Part shown: positions 1-64,000 of the stretch, one piece after another | Numbering within the stretch: position 1 is the first letter of the stretch | How the letters are laid out: each line of letters opens with the position of its first letter | Origin: Ganoderma boninense | Lineage: Eukaryota; Basidiomycota; Agaricomycetes; Polyporales; Polyporaceae | NCBI GenBank assembly: GCA_002900995.3 | Contig: CM035310.1 | Span: 3,862,714 to 3,926,713, forward strand | Direction of reading: 5' to 3' | DNA: 64,000 bases | Position numbers and translations under genes: made by a program | The notes under the pieces: model-generated | Told to the model about the DNA's origin: nothing | Databases searched by the model: none | Seen by the model: the letters and a program-made list of their open reading frames with translations, nothing else

Positions 1-2039
1 AGGCGCACCGTCTTCGGCAACGAGCATGCGGAAGCAAACGATACGGTGACGGAAAAGGCAGCAGAAATGCCAGGAAGAAGGGTACTATCCCAGGGACGAA
101 CTGAAATGGGGAAGGCGGACAACGCGGGTGGCCCCGAAGACAGTCTTTATTGAGACCGTCGTTCGTCGTCCGGAGATACTGTATGCTCGTGCTCACCTGA
201 CGAACCTTGGATGTATTCCCCGGAGTCGCTCGAAGCCCTTACCCCAGACTTCTGCGATGACGCTGAACCACCAACGCATGTGCGTCCGGAGGGTGCCGCC
301 GTTCGATCCCGCTTCGAGCCCCTGAAATAGCGACAGAGGCAGGACATACAGCGGCGTTCGCCCAGAGCAAGCGCCCAGAGCGCACAGAGGGGTCCGGACA
401 GGATAAGGCTGGAAGCAGCGGTGTCTGTTTGTGACCGGTGTCCATAAGGGCTTCAGGCTTCAGCCCCTTGGTCGACGCCTCCTGCGTGCATACACGCTAC
501 ACCGTCCTGACCTCGTACGATCCATCGTGCTGCGCGCTTCGAAGTACAGGCCAATGCAGTCCGGAGTGACGTACTCGTAGGGCCTGTCCACACCTTTACG
601 TCTGTTCACCAGGGCCCGACAGTGCTCCGTGAGGTAGCCGGTGGCGCGCTGTACGTGTCATGTCGCGTTATTCGGTTTGCGGCCGAGGCAAATAACGGCG
701 GCTATCACGTCAAAGGATGGTGGAGTCTGTGGTGGTGAAAAAAGGGACTGGACGAAATGTCAATGGGTATATGCGCACTGTGAGTAGATGAAAACGTACC
801 TTGACTATGCACTCGGTATAGGTACAAGCGCGGGGGATGGAGCGAAGATGTGATAGGGGTTTATCCAAGTGGAAGGTTGGGAAAATCTGAAGCGACGCAG
901 TATTGTTCAGTGATATTGATAGAAAACGCGCCCTGGAACTTGACGGAAGGGCGGACGGCAAACAGACCTTGGATAGACAGAATTACACCTATTCCCGCAT
1001 TGGATTGATTTTTCCATCATCGTAACAGAATTTCCTTAGCCTTTTGCCTTACAGTGACACCTAGCATAGTAAGTCTGTGCGCCGATGGATTGCCAGTGAG
1101 GCATCCACCCGAGTCGAAGAATGTGCCAGTCAAACATTACCAAAAAAGAAATGCTCTCCAGTAGAAGCTTCAGAGGGTCCTAGAGCTATTGTGGGAGGGG
1201 GATACTGCTGCAGTGCCGCTGGATGCACTCCAACATTTTCTGGAGAGAGGGGTGTGACTTGGTTTTGTCACAGATTCCATCAGCGTGACCTGGGGCCTGG
1301 ATCGAGATCCCCGCTGGTCCATGGCAGCGACACCGACTTGTCACGGTCGTCAGCCGCCACCACTCCCAAGTACTCATTGTGGTCGATATTCTAAAGCGGT
1401 ATACTAAGGCTAGATCTGCAGGCTGGACAAGACAAACAACGTCTCCCACAGACTTATATCTGACCGCGGTCGCTGTAGCTATGACAAGAGACGCCCTCGC
1501 GTCGCTCCGGCAGACTTATTGAAGGCTGACATTCTTCAAAGGTCTGTCGTTTGTACATCCACACTCAAAGACTTATATGAGCGGAGGGCTCGGATAGACA
1601 GAGCGGCGGTGGATGAGGACTATATAGTGACCGGTGGTGCGAGACGTTGAGGCGTGAGGAAGGCAGGTTGACCAACGACGAACTGTCATAAGTAAGTTAT
1701 TCAGAAGCGCTGCGCGCGCGCGGAGGACTTGACGAAGCTGATAGCGGTCTAGGGTAAAACATTCCGTTGCAGGCAGGCAGCTGGTGGAAGGGGAGTGGCG
1801 AGGACCACTCGAGCGAGGATCTCTGGAGGATGATTAAGCGCTCTGTGCAAACAGATCGAAATGCGGCCAAATAAGACCACACGAATTCACCGGGTTTCTT
1901 TAATAATACGACTTATCGGGGATCACCGACCTGCTTACGAGAAGCCTGAGGCCTGAGGAACGTCTCCTTCGTTTGGCAAGCAGCACACCACTTGACCACC
2001 ACCACCACGACCACCACGACCTGCGATCCCGGAAGGACC
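1..2039. other. No supported gene; possible integrase relic
   Basis: I see no reading frame with convincing family similarity or splice structure. Around 1330-1430 (+) a short frame reads LIVVDILKRYTK, which loosely recalls the catalytic-core strand of Ty3/Gypsy integrases (typically LVVVDRLTK), and 1126-1137 includes a Cys that could belong to a zinc-finger remnant. Frames around it are broken. At most this is a decayed retroelement fragment. Confidence 0.25.
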
Positions 2040-2789
2040 ATGCGCGCATACTACCACGACGAGTCCGACGAGCACCCGACCGCCCCGCACGACTCGACCG
2101 GAGAGTACCTCGACGTCGAAGCGCTCAAGCAGGTCGGCGTCCTCGCGTTCCTCAACCAGAACCCTGACACCGTCGACGCCATCGCCAAGGAACGGGGGTA
2201 TGTATCCCGGGACGAGGTGCGTCCTGCGCGGCACAAAAATGGGGGCCCATCCAAGAACGACTCGGAGTGCGATAACTTACTATCCCGGATAGATCAACGT
2301 GACGAAGGCGGGGCTGGGCGACGCGTACGAGGCGCGGCTGAAGGCGTTCTACGAGGAGCACCTCCACGAGGACGAGGAGATCCGCTACATCCGCGACGGG
2401 GCCGGCTATTTCGACGTCCGCAGCAAGGACGACCAGCGTTGGATCCGCATTCACGCAAGTCTTTCCCCTTCCACAGCTGGAGCTGGTGGTAACTAAGTAC
2501 TGCAGAGCTGACGTTTCCTCGGCACCCGCAGGTCGAGGAGAATGACCTCATCATCGTCCCCGCTGGGATCTACCACCGCTTCACGCTCGACAGCAACAAC
2601 GCTGTGCGGGCCATGAGGTTGTTCAAGGTAAGCTCCAGCATATCCCTATCGCATCACTGCACATCCCGACGCTGACGCCGCGCGGGTTGCTCGATACAGG
2701 AAGCACCGAAGTGGATCGCGCTCCCCCGCGAGCCTGCGCTCGACACGAACCCCATCAGGCAGCAGTATGTTGCCTCGCTCGCGGCTTAA
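2040..2789 (+). CDS. ADI1: Acireductone dioxygenase (methionine salvage)
   Basis: Cupin-fold metalloenzyme that oxidises the acireductone dihydroxyketo-methylthiopentene to the methionine precursor 2-keto-4-methylthiobutyrate (Fe form) in the methylthioadenosine salvage pathway; expected in cytosol and nucleus. Four exons fit: 2040-2201, 2293-2454, 2532-2627, 2700-2789, giving 169 aa against about 180 usual. The metal-binding pattern is complete: His77, His79 and Glu83 in [12 protein letters not shown], and His123 in PAGIYHRF. The start is the first ATG followed by the conserved MRAYYHD opening; an upstream in-frame run of Thr codons has no ATG. Introns 1, 2 and 3 are short; intron 2 has a GCAAGT donor (GC-AG type) because only that site joins WIRIH to VEEND in frame. 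No defect seen. It stands alone, transcribed away from the next gene. Confidence 0.95.
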
Positions 2790-3983
2790 GCATATAGGGA
2801 TTGCTAGCATCGAATCAAGTTGTACTTCTACTTCTACTGGATGAACGCGGTATGCACACCGTCTTTGGATATTTGAATCCCCCACTATCGTGTCGAGGCG
2901 GGACGGACTGTGCCCGCAACCCACAACTAAAGTTAGTTATAAACAAGAACATGAAGGATGCAGGCGGAACTCCGTGGCCAACAATAGACGTGCGGCGCGC
3001 GAGCCTGAGACCAGGCAGAACTGCCTTTGTGTTTGAGTCCCTCGCGCTACCGTGTCAGCATACAGGGTTCCTTCGGCCTACTATCCCCTCCAGCCACGCG
3101 AACGAAACTCCTTGCTATCTAGAAACACTCGCATTACTACCGCCATGCCGCCTGCCTGGCGATATGCACGTCCATCTCATGCAGTCGATGTCTCCGTAAG
3201 ACTCTAACGTTCCCCTCAGACCTCGGTCAAGACCCTCTCCATCCGTCCACGGTGTCGGTGATCCCCAGTAGCTCTGCGAGCGATCCATGCGTAAGGCTTG
3301 GTATGTAGCACGTCCACCACCGCGCCGCGCCCCCTGCGATACTGTGCGAGGCCGCGGGCGGGACGAGGTCCGAGAGCGCGCGCCTTCGTCTGCGCGCGCA
3401 CTGCGGGGCGATCCCCGCCTGCGCGCGGATGCGCGGCCACACCTGGATCGGCGCGCGCGGAAGCAGAGCTAGAGCCTGACATCGAATTTCGTCGAGGGAG
3501 AGCTGCTGCCACTCGCGCGTGCACCCGTGTGCGGTTGCTTCGTCGAGCCTGCACTACGCGAGGCCTGAGAGCTGATCAGCGCGACGGGGAGCAAGTCAGC
3601 GTGGCGTATTTCCCTGGAGTCTGGCGAGGCGCGCGAACACTGCGAGGGCGTGCCGCGCGGTGACTCAGGGCTCGAGATCGGACGAGCGAGGGGAGCACTG
3701 CTGCCGCCCGTGAGCTTGAGGAGGTGTAGTGGAGCGCGTGCCGGACGTGGTGCGATATGGCGTACTGGCTGGACGTTCCCGGTTCAGACTGGACATCGCT
3801 CCGTACGGTGGGGAGAATCGCAAAACGTGTTTTGTTACCGTACCGCGGCAGCTGGGTTGGTAGTGGTACAAGATATGCATATTCTCAACCAGGGACTAGG
3901 GTGGCACTTCGTATCCTACAACACGACGTGAACGTTTGGACGAGCACAGATTTCTCTGTTGGCGCCCGCACTCCTGCACCCCA
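2790..3983. other. Intergenic, no gene seen
   Basis: Contains the 3' flank of the dioxygenase gene and the 3' flank of the convergent hydrolase gene. The 3216-3663 part is very GC-rich and therefore open in several frames, but none has a recognisable domain or plausible splice sites. Confidence 0.5.
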
Positions 3984-5266
3984 TCATGGGCGAGGGCGTG
4001 AGGCAAGCGTATCGAGCCAGCGCTGCATGGCGGCGTTGACCTCGTCCGGGCGCTCGACTTGGAGCCAGTGCCCGGCGTCCACCTCGACGTAGTCGACCTG
4101 CGTCGCGCGCTTCGCCATGCACGCTTCGGTGATGGCGCGGACCGCGACCATGTCGCGCAGCGCGAGGAAGACGAGGGACGGCGACACGACGTTCTTCCGC
4201 TCCTCCGGGATGTCTGTGACAGTGACGCGCCGCGTGCGTTAGCTCGGGCAGCATGTACATCGAAACGAGGAGGGGGGGTGCAATCTTACTAAGGTTGTCC
4301 GGGAGGTGGACGTTCTGCACTTGCGCGTGGTACCAGTTGAGCGCGGAGCGGATCCCGTTCGAGACGATGTTCTCGCGGAGCGCGTCGTATTCCTACCCGG
4401 ACCTTCATGTCAGCACTACATTTCTTTACGCAGCATAGGCCAGAGACTCCTGGGCTCACCTCATCGGATAGGTACGATGGTTTCCCGAGCCGGATGTCAC
4501 CGTCGACGAGCTCGGCGGTCTTGCCGCGGGTGAGGATCCACGTCTTCCACTCCTCCGGCCGCTCGGGGTACAGCAGCTGGAGGAACGCATCGACCTGTGC
4601 GCCCAGGTGCAGGCGTAAGACACAGCAGTCCCCCCAGCGTTGCGTGAAAGACATGATGATGGTGCGGCCCACTCACGTTGTTTTCGATGGCCACATACGC
4701 ATCCGGCCGCGTGAAGAACTCCCAGTACGCATAAGCGTCGTAGCCCACAGCCGCCCGCGCGGCGGCCATCGCGGCCTCCATGTCGAACGGCTCCGTCGGG
4801 GGGTCCATGAACCCGAGCCCCAGCCAGACGAACCCAGCGCAGACCTCGGGGTGGAGCATAGACAGGCGCGCGGCGAGCACAGATCCCCTGGGCGAGCAGC
4901 ACATGCATGAGCTCTCGGGGAGGGTCGAACGGCGGACTGCGGGACGCACCAGTCATGCGAGACGGAGACGAGTTTCGTGATGCCCTCCGCGCCCAGGATG
5001 TCGAGCACGTCGTCCGCAAGCGCGTTAAGGCGGAACTCCTCCGGGTCGAGGGGCTTGGCGGTGCCCCCAGCTCCGAGCAGGTCGGGCGCGAGGATCCCGT
5101 ATCCGCGGGGCTGGAAGAAGGCGACTTGGTGGCGCCACTCGTACGCGGTGGAGGGGAAGCCGTGGAGGAAGAGGAGGACCGGGTGCTGAGACTGCGGGGG
5201 AGAGAAGTAGTAGCGGTAGGTGTGGCCACGGCGGACGGTGGCCTCTTTGTACAGGCTGTTGTCCAT
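3984..5266 (-). CDS. Epoxide-hydrolase-like alpha/beta hydrolase
   Basis: Soluble alpha/beta-hydrolase-fold protein of the epoxide hydrolase type, expected to open epoxides through an Asp-ester intermediate. Five exons (transcribed right to left): 4950-5266, 4677-4887, 4460-4594, 4290-4392, 3984-4213; phases agree and give 331 aa, a normal family length. Visible landmarks: oxyanion motif HGFPS at residues 35-39, nucleophile motif SHDWGS with Asp105, acidic residue in ALRD (Asp276), and catalytic His304 in DAGHW. The first intron splits the Trp106 codon right after the nucleophile. The cap domain lies between (region with the WEFFTRP segment), where the two substrate-activating tyrosines should be, though I cannot assign them. 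A haloalkane dehalogenase or fluoroacetate dehalogenase is the main alternative within the fold. The ATG chosen gives MDNSLYKE before the first beta strand; an upstream in-frame ATG at 5302 adds 12 residues. Confidence 0.9.
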
Positions 5267-5608
5267 GGTTGTCGATGGGAGACGAGATCGAGAGGGTCGC
5301 AAGAGGCTGCTCCTGCTACGAGCCTTAAGTCGTCATAGGACTGGGGGGCACGGCACCGGGAGCACTGAGTCAGTCGGTTACGACGCGCATTCACGCAGTA
5401 TCAGGGGCGAGCGAGAGGAGCCTTCCTGAGCGTTCCCCGAGTTCGAGCGGCATGTTTAGCTTTAAAAAGCTGAGCTAGAAGGCAGCTAGAGTATCGACAT
5501 CCCGAGACAAGGATTGCACAATGAGCGGACGAAGCAGAAGCCGGTTGGTGGGGAACAGTTCGACCGAAGTTGATGGGCGCTTATGAATACCACGTGGCAG
5601 AGACCTGT
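5267..5608. other. Upstream flank of hydrolase gene
   Basis: Promoter side of the hydrolase gene up to the retrotransposon insertion. No gene seen. Bases 5605-5608 (CTGT) are the left target-site duplication of the outer LTR element. Confidence 0.5.
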
Positions 5609-5899
5609 TGTGATTGCGCCCTGTCCTTTCGGAGTCTGAACCGGCAGGCGTGAGGACGAGGACGGAGTACTGAGGTTCGTATTCGACGTCGAGGGGGTTT
5701 TTAAGTACATACGTTGCTGTAACTACGTCACGGCTCCTCATCGAGTCAGTAAACCAGTGAGCTCATTCCTTTCATCATTATAGCGTACAGTATGAAGTCT
5801 CGGCCTGCGGATGAGGTCGCGCAGCCTGGACGTCCCGATCGGGTGGAGTACAAACACGGGCAAACCGACTGCGGGCGCAGCCAATCGCTGGCGTCAACA
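5609..5899 (-). repeat. 3' LTR of outer Gypsy element
   Basis: 291-bp direct repeat matching 22615-22905. In transcription sense it runs TGTTGACG...AATCACA. The purine-rich tract at 5900-5914 (minus strand) lies next to it on the internal side. Confidence 0.93.
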
Positions 5900-6048
5900 C
5901 CATCCCCCCTTCTCAAACCTCGCCCTGTCGAGCCTGTTTTCGTCGTCTCCGGCATCTCCGTCGCCTCCGCTGCAGGGCCGTCTCCAACAGGGTCGCAATA
6001 CTCGTACAGGAAGTAAGTGGCAACCATTGTGGGGTTTTGTTGTTTTTA

Positions 6049-6620
6049 GTGTACGGGGAAATAGGGGGGTGCTAATTAGCAGCGCTAATTAGCACACGTA
6101 AATTACCGTAAATTACGGTTAAGCAGGGAGCGTCCTAAACTACCGTGTAAATTAGGGTCCAGGCCACTGAGGTCCAGCGAGCCTCTCTTAGGACCTTCAA
6201 ACAACATCAACATTACTTTTCAAGCCATAAGACGCCTCTGAAGCAAGGATTCTGAGGAGTTGATGGTCAGGACCGCATGGGCAGACCTCTCCGCAGCCCA
6301 ATCTTAACTCAAATTCTGCTCACACAGTGACCAGGGCGCCAACCAGTTTACTCAGGCGCTTGTCGGGTCAATCACCATGTGTTGCCTTCAACCCCATCTT
6401 CTTTGCCAGCCAAGGGCTTACCATTGATATCGGAACTGCCTAAACACCTCCTTCTCTGTCTTATTGTCATCAAGAGGGGCGGAAAAAGGCGTTCAGCGGC
6501 CCCCCCGAGGGAATAGGCGCCCGGCTATTTAACCGTAAATTACAGCGTAAATTTGGGCCGTTGGAGGTTCAGGGGTAATTTACCGGTCAAGCAGACCGCC
6601 GGACCTAATTCCCCGTACCC
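6049..6620. mobile_element. MITE-like insertion with TA duplication
   Basis: A 572-bp segment with imperfect terminal inverted repeats: left GTGTACGGGGAAATAGG, right CCTAATTCCCCGTACCC, 15 of 17 positions pairing. TA flanks both ends (6047-6048, 6621-6622), as in Tc1/mariner-type targets. Inside, short AT-rich motifs recur near both ends (CGTAAATTAC and its complement, GCTAATTAGC), typical of subterminal binding repeats. There is no coding capacity, so it would be non-autonomous. It lies between pol and the 3' LTR of the outer retroelement, in a place that does not break its genes. It must be younger than that insertion. Confidence 0.65.
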
Positions 6621-6677
6621 TAGTTGTTTTATGCTTGCTGACAATGGGCATGGTAGTTGCGATGACGTGTCCTCGGA

Positions 6678-8471
6678 CTAGGTGATGCGACGGGCCTGGA
6701 GGTCGTTTTCGACGCGGGACTTGGCATCGCGGCACTGTAACTCGGCGCTGGAGTACCACAGGCGGGGTGCGGCCTCGGAGGTGTTGTAGGGCTTGAGGCG
6801 TTCGGCGTTGTACAAGGTACGCAGTACGTAGCCGTTTTTTGTGCGAAGCTGATACGTGTTGCGATCGGTTAGGTCGTGAACGACGAAGGGTCCGTCCCAG
6901 CGCGGGTGCAGCTTGGTGGCCTCGGGCGAACGGCGCAGCACAAGGCTGCCGATTCCGATGCCGCGATCGCGGTACGTATTTTCGCGTTTTTCTGCGGCTG
7001 CTTCGAGCCGACGCAGAGCCTGCATGTTAGCCTCCCCGCGGAACTGCGACAGGTCTCGGACACGCTCAAGACGTGCGTGCTGCAAGGTCGCGATCTCGCT
7101 GTCAGTAGGAGGGCGGCGCAACATGTCAAAGGTTGGCTCACTCGGGAGACGGGCCTCACGGCCATACGCGAGGAAGGCGGGCGAAGCTCCGGTGGACGTG
7201 TTGGTGTGTGCGCGTGCGGCGAGCAGGGCATCAGGCAAGTAGTCATCCCACTGCTCCTGTCGGTCCGGTGCCACCAGTCGCGCGAGGGTCTGCGTGAGGT
7301 TATCGTTGAACTTTTCGAGCTGGCCGTTGGTTTGCGGGTGATACGGCGAAGTGTGCAGGTGCTCGATACCGAGCCGTGCGAGGTAGTTTTGGAACGGGTA
7401 TGAGAGGAATTCCTCTCCGTTATCTGTGAGGAGAGCCTTCGGCTTGCCGTACTGGGTGATGAGTGTGCGGAGAAGCTCGAGTGCACCGGTGTGCGAGCGG
7501 GCGGCATGCGCAGTGGCGTGCGGGAGGTCGGACCCGTGATCGAGCGCGGTGAGAATGTACTGATTCCCTTTTGTAGATTTTTGGAGCGGGCCGATCCAAT
7601 CGAAGGCCCAGCAGTCGAATGCGTCGACACGAGGAAGCGGATGCAAGTGTTGTGGTACGGGAGCCTCGCGCCGGGTGAACTGGCATTGGTTGCAGCGGCG
7701 GACAACATCGGTGACGAGATCGGTCGCGCGCGGTATTTGGGCACGCACGCGCAGCGTATCGAGGACGGCACGGGCCCCGAGGTGGCCTATCTGGTCATGC
7801 ACGGCGTGGATCAGCGTGCGCGCGTCCTCCAAGCTGGTAGGTACGCGTACCATGATGTCTCCTGTGTCGCTGCTAACCTTCCGCCACAGGTTCATGTCTT
7901 GAAGGGCGTAGCCGCGTCGGGATGGCTCCGAGGAGGGATTTTCAAGGAGCTGCTGCCGCCATTTTTCGAGGGTTTCAAAGTGCGCGACTGGAACAGGCTC
8001 GGATTCGAGCGGGTGTGCGAAGAGAGGACCTAGAGTCTCGGAGTCGGGTACGTGTGGATTTCCTGGCCGCCTTGAGAGTGCGTCGGCAGCAAGCTGATTG
8101 CGGCCGGGCCGGTAGACGATTTTCACATCAAAATGTGCTATGTTGTCGGCGAAATGAGCGAGACGGCGGCCAAGGTGCTTCTGCGAAAGGAAGTACTTTA
8201 GGCTCTCGTGGTCGGTGCGGACAACGATCGGTGAGCCCTCGACGTACCCTCGCCACTTCTGGAGGCAATAGTCAATTGCCAGCATCTCGCGTTCCTGTGC
8301 GGAGTATCGTTGCTCGGTAGGTGACATACGTCTCGATTCGTACGCAATAGGATGGAGTTTTGATTCTTTGAAATTGAAGCGTGCTTCTCCTTCTTCCCCC
8401 CCATCAAAACGGTCGGCGGACTGGTGGAGAATTCCGCCGATAGCGTCTCCTGACGCATCAGTGTCGATTAC
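6678..8471 (-). pseudogene. Outer element pol, part 2: RNase H and integrase
   Basis: Open frame of about 598 codons continuing pol after the inserted chromovirus. RNase H starts at once with VIDTDASGDAIGG (catalytic Asp region), followed by the Glu and Asp regions (SAQEREMLAID, VVRTDHESLKY). Integrase follows: an HHCC zinc region (HDQIGHLGARA to CNQCQ), then the DDE core with FDWIGP, LLTDNGEEF and HPQTNGQLEKFN. No chromodomain is visible at the C-terminus, unlike the inserted element. The frame is uninterrupted to the TAG at 6678. Joining 19291 to 8466 across one target copy keeps the frame, so only the insertion separates the two halves. Confidence 0.9.
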
Positions 8472-8931
8472 TGTCATGAACGGCACGCTCAGCGCCTACC
8501 CCGGCGTCTCTCTTTCCCTTTTTGGACTGTTTGCCTCCCGCGTCGTCCTTATTGTCCTCCGTTGTTTAGCAAACCCGTCCCTTGTTCTCGCAGTACAATA
8601 ACTCCTGTTACCCATTGTTCCCGTCGTCATTGTACTACATACCATTGTTCTTCCACTGGTTCCCGTGTCCATAGTTACCTACTGTCCCCGGTTCCCATTG
8701 TCCGCTACATGTATATAAGGCCTGTACTTCGCTACCTGGAGACCTCAGTTTCGACCTCTTGTCTCCAGGTAAGCCTCGCTGTATTCTCGCTCGTTAGTTA
8801 CTCGCTCAATACATCTTGTCTCCAGCCTGACTGTCGAGCCCTGCTCCGCTCTCGCTGCACAAGTGCTCGTCGACGCCCCTGCTCGTCTCGTAAGCCTCCT
8901 CCCTGATCTTACTCGACAGCCAGTCGTAACA
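8472..8931 (+). repeat. 5' LTR of chromovirus
   Basis: 460-bp repeat nearly identical to 18831-19290, with a TATA-like TATATAAGG at about 8710-8718 that could be the element promoter. An internal duplicated GTCTCCAG motif occurs downstream of it. Confidence 0.93.
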
Positions 8932-9249
8932 TTAGGTCGAAACTTCTACACGAGCACCGGCGTACTCCACCCACACTCTTTCCCTCTCGTACGGTACGCA
9001 CTTAGATCCTCTGTGTTGGCCTAGCGTAGTGCGCGCTCTAGTCACACCATCGGACGTGGTCTCGGCGCAACCTGAGGCTTGCCACTCTTAGTGGTACAGT
9101 ACGCGGAAAGCTCCTAACACGAGACCCCGGTACTGACAGAAGTGGTCCGCCTCACGGCGTGGGAGGCTAGAGAAAGGCGGCGAAACAAAGCCAAGGCAGA
9201 ACACCCTTGGCCCCCGTGTCCCTTGGGCTAAGACACAGCAACAGGCCGA

Positions 9250-10181
9250 GGAGGCTGAGCAGACAGTGTTGGATCGTGCACCTGCCGTTTCATTCCTAGG
9301 ATATAAGAAGCGAGATTCAACGTGGCTTGCCAAGCCTGGGGACACATATTTTCACCCCACTGCAGTACAGGACGAGTACTGGGACGAAGATAAGCAAGCC
9401 TGTACTACTGCGAGGAGCAACCGTGCCCCCACCGATCACACACATTCAACGATACCCTTTGAAACTCGTGAAGGCATCGCCCCTAGACTCCTCACCACCA
9501 AAGAACAGGAAGTCCTAATCCGTGCGAAGATTGCAAAACCCACCAGCACCTGCACCTCGAGATCCAAGCCGACCCCCCAGCTCGCCAAGCCGCCCTCATC
9601 GCATCCAGGAATCCCTCATCCCGCCCTGCCTCACGCCCTACCTCACAACCCCAGATCGTGTCCAAAGTCGAATCCCCAGTCCTGCACGATCAACAGGGTC
9701 TCCCATCCTCGACAAGACTCTTGAACTCGTTACAGAGCGTCTTGGACAGCGACGAACCTCGACTCCCGCAACTCCCATTGCTTCAACTTCTAAACTCCCA
9801 AAGGCAGAGAAAAAGCCGGAAGTAAAGAAGGAACCCAAGCAAGAGACCATCAGCCTCAACACTCCACAACCCTCATCCTCTTCATCAGCTGCACCCAGTC
9901 GAGCGTCCACACCCGCCATGACTACCCCTGCCCCCGCTCCACCGTTCGACACCTCCAAACTCCTCTCCCAGATCGCCCCACGTGAATACGATGGAAAATC
10001 CGCACAGGATGGTCTCCGCTTTGTGTCCGCCGCTCAGATCTACTACAACACCCTTACGGCGGTAGCGGTTGGCACGCCTAGCGACGTCATATGGATGACC
10101 ATCCTCAGTAAGCTCACGGAAGGCAAAGACGATGGGTGGGATATGCACGGCCGTAATGGTCGAGGAGGAGGAGGAAGATAG
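9250..10181 (+). pseudogene. Chromovirus Gag-like remnant
   Basis: Two overlapping open stretches in different frames (about 9266-9724 and 9522-10181). The second is Pro/Ser/Lys-rich and ends with PREYDGKSAQDGLRF and later VIWMTILSKL, resembling the start of a Ty3/Gypsy Gag capsid (a KPEPFDGS-like opening). The remaining capsid and the zinc knuckle are absent: the frame runs directly into pol-like sequence at about 10170. An internal deletion has probably removed late Gag and protease. Confidence 0.55.
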
Positions 10182-12524
10182 GCCTCCACCACCAGGTTTT
10201 CTGCCGGAATGGGATGGCACTGAGGAGTCTCTTCTCAATGCACTAGAAGATGGACGACGACTTCGAGGTACCCCTAAGATCTTTGTGTCGGCGAGCTACA
10301 CGTACTCTCAACAGCTCGCTGAACAAGAGTACCAGAAGAAGGAAGTCCGTCCTGTCGAAGAGATCGTACCTCCCCAGTACCACGAGTATCTGCGTGTGTT
10401 CTCGAAAGAGGCGTCCGAACGTCTACCTGAGCACGGACCCTACGACCACGCTATAGAACTCGTACCAGATGCTAGGATGTTCCATTCCAAGGTGTACCCC
10501 CTGTCGCCCAGCGAGCAGGTTGAGCTTGACAAGTTCCTTAGCGAGAACTTGGCCAAAGGATATATTCAAGAGTCGAAGTCACCGATGTCGTCACCGTTCT
10601 TCTTCGTTAAAAAGAAGGATGGCAGCCTACGTCCTGTACAGGACACCGGCGATTGAACGACATCACCATTAAGAACCGGATACCCACTACCGTTGGTGTC
10701 GGACTTGATGGATCGACTCAAGAGGGCCCAAGTACTTTACAAAGCTTGACATCCGTTGGGGTACAACAATGTGCGGATTAAGACCGGTGATGAATGGAAG
10801 GCTGCCTCGTTACCAATCGTGGACTGTTCGAACCGAACGTGATGTACTTCGGACTGGCTAACTCGCCTAGTACATTCTCTGCGCTCATGAACGACATCTT
10901 CAAGGACCTCATCATACTCGGCAAAATCACTATCTAATCCCTCGACGACATCTCATATTCACCCAACGACATCGAGGAACACCCGCACACTGGTGCGTGA
11001 GGTCCTGAAGCGTCTGGCGGAGCACGACCTGTTCTGCAAGCCAGAGAAAGAGTGCGAATTCGAACAGCCTAAGGTTGAGTACCTAGGTGTGCTCGTCTCA
11101 AGAAACTGTGTGGAGATGGACCCAGTGAAGGTCAGGGGTATCGCAGAATGGCCTGTCCCTCAGAACGCCTCAGATGTACGGAAGTTCCGCGGTTTTCGCG
11201 AATTTCTACAGGCGTTCATTAAGGACTTCAGCGCAGTATGCAAACCCCTCGACCGTCTCACGGTAGCGCTCCCTGGCAATGGGGTGCCGAAGAGCAATCA
11301 GCATTCGACGAGCTCAAACGTCGTTTCACTGAAAGCCCTGTCCTGAGCATGTATGACCAGACCGCAAAACCCGCATTGAAGTCGATGCATCCGGATATGC
11401 TACCGTGTGCGGTTCTGTCTCAGAGGGAGGACGGCAAATGGGCACCCTGTGGCTTTCCACTCTGAGTCAAATGAGCGATGCGGAACGCAACTACGAGATC
11501 TATGACAAGAGAATGCTCGCCATCATCCGTGCCCGCAGGCCTGGCGCCACTACCTCGAGGGTCTTCCTAGTGTTTCGAGATCCAGTCGACCACAAGAACC
11601 TCGAGTACTGGAAAGCTGCACAAAACCTCACGCGTAGGCAGGCACGATGGGCTCTCTATCTGTCGCGGTTCGACTTTGTCATTGCACCAAGCCAGGCACC
11701 TCCAATGGTAGGGCAGATGCGCTGTCGCGCAGGCCTGATCACCAGAAGAATGACGCCCGATGACAACTGAAACCGAGTCATGTTGCAACCCGATCGCTTC
11801 CGAGTACTGGCAGCTAGAGAGGGCACATGTCAGTGGTACCAGAGAAGGCACTGCTCCGCCGCATCGAGAATGTGGAGAGCGTGAGCAGGAGGTCGCAGAG
11901 GCACTCAGCAAGCTCGATAAGCTAGGGCCAGCACGTCTACAGAACGATTTGGTGACTGGAAACAGAACAAGGCCTGCTGCTTCTACCGTGGCCGAGTTTA
12001 TGTCCCCAAAGACGACGCGCTCCGAGCAGAGATAGTGCGCATTCACCACGACTCCCGCCTGCTGGACACCCTGGCCAGGCAAGACGGTGGAGTTGGTTAC
12101 ACGGAACTACTGGTGGCCGGCATGGCAAAGTTCATTAAGGATTACGTTGAGACCTCGACACTTGTCGCCGTGGCAAGACTTCACATGCGAAGCCACATGG
12201 TCCCCTTCAACCCAACGAGATCCCGACGGCCCAGGCCAAGTAGTTTACTGTGACTTCATCACTGGACTGCCGGAGGTGGACGGATACAACGCGCTCCAGC
12301 TTATTGCTGATCGGCAAAAAAGATGATTCACCTTATTCCATGCACTGAGGAGATCGACACGGAAGGGACTGCAGACAACTTCTTAGAGAATGGTTCCGCC
12401 TACATGGACTCCCACGAAAAGATCATCTCTGATCGGGGCCCAGTTCTCTAGCAAGCTCTTCCGTGCAAATCCTTAAAGGCCTCGACATAGAAAGCGCGTT
12501 GTCCACAGCCTACCACCCGCAGAC
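10132..12524 (+). pseudogene. Chromovirus pol part 1 (RT, RNase H, early integrase), decayed
   Basis: Reverse transcriptase starts clearly (YHEYLRVFSKEASERLPEHG, FFFVKKKDGSLRPVQD) and is then frameshifted. At about 10933-10955 the active-site box reads with a stop just before SLDD instead of the usual YLDD, so it is dead. Thumb and RNase H pieces follow in changing frames ([18 protein letters not shown]). Integrase pieces include a DFITGLPEVDG stretch (12253-12285) and the end motif TAYHPQT (12504-12524), where the third element inserted. Pieces in order but at least five frame changes. Confidence 0.85.
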
Positions 12525-12959
12525 TGTCACAGCCTATCGACTGCGCCACCAAACAAACAAACAAAGGGGCTCACTGATAGGGCACACAGGGGGTGGCAAC
12601 AGAAGGGAAGAGGATAAGATTGCCTAGACTAGAAGGCACAGAGGGGCAGGGGCTGTTAGGCTGCCTACAGTGGAAGGGAGGGAGAACAGAAGACAGAATC
12701 GAGGTTCCTTGATCCACCATCACAGCCCTTTATATATTACATGGGAACGGTGCAGCAGACGCATCAGTTCAGGGCAGGTCCGGGACCTGTTCGCAGGTGA
12801 GAAAGTGATCTAAGAAGCAGATAAGATAGGGAAAGAGATAAGAAGAGGGAGAGATGAGATAATGGAAAGGGAGATAAGATAAAGAAAAGATAAGATGAAC
12901 CGAGAAATAACTTGTCCTGATAAGATGCCAGACCGAGTGTGGCGCGAAAAACTGTGACA
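12525..12959 (-). repeat. 3' LTR of third Gypsy element
   Basis: 435-bp copy of 17569-18004. Rich in GATAAGA repeats in plus orientation (12815-12945). Confidence 0.9.
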
Positions 12960-13009
12960 CTACTACCCCTCTCAAGACTTAGCTCCAGCGAAACTTCAAG
13001 GCCAAACAT

Positions 13010-13990
13010 GCCGTTAGAACTGCCTCTGGACTGGCGCGGGTGGGGAAGATAGGCTTCCCCCCGGGGGGCGACATGGAACTCGTCCAAAAACCTTGGAAAA
13101 TGTCTGAAAATTCCGTTTTTTGGGTTTCCCGGGTGGCTTCGCTAACATGGGTACCAAAACCCACTTCCCCAAGTATTTGGACATATCCATGGGTAGGTCT
13201 TCGAGTCGAGTATCTTTCAACTTCAAACCCCGTCATGGGCCTTTTCCACTTTAAATAGGATCTTTGGTTTTGGGTTTTCGGTCCCCCGGCCCCCCTCGCC
13301 CCAGTGGTGGGGAAAATTAAGTTTTGGGGGCAGGGAAAACTGGAGGGAAACCTTTCGTGGAGGAAAACTGGATTTTAAAGCCCGCGGGGTTCCTACCCCA
13401 ATCGATCTCATGGGGGGCCCAAAAGTTTTTGGCGAAAACTTGGCTGCTGATTGCTTGCCCTTTGGAGATCCCTTTTTTTAAAGTATATTTTGGGGCCCAA
13501 CCCTTTAAACCGGCACCTGGCTTTTTAAGGGGGTTAGTCCCACTTAAATCCGCACCGGGCCCCAAAGCCCAAAAGAGGCTTGTGTGTTCTCGGGCTTCCG
13601 TGGGGTTTTTGGGAAAGATTTCTTCAAAAATTGGAAGCCTAGCTCTCCTTGTACGTCCGGAGCCATCTTGGGGTTGTAGCCATACTCGACGAAAAAAGGG
13701 GGACGGGGCCCGGGGTGGAGACTCGTTCCTTTTTTTGAAACGAAAACTCTCGGGGGCCCAGGAGGGGGGCCCGTCTTTTGGGTTTTCGGTTTTTTGGGGA
13801 TGAATTTTCCCAAGTATTGTTCCAATGACGGGTTTGCCCCTTTGTCGTCCATCGTCTGGGGGGTGGTAATGTTTGGGACATTATGCCCGGGATTCCCAAA
13901 GCTTCTTGAAAAAACCCCTTGAAGAGCGTGCTCCCCCAAACTTTTTTCCCCTTCTGAGTTTGTTTTCCGTGGAAGGCCATTTTTAGATTT
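13010..13990. other. Probably corrupted sequence (homopolymer-expanded)
   Basis: Base composition changes abruptly: nearly every G, C, T or A occurs in runs of 3-7, and GGCCC/GGGCC strings abound. On the minus strand garbled but recognisable integrase blocks persist, such as ITTPQT followed by LEQYLGKF and FFVEYGYNPKM. This is what conserved integrase sequence looks like after run-length errors, so poor base-calling explains it better than biology. Confidence 0.7.
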
Positions 13991-16573
13991 TTTCATATAC
14001 GATTTCGGGCAGACCGAGGCTGAGAATTTGGCCCATCGCTTAATGGCGCAAGCCGGAAGCCAGAGAGACGAGCGAGCCGAGGCGGTGTTTGGTTAGCGCA
14101 TCCTACGTACAACGGCAGAATTGCCTGGTAGTTTGCCCATGCTGTCCGAGGACTGGGAAGTTGGTGATGAGGTCTATCCTCCACACTTCCCATGGACCCT
14201 GCTGGGACTTCGTTCGGCTGCAAGAGGGCCTTGGGGAACCCGTGAATGCTTTGTTTCGTTGGCATGTGTCACAGCCTTTGAATACTCTTGACATCGATCG
14301 GATTTCTGGCCACCAGTAAGGTTGCGAGTGATGAGCTCCTGAGTCTTCTCGGCTGGTGTCGGCGAGTTAGTGGGTGTCTGTGAGCCTTTGCAGGTCAAGT
14401 CGCAGTTGTCTTATCCTTTGCACATAAACTTTGCATCTAGCGGAGGACAAGCACACATTCTCGAAGTTCCATCACTGGTAGTGCTTTTTTCCAAACTCAC
14501 CGGGACCGCTGTTGACAGTGACCTATAATCCTTGGTCATCTTCGTCTTCCAGTCCTTTTGGATTCTTTTCCAACAGTTGTTGCATACGTCAACTTCTTGA
14601 GTCATGCCCTGGCTGTATTGCTTTGATCGCAAAAAACCCGGTTTTCGAAAAGGTTGGCCATCATTGTCACTGCTTACCCCCTCTTCATGATCTGGCCTCC
14701 TGGACAGAGGTCCGCACGAAGCATGGTTTTTCCGGGCGTGTCGCAGGTTGAAGTTGAATCGTGAAGGAAAAGGCTCCAGCGAGCTTGTCCGTCGCGAGTG
14801 ACTCCTGATGCCTGTCGAAAGTAGGTAAGGTTGAGGTGATCGGACCAGATTTTCGACAGGTATTGGGTGTCCTTCCAAGTAGTGACGGGATTCCTCTAAC
14901 GCTCGTATGATTGCCAGTAGCTCCTTGTCATAGATCTCATAGTTGCGTTCATGTTCATTTAATGACTTAGAGTAGAACGCAACAGGGTGCCCAGAGGTTG
15001 TCTCTCCGAGCTGTTCTAACACTGCTCCAGTTGCGAAGTCAGAATGAGTCGGTCTCTAGCCGGAATGGTGCAGTGTCGCTAGGGAATCTCAAGATTGGAG
15101 CTGTGTAAACGCGGGTCTGAGGGGACTGGCAATGCTGTTCTTGTGCTTCTTCCCCATTGCCACGGAGAGTCTTTGCATGTTAAAGACAGTTAAAGGGACG
15201 GGCAATCTGGAGAAGTCCTTGACGAACCGCCGGTAGAAGTTGCCAGACCTAAAGAACGCCTGGACATGCTTGACCTTGGTGGAGTTGGCCAGTTCTTAAC
15301 ACCTTCGACTTTTGTGGGATCCGAGTTTGTGATCAAGTCCCTTGGAGATGATCAGGCCTAGGAACCAACTGATGGCTGCTCAAACTTGCACTTTTCTGGC
15401 TTGACAAAGAGGTCGTTAGCTCGTAGTTTTTGTAGTAGTACTCGTTCTGTGAGCTGCCGGTGTAGTGTGAAGGTCGTCTGTGAAGATGAGGGATGTCGTC
15501 GATGTAGACTACAACGTGTCCTGTGGCATTTCCTCCTTGAGTACTTCGTTCATCATAGCCTGGAAGGTGCTTGGTGCATTGCGCAGAGCCGAAGGTTCAT
15601 TACCGTTGGCTCGTACAGTCCCACGGTGGGTGATTAAATGCTGCTTTCTCTTCATCACCCTCCCGTATGCGGACATTGTTGTATCCCCATCTCAGGTCTA
15701 AGGAGGTGAAAATTGACGACTGAGAGAGTTGGTCGATCAAGTCCGGTATCCGTGGTATGGGAAACTTGTCCTTCTTGGTAGCGGCATTGAGGGCACGATA
15801 GTCCTGGACTAGCCGTAAACTCCCATCCTTCTTCTTGACAAAGAAAACTGGTGCTGCAGCAGGGCTCTTGGAACGTCGAATGTATCCCTTGCTTTCCTGC
15901 TCATCGATCCAACCATCCAGCGAGTTTCGTTCCTGTGGGTTTAAACGGGTAAAGCTTGGCTGGCTTAGGCAAGGTTGCACCTTCTGCTAAACTCGATTGG
16001 ATGGTCCGTAGGGCTTGCGTGTTGGCATCCGTTCTGACGCTGTCTTGGAGAGACGTCACCATACTGGGTGGTAATGTGTGGGGACATGACTAGACCCAGT
16101 ATCCCTTGTCTTGTTGTCCCCAGCGCTTCTTCCTTCTTCTCTTCGACGCGTGCTCGCAGTATCCTGGCATCAGGGTCGTCCGAAAACTTCATCCAGTGCA
16201 CAAACTGGTCAGTATTGTCCCAGGGTTCTGGTTCGAGCTGACCATAGCTATCTCGTGCAAACTCCTCTAACCGGGGCTCGTCTATGGCTTGGACCTCTTC
16301 TTCCTGTGTCAGCAGTTCCTTGGGGTGGCATGCGGCTGGGCATCGTGTGAAGTTGACCTGTCCATTCTTTCCAATCGATTTCAGGGTTGTGTTCCTCAAG
16401 AAGGTCATCCCAATGATGAGGTCTCGATTTCCAATGTCGGTAACCAAGAATGACTGCCAACTGGTGTGCTTTCCAATGGTGACCATGCATCGTGTGTAGT
16501 GAGTGATAAGGCCCTTCTTGTTTTCCGTTGCATCTGCGTTGAAAACTCGTATGTCTCTGGAAAGCCGCCGCAA
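13544..16573 (-). pseudogene. Third element pol remnants (protease region, RT, RNase H, integrase)
   Basis: Read right to left: 15965-16573 has a retropepsin-like flank (FLVTDIGNRDLIIGMTFL) where the catalytic DSGA block is not in frame; 15600-15980 is RT (FFVKKKDGSLRLVQDYRALN, FTSLDLRWGYNNVRI); 14411-15022 is RNase H ([21 protein letters not shown]); 14103-14294 is the integrase zinc finger (CDTCQRNK) and first core strand; 13544-13996 is the garbled core. The RT/RNase H sequence resembles the chromovirus around it more than the outer element. Many frame breaks. Confidence 0.82.
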
Positions 16574-16812
16574 TTCTAAACCATGTTCCTGAACAAACCG
16601 ATAGTGTACAAACTAGAGTAGCTCCACAGTCTACTAGGGCTTCTGTCTGGATTTCACGTTTGCCTTGCTTGAGGGTGAGTCCTAGATCTAATGATTGCTT
16701 TGCCTGCGAGATGAGGCAAGGTATATATAACGTGATCTAGGTACATAAAAAGACTCCTCTAAGTGGCTTACGCTACTACTACATATAGACCGGATGTTAC
16801 GACCAGACTTCG

Positions 16813-17379
16813 TTACATCCGCTGGAGAAAATCCTGCTCGTCAACCTCGACGATCCGCGCGGTAGTCTCCTGCTCCGGGGCCTTGTTCTTCTTCTCGAAC
16901 TCCTTAAAACTAATATTCCCAACCTCCTTGCAGAACCACTCTATCTGTTGTCGCTGAGGGCGGGTCCACTCCAAGCCGTGTGCGTCGAGGTTTGTGGCAA
17001 TCCACTCTAGTTGGTCAGCGATGTGCTGGACGGCCAGAACGTCAATGGCTGGGAGGTTGATGAGGAAGTCCTTGCGGTCGAAGATGGCTTGGAGGCGGGT
17101 AAGGACGGCGTTGACCTTGGACTCGATGATAGCGAGGCTGTCCTTTGGGTTGATGCGGCTGAAACCGGCAGTGAGGAGGCTGAGATTCTGGCACTGTAGG
17201 GGTACGTGGGACGTGGGGGGTGGTGGTCCGGACAAGGGTAGGGGCCTGGGCACGAACCGGCCTGGGCAACGGCTGGGACAGGGGGACGGATGGGGGCAGG
17301 GCTTTACGCCGAGGGACAAGAGGGTGCGTGCTCCTTGTGACGGTAGTGAAGGCGATCCTCTGCACAATCGCAAGTACAC
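16813..17379 (-). pseudogene. Third element Gag-like frame
   Basis: About 188 open codons upstream of the protease region in Gag position. The first third is Pro/Ser-rich; the rest is helical and charged (KVNAVLTRLQAIFDRKDFL, QIEWFCKEVGNISFKEFE). No zinc knuckle is visible. Assignment rests on position. Confidence 0.5.
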
Positions 17380-17568
17380 AGGAAATCTGTTCCTGGACTG
17401 GGGAGGTGACCGTGCCTCTTGGTGTGGCGACGGGTAAACTCCTGGAGACCAAACTCCTCGGGGAAGGGGATGGGGGATGATAAACGTTTATAAAACTCCT
17501 GGGGAGAGGAAAGACGGCTGGCTAGTGGGGGCACTAAGCCAGGGGCCTGTGGGTTAGATTCTGTCTAA

Positions 17569-18004
17569 TGTCACAGCCTATCGACTGCGCCACCAAACAA
17601 ACAAACAAAGGGGCTCACTGATAGGGCACACAGGGGGTGGCAACAGAAGGGAAGAGGATAGATTGCCTAGACTAGAAGGCACAGAGGGGCAGGGGCTGTT
17701 AGGCTGCCTACAGTGGAAGGGAGGGAAGAACAGAAGACAGAATCTGAGGTTCTTGATCCCACATCACAGCCCTTTATATATTACATGGGAACGGTGCACA
17801 GACCATCAGTTCAGGGCAGGTCCCGGGACCTGTCGCAGGTGAGAAAGTGATCTAAGAAGCAGATAAGATAGGGAAAGAGATAAGATAAGAGGGAGAGATG
17901 AGATAAGGGAAAGGGAGATAAGATAAAGGAAAAGATAAGATGAACCGAGAGATAACTTGTCCTGATAAGATGCCAGACCGAGTGTGGCGCGAAAAACTGT
18001 GACA
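17569..18004 (-). repeat. 5' LTR of third Gypsy element
   Basis: 436-bp copy of 12525-12959, followed at 18005-18009 by the CAGAC duplication. Minus-strand sequence just inside it (TTAGACAGAATCTAACCC) would hold the primer-binding site; I cannot name the primer. Confidence 0.9.
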
Positions 18005-18804
18005 CAGACGGATGGACAGTCAGAGCGATGGAACCAGGAGATAGAGGCGTACCTACGGATGTACTGCTCAAGGCGCCGCGACGATTGGGTCAAGTGGCTA
18101 CCAACAGCAGAGTACTGCTTTAACTCGCGCGTACATTCATCCACAGGGTACTCGCCGTTTTACCTCATGTACGGCTATGAACCTCAGTTCCACGTTCCGA
18201 TGCTATCCACCACGGTGCCTACAGCAGATGAACAAAGAGAGGAGTTGCGGCAGGCAAGGGAGGATGCGACCTCAGCCTTAACCCTGGCAGCAGAGCGGAT
18301 GAAGGAGTACTACGATCGCTATGTCTCCGCTGCCCCAGAGTTCAAGGAGGGTCAGAAGGTGTGGCTCGACACGAGGAATTTCCGTGTCCCAGGAGTCTCT
18401 CGGAAGCTGGTGGACCGGTACGCTGGCCCGTACCCTGTCAAGCGCAAGGTGGGCAACTTGGCTTACGAGCTCAAGCTCCCCAAAGACATGGGCTCCACCC
18501 GGTGTTCCATGTGACACTCCTACACCCGCACAAAGAAAGCCAACTTCCTGGTCGGCATCCCCCTGAACCCGCAGCTCTTGAAGTGGAAGGAGAGGAAGAG
18601 TACGAAGTAGAGGAAGTGTTAGAGTCGCGTCGGTATGGGCGGTGGAAGAAACTGCAGTATCTTGTTCACTGGAAGGGCTGGGGCCCTGAACACGATAGCT
18701 GGGAAGACGTGTCGGATCTAGCAAATGCGCCAAAAGTGCTGCAAAAGTTTCATTCGACACATCCCGACGCTCCTGGCCCTCTCAACAAGAAGACTCGATC
18801 GTGA
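18005..18804 (+). pseudogene. Chromovirus pol part 2: integrase end and chromodomain
   Basis: Resumes at QTDGQSERWNQEIE, exactly where TAYHPQT stops at 12524, so the two halves form one integrase interrupted by the third element. After LPTAEYCFNS and a YDRY block comes the integrase tail (KVWLDTRN), a one-base frameshift near 18490 (LHPVFHV continues in another frame), then a chromodomain at about 18595-18750: YEVEEVLESRR, LVHWKGWGPEHDSWE with the aromatic residues of the methyl-lysine cage. Chromodomains steer integration to heterochromatin in this clade. Stop TGA at 18802. Confidence 0.9.
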
Positions 18805-18830
18805 GGACACGATCCTTAGGAGGGGGGTAT

Positions 18831-19290
18831 TGTCATGAACGGCACGCTCAGCGCCTACCCCGGCGTCTCTCTTTCCCTTTTTGGACTGTTTGCCTCCCGC
18901 GTCGTCCTTATTGTCCTCCGTTGTTTAGCAAACCCGTCCCTTGTTCTCGCAGTACAATAACTCCTGTTACCCATTGTTCCCGTCGTCATTGTACTACATA
19001 CCATTGTTCTTCCACTGGTTCCCGTGTCCATAGTTACCTACTGTCCCCGGTTCCCATTGTCCGCTACATGTATATAAGGCCTGTACTTCGCTACCTGGAG
19101 ACCTCAGTTTCGACCTCTTGTCTCCAGGTAAGCCTCGCTGTATTCTCGCTCGTTAGTTACTCGCTCAATACATCTTGTCTCCAGCCTGACTGTCGAGCCC
19201 TGCTCCGCTCTCGCTGCACAAGTGCTCGTCGACACCCCTGCTCGTCTCGTAAGCCTCCTCCCTGATCTTACTCGACAGCCAGTCGTAACA
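18831..19290 (+). repeat. 3' LTR of chromovirus
   Basis: 460-bp copy of 8472-8931, followed by the ATTAC duplication at 19291-19295. Confidence 0.93.
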
Positions 19291-20768
19291 ATTACGAAAA
19301 GGTGCCATGGTCGAGGATAGGTGAGAACTGGGGAGGAGGTAAGCTTCTGTTTCAAGGCTCCAAACGCGTGTTCGCAGGCAGCTGACCATTGGATAGGTGC
19401 GCCCTTTCGAGGGCTTCCCTTCAACAAGTCATACAGAGGGCTCGCGAGACGCGCGAAAGCAGGGATGAAGCGGCGGTAATAGCCCGCGAGATTGAGGAAG
19501 CCACGGACGCGCGTAATGTTGTCGGGCGCTGGCCAACTGATGATCGCGTTAACCTTTTCAGGGTCAGGACAGATCCCCTCGTTAGAAATGATGTGGCCCA
19601 AGTACAGGATGCTCGAACGAGCGAAGACGCACTTTTTCTCGTTGAGAACAATCCCGGCCTCGGTTAAGGCACCGAGGACGTTCAGTACGTCGAGAACGTG
19701 GTTGTGCTCGTCGCTGGAATAGATAATGATGTCATCCAGGTACACAGTTGCACAGCAATCAAGGAAGGGACGGAGGAGCTCGTTCATGAAGCTCTGGAAG
19801 GTGGCTGGTGCGTTGCACAGGCCAAATTCCATGACCCGGAACTGATAGTGGCCGAAGCGCGTTGCAAAGGCGGTTTTCTCGCGGGATTCAGGATGCACGG
19901 GGATCTGCCAGTAGCCGGACTTCAAGTCGAGCGTCGTGAAGAACTTGGCACCGTGGAAGTGCTGGTACGTGTCGTCGATGCGTGGCAATGGGTACGCGTT
20001 TTTGACTGTTACGTCATTCAGCCTGCGGTAGTCCACACATAAGCGGTTAGTACCATCTTTCTTCTTTGCAAAGATGATGGGCGCTGACCACGGAGACGTG
20101 CTAGGCTCGATAAGGCCATCTTCAAGTGCGTCGGCCACGAATTTCTTGATTTCTTCATGCTCGGGTGGCGAGTGTGGACGGCCTTGTGCACGGACCGGCT
20201 GGGCATCCCGTGTGTCAATGGCATGCATGATACGACGTACAGGTATGTCGTCGTAGCGTACCTTCGTACCAAACAGCTTAGGGAACCGTTTCTTTACCAG
20301 GTTCCGCAGCTTGTCGCTAAGTGTGCCTGTGGCACGGGCGAGCTGTTCACGTACAGGAATACGGCGTGCACGGGGTTCCTCCATCGGGAGGCAGTCCAAG
20401 GACTGTGTTGACGTCGTGGAGTAGAGCTCGGGTGATGGCGTATATGGCGGTGGTTGGACGTAAGGTGGTGGTTGGTCCTGTATGAGCCGGCGTGGCGGGT
20501 CCATGGCCAACCGTGCTGTCTGCGCGGTCTGCGGGTCTGTCAGGTACCAGGACCGGGTGCTCCAGTCCGGCTGCGCGTTGTGGCGCCGCATCCAGTCTTG
20601 GCCGAGGACAAGGCCATACCGGAGGCAGTCGCGGTCAAGTACGTACGCGATGATGGGTCGTACGATTCCACCGATTTTGATGCTGAACCGAGCAACAGCT
20701 GACGTCGATGTTGTTCCAGCTCCTCGGATCGTTCGTCGGGTGATGGGGAAGGTCTCGATGCCGAGATC
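19291..20768 (-). pseudogene. Outer element pol, part 1: protease end and reverse transcriptase
   Basis: In the same frame as Gag and separated from it only by the TAA at 20769-20771. Begins inside the retropepsin domain (later YGLVLGQDWM is the typical ILG-type end), then a linker, then a complete RT: SPWSAPIIFAKKKDG, TLDLKSGYWQIPVHP, VMEFGLCNAPATFQ, active-site VYLDDIIIYS, YLGHIIS, and the thumb/connection up to PRPWHLFV, where the chromovirus insertion interrupts it. No other defect seen. Confidence 0.9.
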
Positions 20769-22409
20769 TTAGACGATGGTGGGAAGGATGTAGCAGGACG
20801 CCGCACCGCTGTCGATGATGGCGCTGATGCATCGGAACTGACCACGGAACCGGTTGGGTAGTGGGATGAGGACGTGGTAGACCGGTATGTCCTGGTTCGT
20901 ATCCGCGCCATCGTCGAGGTTCAAGACGCAGAGGCTAGATTCTGACAGGTTGACGTTGACATATAGCGGCCACTCGGTCTCCGGCGGGTCTACGTCCATC
21001 ATGTGAACCTCCTCCAGCGGCTGTACAAGCTGCTGCCAGAATGGCGTGATGCCATCAACTTGTGCATCGCGCTCATCCAATGGCGTGTCGGCTCCCCAGT
21101 TCGCAGCGATGGAATAGTCATCGTCGTCGCTGTCCGAGGGGAGAGGCGTGAGAGGTAAGATGTCACTGTCGCTATCGTCAGACAGTTCCTCCTCACTGCC
21201 CTCCCAATAGGTGTCGACATCCGTTTCCGAGCAGGTTGCGAGGGATGGCAAATCATCATCATCCGAGTTGCATGGGTCTCCAGGCTCCTGGACCGAGGAC
21301 GATGAGTCTGTGGGGCCATCGTCCTCATCGTCTATGTCCATGATGTTGAGAGCCTGTGGACGGGGTTTGCGCGGAGCGCGGCAATTACGTGAGTAATGTC
21401 CTGTCCGGTTGCAGTTGTAGCAACGTACCCGGAGCCCGTTCTCCTGATTTGAAACAGGTCCCTTTGGCGGCGCGGTCTCCATCGCATCCAGGTCCATGGG
21501 CTGCGGCTCAGAAGATGTCGTCAGAGGATGCCCTGCCGAGGAAGTGAAGGACGGGAAGGAGCGGTAAGTCTGTTTGAGCTTCTGCTTCCTGTGGGTCTGT
21601 GACATACCGGCAGGGTTTTGGTGCAAGGTGTTCAAGTGGTACAACTCCCGGGTTGCATGGTACACGGCCTCCATGCTTTTGAGTTCCATCCCGGGCCGTC
21701 GGAGATCACGTCGATACTCAATTGGCAGGTGGTCGAGGAAGTAGGACTTGCGATCGCCGAGCGTCATCTCGCTTTCGGGGATCTGCGACTCGATCTCCCG
21801 GAAGGCCGTTATGTAGCGGAGTATGCTTCCTTTGAACGGAACATGGCGAATCTGGTTGCGAAGGGACTCAACACGGAGGGGTGAGTCAAACTTGCTGTAA
21901 AGCTCGGATTTTAAGTCTGCCCAGCTAACCTTTCGTCCGATAGCAGAAGCCTTCTTGAGGAAATAGCTGTACCAATGCATTGCGTCGCCACGGAAGAGTA
22001 AAGGGACTTGCAGCGGCCAATCGGCTTCTGCTACGTGTAGGCCCTGTAAGTACCCTTCAACTATCAATAGCCAGGCACTAACGTCTTCGCTTTCCTTCCC
22101 GTGAAAATGTGGGAGTTCCCCCTTAATTGTGTTGGTGCGAGAGGAGGGTGCAGCGGTTGACGTTGTCAAGGTAGGTGCCTGCGGTTGCACCACAAAGTTA
22201 GCGGCGGCAAAGGCGTGCTCGAGCGACGTACGGAGGTCGTCGACGGTGATAGCTGGTTGCGGCTGCGGCTGCGGCGGCGCGGGTGGCGGTGCCTGAACGG
22301 CGGCCTCGACCCGTTGGTCAAGGTTTTGGAGGATGGGTGCGAGGGCGTTGTACGCCTCGATCGGGAGGCTAGCGGCAAGCTGCCCCAGGAGGTCTTGGTC
22401 GGTCTGCAT
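20769..22409 (-). pseudogene. Outer element Gag with CCHC knuckle and start of protease
   Basis: About 546 codons from the ATG at 22409 (MQTDQDLLGQLA) to TAA at 20769. Order: Pro/Gln-rich N-terminus, retroviral-type Gag capsid (LPHFHGKESEDVSAWL, FRGDAMHWYSYF, SWADLKSELYSKF), CCHC zinc knuckle CYNCNRTGHYSRNC, a long acidic Ser/Asp linker, and the protease active site AIIDSGAASCY. The stop falls only a few codons past this DSGA motif, so Gag ends inside protease. It is either a mutation or a sequencing error; a programmed stop inside a protease domain would be unusual. Confidence 0.88.
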
Positions 22410-22599
22410 ACAAGCAGAGGTAGGTTGGGCTAAGTACGTCGGGGGGTGTAGCGCTACGGCGACGTACCACGGAGCGGTTTGAATAGACGGAGCGCAGCTC
22501 TGGTGGCTGTGCGCTTCTGGGTTAACTAGTTCGGCGAGAAAAGCGGTCTCGATGTAGAGGATGATAAGGATGTTAAGCTGAGTGCGAGAACAGAAGAAC

Positions 22600-22619
22600 T
22601 CACACTTGATCAAGTGTGA
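22600..22619. repeat. 20-bp perfect palindrome at LTR junction
   Basis: TCACACTTGATCAAGTGTGA equals its own reverse complement. It spans the junction between the internal region and the 5' LTR of the outer element (LTR boundary at 22615), where the primer-binding site is expected. Only the LTR-side half is present at the 3' LTR. Confidence 0.85.
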
Positions 22620-22905
22620 TTGCGCCCTGTCCTTTCGGAGTCTGAACCGGCAGGCGTGAGGACGAGGACGGAGTACTGAGGTTCGTATTCGACGTCGAGG
22701 GGGTTTTTAAGTACATACGTTGCTGTAACTACGTCACGGCTCCTCATCGAGTCAGTAAACCAGTGAGCTCATTCCTTTCATCATTATAGCGTACAGTATG
22801 AAGTCTCGGCCTGCGGATGAGGTCGCGCAGCCTGGACGTCCCGATCGGGTGGAGTACAAACACGGGCAAACCGACTGCGGGCGCAGCCAATCGCTGGCGT
22901 CAACA
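22615..22905 (-). repeat. 5' LTR of outer Gypsy element
   Basis: 291-bp copy of 5609-5899, followed outside by CTGT (22906-22909). In transcription sense this is the promoter LTR; TTAAAAACCCCC at about 22697-22709 (minus) is an AT-rich candidate TATA region. Confidence 0.93.
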
Positions 22906-24607
22906 CTGTGTTCGATTCCCACAAGAGGCGTCGTCGTCGTCGGCTGCTCTTTCACAAACCTCCACGGCACTGGGCCTTGGCACCAGCATACTCATCTGCA
23001 GTTCAGTTACTATGGTGGTACCTACACAAACTCCCATCAGTATTTTGAAGCCTTCTATCCAAGATCTTGTGATCCGACTACCTGCAACGTCCGGCAACCT
23101 TACTGGGACCTATCCGCAACACCTGCACCCGTCTCGTGGCCAGTCTTTGTATCTCCTTCATCCACGGCCAGAATTAGGACAGGAGATGCTTTGCAGACAC
23201 AGGTTCGTTCGGAAGACACTGTTCCATTCATTTTTGGTTTGTGCCCCATCCCTCACTCCCGGGCGCCAGATCTAGAGCGTTTGCGCTGACTCCTCTTCGA
23301 CTGATCATAGGCCTCCGGTGCCAAGGAAGACCACCGGAGTATTGTATTTCACTTTTCGAATTAGGGCTTCATGAAAGAGAAGTGTTCGTCGAGGCAGGCG
23401 ACATGCCTCGACCAGTTGGTTTCAACCGTGTGAGAGGGAACGGGGCGCGCGGGAGCAGAGCGAACGGGAGGAAAAGAAGTCGCGTTCGAACGCTGAAGCA
23501 AACGCGTGAGTGACATCGCGCCGCGGGCGTACCTAAATACACGTAGTAACAAGAACCTAAAACATAATGTACAGTATAAGACGGACAAGAGGGGACAAGA
23601 CGAGCTCGCTGACGTAATACAAGATTCCAACAAACCGAGGCTGAGGGGGAGCCAGTGAGTCTGTACACCTCAGTCACAAGGGTTCGTGCTTCTAGGCCTC
23701 ACGCTCATCTTGGATCATCGCATACACAGCTTATAGGACGTTTTCGTGTTCAATGTGCCAAGAAAGACCATGCCTTCATGCTTGGCTGCACGGATCTGTG
23801 TCAAAGCTGGGGCAGGGGTTCTGTGAAGGAGACCACACACTAAGCTTCCGACCCTCAAAGATTGCCCAAAGACAGTTCAGTCTTCATCTTATTCTTAGTA
23901 CGGCTCTACCATCAAGTTATTGACGACCTGTGAGCCCGAAAAGGAACCAGCGGGTATGCACTTGCCCTCGCATGTACCTGGCTCCTTCACGGAGATAGAA
24001 AACACGTTTGCTCAACACCTTCGTACTCCTTCGGCATAGCTCGGGTACCTCAACGTTTCCGAGCAGGTCTCACGCGGTCCAGTTTCATGATGGGCTGCCA
24101 GTGGCCGCCACAGAAGCCCTCAAAAACATCAAAAAAAAGGGGGGGGGCACTGTATCACACACATTCCCTCGACCCCATCGTTTCCAATGCCACCCCGCGC
24201 GCTCATCCTCGAGAAGTCCCGTATCCCGGTTTCCTTTCGTGGTGCGCACTTCCCTCGACCGGCGACATATCCCGACTGGCACTTCGCACCGCCCCGGCGT
24301 ATTTAGCACGCGTTTGCCACGGCCTCGAGGCTGGATCTCACACTCCGAGGAATTTTGTCTCGTCATCTCGATGGTGGGGGCTGCTTCTTCGCCCGCCAAG
24401 ATGGTCCTGGCCCCGAGGCTGCGCACGGCGTACAGCTCGCGATGAGAAGGAGATATCAGCGCGGAGTGCGCCCAGGGATATCAGCGAGTGGGGACGGCTC
24501 CTTCGTCCTCGGCTCCCCCACTCACCCTCACCTCTGGCGGTGGTCGGATAAAGAGGGTCCTCGATCTCATCGGAGCTCTGGCATCGCTCCGTCCGTACAC
24601 TTTAGGT
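22906..24607. other. Intergenic, no firm gene
   Basis: Frames at 22910-23280 are open but match nothing I recognise and have no clear start. 24134-24148 is an A8-G8 run that may be a sequencing weak spot. The last few hundred bases are the promoter side of the next gene. Confidence 0.4.
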
Positions 24608-26258
24608 ATGGCTCTGTCGCGGTCTCTTGAGTTTTCAGACGTGCGCTCATTGATAGCCATTCAGATAGCAGGAATGAGCTCGGTCGTCCACCTTGCTCTG
24701 GGATGCTACTTCGCGGAGACCCTGCTCTGCGGCTGCCTCATCGCGCTCTACGCCGTCATCCTGTGGCAGCTCCTGTCGAAGCGGCTGCCGCAAGGGCGGT
24801 CGAGGCGCGACATGGTCCTGCTCGGAGCGAGCGCGGTCATGTTTCTTCTGGCCATCTTGGTGTGTTGTTTGTTCCGCGTCTAACCTCCTCGTTACGCAGT
24901 CATGTATCCCTAACCGGACGCGGCGCGCATGCATTCTAAACTCAGCACTTGGCGGTCGACACCAACATTCTGGTCGCGAGCGGACTGTTGAGAGGCGTCG
25001 ACGTACCCACGCTTGCCGGCGGCATTTCTATGTGGAACGGCCCGAAGAGACTTGGGTTTGCCAAGTTTCTTATCTACGTTGGCCAGACGTTCATCGGGGA
25101 TTCGTTCATGGTATGCTCACCTCAGTTCTTGAAGCCTCGTCGCCTTGCATTCATCAACGGCTGTATTAGACGTATCGAGCGTTCATCATCTGCAATAGCT
25201 CATGGTTGGTGATTGCCCTTCCCCTGGTTTTGCTTGCTGCAGAGCTTGGTACGTAACCCATCCCCCAGTAACCTTCACGGCCAGACTGACAACACACTCT
25301 TCTCCAGCCCTCGGGTTTGCGACGCTCGCCCTAGGAGAGCTCGCCCCATGGCAGAAGTTCCACACCTTCATGCAGATCTACTTCGTCGTCTCCGTAACCA
25401 CGAACGTCCTCGTAACAGGTCCGTCCCCCCCCCCTCCCGTCCCATAACCTACAACCCCGTTTCCGTCTCCGTGCCTGACGGCCGCCCCACAGCGCTTGTG
25501 ATGCGGCCGCTCCTCAGCTCCCGTCGCGGCGTCCAAGAGTACCGCCCGGAGGGGTCGCGGCTGCGGACGGTCAAGTGGCGCGTCGCCGAGTCCATCATCC
25601 AGTCCGCCGCGGTGCTCATCATCTCCGCCGTGTCGTTCGCGGTCACGTCGTTCGTGAGCCCCGCGGGGTTCAGCGTCTGCCACTACGTCTTCCCGCCCAT
25701 CGTCGTACGTCGTTCGTTCACGCTTCAGCTTTGCCTTCGCCTTTGGACCCGTCCGTTCCCCGTCCCCCATGCCTCGTTCCATGATGTTGTTCCATCACAT
25801 CTGACCCGAACTCGAACTCGGACGAGGGCTGACTGTATGCTCCATCGATGCAGGGCATGGTCTTCTCGATCACCATCGCGCGGATATGCCTGAGCGCCGT
25901 GCCGGAGGCCCCACCCTCCAGTCCGTCGATGCTCGAGGGCAACCTGAACTACGACTGCGGCCCCAGGGCGATGTCGTGCCCCAGCCTGCCCATCACGGTC
26001 GACGACGTGGAGGACTTGGCTGGGGACTGCGCGGCGCACCCGATCGCCATCCACGTGTCGGTCACGCACACGTCCGACCGCGACAGCGACAGCGTCCTGT
26101 CGTCGGGCCGATACTCGACGTGCGGCTCGCCTGCGAAGGCCGCGGGGGGAGACGATCATATTCGGGCTGAGACTGAGAAGGAGGCGGGCGGGCGGCGAGA
26201 GTCATTGCTAGAGGTGCGAGAGTGCTTGACGTGTTTGGGTTTGAGTTTGGGGAGCTGA
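24608..26258 (+). CDS. Multi-pass (about 7 TM) fungal membrane protein, copy 1
   Basis: Six exons fit: 24608-24859, 24946-25110, 25170-25248, 25308-25418, 25493-25704, 25854-26258; 407 aa. It belongs to a large Agaricomycete family of seven-helix membrane proteins without assigned function. Hydrophobic helices are evident (AETLLCGCLIALYAVILW, MVLLGASAVMFLLAILHLAV, FAKFLIYVGQTFIGDSFM, WLVIALPLVLLAAEL, MQIYFVVSVTTNVLV, IIQSAAVLIISAVSFAV, GMVFSITIARICL), followed by a Ser/Asp-rich cytosolic tail. Exons 3 and 5 have the same lengths (79 and 212 nt) as exons 4 and 6 of the downstream paralogue. The start is uncertain: ATG 24608 or 24674 are both in frame. The arrangement resembles a receptor-like topology, but ligand and partners are unknown. 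Confidence 0.8.
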
Positions 26259-27135
26259 CTCTCCGGGGTTAGGTATCAAGAGTTACGACGAGGGAAAGAT
26301 GATGCGTGTGCATTCACCGCGGTGTTGGTGTCCTTGCTGTGGTCAGCGTCGGATATTTATACCAGACGGTATTTATCAAGCCTCGTTAGACTTCCCGTGC
26401 GAGATGAGCAGCGCGCCGCGTGGACCGTTTCCTGGTATCCCGATATACCTCACCGAGCACTGAGGAATGAATGATCAAGTGCGGCTCGAGAGACCCTCGG
26501 TGAGCTCGGGTCAACCACTGTACACTTCCGTTTCCGTTCTCACGTTCATGCATTGGCAGTGTACGTACATGTACTGCAGCCGCCGCATGCCGGTGTGTCA
26601 CCGTCGCCACTGCGATCTCTGTCTCTCTCCCAACCACTCGTGCGACGTTTATCGTGCAGCCGACCGCGCACGCCTCTGCACAGCTCGACTTCCGTTCCCC
26701 CTCGACAGATCGCATCTGAGGCGAGATGCAGCGAGAATGGAAGCACCACTGCACGCCCAAGATTTTGAAACAGACGATAGCAGGTGCGTGCGAACCCGCT
26801 CCGAGCCCGCGCGCACACCCTTCTCGATCAGGACCTCCCAGACCGAAGTCAAACTGACAGCGCGATCGCGCGTCGGAGCACCTTAAACCCCCTCCCCTCC
26901 TCCCCGAAGCCGCCAGGGCGGTGACTCTGGCGGCGGCTTCCCCTTGTGCATGCTATGTATTCCCATCTTACAGTATATATCATCCGCTTCGATTTCGATT
27001 TCGTGATCGTGATGGGCGGCGGCTTCTTGCCTGCACGCATACGTATATCCACCCCATGGCTTGCGCCTCGGGCTGGCCCCGAGCTCGCCTCTCCCGAAGC
27101 ACGTCGACCCTCCGCCTGAAATCCGGGGCGTCGCC
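26259..27135. other. Spacer between tandem paralogues
   Basis: Holds the end of copy 1 and the promoter of copy 2. TATATAT-like sequence at about 26972-26980 lies 155 bp upstream of the copy-2 ATG. No gene seen. Confidence 0.5.
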
Positions 27136-28746
27136 ATGGCGTACTCCGGCGCGCCCATCGATCCCATGGTGCGTTAACGTTACTGTCTGTCCCTTGGAGA
27201 CGACGACCCGAGCGGGTCGGGTCCCTCTGTGCTGGCACTCGAGGCTACTGACGATGTTGTTTCCGCAGGCCACTATGGTTCGACCGACGCTCGCCGCTGG
27301 CATCGCTGCTTTCTTCGTCGAGTCGCTCCTCTTTGGAGTGTTCGCTGTGACTTATGGGATCTGTACGTGGATCCTGCTGTTCCGGGATCGAGGCGGGGGC
27401 GGGTCGACGCGCAACGTCGTCCTGTTCTCCGCGAGCAGCGTTATCTTTGTTCTGGCTCTTGTGGTGAGTGGCTTAGCTCTTCGGCATTGTTTTGTGGAAG
27501 ATTAAGGGTCTCGCTTTTAGCACGTGGCCCTCGACCTGCACATACTCCTCGACACCTTCGTCGCGAGGGGCGGTGACCTTCGAAGCGAGGCTAAAGTGTT
27601 TGACGACTGGAACGCCTTGAGCAACACTCTCGGCGCGGCGAAGTTCGGGATATACGTCACGCAAGTGTTGGTTGGCGACAGCTTCATGGTGCGCCGTGTT
27701 CTTTGCCTCCTGCTACGATCGTCGCCTCATCCTGCCACGCAGGCGTATCGAGCGTATATTGTGTGGGACCGGTCAGTACGGGTGATCGTGCTGCCTGCCA
27801 TTCTGCTTGCCGGGGAAGTCGGTATGTCGGCTCTTTTTGCTCGTTTCTCGGAACCTGATTCGACGGAACGTCAGTCATTGGATACTACATCTCGTTCTCT
27901 GGACCGATCGTGATGAAGAACCTGCAAACGGACGCCGCCTCGTGCGTCGATGCGCTTGTCCAAGCGTTCTTCATCCTCTCTGCCGTGACAAATCTACTGT
28001 CCACCGGTACGTTCGTGGACACACATATAGCAGCCGCAATATGGAGCAGCTCACCGCGTTCTTCCTCCATTGCTAAATTTTGGCAGGCCTGATAATGAAG
28101 CGCATCCTCACGTCTTCTGTAGGCAGCCACGACGTCATCCCTCGCGCCTCGTGCAGGGGCGCAAAATGGCGCGTCTTCGAGTCCATCCTCCAATCCGCCG
28201 CAATCTACTCGGTCGCGTCGATCTCGCTCGCCGCCACGTCGTTCACGAGTCCCACCATCGCGTTCCCCGCCTTGCACAGCGTCTTCCCGTCCGTGATCGT
28301 GCGTGTCCCCCCATCTTGATCTGAGCGGGCTGCCGTAATGTAATGGACGCTAACACGCGGTGCACCCACTGCTCCCGCGACAGGGCATCGTCTTCCTGCT
28401 GATCGTCGTGCGGATAACGCGCAGCGCGCCCTCGGGCTCCGGCTCGGGGTCGCCCGCGGAGCTCGGCCGGCGGTCCATGCACCAGCTGAACGGAAGGTCG
28501 TGCCAGATCATCCCGAACCAAAGCCTGAGCTTGTCAACTTCGACGGCTGCGGTTCACATGCACGCCATTGACGTCGAGCGGCGAGGGCGCCTGTCGTCGC
28601 CCCTTGCGAGCCCCATCGCGATCCACGTGTCTGTGTCGACGATGTCCGACACTGCGAGCGCGGAGTGGGCGGACCATTGCGACGAGAAGCTGGACGTGAT
28701 GGAGAAGATGCTCTCGGAGGAGGAGTCGGCGAGCGACGAGGCTTGA
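27136..28746 (+). CDS. Multi-pass (about 7 TM) fungal membrane protein, copy 2
   Basis: Tandem paralogue of the preceding gene. Seven exons: 27136-27168, 27269-27463, 27521-27688, 27743-27821, 27875-28006, 28087-28298, 28384-28746; phases agree, 393 aa. The first exon encodes only 11 residues (MAYSGAPIDPM). Shared blocks with copy 1 include SSVIFVLALVH, GDSFMAYRAY, VFESILQSAA and the tail ASPIAIHVSVS. Helices follow the same order, and the C-terminal tail is Ser/Glu-rich (EEESASDEA). Intron positions are conserved between the copies, so the duplication post-dates the intron pattern. Function unknown; a sensor or receptor role is only suggested by topology. Confidence 0.87.
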
Positions 28747-29481
28747 GCGGTCGAGCGCTAGGCAGGAGTTGCAGTGCAGGTGTGTCTTCTTGTAGCGCTG
28801 CATGCCTGCGTTGCTGACGTACGGGAGCCGAATGGGTATAGCTTTCTCCCGTAGCGAATAGATTGTGACCCGACGGGGGCTGTACGGTATTCTTGGACAC
28901 ATAACTTGAAGGGGGCGCAGAGGCGGCTGGAGTCCTTCCTGTAGCATTATAAATGTATGGCATACCAGTTCGTATTTATGACATGGAAACATATGAACAT
29001 TCGCTCCGTGCACCGTCTGGACCTAGACAGCCTGCCAGTGCACCAGGTTTCGGGTATCATTGAGGAAGAAATTGTGGGAATGGAAGGTGTATGCGTCGGG
29101 CTCAGTGTAATGGGTTGATGGAAGTCCCTGTTAGTATGACCGCTCTCCTAAGCTCTTCGCCAAGTCAAACATGTCCGTGAGGCTCCCCGTGCATGAGGAC
29201 TATGGAAAAGTGGATGCATAGGAAGTGGAAGTGTCAGACCCTCAAATGGGTTGGTATTTACGTAGACGAGGAGCTGGATGTCTGCATCGAATGATCAGCA
29301 CAGCCATATAGACCGACAACACACTCACTAACCACAAATTTCGTTTCTCCTTGTGTATCCCGCTACCCGCGTTGCGCATCGGTAGCGCCATCTAAGATTT
29401 CTAAAAGGAAGAAGCAGTTGTGGGTGTTAGTTAGTTCTCCCCGAAAAGGAGCATGAACTCGGCACTGGCAGCCCTCACCAA
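28747..29481. other. Convergent intergenic region
   Basis: 3' flanks of the membrane-protein gene and of the HET gene. No gene or RNA recognised. Confidence 0.5.
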
Positions 29482-31724
29482 CTACGTCCGCGTCGGAGGT
29501 TCCGGGCTGCGGTCCGCCCTCAAAGACATCGCCTTCATTTTCCGCGTCCACCGGCTTATCGTGCCAGTCCTTTCGCTCCTCTCGACGGCCTCGTTCTTGG
29601 AGCCGGAGGCCGCAGCACCCGCGCCGTCAGCGTCGTAACCTCGCAGGGTGCCGTTGGCAATGTCAGTCTCACCGGAGCCCTCGACCGTCTCCTCCGCCTG
29701 CTGCTGCTGCTCGAGGGGGGGCTGCGCCAGCGCCAGGGGAGAGGCGCGCTGGGACGGCGTGAACTCGGTGCGGTCGACGTGCGGCGCGGAGAGGGGGATG
29801 GCGACGGGCGGGAGGCGGCCGCGCCTGAGGTCGTCGAGCGTCGGGATCGCGATGTTCGAGTCGCGCAGCATCTCCTCGAACGTGCTCCCGAAGAGCTCCG
29901 CGTGCACGACGAGCACGGGCGCGGACATGCGCGTCGACGGCGCGAACGACAGCCGCACCTTGCGCTCCGCGTCCCCGAACGTCTTCGAGCCCGTCGCCCA
30001 CGACGCGCCCGCGAGGTGGTCCGTCGCGCAGTCGTGCGTGAAGCTGTCCATGTCGATCAGCGACACGACGTCCACCTTCGCCCAGAGCTGCGGCGGCTTC
30101 GCGACGTCGCCGTTCGGGGCCTCGGCGTTGGAGGAGGGGGTGTCGGACTCGGACTCGGCGTCGCCGGAGTTCTGGCCTGTACATGAGCCGAGGGAGACGA
30201 AGATGCGCGCCTTGGAGCGGTGGAGGACCCGCACGACCTGGAGCGTGTCGGTGTTCCTGACTTGATCCACCTCGAACTGGAGCGTGGTGAAGCGCGCGAT
30301 GAGCCAGCGGGGGACACGGAAGCGGGAGGCAGGGCCACAGTTGAGGATGAGGTTCGGGGCGGTCGCGCTGCTCGAGTCCAAGTCGGAGGCGGTGGGCACC
30401 ACGTAGATGGTGCGCCAAGAGGCCTGGACCGGCTTCCCGTTGAAGGTAAGGTTGTACAGGTCTTCCCCCAGGTCCGCTAGGCGGGCGACGTACGTCGCAG
30501 AGCCTGTCGTCGAGGGGCGCTGGTAGACACATCCGGTGAAATAGCGCGGCCGCTTCGGGTCTTTGCCCTTGTTATCCCGTGTTAGGAAAATACCGTAGTG
30601 ATGACCGCTGCCTTGGCACAATGTAACCGCAATCGTGATACCGTCCGCCTCGTGGATGGGGAGCCGAAACTGGATCCCGTAGCTTGTTACGGTGGCGCTT
30701 GGGAGCTCGACCCCATCGAAGGGGCCCGTCGCCTTTGAATCCTATCAACGCTCGTTAATTCAAAGGAGCCTGAGAAGAAACAACACGTCGTGAACTAACG
30801 AGGGGAGGAGGATACTGCTGCTTCGCGTTTGTTCCGAGGTCCGGGATGAACCCGAAGCCGTAGTCGAGCTCGCGCGGCGAGTCCGCCATGAGGTACTGCC
30901 AGGGGTGGTTGACCTGGTCCTCCGCATGGAAGGTGAGAGTGGTGTCGTCCTGGGTGACGCGGTAGCCGAACGCGAAAAGGCTCATGTCCGAGTCGTGCTG
31001 CATGATCTCGTACTGGAGCCGGATGAACGCCCGCCTGCCTTCGCCGTAGTTGGTCGGCATGCTGACCCCGAACAGGCCCATCATGCAGTACGCCTCGTCC
31101 TCGACCCGCGTCGTCTTGCGGCTGGACGCCCAGGACATGCGCACCGCGATCGACCAGTGCGCGGGCTTCAGCTCCCGCGTGAGCACGCGCGAGTCGACGC
31201 GCGTAACCTCCTGCAGCAGCTCGCGAGCGCGGCCTTGTTCCCGAGCTCGCGCCAGTCCCCCGAGAGGAAGATGACGAATCGGCGCGATGAGCTCCTGCAG
31301 CGTCCACCCGCGCGTGTGCCACCGGCTCTTGCGGAACGCGGAGTCCGGCGCGTCGAGGACGCAGTCGCCCGGGACGTCGGCGAGGTACGCGTAGCACACC
31401 TCGGCCTCGGTGTACCACTGGTACATGGAGTTGATGGCCTCGGAGAGCTCGCTGCTGCTCGTCTTGTCGATGCAGCACGAGTCGATCCACACCCAGCGGT
31501 AGCCCTCCTTCTCGGCGAGGAGGCAGCAGTTGCGGATCTTCGCGTGCACGAAGTCCCGTGGGTTTCGTCGTTCGCGCCGGCACCGCTCGCCGATCGGCCT
31601 CCACTTCCTGGAACGTCTGCTCGTCCCGCTCCCAGGTGTGCGAGAGGATTGCGTAACCGCCGTCTGCATCGAAGTTCCGGGAGAAGTAGCGCAGTTCGGC
31701 GCGGTCGGTGCTGAGCAGCCACAT
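29482..31724 (-). CDS. HET-domain (heterokaryon incompatibility-type) protein, frameshifted
   Basis: Starts MWLLSTDRAE, as fungal HET proteins usually do, and carries the domain blocks YAILSHTW, GYRWVWIDSCCIDKTSSSEL, INSMYQWY, YLADV, RGWTLQELIAP, RMSWASSRKTTRVED and AYCMMGLFGV with MPTNYGEG. HET domains mediate self/non-self recognition and induced cell death after hyphal fusion. Two exons: 30800-31724 and 29482-30741 (intron GTTAGT...ATAG). Exon 1 needs three single-base shifts to stay in the family: one extra base near 31597, one extra near 31280, one missing near 31219. The pattern fits sequencing errors beside an assembly gap as well as a decaying gene. The C-terminal half (about 420 residues) has no domain I recognise, and ends with a Glu/Gln-rich stretch and a basic tail. 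Confidence 0.85.
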
Positions 31725-32058
31725 GTCGTCTGCGACACCATGGGGGATCAATAGGTATGCTATCACTGGACACGCTATCCGAGGCTCAAAATGCGCTAGG
31801 AGTGACGTACCGGATGGCGTAGACTACTGTACTTTGGGCGAGGTTTGAAAGCTGGGGTCTGGAAGAGGTGTCTTGGAGTTCTTTTGAGGGCGAGGTGCAT
31901 GCGTTGGACGAGACGAGGCGGTGAGAACCCGGGCTGAGTATGGTTTAGAGTGCGGTCAAACGACGGGTCCGAATCTAACTCGAGCCCCGCGGCAGGCAAT
32001 GAAGAAGACAGCTCGCTGCTGACAATGACGCGGTTGGGTCGAGCGTGTGAGGAGGCAG
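31725..32058. other. Upstream of HET gene to assembly gap
   Basis: Promoter side of the HET gene. No gene seen. Confidence 0.5.
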
Positions 32059-32158
32059 NNNNNNNNNNNNNNNNNNNNNNNNNNNNNNNNNNNNNNNNNN
32101 NNNNNNNNNNNNNNNNNNNNNNNNNNNNNNNNNNNNNNNNNNNNNNNNNNNNNNNNNN
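32059..32158. other. Assembly gap (100 N)
   Basis: Exactly 100 undetermined bases, the conventional placeholder for a gap of unknown length. The joined sides may not be neighbours in the genome. Confidence 0.99.
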
Positions 32159-32222
32159 TTGCGACTTCATTGATTTTGAAGGGTTTGCTAACAAAAGGAA
32201 CTACCCTACAACTACCCTACAG

Positions 32223-32583
32223 AAAGAAAACTGCTACAAGATCAAGGATTACGATATAGGATACAACCATATGGAAGACCACCAGGTTCCGGACAGAATC
32301 ACGTTGAGGGACCATAGCACTGCTGACTCTGAACCCGGCCCCAGCGTTCCAAAGAAACGTCCTCACGAAGCCATGGGTATCGACCTCCCCGATAAGGAGT
32401 TAGTTCGCTTGCATGCCGCATTGACTGGCGTTCTTAGGTTGAGCGGTGCTGCGGCGGTTTTCGACATCATAAACGAACACGAGGGCCCAAGCAACCCCCC
32501 TGTTCAAGGAGATTGTCGATGTCAATCCTACTATTTATGAGTTACGCGAGTCTCTTGCAGGGTTGCAGATCCCTGGTTTCTAG
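32223..32583 (+). CDS. 3' fragment of HNH-like family gene
   Basis: The last exon of a third member of the family at 54893 and 60043. After a splice acceptor (CTACAG at 32217-32222) it reads CYKIKDYDIG, then T(L)RDHS, then LPDKELVRLHAALTGVLRLSG, matching the corresponding exon of the other two (YKIKTYG, DHS, LPEPALLRLHAALSG). The frame reaches a stop at 32540, but shifting by one base within the C6 run at about 32494-32499 gives a longer, coding-like end to TAG at 32581. All upstream exons are missing because of the assembly gap at 32059-32158. Confidence 0.75.
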
Positions 32584-33586
32584 TTCAAGAGTTTCTGCGG
32601 TGTAGGAATACCAGCAGTGTCGCGGTTGTCCGGCAGTGTCAATCACCCGGGTTCAACTTTACGGCGGTAGCGCTGTAGTCTAGTAGGATCGCCATTTCAT
32701 GTACGAGTACGATGCTTTCTATGTTCAGCCAGCCCCTATGGACGGTAATCAAGTATCTTACAACGTGTCGCACTTTTCAAGCAATGATGAGCACACCAGA
32801 CAGGCTGCGAACCGAAAACGAATCCGACGAGGGGACGTGGAGCGCCGGTCTGGCGCCGGTTAAGATTGACCCAGAGCACAAGTGGCTACATCACGTGATC
32901 TGAATCCGTCACACTCGGTCGATTCTGGCGGGGGAGAATGTGCAAAAAACTATAGGCTCAAGACTAGCGTCCTCTATCAAAAATCTAAAACCGTAACTTT
33001 GTGGAGCAACATGCATTCTACGAAGTTACGGTTTTCGATTTTCTACTTAGGCCCTCATTGAGAAGTAGATAGACATCCGCTTTGCCCGAGCGGATGGGCG
33101 TCTCGACATAAGTTTTCGGATACAGGCGCTAAGGGCACTTATCTCGCTTGGATCGCGCGCTTTGAGCCCGCCGAGTGGAAACATTGGACAAGCACCGCTG
33201 AATGCCTTCTCGCGCCATTACCGCGTCCATTGCGATGAAAACTATCAGATACAAGCTCAGTTTCGCGATAGGCCTTGAGGAGCATTTGACAATAATTCTA
33301 GGTGGGAGTCGAAACAGTTGCCTACTAGCCGAAAGGGGTCGTCTTGATGTAACGACTCACCTTTGTCGGGTTATTTCTGCATCTGGACACGATTAAGACC
33401 CAAAAAAAAGACTGTAAGAATATTTTCAATGGTTGAAATATTGGCTGTATCGGCCCCTCCGCCAGGGAAAGACGTTGGGGTGCATATTTCGCGTGTCATA
33501 AGTCCACATTTGGGACTGAAAGCGCTCGTCTCACGTGCCTCGTAACGCTGTGACATAGTCATCAGTTGTGCTCTGGGTCAATCTTA
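32584..33586. other. Intergenic flank left of the large transposon
   Basis: No gene recognised. Contains a hairpin at 32981-33041 and ends with TTA (33584-33586), the presumed left target duplication of the CACTA-like element. Confidence 0.5.
32981..33041. repeat. Hairpin: 19-bp inverted repeat, 23-nt loop
   Basis: Arms 32981-32999 and 33023-33041 pair at 18 of 19 positions (core AAAACCGTAACTT / AAGTTACGGTTTT). It lies 400 bp past the HNH-like fragment; it may be a terminator-like structure or a small palindromic repeat. Confidence 0.8.
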
Positions 33587-34949
33587 CACACGGGGATTTA
33601 GAGAATTTGAGGGAGGTCAGAACGGAATAAATAACGACAATGTAGAATGTCATGTTTTGTACCACGTTCCACCATAAATAGAATCTAACATTTGTCACAA
33701 CTCCGAATATTCGCGAAAAACTTACCGTTTCGGCCCGCGTTCCCGCGATCGTTACCAATGTAACGCGAAACGTCACATTCTACGATACGCCATACGTCAT
33801 CGACAACTTGAAGTTCTAATGAAGATTCAGCATGGAATACAATATCGAGTTTCGCGGCCGGAAAAAACGTCAGACCACGCAAAAGTTCTCGTCACATTTT
33901 TCGACCGTTTACAATTCAACTTTCGCGCACTACAAAACATTCGCCAACACAGCAAGTTCTCGTCAAGAAGTAATACCGCGCCCGCCCTCAGCGGGCGCCG
34001 ACCACTCGCTGAGTGCCCGCCGAGTTCCCGCCGGATGTCCTAGGCGGCGGCACGCGCGCCCTTGTTGGTCGCGTTCTTCGTCTGGACCGGCGTGCCAGAA
34101 CGCGGCGACGCGGGAGCCCGAAACACTTCCCGGCTGTAGACGAGTCAGAGGGAGTGCGAGAGACAGCGCGATCGAGTAAAAACGCACACCCGGAGGGAGG
34201 GGAGGAGCGACGAGCATGGTCGCGGCCCGGCCTGGAGGCCCTGGAAGGCCATAATAGCTGTAAAAGGTTAGCAAGACACACAGCAGACACAGGAGGGACA
34301 TACCATGTACTTCATGGTGTTCTGAATGAAGAATGAGAGCATTGGTGAGGTTGTGAGTGAGGGGGATGAGCTGGAGTGAGGAGATGGTGGTGGAGGAAAG
34401 GAAGGAGGAGGAGGAGGGCGCCCTTGTTGAAAACTTCTTCTATGCGAGAAAGTTGGGGCCCGCGAGAAAGTTGACACATGCATATGTTATGATAAGTGTC
34501 AAAGGAATATTCGACACACTCTATGACGGCAAAGACAATGCGTTAGTACAACAAACGTCGCGTCCCCAGAGAAGTGGCATTAGTGAAGTAAGAAAATGTC
34601 GAGAACGAAGACAAGAAGTATGTACCTCCGCGTCGCCGTAGCACCTCGAAACGGCAGACGCGGCCAATACGCCGTTGCGAGCTACCGCAGTGGGATCGTC
34701 TGCGAACGCGTCAGTGGATGGTGCGCGCCGCGGCGGCATGAGTTGAACGACGCGCGCGCGACGGCCGGAAGACGATGGGCGCGCGACGCGGCTGCGGGCC
34801 GACAGAGAACAAATGGACAGCTGCCCGTGAACGAGAGGCCGCGCGCGACGATACCGCGCGAGTGAAACCCCGGGCGCGAGCGGTGACAGACCGTACTAAG
34901 GTGTCCAACAAGACAGTCGTGCCCGACGTTGACCGGCGCGCGCGATAAG
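33587..34949 (+). repeat. Left 1.36-kb terminal inverted repeat
   Basis: Reverse complement of 53321-54681, differing mainly by single-base indels in runs and a few substitutions. Contains several TTCGCG/CGCGAA and GACGTTT motifs in its outer third, which could be transposase-binding subterminal repeats. Confidence 0.9.
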
Positions 34950-35225
34950 GGCTGTGCGTGCACGGAAGGCGCGCTCGGTGAATGGGGGCGCGCCGCAGGT
35001 GAGCGCGTTGCCGCGCCGACGTCGTCGGTCGTCGGGCGTGCTGAGATAGGCGCGTAGGTCGCATATCCGCGGGCGAGCGGCGACAGTCGCGCCGGAAGTT
35101 AAGCGGGCGCGCGCGACAAGACCGTCGGGATGCGTGCACAAAATGCGTGCCGGGTCTTGGAACTACCGTCGCAATCCCGCCACCGGAGAATGGGTGCGCG
35201 CCGCAGCTGAGCGCGTTGCCGACGT
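34878..35225 (+). repeat. Imperfect subterminal tandem repeat, about 200-bp unit
   Basis: Blocks occur twice in the same order: CGAGCGGYGACAG (34878, 35074), GCGCGCGCGAYAAG (34936, 35106), GCGTGCAC, then AATGGGKGCGCGCCGCA (34981, 35189). The first unit overlaps the inner end of the left inverted repeat; the second is internal only. Subterminal repeats of this kind are known for CACTA elements. 35226-35455 has no gene seen. Confidence 0.6.
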
Positions 35226-35455
35226 CTTGAGGTCGGCCGTCCTTGTGCGCCGCTCGACGAAGTCGGACGCTTGCGCTTATTAGCAACTTGGTGAAGTCAA
35301 GACTGAAGGTGATCAATATGACGCGATAAAAGGTACATTCTATTACAATTCTATCAGTATGGATACATTGTTCCTTCATACTTGAATGATCAGTGACATT
35401 AATTGCGATTTAGGGCGAGCACGGGGACGTACATTTGATATACAAATGGTGTTCA

Positions 35456-38203
35456 TCAACTCCTGCAAACGCGAGATAAGAAAGGAACGCTCTTAGCCGA
35501 CACGGCAGCCTGCAAAGGGAAGACACCCTTCCAAAACCTGATCGTTGTTCGCCATTCTTTCGCAGAGAGAGGTTTCGCCGTACCCGCTTTGATCCGCGCT
35601 ATACGTCGCTGGAACCAGCTCTCGCACCACGGCGTCCAGTACCCAAATGCCAGACCAGAGGTATTAAAGACGTTGGGCCGTGGCCACCAGGACAGCAATT
35701 CTGGTTTTGAATCCTGAGCTGTGCGAACATGTCAGTGACTCCGAATAAAATCAAAGCATTGAGCGCTACATACTTGGTAGCTTGTATACACCGCAGACAA
35801 TGTCGATCTCGCCGGGGGTCAACGAATCATCGTATAATGCATCCCCTTGTCGAGGCAGGAACTCTTGGCCGAAGTGGAAGACATCCTCAGATGGCCCAGT
35901 AACAGCCCGTCCTGCTGCGTCGCTGCCAAGAATCTCCAGAGCAAGCCTCCACACGATTCCGCCGTATAGTACTGCTGCCCGACCTCGCGGCTGATGAAGA
36001 ACTTGGTACGCCTGTGCAATGTATTGCCCATAGTCATACCGTGTGGCTGTGAATCCACGTGGGCGCCAACCCAGCGCATCACCGAAGGGAGATAGTCGCG
36101 GGGAGAACATATCTCTTCTGTCCAGATAATAGGGCGTACGGAAAGCAACTCCGTTCTGGACCATTAACTCAATGGCGGATGCGCGGGAGTGGATGTATCC
36201 GCGGCGGAGGAGCTCCACAGCGGTCATCGGACCCACGAGAACGTCGAACCAGCAGTCCGGTTCACCCTCGTAATGCACACGATAGTACTCGACACCAGAC
36301 AGCTTCCAGAGGTCCAAGCGCAGAGTAGGATTCGCTTGACCGACCTTCAGTAAGTACTGCGGGCAGTTGTGGTCGAGATCCCAAACTGTGGCAGGGATCA
36401 TCCCATTCGTTGAACGGTCCAAAGTGACGCTTAAAAATGCGCTAAGAGCAGGGACGTGGAGACCAGCGGGATGTATATCTGTTGTAAGCAGACCGAAGTA
36501 CTTCTGAACGTTGGCACGATTGAACGCTGAGTACTCTGGACCTTGTTGCGGAACGAGGGGCGCCCCAAGGACGACACCATATCGGTAATACGCGATCTTC
36601 TCGAAGCCCTCCGAAACAAACACATGACCAGCAAACTCCTCTGCGCCATACAGGCGTTGAAGGTCAGCCTGGAAGGAATGCGCGATGGTGGCCGGGCCAG
36701 GCAGCGAAAGAGGGTTGTCATCGGGTGGCTGCTGTGGGATGCTGAGCGGGAAACCAAAGTTTTCATCGTCGTCAGAGAGATCATCCACGAGAGGCTCATC
36801 AGAGAGCTTGGGACAGATGTCCCACTCGTCGCGCCAAGGATCGTAATGCTTGTGAGAGTCTGGGTACATCTTCCACAAGTCTCGTACGGCGCTGAATCGC
36901 ACGACCTTCCGGTAGTCGGATTGGAGCAGGTACCAAGGCACACCGCCATCGACATCCCCGACCTCGATCCAGAGGAATGTGGTTGTGGGACGGACTGGGC
37001 AAGAATACGATGCCGCATTCGCAGCTCGTTGAAGTCGCTTCGCTCGGTTCTCGGCGGTCTCGGCCTCTGTCCGCCGCTTCCCTTCCGCTTCTCGTCGGCT
37101 GAAGAATTGCTGGCACGTCTCTCCAGGGCGCTGGCCGGGTCCATGGGGGAGGCCAGAGAGCACTTCGGCAGAATGGGTAGGAAATGGTGAGCCGGCAGGC
37201 GAAGGACGCGAGTCCTGAACGATGTCGGTCCAACGGAAGAATGGCTGGAAGGCTTTTGGATCCGCCAGGGTGGGCACGATGGGTGCTTCATCAGCCGAAC
37301 TAGGAAGGTACGTAGCGAGGCAGGGGTGATCGCGTAGGATTTGTCCGCATAAGGAAGCGTCGAGTCGACCATTTAGGGTCGGCCACGCAATGTAGGTTGG
37401 AAGGTTCGCCGCGATCATGCATGGGATATGCGTCATCCACACTGTACAAGCGGGACCAGGCAGCGGGTCGATGAAGGCACCGACTCGAATTCCGGAGGAA
37501 AGGTCGGCGATAGGACTGGCTCGTAGTTCATCTATCCAAGGGGCCGGCACACCCCGATCCATAAGCACGCAAGTCCAAGCGGGAGGGTCTTCAGCAGGAA
37601 AGCGATATTGGAATAAGGCAATGGCCAAGGTGCACCGGGAGGCGAGGAGGAAAAACGCATCGCGCGAACGCAATACGGCTTTTCTTGCGGATTGGAAGGT
37701 AGGGTGTTCCTTTCGATAGCCACACTCGGAGGGGAGGGGCCAGAAAGCGTCAAAGGGAAATTTTGCCTCTGGGATCTTGCTGATATGTAGGAGCAGCGTC
37801 TCGCTGACGGCGTAAAGGCTTTGTTCGAGGTCCATCCAAGCCGTGAGGACGTCCTCGCTGAGTGCGTAACGCTTCTTCTCTGTCGTGACGATCGGTGGTT
37901 TACGTGGGTCGCAATTGAGCCGCAGAAGAAGCGACGAGTCCGAATGGGAGCTTCGCAACATGTAGGCCATCTCTGGGCTTTTATCAATGGCCCACACCGC
38001 TTTCCGCAAGTCTCTCGCGGTGAGGTTCTGGTCCGGGTCGCCTACGCGTATTCCAGGGAGGAAATCGACTCGGGATGGGTTGATGACTGTGAAGCATTGG
38101 TTTTCGAACCAAAAAGTTCGGGAGGGATGGAGAGGGCTGGAACATTGGAGAAGGTGAGTATGATGTCACGTTTTCGGTATGTGCGGACGGACCTCAGTGC
38201 CAT
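35456..38203 (-). CDS. Transposon-borne 878-aa protein of unknown function
   Basis: Three exons: 38193-38203, 35774-38136, 35456-35718; phases agree. The first encodes only MAL plus two bases, spliced by GTCCGT...TTCCAG; an in-frame ATG at 38296 would add 31 residues. I know the family only as a recurrent, uncharacterised one in Agaricomycetes. Features: N-terminal FWFENQCF, a charged helix (SRREAEGKRRTEAETAENR) followed by a beta-rich TFLWIEVGDV block, acidic stretch DDLSDDDENFGF, and a C-terminal aromatic block LLSWWPRPNVFNTSG with YWTPWCESWF. No transmembrane segment or catalytic motif is evident. The Trp/Pro-rich C-terminus joins in frame only through the GTATGT donor at 35773, which supports the model. 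It diverges from the nuclease-kinase gene over a 496-bp shared promoter. A structural or DNA-binding role in the element is possible but unproven. Confidence 0.85.
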
Positions 38204-38699
38204 TGGGGCGTAGCCCGGAGGACTGCCTAGTGCAAACGTTTTGAAACGGCGGTCTGTCCCGCTATCATTAGTCACGCCAGTAAGTACGGAGTGCATACGA
38301 GCGTACTCGAGACTGTAGCCCTATCTACAGGACAGCCCTAGACAAAGACGACGGTGACCAGCGATGACGGTGTCGTAAGTTCAGCGTGGCAAAAGAGCGA
38401 GTAATAACTCTGCTCCGTTCTGCGAGTTTGCGATGTTGCACCGTTGGGGAGACTAATGCCGAGCGAGACGGGCGACACCGTGGTCGTGGGTGGCAACGGT
38501 GTTGTTTGTTAGGCGCCCGCCTCCGTGCATCCTAAATGAGGTACAAACGGGCGAAATCTCTGTCTCGTGACCAGCCAGCTCTTGAAAAGGTATATTCGTA
38601 ACATATTATGGCTTATTCATCATCTCCTCATTGCTGCCTCGCGACCGCTGCGCCAGCCCGTTGGTTGTCCCCGAACTCCCTCCACCCCCTTGCTTCACG
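38204..38699. promoter_or_regulatory. Divergent promoter with GAGTAATAACTC motif
   Basis: Lies between two divergent transposon genes. Contains GAGTAATAACTC at 38399-38410 preceded by GAGC, one of five copies of this near-palindrome inside the element. Confidence 0.5.
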
Positions 38700-41097
38700 A
38701 TGGGGATTGATCCTCCCTTCGAAATTCCCGTCCTCCTCAACGCCTACCCTCATTTCTGTATACTGCGCTTTGACACTCCATACTGCGATATCACCGGGCA
38801 AGGCGTCCTCGACAGCCTCAACGGGCTTCTCATGGAGTTTCACGCGACGTCGGAGGTCAAGCCGCAAACAGCCTATCTCCATTGCATCCTTGATCCGGTA
38901 CGTAACGTCCCCTCATAGACGGCTTCTTCCCTAATTTGCTCATCGCCATGCTAGGAGATGGGTTTCCAGCCCAACCTCGAGAGAGACGATGTCGCCGTTG
39001 GGAACCTCCTGTCCTTGGGCGAGCCCGTTCAGCCTATCGAAGGCCGTGTCCTCTTATGGTACAGAACCCGGGGCCACCACATCTCCTCGCGACGGTTAGA
39101 TCTCTCCTCGACCGTGCAGTCATACAACATCGAACCCTCGCCCGTGAATGCCTCTTGCGTCCGATTGTATGTGTTGGTGCCTGGTAAGCCGTTGCATACT
39201 CTCTAGAGGCCTTTGGCTCATCGCACTGCAGGACCAATCGTCATGGCAGTCAAGTGGCCCAGTTACGTCCGGCTAAATCGACCGGAATTTACGCGTAAGG
39301 ACTACATCCCGCTCTTCACGATCATTTACCAACATTCAACGCCAGATCAAGAAGAGTACATCAGAGAGTTGCGGACCATCCTCCTTAATCGAATGTCGGA
39401 GGACGGGACGGAGCCTCCTTCGTCGATGGCCCACAGCACTTTCAGGTTCGATAAGCACCAGTCTTCCAAAGCTCCTGTCAGCGTCGGTTATCGCCCCCGC
39501 GAAGATTTCGGAGCCCTCCCTGCGCTTTTTTGCCCTCCCTTCGCCTCCGCGCACAATAGTGTCCATCGTCTTGCGTCGGTGCGCATTGATCCGGCGAGCC
39601 GTCTCACCCGGTGGCTACGCTACTTCGCCGACTACGTTGGTTCGATCGGTAACAAGGTTGAAGATGACCTTGTGAAGAGCGTCCAGGGGCACCTCGAGCA
39701 CTTCTTCGAAGACACTTTGGTCAGACACAGGACGGCTTTCGATGGTGTCGGTACTCTCTACGAGCTGGATTTGAGCGCGTCTTGCACAACTGCCCACGGA
39801 ATTCCAGTGATCTACCTCATCATCGAGTTCAAGCTGTCGCAACTCAGCCAGGGATTCGCCCCGGTGCAGGGTGTACTTACGTTTCAACGTCTGATTACAC
39901 AGGCCACGGTAGGAACAGCGATCTCTCTCTCACACACGCACTGACGTCACTCTACCAGAGTAAGCAACCCCTCACTATGACCTGCTATCCGTGCATAGTC
40001 ATGTCGGTCGAAGGCTCCGCGATAACTGTCGACCTGGTGTACATGTATACCCGCGTCTGTGCCACCAGGCTCTTCTCAGTCACTTTAGCAAAAAACCAAA
40101 TTGACAAACTCGCCCTCGAGCAAGCCGCGCCCTTGTTTCAAGTCCTCAAAGACACTGCCTGTGCGTTGCGCCAGTGGTACTCGAATGTCCACGTCGGTTC
40201 CATCCTCCCACACGCACCCAATCTCCTCCCCCAGCCTGACAACATCATCTCCTCTCGGGCATACTCCCCCGACTCGTCTTTCGACCTTTCCATGCTCAAA
40301 TTAACCGAGAGATATGGAGCCACCTTCGACACCGAGCGTTTCTTGTTCAAAGCCATCGTACTCCAGCGGCACGCCTCTCCGGTTCCCATCTACGTCAAGT
40401 TCGTTCCGAATACGTACGGCGAGGAGGCGCACCGTCTACTCGCCGAGCACCAATTAGCGCCGCAATTGTATTTCTGCGCTGAAATCGTGTACGGCTTAAA
40501 GATGGTCATCATGGAGGATTTGGACGGAGATCCTCTGCCTGAGAAACCCGGGACGAGGCACTCCTCGTACCTAGCGTACGTCAAGCAGGCTTACCAGCTC
40601 CTCCACAACAAACAGTATGTGCATGGCGACCTTCGCCCACAGAACGTGGTCGTGAAGGACTCGAAGGCGTTCCTCGTCGACTTCGACTGGGCTGGGCTGG
40701 TGGGTGTCGCCAAGTATCCAACGCGGCTCAACCCCACCATCAAATGGCCAAAATCAGCAGCTGACCTGGAGGATACCCTCATCGAGAAGGACCACGACAT
40801 CGCCATGTACACAGCCATGCTTCCGGTTCCCAAGCCCTCTACCAAGAAGAGGCCGAGAGAGTCGAGCGCGGGTGGCTCGGGCGCGGGTGGCTCGGGCGCG
40901 GGTGGCTCGGGCGCGGGTGGCTCGGGCGCGGGTGGCTCGGCGCGGGTGGCTCGGGCGCGGGTGGCTCGGGCGCGGGTGGCAGCGAGGGGGGTCCATCGTC
41001 TACCAAGAAGCTCAAAGGGAGTTCAGCGGGACGCGCCGGCATGTCTAGCATGGGCCCTCCGCTGCCTCCAGCTGTTAAGTCAACTGCACCCCAGTAG
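38700..41097 (+). CDS. REase-like nuclease plus protein-kinase fusion (Crinkler-type architecture)
   Basis: Four exons: 38700-38897, 38955-39183, 39232-39908, 39959-41097. Residues about 1-360 end in a predicted restriction-endonuclease-like core: GTLYELD, then IYLIIEFKLSQ with the Glu-X-Lys pair. Residues about 460-640 are kinase-like: IYVKFVP for the ATP-lysine strand, MVIMEDL hinge, catalytic loop HGDLRPQNV (Asp about 592) and DFDWAG in place of DFG. Nuclease-kinase fusions are known among Crinkler-type toxins/effectors and in expanded basidiomycete families; target and substrate are unknown here. The C-terminus has a GSGAG minisatellite; one unit lacks a G, so as written the frame leaves the expected end and continues to 41296. 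With the family-consistent frame the stop is TAG at 41095. FunK1-type kinase is an alternative label for the C-terminal half. Confidence 0.75.
40866..40980 (+). repeat. 15-bp minisatellite (GSGAG-coding)
   Basis: About eight copies of GGCTCGGGCGCGGGT within the kinase gene; one copy near 40935-40948 is 14 bp (GGCTCGGCGCGGGT) and shifts the frame. Confidence 0.95.
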
Positions 41098-41493
41098 CCT
41101 GGCACCATCGCACCATCATCTCTGTCCCTGTGCCACTCAATTCCCATGTATCATAAGTATGCGCTATCCTCTTCGTTGTACTTGTTCATCTGGAACGATC
41201 CTTATTGTATTCCTCTTCGACCTGTATGTTGCTACATTCATATTTGATGCGATTGTCGAAGCTGAGTTAGCACTCGCTCTTGCAAGGCGAGCTTGACGCG
41301 TGAAGAATAAGTCGCGGGCGCAGCATTGCGTGACCATAAAGGGAGTGTATCCCATTCGCAATACATTGTTATCGACGACGAACCAGCGTCATATAATATA
41401 CATTGTTACAGACGACGAACCAGCATCGTCCCGTCCCATACTGCTGTCCGTCAACGCACGCAGAGACCAGTCAATCAACGCAACGCAGCCACC
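41098..41493. other. Convergent spacer
   Basis: 3' flanks of two convergent genes. A segment of about 30 bp (ACATTGTTATCGACGACGAA and following) is duplicated in tandem at 41363-41390 and 41400-41428. No gene seen. Confidence 0.5.
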
Positions 41494-44130
41494 TCATCCC
41501 ATCGTGTGAGCGAGCGTCGCGACGACGCGAATCCAATCAAATTTCTCGGACGAGACCGCGAGCGTGTGGATCTGCTGGACGTTCTGGGCCTGAAGCCAGT
41601 CTGGATTGTATAATTGCTGCGGAAGCCGCCGGACGGGGTTGCGAGTGCTCTTGACCGTGCCGTCCCGCAATCTCTTGCCTGGTCGGGACCCTTGCCGAGA
41701 AAAGAGGTCCCGATCAAGGACGCGCTGGTTGTCGATGATTTCCATGTGGTCGTCCATGGGGCGTCGCCACTCGAGCACCTTGACGCGGAAGACAGTCTCT
41801 GGCATGTCGTCGCAGGTATCCTCCGAGCTCATACCATCAGGTCCCAAGAGGTCTAGGACCTTCTCAAGGAACCTCCAGATGGCAACATCAGACTCGGGAT
41901 CCCCTACATGTAGGGCAATCACCTTCTTGACTGTGGTATGGCGACGCTCGAATTTCTTGAAGATGATCAGTTCCAATCACACCGAGTCAGGGAAGCACTC
42001 ACGTTGCGACGTCTTTGATCTGTCCTCGCTCTTTCTTTGAGCCTCTCGTCTGTGAGTAAGACACGAGCCTCGCACTCTTCCGGCGTTTCGAGCACGCCGG
42101 TGGATTTGAGCTTGGGCTGTCCCCCTCTCCACGTCTGACGGCCACGGCAGAACTTGTCTTCGATCAAGTCGCTGATGTAAGAGTCAGTGATGTTGTTGTC
42201 GCCGATGAAGGTCGCGTTGTCGGCCTTGAACGTGTCCAAAAGGTGCTCGAAGATGAGGTAGTTCCAGGGAGAGACGGTGGTGCCCGAAGGGCGCATGTCG
42301 AAGCGGATGTTAGTGAGGTTAGGAGCCCCCTCGCCGCTGGTATTGTAGGTCTCGACGGCAGTGCGATCCGCCTCCTGGTGCCCATGCCAGTCTTTGTCAG
42401 CTTCGATGCAGCAACACTTTTTGTAGAGCTCGCGCACGCGTCGCTGAGGTGCACAGTCAGCGAGGTCCATTGATGAATCTTGCTGACTTACCAAGAGCTC
42501 AATGCGTGTGTCGCGGTCGACTTCCGGTTCCGATTCCGGAGCCGACGTCACCGACCGATGTCGGCGATGGCGAGAGGACGACTTCGATTTCACAGTCTGG
42601 GCCATCTCTGTGTGCAGGGTCTGACGGATGGCTTCCATGAGCTGATTCACGGTCAAGGTATGAACCTCGACGCCGTCGCCGGTCGCGACGGTGGATGGGC
42701 GAACTCCCGTCCGTATAGCGGGTAGAGCATCATCGTCGCTGTCGACAGCAGCGGGATCCTGTATACATAGCTTAGCACGATATGGTAGTGAAGGAGTGAT
42801 TCAAACTCACCGGCATTGCCATCAGGAACATACGAGTCGATGCGCCGGACTTGTGAGCACGGCGTGGCATATAGGGACGAGGAAGGGTCGTTTGCGTCGA
42901 GGGGCCAGAAGGTTGGACTGGCAACGCCGGGGCGACGTTGCGAGGACGCCCTGATTCAACCCTCGCTTGTTGCAAAAGACGAGACAGAGATGCTTGCTGG
43001 TTCTCCACCTCTGCGCGATTCTTGTCAATTGCAGCCTCTCTCTCAACCACTAACCCTTCCCGTTCACGTAGTTCTGCCGCCAACTTGTCCTGATCCGCCT
43101 TCTTCTGCATAATCTGTGCTTGCGCTCCTTGAATCGCTTCGTACTGCGCAGCGATTCGGTTCTCTTCAGTGTGAATCTTGTCCCGCAGTTCTGATTCCTG
43201 TACGCGATTCTGAGTGTGTGGTTGTAAAATTTTGGAAACATTAAATACCATTGTCGTCCGGCTCGAATTCATGAACTCCATTAGCTGGGCCGTTTGCTCT
43301 TGTAGCTTGCCGATGGTGATATCATTTTGCTGCTGAATCGCCTGCCAACGGCCAGCAGCCTCGGCATATTGCTACTGGCCATGTCAGCAGGTAGCAGACA
43401 GCAGAGACAGAGACGATAACTGACCCGCTTCAGTTCCTTGTTCTGGCCGTTGCGGTATTTGGAAACCTCCTTCCAGTAGGTGACTTCGTTCCGGAGGCCT
43501 CCAGAAGTCACTTCATGGTCCCGGTGCTGGCGAACGGCTCGTGTGCTGCCCCCGCCCCGGCCGTGAATTTCGACGGAATCCTGGGGAAGAAGCCTAAGGG
43601 TGAGTAAGAAAGCGAGCTAGAGGCAACAATTGACATACCTCTAAACCATTCATCTCGTCGTCTTCGTGGTCGCGGCGCTGGTTAACGACAAGCAGATGGT
43701 GGACGGTGGCCTGGAAAGCTATCGTAAGTAGGGTGCATGTGATGCGACGGAATTACTGTACCTGGTCATGCATGTCATCGTCGTCATCGCGAGCTGGCAA
43801 ATCGGCTCGAGGAGTGCTCTGCCGACTTTGGCCAGGATGGGCGTCGGCCATAGGGACGTTCACCTCATGAGAGAGAGGGGAAGTGAGGCAGACCTCGCTC
43901 GTTGACTGCACTGACATTGGAGTGTGGAAGCCTGAGCCTTCTTGGAAGGAGCCGGGAACATGGATATGTGAAGGCGGAATTGAGTGGGCGCGCGGGGTAG
44001 CGTAAGACTCCTCTGTACCCTCTTCCTCCGAGGACTCGCGAGCAGTGACGTATCTCTCGGAACCAGTCGACACATCGTCGTCGACGGGGAAGTCCATGGC
44101 AGTTTGTGCAAAGAAAACAGGAAGGGACAT
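41494..44130 (-). CDS. Coiled-coil, transposon-associated protein (762 aa)
   Basis: Eight exons: 43762-44130, 43639-43710, 43425-43580, 43249-43371, 42811-43209, 42492-42758, 42003-42443, 41494-41955. Every exon is a multiple of three and every intron is phase 0. N-terminus is acidic and Ser/Pro-rich; residues about 150-330 are a long coiled coil (EENRIAAQYEAIQGAQAQIM, LRERE, EAAIDKNRAEVENQQASLS). The C-terminal part belongs to an uncharacterised Agaricomycete family seen near Tnp2 elements: IRFDMRPSGTTVSPWN, the basic RARTDQRRRNKFERRHTT, LGPDGMSSEDTCDD, VLEWRRP and LPQQLYNPDWL. A DNA-binding accessory role like plant TnpA is a guess from position and composition. Start could also be ATG at 44097. 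Confidence 0.85.
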
Positions 44131-44734
44131 CGCGGGCAATTTGAAGCCGGGGAGTCGAGTAAAAGTCTAGAGGTACAAGGGTGATAGCGGTCTGCGCGCT
44201 GCACAGGTTGGGAAGCGTGACAAAGAACGCAAAGAGCGGGAATGGTGCGCACTGCACAGCAGTAGGTGGGGATCTGGGAGTGGCGCGCTGCGCTATGTCG
44301 GCCGGGATGAGTTGGAAGCGACGGGAGCGACAGATGCTAGATATACACGCACGACACACTGGATTGGATTGGTATCGCACGAGTGTAAGACAATAACCGG
44401 ACGATGGCAAACAACAGTGTGGGGCTTGCACGATGGCAAACAATGTGGTGCTTGCACAATGGCAAACAACAGTGTGGGTGCTTGCCCATCATAAGGTCAG
44501 TGTCGAGGAAGCGAGTCTGGAGGTTGCTTGACGTGGCTTGACGTGTGTCCACTTCCACACTAGGGAACGAAAGTCATGGGGCTGAGTTATTGTCTTGTCG
44601 AGAGTCAGATCACCTGCTCACCGCATCCAGCCCTGTTAATACCCATAGCTTGCATAGCCCGCTCTCGTCGCCCGCTCTCGTCGATTGTTCTTGCCGCGCT
44701 TTATCAGACATTGCGCTGGTCGCACTTCCTCCCA
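44131..44734. other. Divergent spacer with short tandem repeat
   Basis: Between divergent genes. At 44402-44486 there are three imperfect copies of a 26-30-bp unit (CGATGGCAAACAACAGTGTG plus GGGCTTGCA). No gene seen. Confidence 0.6.
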
Positions 44735-45364
44735 ATGGTCAACGGACGTATCTATGTTGCCCCCGGCCCTAATGTAAGCAGCAGCATCCAGACAGAAATT
44801 AGCCTTCTTTGATGACAGACCTTAGACCATAAACCGTACCTTGCGAGGACGCCTATACGCGGCCTCGCACACCAAGGCGCGACCGGTCGGGGTGACAACG
44901 CGCTGTGCCGGGCAGCTCCGCTTTCCCTTCGTGGAGAGTGTAGTTGGTAACACGCCGTTGCAACCTTACGTTCACGACTGTGTCGTGACGGTGATCGACG
45001 GGCAACGGACTCACAGCTTTGTTGTATTCTTCAAACGACATCGTGCTCTTCCTCCCAACGCACTTATTTCTCGCCTCTGCTATCCGTTCACCTTCCGTGG
45101 CGACATCGTGGTGATGCAGATTGGTTCGAGGCAGGGGCATGTCGTCAACATGCGTCCTGGAGACGTAGTTATGATGAATCTGGTTATCGCCGAGTGAGTA
45201 CGCTGCCCTCAAGACGGAAAAATATTCTTACATTGCGTGTTAGGTTCATCTCGAAGACGAGTAGGGCAGTCACATCCAGAAGCCTTCCGCGGGCTATTAC
45301 GATGGAGATGGTACATGGAGTGTCGTCCAGGGGGCGGAAGCGTGCGGTCGCTCAACGGGGATAA
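44735..45364 (+). CDS. Small transposon-borne protein of unknown function (175 aa)
   Basis: Three exons: 44735-44773, 44826-45193, 45244-45364, joined by GTAAGC...CTTAG and GTGAGT...GTTAG in consistent phases. Sequence opens MVNGRIYVAPGPN; the core has RHRALPPNALISRL and FRGDIVVMQIGSRQGHVVNM RPGD (given in parts), a beta-strand-rich pattern I recall from an uncharacterised Agaricomycete family found beside Tnp2-type elements. The tail is basic. No signal peptide or membrane segment. It may be an element accessory protein; nothing in the sequence shows an enzymatic motif. Confidence 0.72.
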
Positions 45365-45952
45365 GACGACGTGGGGATAAAGACACAGTGTAGTTTCCCA
45401 AGAAAGTGTGCACGAAGGAGCGAGTGATAACTCTGTTCCACATAAGCCTGCGAGGAGAGTGGGTGAATTGGTGAATTGGTGAACAGAGCGAGTGATAACT
45501 TGGCTCCAGTAGGACACTGTGAGGGGGAAGGGAAAAGGGAAGAGGCCACGGCGGCCTGTTCAGCTTGGGCGTCTACAGCGTCTACACTAATCTTATCTCT
45601 TATCTCCTTGAATGGTTCGCACCGTCTAGTCGGGCCGTCGGCCGGGAACATCGGGGTTGGTTGGCCATGTCAATCCACACCCATACATCTGAATATCTCA
45701 CCATCGTTGTCCGCTGGGGACGCCTCATCGTCCGACAACACGTACACATTATGAGCAGAATTATAACACGCTCACTAGTAGGTAGTAGAGCACAGCATGG
45801 ATTCTTGTCCCCCCAAAATGCTACACCAATAACAGGATTACAGATGCACGACAGCCGCACGAGAACCAGTGGCCGTTTGTGCTGCGCTGATAATGAGATC
45901 GACCACCGTGTTGATGAAGTAGGGTTAACGCTACCTTCGACCGCAGTAACCA
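45365..45952. promoter_or_regulatory. Convergent spacer with two GAGTGATAACTY motifs
   Basis: Carries GAGTGATAACTC at 45422-45433 and GAGTGATAACTT at 45490-45501, both preceded by GAGC/AGC. A GTGAATTG duplication lies between them (45463-45481). No gene seen. Confidence 0.5.
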
Positions 45953-46927
45953 TTAGTCTTGAAGACGTCGTGACCGCAACTTCTTGCCGCTCTTCCTGTT
46001 CACGGCCTCTGCAGCTACGGCGTCGTGAGCGTGCTTCCGGGCCTTTGATGACGTGTACTTCAACCGCTGCTTAACAGCGTCTGTGACGGGCCAAAGGTTC
46101 TCGTACTGATCAAGTTCGGGGAACTTGTTCAACGCCTATCAGCAGAAATGAGCTCGTAATTCACCCGCGAGAGGACTGATATTAATACCTACTTTATCGC
46201 GCAACGACGCGACACGACTCAAAGACTGGCTCGATACAGACCGCGTAGGGTCGAGGCATTCACCCACAAGTTTGTTTATCAATTTCTTGACGACCAGCAT
46301 GAGATCGTAACATGAGGTGTAAGCTGTAACTAGAACTGCACACCTTAAACTCGGACATGCGCCTAGGGTTCCAACTGAGGACTTGCTCGAGGGAGTAACC
46401 GCCCCGGCCGGGACGACCCACCTCCCTGAAGGCTTAGGGATCTTCATATCGGCATCCTCCTGCGACTCAGGCTCTGATTCATTGGAGCTAGAATCAGTGC
46501 TGTCGGAGTCGCTGTCCGTGACAGATCTACATTCCGTGTTGGCGGTGGGAGTTGTGGAACATAGAACGTCAGTGGCCATGGTCTTCGCCCGCGCCTTTTT
46601 GAGGGTGCGGTTCGGAACAGCCGAGCGCTTTGACATGTCGACTTCCGCCCAAGACAGAGGCCCAACGTCGAAGCACAGATCGGGAATGTCGGTTTCAGAC
46701 GCTAGCAGGGGATGAGGAGTGGGAGGCGGGGCGGGTTCGTACCAGACGGGAATAGGGACAGAAGAAGGCGTCATTAAATCGATATCGACGACGCGACCAG
46801 CGCGGAGGGAGCAAGGGCACGGAAAGGAGAGTGGGCGAGAGCGGGTGGCGAAGAGCGACGAAGGCCTGATGTACATGAATCCGTGCTTATTGTTCTTCGT
46901 CTGTTTCCGAGAGCTAATTATAAGCAT
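45953..46927 (-). CDS. Transposon-associated protein with WP-block, one-base frameshift
   Basis: Three exons: 46344-46927, 46193-46285, 45953-46135. The C-terminal block FPELDQYENLWPVTDAVK followed by RLKYTSSKARK is typical of an uncharacterised Agaricomycete family expanded with Tnp2-type transposons. Exon 1 is Ser/Asp-rich in the middle. At about 46422-46428 the frame shifts: IPKPSG continues in another frame as GRPGRGGYSLEQVLSW, a conserved glycine-rich block. One additional G in the GGG run would restore the reading. Exon 1 length (584 nt, one short of a multiple of three) agrees. Start at 46927 or at ATG 46876. Basic C-terminus suggests nucleic-acid contact, but this is inference. It diverges from the WD40 gene over only about 120 bp. 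Confidence 0.75.
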
Positions 46928-47046
46928 CGCCCGGAAACGAGACAATGAGAGGTGACTATTGTGTCCGTTGCGCGGGAACGGCTGCGCGCGCGCTAAGGAT
47001 ATATACGGTCTGCCCGTTCGGGGGCCCTCAACGAGCACTTTCGCCT

Positions 47047-48740
47047 ATGATGCTGGCATCACTGTCCAACTTGAACCCCTTCAGATCCTCCGGCCGACGC
47101 TATAGGCCCATTGCGACCTTCAATAATAATCTGAGGGGCGTGAACAGCCTCAGCTTCTCCAAAGACGGACATTATCTTGCTAGCGGTGGTAAGTACACCA
47201 TTTGATTCCTACAATGTAGCTGCTAAATCAAGGAAGGCGGAGACGGAGTCAAGTTATGGGACCTAGGGAGTAAAACTGTTGTCCCTATCCCTCCACACCG
47301 CGAGAGCTTGGGTCCAGTCACCAGGGTGCTGTGGGTCGGGGGTAGCGACACTGTCTACCCCACCCTCTGTTACGGTACTGGACTCGGCTACCTCTGCCTT
47401 TGGAACCAGGGAGCAAGGAGCGTGAGTACGGTGGCACGTCTTTTGAATAAATTTGGATTTACAGGTGCTTTCAGGACCGGTTCATCGAGGTCTTCGAGAA
47501 GCGCCTTGCCGACGGTGTGGAGATCACAGCGTTGGGATGTGCTAACGGCGATGGCACCGACGTGAACATTGCCGTCGGTACACGGAAGTGCGTCATACAG
47601 GTCTTCCAGTACGATGGATGAGGAGATGTCAGTCCAATATTCTCTATTCGACTGGAACGAGTCGTACCTAGTGCTCTCGAGTTCACTTCCAACCAGCGAG
47701 ATGTGCTGGTGTTTGGAATGTATGATGGAGCGATGTAAGTGATCTGGACGCGCTATTTGTTAGCCCGAGTCGACTTATCTGAACGCAGGTACACGCTTGG
47801 GGCCAAGAGCGGAAAGGTGATGAAATCGAAGAGCCTTGGCCAAAAGATGTTAGTGCGTCCGAATACAAACTTCGCGTATAAATTCTGATGCAGCTCAGAG
47901 GATATGCTTCTCTACCGCCCAAACAACACCTAGTCGTTCTCGACAATATTTCCAACGGGTTCGATTTGTGGGACCTGGACGCAGGGACGCATCTACGCAC
48001 CTTTCCAACTGGCACACCAACTCGTTTCCTGCCAAGGCAGGTCGTTTTCGCGGAGAGGTGGAAATCCATTGTAGCGGGAAGCGACCATGGGGCCGTGTAC
48101 ATCTTTGACAGAACGACGGGCGCGCCATTGGACGTTTTGCGCCATGCGGCGAAGGGTCTAGCTCAGACTGTGCAGTGAGCGAGTATCAATTGTTGACGAC
48201 ATGGGACACTGACGTCGAAGATAGGCAGTTGATCGAGACGGATATTCGCTAATTGCAACTGGGTCGTCAGGCGAACAGGGTGCTGTTACCCTATGGCAGA
48301 GCAAGAAACTGTTCGCCGTCTCTTCGAGGTCACAACCGATGCGGTCTCTGCGTGGTGTGCTTTTCTTTGCGGTGCAGGTTGCTATGGCTTTGTCCACAGT
48401 CGCGTTCATATTTCAGAACCTGGGGTTCCGAGTGAGTGACTTGCCGCAGGATCACGATTTTCCTACTTACGACAACAAACAGATTGACCTTCCGGCTTGG
48501 CTGGTCTCCGTCCGAACCAACAACTTCGACTCCCAGGAGCCAATGGCTGCAGTTCAGACTGTTGTGCGACGAGGTGTGAAGGTCACACAGTCATCCAATA
48601 GCAGAGGCAGCGGGGCGCGCAGAGAAGAAATGTATCATGATCAGGATTGGGTGGCTTGGCAGGAGTGGAAGACCTACGTGGCTCGTCAGCGGGGCGGAGA
48701 CGGCGTGCAGGGCAGGGCAGAGCGGGTTATTGTGCTGTAA
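47047..48740 (+). CDS. WD40-repeat protein with C-terminal membrane anchor, premature stop
   Basis: Six exons: 47047-47188, 47237-47421, 47475-47734, 47789-47848, 47899-48169, 48225-48740 (477 codons). WD-type repeats are visible: NSLSFSKDGHYLASGG with VKLWDL, LCYGTGLGYLCLWN, DNISNGFDLWDL, VYIFDRTTGAPL, SLIATGSSGEQGAVTLWQ. A hydrophobic segment GVLFFAVQVAMALSTVAFIF (about residues 349-370) follows, so the protein is probably membrane-anchored with a basic tail. This combination is a recurrent Agaricomycete family. In exon 3 an in-frame TGA (47619-47621) interrupts QYDG; the family-like sequence continues beyond it in the same frame. A CGA to TGA change (C-to-T) would explain it. So this copy is either inactive or affected by an error. 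A TATATAC box lies about 50 bp upstream. Confidence 0.8.
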
Positions 48741-49324
48741 TGTATCTTGACAACGGGGAATCGAAGGTTCGTACGCCTTGTACCCCCCGCATGCGCAGAC
48801 TCTCACCATCCCGCTATGATTCCATGGAGCGAGAAGCAAGGATTGTTGACGCCTTGTACTTGGCAAGCGGATTACACCAGAAGGGAATAAGGGAAGCAGT
48901 TGTCGCGGTCCACGCCTTGTACGGGTCATAACCCAGCACGTTGGCAGAGTAGTTAGCAGGGGTCAACAGGAACGAGAACAAGGGACCGCGACTCGGATGT
49001 GAACGGGAGCCGAGCTGCTTACGTCAGACGAGCGCTCAAGAAGAAGTTCGTCCCAACCGCGCCTTGTCCACTACCCCGCCTTCAACCTTGCACGCACATC
49101 CAGGTGAGTACTTGTACCCCGACCTCGTAATGACACTGCTTTGTACTCCAACAGGTACACTTGCAGTCGTGACCCTCCACGTAGAAACCCCGGGCAGAGT
49201 TATTACTCACCCTCAACTCCGAGCCCTGGCTCTGCTCCACCCCGCCCCGGAGCTGGTGCTGAGTTATCACTCGCGCTCGCGTACATTCCCCCTGACATTC
49301 CCTCCCGACATTCCCCCCGACACT
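48741..49324. promoter_or_regulatory. Upstream region of transposase with two inverted GAGTRATAACTC motifs
   Basis: Copies lie at 49197-49208 (GAGTTATTACTC) and 49261-49272 (GAGTTATCACTC), i.e. the motif on the minus strand, 117 and 53 bp before the transposase ATG. A GACATTCCC triplet repeat (49290-49320) sits just before the ATG. A GTGAGT...CAACAG intron (49103-49153) may lie in the 5' UTR. Confidence 0.5.
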
Positions 49325-52300
49325 ATGCCACGTTTCCTCCAGTATTGTCTCTGCGAAAGCTGCGTCCTGGGTTGTGCAGACGCGTCTAGAGGGAAGCCGT
49401 GGACAAACAAATTGCAATGGAACCTGCACAGTCGATCCCGCCGCCAGATGGGCTCTCCATCAACACCACCTCCCTCCTGTCAAGAAGACTCTCCCCAGCT
49501 CATCGCACCATCAATCGAGGATCGCTCTGCCAGCCTCTTCGCATCTGTCCTAGTCGGAGATTCTCCAGACCCCTCCGAGATGACACTGACCACCCGTTCG
49601 GTCACCGAAGCTTCGGTGCTGCCGGCAGCTGAGCCTCCTACCATGGGAGACATATTGGAGAGCTTGTCGCGCATCCATATCTCCACTCCACCGAACGACG
49701 TCTCTGACTCCCTCTCCAACCCCCTCACCAACGTTCAACTCCATAATTCTCGCACTTCTCCGCCCAGCGTCCCGCCCCTCATGTCCTCTGGAGCTGCTGT
49801 GGAAACTCCGATCAGCACGGACAAGCGCGACACTAATGTTGCTAGCAAGCGGGCCCTGCGGACGCTAGCACACATCGATCATCACGTTCAACTTCTCGAA
49901 GGCGAGCTCGCGGCACCATCCGAAGAGCAGCTTGCGAGTGCGGAGGCCGAACTGTCGCGTCTGCGTTCCTTGTTCCTCCGCGTTACTCGGACCACGAGTC
50001 TCGTGCTCACACGGAAGGAGGAGATAGGAGGTCATCTACAGCGAATCAGCAACCGCGTCTGCGAGCTGAGACACCTCATTCCGGCGCCGTCTCTGCTAGA
50101 CAAGGGGCAGGACCCCATTTGTTATAATAGTGGTAGGTCAATTTCGGAAAAGAAGAAACAACGCATCTGACATTCATTTCAGGACACCATTACGATATTC
50201 CTGCGAGTCGTGCTCACGCTGTGGCACAGATCGCCATGTTCCTTGGGATTGTGTTCAATGTCCTGGGGAAACTAAGTCGGCAAGGGTCGGACTTTCTTCT
50301 CGGATGCCTATCGTTTTTACTAGGTTTATCCTTCATGTCTTCGGGCGCTCCTATCACCCCCATTCAGCAAAATATCCTCTCCCAAATCCCCGCACATCTC
50401 AAGGAAGCTCTAGAGCGATTCAACCTCTCCGCGCATACTATAACGTACGCGGCGTGCCCGACTTGTCACTTTGTCTATCCACCTTCCACCTCACCCAATA
50501 GTAATGCCCTCTCGTATCCCGTTCGGTGTAGCAACCGACGGATACCGGGCGACTCAACCTGCAACACACCGCTGCTGGACCCACGCTCTGCGACTGACGA
50601 TCAGAAGCCCGTTCGACCTTACGTTGTACATGATCTTAAGGAATATGAGAGTGGTCTACTCTCCTCCGAAGATAACGTACACCTCATCAACGCGTCCTGC
50701 GACGAGACTATGATCGAGATTCGGCGCAATGAATCCTCTCTATTTGCCTCTGGACCATTCCACGCCAAATTCGTACGGACTTTCGTGTTCGACAAGCAAT
50801 CGAATCGTTTATTCATTGACAGAGGGGAAGAGATGCGCCTGCTCTTTGCCCTGCATGTCGACAGCTTCAACGTTGAGGGCATGTCGGTCCGTGGAGCGTC
50901 GACGTCTTGCACCATCATATCCCTGGCATGTCTCAGCCTCCCTCCCGAGATTCGATACAAGTCTGAGAACATTGGTCTCATGGCTATCATCCCGGGACCA
51001 CGAGAACCCCACCTGACTGAGCTGAATCACTATTTAGCCCCCATTATTGATGCATTTTGCGTGTCATGGGAGCGAGGTACGCGCCACTCACGCGTTGCTA
51101 TGCACCCTCGCAGTTGCGTATCTCGGTCAGCCATCGCTGCTGCTGTCATGGATCTCGTCGCTGCCCGCAAGGCGTCGCAACTCGCGTCCCACTCTGCACA
51201 CATCTACTGCCATGTTTGCACTTGTTCTGGGAAGAGCACGCGGGGACGCACTGACTTCGACAATTGGGTATTCCGGGACCCTCAAGAGATGCGCAAACGC
51301 GCGGAGGCATGGCGGGATGCGACCAGCGCCTCGGAGCAAGACAAGATATTCGCCCAGCACGGTGTTCGTTGGTCAGAACTGTGGCGGCTACCTTATTGGG
51401 ACCCAACGTGTCAGCTCGTTGTCGACTCCATGCACTGCATCTTCGAAGGCCTCATTCCTTACCACTTCCGCGACATCCTCGGTTTGACGTCTGCGAACGC
51501 AAAGGAGACAGAAATTTTCCCCCCTGCGTTCGAACATGATTTTATGACCGTGGATATCAGTGGGAACAACCGTCTGCCCGAGAAGGTGCGGCTCTCAGAC
51601 AAAGAAGTCGGTCAAGTGGAGTCCATCGGACACGCCCTTTGTCAGCACATGGGCGACTACGCAGAGGAGCAGGAGAGAGGGCTTGAACATCTCCATCGCA
51701 GGCTGCTGAACAAGAATCTCAAGGCTCTAAGTTTTGTCGGGCGCGGCCTGGACCTTCCCTCGAATGCAAAAATGACAAAGCGGCAGTGGGTGGACGTGCT
51801 TGTGACATGGGTAAGCAAAAGCATCTTGCGATTTCACTGCACAAGCGAATCTAACCTCATGTATGTAGCGTCGATCAAAGCCGCTCTCCGCAAATTGCAG
51901 TGCAAAGAAGATCGCGACGCCGGAAGTCATCGACCGCATCCGCGACGTCATTTGCCACTGTGATAAGCCGTCTTGGCTAAGCTCTGTTCCTCGAAACTTC
52001 GGTGACGCAGCTGCAGGGACTCTGAAGGCTGATGAATGGAAAATCATGTGCACCGTCTACCTCCCCATCGCCCTCGTCACGATATGGGGTGCTGGCTCCT
52101 CTCATCCCACCCCGGAGATTGGCGCATTCTTCCGGCGCATCCTCGACAACACCATGCTCCTCGTATCAGCCGTTTCCGTGCTCTCTAAACGGAAAATGTC
52201 GGAAATGCGCGCGCGCAAGTATCGTGCTTACATCGCAGACTGGCTTCGGGGCCTGCAAGAGATTCATGCAGCTTCATACTCTGATCGGACGAATAACCAC

Positions 52301-53082
52301 GTCGCATTCCATATATATGATTTCTTGCTGCTCTTCGGACCCATATACTCATGGTGGTGTTTTCCTTTCGAGCGCCTCATCGGGCATCTGCAACGCACAC
52401 CTCACAATGACAAATTTGGTGGGTTTTTCTCTGAGATGATGAAATTACTTTGTTTGCTCATAAGGACTACCCAGGTCAACTAGAAGCGAGTTTAGTCGAC
52501 TCTTTCCTGAGGGCAGCCAAGCTCCGTCGGTGGCTTAATAGGCCTGACTGCCCGGAAGCTCTCCGTCAAGTCAAGCATCTCTTTGACAAGGCCTACGGTA
52601 GCTGGAACTTCAATCCGACCACTTCGGATGCCGACTGCTCCAGACGCCAAATATCAACACCTAGCCCGAGAATTCCCGCCATCTTATCCCCCATGTTTTC
52701 CCTCGACGACCTTGGCCGGCTCACCTTGGTGGCTCATTGTAAATATGAAGGTCGCACGCTCGCAAGATCGTCAACAAATGCCGGGAATAGCCTCATTGTG
52801 TATCATCCACGAGACCGGCCATCCACTGCTGAGTATGGGTCTATCGAATATATCTGCCAGGTCGGTGAGAATATCGTGTTGGCGGTACGACCTCATCTAC
52901 CAGCTTCAGGAAATGATCCCTTCAAATACTACACCGATTTCCCTGCCACGGTCCGCTCAGCCCAGCTTGGTCCGCTGGAACTAATTGATCGGACAAACAT
53001 CGCATGCCACTTCATGCGATGGAAGATGCCGACGGGTGACATGGTCGTCTTGCCGTTGTACAAGGTTGGCATTTTGTTGTAG
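49325..53082 (+). CDS. Tnp2 (CACTA/CMC-type) transposase, uninterrupted
   Basis: Four exons: 49325-50132, 50183-51810, 51869-52418, 52475-53082; phases agree, 1197 aa, normal for the family. The start was chosen at MPRFLQYCLCESC, which opens many basidiomycete Tnp2-type proteins. Diagnostic blocks: HHYDIPASRAH, ACPTCHFVYPP, AHIYCHVCTC with RTDFDNWVFRD, and LPYWDPTCQLVVDSMHCIFEGL (split here into its parts: WDPTCQLVVDSMHC then IFEGL), then HFRDILGLT. C-terminal part: RQWVDVLVTW, VPRNFGDAAAGTLKADEW, GPIYSWWCFPFERLIGHLQR, FHLD-type end. Such enzymes excise elements with CAC termini and make 2-3-bp duplications. No frameshift or stop seen, so it may be functional. Right repeat begins 238 bp after the stop. 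A Plavaka-type label would be a close alternative. Confidence 0.92.
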
Positions 53083-53320
53083 TTTGGCCCACTACGCTGA
53101 CATATACTCGTAGGATTAAGCCGAAGAATATGTCTTGTGTTCATATCATGCCCACGATGGATGCTCCTTCTGCCGCATGTTTGTTTGTACGATTTGGATT
53201 GAAATTTACAACGCTCCATACGGTTAGGTCGCGATTGATGGACCACTGCTGTGAACTTGAACTCGCGAGCGCCCAGCACCTGTGGGCCTGCCATCGCGCA
53301 TGCACGCGCAGCCCGGCAGT

Positions 53321-54681
53321 CTTATCGCGCGCGCCGGTCAACATCGGGCACGACTGTCTTGTTGGACACCTTAGTACGGTCTGTCACCGCTCGCGCCCGG
53401 GGTTTCACTCGCGCGGTATCGTCGCGCGCGGCCTCTCGTTCACGGGCAGCTGTCCATTTGTTCTCTGTCGGCCCGCAGCCGCGTCGCGCGCCCATCGTCT
53501 TCCGGCCGTCGCGCGCGCGTCGTTCAACTCATGCCGCCGCGGCGCGCACCATCCACTGACGCGTTCGCAGACGATCCCACTGCGGTAGCTCGCAACGGCG
53601 TATTGGCCGCGTCTGCCGTTTCGAGGTGCTACGGCGACGCGGAGGTACATACTTCTTGTCTTCGTTCTCGACATTTTCTTACTTCACTAATGCCACTTCT
53701 CTGGGGACGCGACGTTTGTTGTACTAACGCATTGTCTTTGCCGTCATAGAGTGTGTCGAATATTCCTTTGACACTTATCATAACATATGCATGTGTCAAC
53801 TTTCTCGCGGGCCCCAACTTTCTCGCATAGAAGAAGTTTTCAACAAGGGCGCCCTCCTCCTCCTCCTTCCTTTCCTCCACCACCATCTCCTCACTCCAGC
53901 TCATCCCCCTCACTCACAACCTCACCAATGCTCTCATTCTTCATTCAGAACACCATGAAGTACATGGTATGTCCCTCCCTGTGTCTGCTGTGTGTCTTGC
54001 TAAACCTTTTACAGCCTATTATGGCCTTCCAGGGCCTCCAGGCCGGGCGCGACCATGCTCGTCGCTCCTCCCCTCCCTCCGGGTGCGTTTTTACTCGATC
54101 GCGCTGTCTCTCGCACTCCCTCTGACTCGTCTACAGCCCGGGGAAGTGTTCGGCTCCCGCGTCGCCGCGTTCTGGCACGCCGGTCCAGACGAAGAACGCG
54201 ACCAACAAGGGCGCGCGTGCCGCCGCCTAGGACATCCGGCGGGAACTCGGCGGGCACTCAGCGAGTGGTCGGCGCCCGCTGAGGGCGGGCGCGGTATTAC
54301 TTCTTGACGAGAACTTGCTGTGTTGGCGAATGTTTTGTAGTGCGCGAAAGTTTGAATTGTAAACGGTCGAAAATGTTGACGAGAACTTTGCGTGGTTTCT
54401 GACGTTTTTCCGGCCGCGAAACTCGATATTTTATTCCATGCTGAATCTTCATTAGAACTTCAAGTTGTCGATGACGTATGGCGTATCGTAGAATGTGACG
54501 TTTCGCGTTACATTGTAACGATCGCGGAACGCGGGCCGAAACGGTAAGTTTTCGCGAATATTCGGAGTTGTGACAAATGTTAGATTCTATTTATGGTGGA
54601 ACGTGGTACAAAACATGACATTCTACATTGTCGTTATTTATTCCGTTCTGACCTCCCTCAAATTCTCTAAATCCCCGCGTG
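53321..54681 (-). repeat. Right 1.36-kb terminal inverted repeat
   Basis: Inverted copy of 33587-34949, ending CCCCGCGTG at 54681 and followed by TTA. 53083-53320, between the transposase stop and this repeat, shows nothing else. A small spliced frame is possible inside (53928-54227; see findings). Confidence 0.9.
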
Positions 54682-54892
54682 TTATGTATTTCACGAGTGG
54701 CGCGAGACGCCCATTCGCGGACGTGTCTGGGCGGAGGCCGTCGGTCGGCTCAGCTCGTCTTCCACTTGTCCCTTGCCACTCCCTTGCCACTCTCTCACTT
54801 GGTCCGCCTTCACATTACCTGTGTCTCACAGCTCTGACGCTTCCTTCAACCCTTCTTTTGCTCCTGATTTCACTAGATCCCACCTTTCACAC

Positions 54893-56667
54893 ATGTTGAC
54901 TGCAGAATTGACAGAAGCCGTCGACACCCTAGTCCACGACACCTCCTTATCTAACGATGACCTCAACGCTCGCGCCTGTCACTATCTTAAACTGCTTAAC
55001 AATGACCAACTGAGGGGACCTCCTTGGGCAACACGCATCCAAACAGCAATCCCCGGCTTTCTCGCCTTTTCCACACTCGAGCTCTTGCATGCGCTCTACA
55101 CCGTCGCCAACGAGCTCAAGCTGGCTGCAGGAAAGCGGTACGTGTCCGCTACCGTCTGTGCATGTGGCGACCGCACCATCCCGGGCGCAACGGTCGCGGC
55201 TCCAGACAGTCAGTCAATCGCTAACTTGGTCCACGCTCTTCACGACGTCGCCTCGACCTGGGCCGCGTTCGTATTGTGGCCATGTGAGTCCGAAATTCGA
55301 ATTCATTTTGCGATGCTTACCATCCGCCCGCACTTTTCTCATCGCGTTCAGGTCTACGCCCATGGTACGGACATCAACCTGAACCCCCCGAGCGAAACTG
55401 AGGAATACTGGGTGCATCCCGCACCCCGGACAGAAGAAGAGCGTCTAGAAAATCCGCAGCTGTGGCGCTGGAAGGAGCAGGTAAGCTGGACTCCGGTTCC
55501 GAGTGTTGGCTACTACACCCTCGTGCGAGCTAATTCAGAGCATCTACCGCGGCCGACGCGGCGGCGACGCCTTCCCAGGTCATGGCACGGGACAACTACT
55601 ACTGCTTCATGTGCGGTCGCTACGACACCCACTGGTTCTTCAGGCAGCAGTCCAAGCCTGAGGGCGCAGATTTCAACGACTGCGGCTTCGTCCGGATCAT
55701 CAAACGCGAGGTTTTTGCTCGGGATGAGGATGACATGAGCGCACGCGGCGAGGTGAGTCGTTCATTCACCACCCGGCTGTGGCGGCTTACCTTTGCCACT
55801 GCACACCCACGTCTAGTCGCTGGATGTGGATTCGTTAGGCATAATGCGCGGCATCCTCAAGCATTATTTCGGCGTGGACGACTTGGAGGCCGTTCTGGCG
55901 AAGGCGGATGGGCCCCAGAACATGCTGTTCGTGAACACCTCTGCGTGCACGGGGTTCCGCCAGTTTACGTGGTGCCTGCACCCCACCAAGGTCCGTCGCA
56001 TCCGTTCTTCCCCGCTTTGCATGGCTGGACCCTGACCGGCATGACCTCCTTATGCTTATCCACGACGCGGAACGGCCGCACTTGCACAGACACCCAACCG
56101 CTACAAGATCAAGACCTACGGCCCGCAAAACTACGCCGGCGTGCGGCACGTCACCAGCCACGTCACATTCGTCGACCACAGCCAGCCTCTGCGCCCCCGC
56201 CTCCGCCCACCACCACCACCACTGCCACCACCATCTCCTCCTCCTCCTCCTCCCCCTCCTCCCAGTCCCCGGATTCGGCCGGCGCCGCAGAGCCAGTACC
56301 CCTCCCCGAGCCCGCGCTGCTCCGCCTGCACGCCGCGCTCTCGGGCGTGCTGTGCCTGAGCGGCGCAGATATCACCTTCGAGTGCCTGTTCGCGCGCCCG
56401 CACTGGCTCCCGGGGTACTCGTGCTGGCCCGCCGCGCGCGGGGCGGCGTTCTGGGCGTCCGTGGTGGAGTATGAGGGCGCGGAGACGTGTGTGGAGGTCG
56501 ACCTGCAGCTGTCCGTGGAGGAGCTGTGCGAGGACGTGCTCGAGCGGGAGCGCGCGCTCGCGGCGGACAAAGGCGAGGGTGAGTTGGAGTCAGAGTCAGA
56601 GTCGGGTCGGAGATGGCGGCGGCGCCGGACGAGGAATAGTCGGGAGGGGTCGCCGAGGCGCCCCTAG
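54893..56667 (+). CDS. HNH-like family protein, copy 2 (frame problems)
   Basis: Five exons by comparison with copy 3: 54893-55283, 55352-55480, 55579-55752, 55817-55990, 56090-56667. Order: helical N-terminus (LTEAVDTLVHD, STLELLHALYTVANELKLAAGKRY, HALHDVASTWAAFVLWP), then the HNH_2-type block VMARDNYYCFMCGRYD to HYFGVDDLEAVL and QNMLFVNTSACTGFRQFTWC, then YKIKTYG and LPEPALLRLHAALSG. In typical members an AHI(I)P and an H..FD motif supply the catalytic histidines; here they are replaced (GFVRIIK, CTGFRQ), so nuclease activity is doubtful. Two frame problems: the first intron joins out of phase by one base (CAGG versus CAG in copy 3), and the frame changes in the proline/CCACCA-rich stretch at about 56180-56220. 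About 480 aa. It starts 211 bp from the right end of the transposon. Confidence 0.7.
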
Positions 56668-57181
56668 GACCACGGGAGATGAGACGTTTGTGACTGAGTG
56701 TTCCACTGGCAGTGCGGACTTGGCTTGGAATACCTGCCCGGGTGTTCTAACTTCGCTAGGAGGCAATGCGTGCGGGTTGTATGCGGTGATGCCTGACCGT
56801 CTTCGCCTGACCATATCTTCGTCACCCCTGCCAGAGTGTCCGGACCGAGAAGTCAGGTAAGGGGAAGCCTGATGGACGGTGGACGAGCATCCCTTGTCCT
56901 TATGTTTCTGCAAAATACTCCGAGCGAAGGTTTCTCGACCCCGCTCACATGCATATGCCCTCCGACTGGTAGGCCAGAGCCCATAGATTTAATTTACTCG
57001 TCGAATCAAAGGCCTGGGGGGCAGCGATGGAGCACACTCGTACGGCAGCACGCTCCTTCAGCACACCAATCTATTCGTTGGTGTGATTCCGATAACTCTG
57101 CGTTTTGTTTCGAATAGGAATAGGAAAAATACACATTCGGCGCACCGACACTTGAACGGTACGCCACTTCTACCATCAGAA
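56668..57181. other. Convergent spacer
   Basis: 3' flanks of the HNH-like and F-box genes. No gene seen. Confidence 0.5.
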
Positions 57182-59065
57182 TTAATAGTACGAGTCGCCG
57201 TCGGTCAACTCGCCGTCACGAAGTGCATCCCAGTCATCATGCTCCGGCTCGTACTCCATGCCACACGCGGAACAGTCCGTCTTGACCAGGAAGACTTTGA
57301 GGACGAAACCCTTCAGCTTGAGTCCGACGTCCTGGCACAACTTCCATGCCCAGCTTTCGACCGACTCGGACTCGGTGTCGTTCCCATCGCTACCTTCCTC
57401 ATCCGATGATGGCTGGGAGGCAGAGTCGCCGTCTGCGTCCGAGCCCGAGTCCGATTTGGAGTCGTCTGCGCCGGCATCCGAGCCCTTGGGCACCTTGACG
57501 GTCAACGATCGCAACGGCGTCGCGCGCGCACGGACCCAGGTGCCCAACGTGCGCAAGATGGCATTCGCCAAAGCTCCATCCCGCGCCTTGCCAACACAAA
57601 GCTCGAGGTCCTCAAGCCCCGCGCACAGCCTTCCTCCCTTTGCTTTCCCCTCGTCCTCGAAGCCCTCACTGGCAAACGCCGCGAGCACGAGCCGGACGAG
57701 CGCCCCACCCCCGACCGCAAGCGCCCTCAGGCCCGGCATCCCCGCGAAGAACCGCGCCCAGTCGCGCGCGACGGGCAGCCCGTCCGCAACGTGGAGCTCG
57801 AGGCGGACGAGCGCGGCCGGGACGACGAGCTGCGGGATGCGGGCGAGGAAGAGCCCGCAGTACTCCTGGACGGAGCACAGGTCCTGGTATTCCTCTTTCT
57901 CGGCCACCCGGTCGACCAGCCCGAACACCGTCACCGACCAGCCATCGCCGTCGCTGTCGCCGCTGCCACCTGCCAAGTCACAGTTGCCTGTCTCGCCGGG
58001 GCCGGGGCTGGAGCTGCCGCGCAAGCACACCTCCCCGTCCGCGACGAGGGCGAGGGAGCGCGAGCGGCGGATGGGCGGGAGGGCCTCGGTGATGTTCTGA
58101 GGCACGACGGGGAACGTGTCGCTGGTGGAGTCGTTGCTGCAGTCGGCGTCAACGTGGAACGCGGCGAGGGCGGGGAGGCGCAGGGTCGCGAGCGCCGTCG
58201 GCACGTCGCACGCGAGCTGCTCGAGCGACAGCGAGCGGAGCCTCGGGAGCGTGACGATCGGGAGGACGTTCCGGGGGCGACAGGCGTGCTCCTCGATCAT
58301 GTCCTTGGTGTCGTACATGAAGCAATTCTCCATGTTCAGCTCCTCGAGGTTCGGGCAGGCGCTGAGAAAACGGTGCACGGCCAGGCCGGGGGGCACGGCG
58401 TCCTCGTCGTAGGCGTGCGCGAGGTCAAGCCGCGTGAGACTGAGCAGCGGCGCCCCAGCCGTGGCGGTGGGTGTGATTCTGGACAAGGATAGGCGACGGA
58501 GGCGAGGGAACGCGTCCGGGGTGAATAGCCAGCTCTCCTTGCCGTCCCTCCACGCGTGCATGCTGTCTATCGACAGAAACACGACCGTCGCAGCCACGGC
58601 CATCACGAATTCTGCGACGGCTGGCAGGGAATCGTGGCTGTGGACCTTCAGCTTCTTGACGGGCGGCCTCGGGCTCCTGGCCAGGACGAGCCTCAGCGCG
58701 TCTTCCACCTCTTCGCCGCACTCCTGGGGGTCGCAAACGGAGATATCTAGTGGTGCACCCCGTGCGCGATCCAGTTGTGTCTCCAGAGCGGGATAGTCCA
58801 CAACACCGTCTGAGATGAGGATGGAGGACCATAGTGTAGGGGTCTTGAGGGCGACTTCGCGCCATCTCTTGCAGATCCAGGTGGCGCGAACCCACTCTGC
58901 ATCGAGTCCACGCTCGTTTGGATGATAGGAGTCCTTCAAGTTGTGGAATATCATGGCGAGGATCTCGACAGGGAGTTGCTGAGTGACATCCCGTCGCTGG
59001 ACTCGGCCTGAAGGATGACATGAGCTTGGTCGGGTGGATAGGAGAGCGTACGTACGTCTCTGCAT
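57182..59065 (-). CDS. F-box protein with leucine-rich repeats
   Basis: Single-exon gene of 627 aa from ATG 59065. An F-box at about residues 30-80 (QLPVEILAMIFHNL, WICKRWREVALKTPTLWSSI) follows the fungal pattern and would bind Skp1 in an SCF ubiquitin ligase. Leucine-rich segments follow (LTRLDLAHAYD, CPNLEELNMENC, LPRLRSLSLEQLA, LVRLELHVADG, GLEDLELCVGKA), as a substrate-recognition surface. Then an acidic Ser/Asp-rich stretch (DDSKSDSGSDADGDSA, DEEGSDGNDTESE) and a short C-terminal domain with a CSACG pair. F-box/LRR proteins are strongly expanded in Agaricomycetes; substrate unknown. No defect seen. Confidence 0.9.
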   Translation of the reverse strand: MQRRTYALLSTRPSSCHPSGRVQRRDVTQQLPVEILAMIFHNLKDSYHPNERGLDAEWVRATWICKRWREVALKTPTLWSSILISDGVVDYPALETQLDRARGAPLDISVCDPQECGEEVEDALRLVLARSPRPPVKKLKVHSHDSLPAVAEFVMAVAATVVFLSIDSMHAWRDGKESWLFTPDAFPRLRRLSLSRITPTATAGAPLLSLTRLDLAHAYDEDAVPPGLAVHRFLSACPNLEELNMENCFMYDTKDMIEEHACRPRNVLPIVTLPRLRSLSLEQLACDVPTALATLRLPALAAFHVDADCSNDSTSDTFPVVPQNITEALPPIRRSRSLALVADGEVCLRGSSSPGPGETGNCDLAGGSGDSDGDGWSVTVFGLVDRVAEKEEYQDLCSVQEYCGLFLARIPQLVVPAALVRLELHVADGLPVARDWARFFAGMPGLRALAVGGGALVRLVLAAFASEGFEDEGKAKGGRLCAGLEDLELCVGKARDGALANAILRTLGTWVRARATPLRSLTVKVPKGSDAGADDSKSDSGSDADGDSASQPSSDEEGSDGNDTESESVESWAWKLCQDVGLKLKGFVLKVFLVKTDCSACGMEYEPEHDDWDALRDGELTDGDSYY

Positions 59066-60042
59066 GGTGCTGGTGTTTTCGCAAGCGTGCGCAAAAGCGA
59101 AATTCGAATTTAATGTCTTAGAAGTTCAAGAAGTTATACGATTTCGGACCAGAACAACCGCGTTTTGGTCCAAAATGCAAACGCCGCTACGGTCGTGATG
59201 CTCGTCGTATGCTTCCAAAGGAAAGCTAAAAAACGCGTTAGCCAATCGTCTATCGATAAAGCAATGAAGGTCAGAACAACGTGCTTTGTAACTCGCGCAC
59301 AAATCGAATGGCGCCAGGGGTATTGGATCAAAATTCATTATCATCCCTAGCGAGACAGAATATACAAAGGAAGCGAATAAACAAAGAGTACTCTAGCTCG
59401 TGGACGTTGAGGAAAAGTGGCCAGAGTAGGGATGATGGTCAAGTCGACGAGAGCTGCTTGCACCCGGGCGCCTGAGGCTGTTTGGGCTCGCGTCGCGTGC
59501 TCGGCATCCACTCCACACGGATAGCAGCACAGACGTGCCGCCTGCCCGAGATCATACCTGGCTAGTCCCTGACCTGGTACATACTTAGCGTCGAAGAGGG
59601 GCAGCGTCGTGAAAGGGGGACAGGTCGCCGACAGCCTGAAGCCTTGAAATCCGAGTCTGCAGTGGGGGTGTGTAGGACGGCCATATTCTGGACGCCAGGA
59701 CGTCTAAGTAGAAGTTTCGTGTTGATTTCCAGAGTGAGTCATCAAAGAATGATCTTCAAGAATCAGATTCAGGGTGAAGTCGCCGCAAGTCAGGGCCGTC
59801 CGCGAATGTCTCGCTGGCTGGGGGAGCGCCCAGCGCGAGCATGGGCACACTCCCACGGTCACGGGCTACCATTTCGTCCAAGTTCTCCTCGTTCCGAACT
59901 TCCGAATCCTTGTCGTCCCCCCATCTACAATCTACTAGGTCTTTGACGCTATTTGACACACACTCCACAGCTGGCCTCCCTCATCTTGTTCAGTCCATCA
60001 ATAATATTGTGTCCAGCCTCCACTCCGACTCGTGCCAGCAAG
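59066..60042. other. Divergent intergenic region
   Basis: 5' flanks of the F-box gene and HNH-like copy 3. No gene recognised. Confidence 0.5.
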
Positions 60043-61568
60043 ATGGTCCCGTATACCGCCACTGCAGAGTTCACTCAAGCAGTGGACAATCTCATCGAGG
60101 ATCCCTCCGTCCCCGATACCGTACTCCACTCTCGCGCTCACCAGTATCTTGATGTATTCAACCAATATGATTCTCCTCAAGTGCAACGCGGCGCCGCGTG
60201 GGCAGAACGCATCCACAATGCGTCACCAGGCTATCTCCCCATGTTCACGTCTCTCGGACTGTTCAATGCCATGTATCAGATGGCTGACGAGCTCGGCATG
60301 GTAGCGGGAAAACGGTACGTCTCTGCTGCCATCTGCATATGTGCCGAACATGCTGCCATGCCTCATACCCTCGAACCGCAACTTGAAGTGGGGCAGGCAG
60401 CAAGTGTGGCCCGGGCCCTCCATGACCTCTCGTCGACCTGGGTCGCCTTCGTGCTGTGGCCATGTAAGCTCACCGTCGGTACCATCGAAGTGTGTACTGA
60501 TGTCTGATCCATATTGATTTAACCAGTCTACGCCTTCGCAAACCGAGATACGACCTATGCGTGGCTAGAAGATCTACCAGGGTACAGCTCTGCCGCCGAA
60601 CGTGCAGCGAGAGCGCAAGCCAAAGAGCAGCGCCGTCGTTGCGAAGTGCAGGCGAGTTGCCGTTCCAACCTCCCTTCTTGGTCCTCGATCACAAGTGCTT
60701 CGTTGCTGAACCAGACATGTTCATGCACAGGTGATGGCGCGCGACGACTACCGATGCTTCATGACCGGCTTTTTCGACGGCCGGTCGCCTCACCGCCGCC
60801 GCATCCCGCAAGATCCCCGGTTCTTGTGCTGCGGCATCGCGTCGATCATCCCCTCCGAGGTGTGGGCGCACGAGGTGCGCAACTTGCGAACTTCCGCCTC
60901 TCTCTCTCAGTCTCATTCCCAGGTCATCGGCAACCTGCCGCCTTACAACGCTTCACAGGACGCGCGCTCGCAGGACATCCTCTTCAGCACGCTGGAGCGC
61001 TTCTGCGGCGTGGACCGCGCCACGCTCATCAGAAAGGCAACCCAGGAGCCCCAGAACACCCTCTTCACGTACGTCGCCGTCGCAGACGGCTTCGAGCGGT
61101 TTCTCTGGAGCCTGCACCCCACCGAGGTCCGTCATGCCCATTTCGCATCGGAGTCACCGACTCACGCATAAACCCCCCCCCCGCGCGTAAGATATAAACG
61201 GCTACGCGATCAAGACATACGGGTCCCCCGCCGACGAGGGCTGCCGGCACACGATGACCCACGTCGCCTTCGCCGACCACAGCGCCAACTTCTCCGCGCC
61301 CGGCGCGGGACCAGGGACGGGAGTGGATCTCCCCGACCGCGCGCTGCTGAGGGTGCACGCGGCGCTCGCGGGCGTGCTCCACCACAGCGGCGTGCGCGGC
61401 GCGTTCGCGCTGCTCCGGTACCGCGCGATCTACGCCAGGCTGGCGCATTCGACGTACCCGGAGCCCAGCGGGAGGGCTTTCTGGACGTCGGTCGTGGAGT
61501 ATGCGGGCCCGGAGGTATGCCTGGAGGTCGAGAGAGAGCTTGAGGAGGATGGGTCTGACACAGCCTGA
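60043..61568 (+). CDS. HNH-like family protein, copy 3
   Basis: Paralogue of 54893-56667. Five exons: 60043-60463, 60527-60645, 60731-60874, 60923-61130, 61192-61568; about 422 aa. Same order: FTQAVDNLIED, LFNAMYQMADELGMVAGKRYV, HDLSSTWVAFVLWP, then VMARDDYRCFMTGFFD, IASIIPSEVW, LERFCGVDRATLI, QNTLFTYVAVADGFERFLWS, YAIKTYG, LPDRALLRVHAALAG and a C-terminal VEYAGPEVCLEVE. The HNH histidine positions appear to be Ser (ASIIP) and Ala (ADGFE), so a structural or dead nuclease role is likely. Exon 4's donor is ambiguous: GTCCGT at 61127 would be phase 0, but the acceptor TAAG at 61188-61191 requires phase 1, which GTCATG at 61131 supplies. Intron 3 is 48 bp and has no in-frame stop. Confidence 0.77.
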
Positions 61569-63229
61569 GAGTCTGAGAGTCGAAGTTATGGGCATTTCAT
61601 GTGCCCGATATGTCCCCGGCGGCTTCAGGAGAACGACTTTGGCATGCTCTGCATTTCTATCTACTTGGCGACTTCACCTATTTCCTCCAATATCGACGCA
61701 TAAAGGTGACGCCTATCGCTCGCGACCCCGGAATGCGTCTCTGTAAGTGCCGCGGAGTGGCGATTCTCTCATGCCTGCCAATCTACTGGGAAGGAAGCAA
61801 CATGGGCGTTGTTTCTTGACTCCTCGTACGATGACATAACAATCTGTGATTGGCATCAGCAGAGCACCTCCGCGACTTCGCTTTAGCGGCCACCTGTCAT
61901 TCTAGAGGAGCGCGAGTCATCGGTGCGGGAAGAGGGTGAAGTAACGGTGGAGTGCCAGCTGGGTCGAGGGAGTCGTCGAAAACCCCCCGTTAGTGGCGCA
62001 AGTGTCGGTCCATGAGTGCGTGGCAGGAGCCGAGCAGAAGCAATTGTCGCGGCGGCGGCGGCGTTCTGGCAGCGACGCAAGCGGTGGAGTGGAGCTTAAG
62101 AGTGGGGTGGGGGGCGGAGCGGCTGCCATTGTTCTGCACCGTGACAGATTAAAAACTTGTAACGGGCGTGACGCATCCCCATCGGTCTACGATGGAGGGC
62201 AGGATGGGAGGCGGTGCCCTCATCGGGCGGGCCCATGTTCAGCGCGACTGCGGGACCTCCGGATGACTTAGTGGAATCGCTGGGCCGAGGGTGAGTTTAA
62301 AATAAGCGTAAGTTTGTGTTTGTGTTCAGAGCGCTAACAGAGGCCGACAACTGTAAAAGGGTACGTGTCACGGTTACCGTGTGACGCCTCATGGGAGGCG
62401 TGCGCAGGGCGTGAGTATAGGCACGTTACGAGGGGGCAGTGCCGCTGTTCTGGCGGTCGCGGAGGCTGGTTTGGCGAGGGGGAACGGGGCGGTCTCAAAG
62501 AGGAGTCGAGGACGTCGACGTGGGAGTAAGGAGCGTGGGGTTTGTTTTGAGGGGGTGCGCTGCGTAGAGTGCAGTAGTTGTCCGTGAACGAATGTGCGTG
62601 GCCCGGGGTGTGCAGGGGGCGGCAGGGGTGTTGGGTAGGAGAAGTGCGTTCTGCATTGCCTCGCCCGCATCCCGGTTGCAGGGATCCCCCTGGCCTCATG
62701 CGCGCTGTGCCCTTCCTCGCAGAGGTGTCAAAGTGCCCCCGGGCCTTTTTCCCCGCTGAGGCGGATGGTTAACGCTAAACAACCACTGGCAGCGAGGTTG
62801 TCCAGTCCTCCTGGAGAGGTGGGTGGCGTCCTACGTGCCTGGGGTGTCCAAGGGTAGTGGCGCCCGCGAAGCGGGAGACGGTTAAATGTGCGGAGCTCTG
62901 TTGTTCTTGCCCGCCTGGCGGGGATAGTGTGCAAGAGGGAGAGGCGAGATCGCTGGCTCTCGAGCTGCCATCTGCGCTGCGGCGCGCTGGCGGGGCAGTG
63001 CGAGGGCCTGTGGGTAGTCCTCGGGCTGGGCGTAACATAGTGCTGGGAGGCCCGGATCCGCGCTCGTTCAAGGCGCGAGGGTGGGCGGGGCGGGCGCGGC
63101 GGTTGTCAAGCGGGGTCACCTCGTTTCCCTCACGGGGGCCCATTGGGTGCAAATCCGCGTTGCTATGAACTTCTCCATCCTCGGGGCTCGCCAAAACACA
63201 GCAAACTGACGGGAACCCCAGAAATCCCG
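61569..63229. other. Intergenic, no gene seen
   Basis: Long GC-rich open frames (for example around 62857-63168) lack any recognisable motif or splice pattern. I find no support for a gene. Confidence 0.45.
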
Positions 63230-63790
63230 CTCATGTCGGCCGGACATCAGGGGGGGGGCCGGTCGGGGGGGGGCTACCGGGGGGAAGCTGGGGGCGCCGG
63301 GGATACAAGGGGCGTTCGGGGGGGCGGGGGGGGGGCGGGGGGTACTTCCTCTTCATGTCCGGGGGGGCGGGGGGTCCCCGGGGGGTAAATTGGATATGGG
63401 CGCCAGGTCATGGGGGCCCCCCGAACGGGGGGGACTCATGGGGGGGGGGAAGGGGGGGTTCCAACCAATTTTTGGGGGATGTATCGGGGGTTACTAGACC
63501 GGGGTATTTGCTTAAGGGTCGGGGGGGCGCTGGTCGCGGGGGGAAACCGGGGGCTACCCGAAGGCCGGGGGCGGACGGGGGCCTCGGGGGTTTTTCTTCT
63601 TTGCGGGGGTGGTGGGTCACGGTTTCCCCATGGTTTGGGGGTGAGACGTTCTTATTCATCCCAAATGGGGGGCCGGGGCCCCCTTCAGTTTTTCGGGGGC
63701 TCTTGCCTTCGCCCCAAACCCGTCGTGGGCCCTCCCAGTTCCTGGGCCTTCACCACCGGGGTCAAAACCTCCACCCAGTGAGGGGCCGGG
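63230..63790. other. Probably corrupted G-run-rich sequence
   Basis: Runs of 5-10 G occur every few bases, quite unlike the rest. The texture matches 13010-13990 and suggests poor base-calling near a contig end, not a genuine G-rich locus. Confidence 0.6.
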
Positions 63791-63904
63791 ACATCAGTAC
63801 ATAAACCTCAAAAGGGTCTACACCACAAAGGGGTGTAGGGATTCTACACACCCCACGTAGTTCGAGTCTGCGCGAAATCCAGAGACATAGGTGGGGCGCC
63901 GCGG

Positions 63905-64000
63905 CGCCCTCGCAAAAATTCGTCTTCTTCCCGGCGTTCTGGGCGAACGGGATCGTCCGGTCCGCCGCGCTGTTCAGGAAGGGGGCGCGGTCGGGGGGTC
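63905..64000 (+). CDS. Possible partial exon at window end
   Basis: A frame reading QKFVFFPAFWANGIVRSAAL looks coding and hydrophobic, like part of a membrane protein, but it runs off the window and its upstream side is poor sequence. No family assigned. Confidence 0.2.

Follow-up and report, generated by a model that had tools for sequence, protein, structure and literature searches.

A 21,095-bp block (33587-54681) of the 64,000-nucleotide window of Ganoderma boninense DNA analyzed here is bounded by inverted repeats of about 1.36 kb, and we interpret it, with a probability of about 0.85, as a transposon of the EnSpm/CACTA type that carries a small gene in its ends. In the core of the repeat lies a gene with two introns, read outward and encoding a predicted 66-aa protein; a full element therefore has one copy at each end. 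This gene is newly described here. The giant terminal repeats of the initial annotation are thus not empty. The locus is C7:3896297-3917397 in the genome. The features of the block and its borders are as follows.

32863-33584: separate nested miniature element of ~720 bp (AGATTGACCC..GGGTCAATCT, TA flanks), abutting the left end
33584-33586: target-site duplication TTA, left
33587-34949, plus strand: left terminal inverted repeat, 1.36 kb, outer end CACACGGGG (self-BLAST)
34037-34342, minus strand: small gene in the repeat, left copy, limits approximate from the mirror position
35766-38009, minus strand: gene A, 747-aa ORF
39213-41296, plus strand: kinase gene (HGDLRPQN, DFD), model exons 39213-39908 and 39959-41296
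41494-43371, minus strand: gene B, several exons
44639-45361: gene C region, matched in the C5 element only (73.5% nucleotide identity)
45956-47038, minus strand: gene D; only the short piece 45956-46135 matches C1, C7b and C5
47882-48175, plus strand: gene E fragment, matched in C1 and C7b
49064-53082, plus strand: Tnp2/EnSpm transposase, model exons 49064-50132, 50183-51810, 51869-52418 and 52475-53082 (Pfam, exon model, alignment)
53321-54681, minus strand: right terminal inverted repeat, outer end CCCCGCGTG (self-BLAST)
53928-54230, plus strand: small gene in the repeat, right copy, exons 53928-53966, 54015-54082 and 54137-54230; 66 aa, read outward
54682-54684: target-site duplication TTA, right

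Ends, transposase and related elements

The inverted copies of about 1.36 kb noted in the initial annotation align as it had anticipated: in a BLAST of the window against itself, 33586-34949 matches 54682-53321 in inverted orientation with 98.3% identity over 1,373 columns and 18 gap openings (E=0). The first base of the element is 33587 and the last is 54681, giving CAC..GTG termini, and the TTA reported outside both ends is present at 33584-33586 and 54682-54684. Aligned together with the C4 repeat as a third sequence, the left and right repeats show 36 differences (27 substitutions and 9 indel events); the left copy accounts for 32 of these, and 35 fall within its outer 705 bases. The divergence of the left repeat reflects either decay or an assembly error in that copy.

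An empty site with a single TTA had also been predicted, and such a site was found about 190 kb from the block, where the block is absent and the DNA reads GCCGGTTATGAGTGG. The match is qualified in two ways: the flanks are 94% and 89% identical to those of the block, as in a paralogous segment and not an allele, and the right flank of the block has 9 extra bases no more than 5 bases from the junction, which a clean insertion leaves unexplained.

Fungal EnSpm elements are described as having CAC..GTG termini, 3-bp duplications and a transposase with the pattern D, D, C(2)C, H(3-4)H, E (Kojima 2025, PMC12730594), and the window element agrees with them in all three respects. ORF 50221-51963 matches PF02992 (Transposase_21) at E=1.1e-7, which passes the curated cut-off. 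The transposase was earlier called uninterrupted; this ORF is indeed open, but a four-exon model fits the gene best, and the resulting Tnp2 keeps the pattern D, D, C(2)C, H(3)H, E. Among 15 aligned transposases (the window protein and 14 relatives picked by hand from the best 120 of 143 matches), D583, C699/C702, H1043/H1047 and E1067 are invariant in all 15; D680 was taken as the second D from its order, and D771 is likewise invariant.

A search of the genome for other copies with like ends yielded seven further paired elements with matching 3-bp flanks, making eight paired elements of 9.7-45.8 kb in a low-copy family. The flanks are equal in 8 of 8 pairs: TTA (window), ATA (C2), AAT (C1), AAG (C13), TAT (C6), AAA (C7b), ATT (C11) and GAT (C1b). 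An end census found 14 exact C1-type ends and 6 window-type ends, with 0 for each in the reversed-pattern control, and 12 of the 14 C1-type ends form six inward-facing pairs. Single ends, which stand outside the flank count, occur at C4, C5, C9 and one C2 locus. We considered whether the repeat is mainly a free-standing family, the outcome named in the initial annotation as contrary to its proposal, and rejected this given the inward pairing, some single ends notwithstanding. The C4 locus is a relic that has kept one end: it has a right end and a transposase, a nested Gypsy-type retroelement and, further to the left, a host Hobbit/FMP27 gene. The C5 element is cut by assembly gaps, and around another transposase, at C9:1730001-1750000, no inverted repeat longer than 100 bp was found.

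The proposal that the block moves as a unit is supported by the 3-bp duplication, the empty paralogous site, the cognate transposase and the seven further paired elements. With its anatomy directly visible and its movement read from the flanks and the empty paralogous site, the block would be an EnSpm/CACTA-type DNA transposon, low in copy number and self-mobile, whose transposase would cut at the CAC..GTG ends and leave 3-bp AT-rich duplications.

The small gene in the terminal repeats

All seven repeat cores compared, which come from 6 loci, contain both introns of the small gene; these cores were taken from two ten-sequence alignments, leaving out the C2L, C1L, C13R and C6 arms. The same 66-aa frame is kept throughout in four cores (C7R, C4R, C1R and C1bR). 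The other three are off frame: the left copy of the window (C7L) still has 66 open codons, with two out-of-frame stretches from small indels, C5R also reads 66 aa partly in another frame, and C7bL reads 94. Across the four in-frame copies, the only ones used in the exon-mask shift test, identity is 0.85 in exons vs 0.60 in introns, and 0 of 538 shifted masks matched the real contrast, which is broken by the C1R/C1bR pair (0.88 in intron 2, 0.82 in exon 3). The 100 bp upstream of the gene are conserved like the exons (83-94%). Differences at codon positions 1/2/3 number 9/5/12 and 15/11/14, and because this bias is only mild, strong constraint at the protein level is not established.

Between the window and C1 elements, the small protein is 67% identical, compared with ~40% for the transposase, 31% for the kinase, 36% for gene B and 27-32% for gene A. 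Across the two end types, the small protein has thus diverged less than the transposase; it cannot be called the best conserved beyond that comparison, because the window and C4 copies are 80% identical in the small protein and equally so (80%) in the transposase, and the last ORF of gene B (41497-41976) is 93.5% identical to that of C5.

Six database proteins match the small protein at E<=1, all from Ganoderma, five of them of 66 aa and one of 69, and an independently annotated G. boninense protein is identical to the gene model from the C1 repeat. Two of the G. sinense matches, GSI_01541 and GSI_01548, are seven tags apart and on equally long contigs, as are GSI_07576 (small protein) and GSI_07583 (a relative of gene A), the linkage being read from tag numbers and equal contig sizes; no transposase lies between those tags among the best 120 of 143 transposase matches. 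A Pfam scan of the small protein gave no match, and its AlphaFold model has low confidence (pLDDT 56.7). One database entry labels the 66-aa protein a phospholipid-transporting ATPase.

We propose that the kilobase repeats would act as functional modules, each with a conserved promoter-like block and the outward two-intron gene for a 66-aa protein. At a guess, this protein might be an accessory transposition or regulatory factor acting on the element's own ends. Being present in both repeats, the gene would persist if the interior were lost, and this arrangement might select for long matched ends, an idea that we put forward tentatively. It is possible, although rather doubtful, that these elements form a distinct multi-gene transposon lineage with ends as genes, in which an essential small protein, encoded outward in each repeat, would be kept in two matched copies, the cis-acting ends and the trans-acting factor would evolve as one unit, and long ends would be selected for rather than tolerated.

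The inner genes

The initial annotation counted six genes besides the transposase, and this is a fair count (gene A, the kinase and genes B, C, D and E), genes C, D and E being weakly supported. Relatives of gene A carry the precomputed annotation PF28437; a Pfam scan of four gene A proteins gave no match, and an AlphaFold model from 11 sequences reached a pLDDT of 52.5. Gene A is also found in the C5, C1, C13, C6 and C1b elements, with no match inside the C11, C7b, C2 and C4 elements. Matches on C18 and C26 were considered as kinase pieces beside gene A and rejected, as they fall between gene A and the kinase. The kinase gene likely has a further 5' exon near 38586-38915. Its C5 counterpart is 38% identical, although a neighbouring gene reaches 93.5%.

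Gene A, the kinase and gene B are common to five elements (window, C5, C1, C13 and C6) and look like a hereditary gene set, not arbitrary cargo. Because the two end types, with transposases only ~40% identical, share the repeat core and this recurring set, the "cargo" appears largely hereditary. The description of the block as a multi-gene cargo transposon stands as regards one multi-gene unit and less well as regards cargo. The element would pass down gene A, the kinase, gene B and perhaps genes D and E.

Between the ends of the 45.8-kb C1 element, a stretch of ~20 kb contains fungal kinase genes (PF17667), and part of it recurs at 95-97% identity immediately outside the element. We do not claim joint movement of the whole 45.8 kb, as the adjoining interior copies make later duplication or rearrangement as likely. 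The C11 element (42.5 kb) has no match to the host-like part of C1 or to its gene A/kinase/gene B stretch.

Known systems and alternative explanations

CACTA elements usually have short terminal repeats, a usual and not a defining trait. Two ORFs are likewise usual and not defining (PMC8978399). Multi-gene CACTA elements as such are not new: the red alga Chondrus crispus has enlarged En/Spm families of 16-20 kb and 4-5 ORFs (PMC6431247), and the passage describing them mentions no repeat-borne gene. The window element is similarly a large multi-gene CACTA element, but differs from the usual form in its 1.36-kb repeats with an outward gene inside and its roughly seven inner genes. Mutator-like elements have another transposase and longer duplications. 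Their long inverted ends are described as holding promoters and transposase binding sites that serve expression of the enclosed sequences (PMC3310237), whereas the gene of the window element sits within the repeat and points outward. Plavaka, an Agaricomycete relative of EnSpm transposases, has ends given as TGT..ACA or CATCA..TGATG (PMC12730594), unlike the termini here, and the Plavaka-linked PF18759 had no match at E<=0.1 in 10 window ORFs. KDZ elements (Kyakuja, Dileera, Zisupton) leave 7-8 bp duplications, unlike the 3-bp flanks of the window element, and no KDZ transposase was matched in the 10 ORFs. Subterminal repeated motifs bound by a second protein are a further criterion for EnSpm/CACTA; TGACGT-like words were seen by eye, uncounted, in the core repeat alignment. 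In the literature, searched by titles and abstract openings with subscription papers and Repbase outside the search, we found no description of a CACTA element whose kilobase ends contain a gene.

Starships are large multi-gene elements of Pezizomycotina with a tyrosine recombinase (captain), as described in PMC12134995; the window element is alike in size and in having several genes, but has a Tnp2 DDE transposase and a basidiomycete host. Starships mobilize changing accessory genes; in the present family the core genes recur, and the C1 element holds extra host-like DNA. That the inner genes are changeable host cargo, picked up and spread by a Starship-like carrier, is unlikely: the C1 element does show that host-like DNA can become enclosed by the ends, but five elements share gene A, the kinase and gene B even where protein identity falls to ~27%, which points to inheritance, and none of the 10 window ORFs scanned has a Pfam match to a tyrosine recombinase. 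We give similarly low credence to a reading in which the outward gene encodes no protein, the conserved DNA serving as promoter and transposase-binding region and the short frame and its annotation arising by chance. Introns that diverge while exons and splice sites stay, and a 66-aa frame shared by 4 of 7 genome copies and a length of 66 aa in 5 of 6 database proteins, argue against it, whereas the equal conservation of the 100 bp upstream, the weak codon-position bias and the tendency of gene callers to err alike in related genomes speak for it.

Two further readings are highly improbable. Loci with one arm (C4, C5, C9 and one on C2) would suit a later inverted duplication around unrelated genes, but the matching flanks of all eight pairs and the inward pairing of most C1-type ends contradict it. 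Long inverted ends and several genes also recall an endogenous DNA virus or a Polinton-like element; the ends, 3-bp flanks and transposase nevertheless fit EnSpm, and among ten window ORFs none matched a polymerase, capsid or packaging ATPase above the Pfam cut-off, a single match to a herpesvirus family (E=0.004) falling below it.

Read as EnSpm/CACTA-type transposons, the family suggests that a transposase of this type can handle elements of 10-46 kb with kilobase ends, and that transposon ends can house a conserved gene, which is unusual for the CACTA class. Gene-bearing ends offer a testable reason for the very long matched ends of some transposons, and the C1 element provides a setting for host-like genes between the ends of a basidiomycete DNA transposon. 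Such elements could also explain Ganoderma gene blocks annotated under spurious names.

At the left border of the window element, a 100-N scaffold gap lies at 32059-32158, 1.4 kb from the repeat. The ~720-bp miniature element that abuts this repeat has a second copy, which stands alone at C11:2284230-2284948.

Ends, insertion site and transposase of the element

The element at 33587-54681 is bounded by long inverted copies (left arm 33587-34949, right arm 53321-54681), as the initial annotation had described, and a self-comparison of the window gave 98.3% identity between them (E=0). Its termini also read as described, CACACGGGG and CCCCGCGTG, with TTA flanking both. The window forms the end of contig 7 (C7). 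An empty site of the kind proposed as a check was found in a paralogous copy of the flanks at C7:3701548-3706157, on the same contig and about 190 kb from the element. This paralogue matches the left flank over 710 bp at 94% and the right flank over 3.9 kb at 89%, and it reads GCCGGTTATGAGTGG at the place of the block, with a single TTA versus two in the window when a small nested element is allowed for. Nine additional bases in the right flank, at most 5 bases from the junction, are not explained by the insertion reading.

32863-33584: nested miniature element, about 720 bp with TA flanks, in the left flank of the window element

The miniature element, of which a stand-alone copy lies at C11:2284230-2284948, adjoins the left end of the large element exactly, and its flank overlaps the bases of the TTA duplication. 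The arms show 36 differences, 32 of them left-arm changes; because a scaffold gap lies 1.4 kb from the left arm, these changes could possibly stem from assembly error.

The ORF at 50221-51963 matched PF02992. Among the 120 matches listed of 143, the best relatives of a four-exon transposase model were from Trametes pubescens (56%) and Psilocybe cyanescens (44%). Aligning the window protein with 14 relatives chosen from these 120 revealed invariant D583, D680 (second catalytic D, assigned by order), C699-x2-C702, H1043-x3-H1047 and E1067, the same residue order as that of EnSpm transposases in the relevant passages of Kojima 2025 (PMC12730594). Relatives at two other loci are open, C4 (80% identical) and C1 (44%), and that of C2 is interrupted by stops. 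The encoded transposase would move the element by cut-and-paste.

A family of elements and their inner genes

In the 55.6-Mb genome, the window-type repeat had 17 matches and the repeat of a second end type, that of the C1 element, had 26. Exact end words numbered 14 for the C1 type and 6 for the window type, with 0 for both in a reversed-pattern control. A search for further copies with such ends had been proposed, and 12 of the 14 C1-type ends form six inward-facing pairs; of the remaining two, one is a third end at C13:1080752 and the other stands singly on C2. Window-type single ends occur also at C4, C5 and C9.

Paired elements and their 3-bp flanks (contig positions, except for the window element)
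C1, 3034223-3080071, paired C1-type ends, AAT
C1b, 2312007-2330009, paired C1-type ends, GAT
C6, 2381687-2392245, paired C1-type ends, TAT
C7b, 226757-236491, paired C1-type ends, AAA
C11, 2331427-2373934, paired C1-type ends, ATT
C13, 1051334-1076763, paired C1-type ends, AAG
Window element, 33587-54681, paired ends, TTA
C2 relic, 3122830-3144359, paired ends, the right one diverged, ATA

The flanks are equal in all eight pairs listed, for which we calculate a chance of about 6e-8 even with just two letters used. C13 has a right end at 1076763 and a second one some 4 kb away at 1080752; AAG follows each of them, which looks like a tandem duplication of the right end.

We compared the ORFs of the window element with C4, C2, C1, C13, C9, C5, C6 and C7b by tblastn. 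The transposase and ends are all that it has in common with C4 and C2. C5, C1, C13 and C6 likewise carry gene A, the kinase and gene B, and genes D and E have short matches in C1 and in C7b, a shortened element. The tblastn search gave no transposase match in C13 and a 52-aa piece only in C6. The C5 element is collinear with that of the window. The window and C1 elements differ in gene order and in how the genes are oriented with respect to the transposase. The genes of this set may assist the element.

Gene A shares 99% identity with a Ganoderma boninense protein, and the small protein of the C1 element equals another, which puts the host at G. boninense or a very near relative. Gene A has 43 matched segments genome-wide, many outside these elements, so that it also resides elsewhere. 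The kinase, possibly similar to Crinkler-type kinase proteins, retains HGD and DFD motifs with Pfam scores under the cut-offs, and by eye its N-terminus has a D..ExK-like pattern. The kinase of the C5 element (C5:2059130-2060816 versus window 39207-41293) is only 31-38% identical, beside neighbours as close as 69% (gene A) and 93.5% (last ORF of gene B), which would fit either exchange or very fast kinase change. A stretch of fungal kinase genes (PF17667) occurs just outside the C1 element (C1:3026019-3031819) and inside it (3040001-3046000) at 95-97% identity, looking as if host DNA had ended up between the ends.

A gene inside the terminal repeat

53928-54230: TIR gene of the right arm, two introns, 66-aa product, read outward

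We aligned the cores of seven repeats at six loci (L and R, left and right repeats; C7, the window element). The frame begins ATGCT..ATTCA, with introns GTATGT..TACAG and GTRCST..CTACAG. Four of the seven (C7R, C4R, C1R and C1bR) share the same 66-aa frame; through small indels, C7L and C5R still give 66 aa but partly in another frame, and C7bL gives a 94-aa reading. Pairwise identity is 77-99% in exons, 57-88% in introns and 83-94% in the 100 bp upstream, C1R/C1bR being exceptional in that intron 2 exceeds exon 3. For the four copies that keep the frame, identity averages 0.85 in exons and 0.60 in introns, and none of 538 shifted masks gave so large a gap. Since codon positions differ only mildly, the support for this gene comes from its structure, its length and its database matches.

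The small protein has six database matches, in Ganoderma only (E 7e-38 to 2e-19), five of them 66 aa long; the G. boninense protein equals our C1 model letter for letter. Two G. sinense proteins (tags 01541 and 01548) come from contigs whose lengths are identical; judged from tags and lengths, this would fit the two ends of one element. The contigs of GSI_07576 (small protein) and GSI_07583 (gene A relative) are likewise equally long. Across end types the small protein is 67% identical versus about 40% for the transposase; within the window type (versus C4) both are at 80%, the small protein being no better conserved. The small protein may act on the element's ends in an accessory or regulatory role. 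Upstream, at 53810-53895, GGCCCCAACTTTCTCGC, TTTCAACAAGGGCGCCCTCCT and a CT-rich block do not vary among four copies drawn from both end types, making this a candidate promoter.

Relation to known elements and other repeats in the window

CACTA elements with multiple genes, like the window element, are on record for Chondrus in part of PMC6431247, and a portion of PMC3310237 describes Mutator-like elements with long ends, as here, that bear promoters. The CACTA description in an excerpt of PMC8978399 comprises two ORFs and, besides the terminal repeats, subterminal ones several hundred bases long. Passages of the G. sinense genome paper count CACTA among transposases and hold no description of elements of this kind (PMC4457147). 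Our literature search on the EnSpm/CACTA superfamily found no account of kilobase ends bearing genes; we therefore file these as a new form within EnSpm/CACTA, multi-gene CACTA elements and long promoter-bearing ends being already known separately.

Elsewhere in the window, 5609-22906 holds three direct-repeat pairs, one inside another, as in nested LTR elements.

5609-5900 / 22615-22906: outermost pair, 0 differences in 292
8469-8934 / 18828-19294: middle pair
12525-12960 / 17569-18005: innermost pair, 15 substitutions in 440 columns

An identical outermost pair around a diverged innermost one is the opposite of the expected age order.
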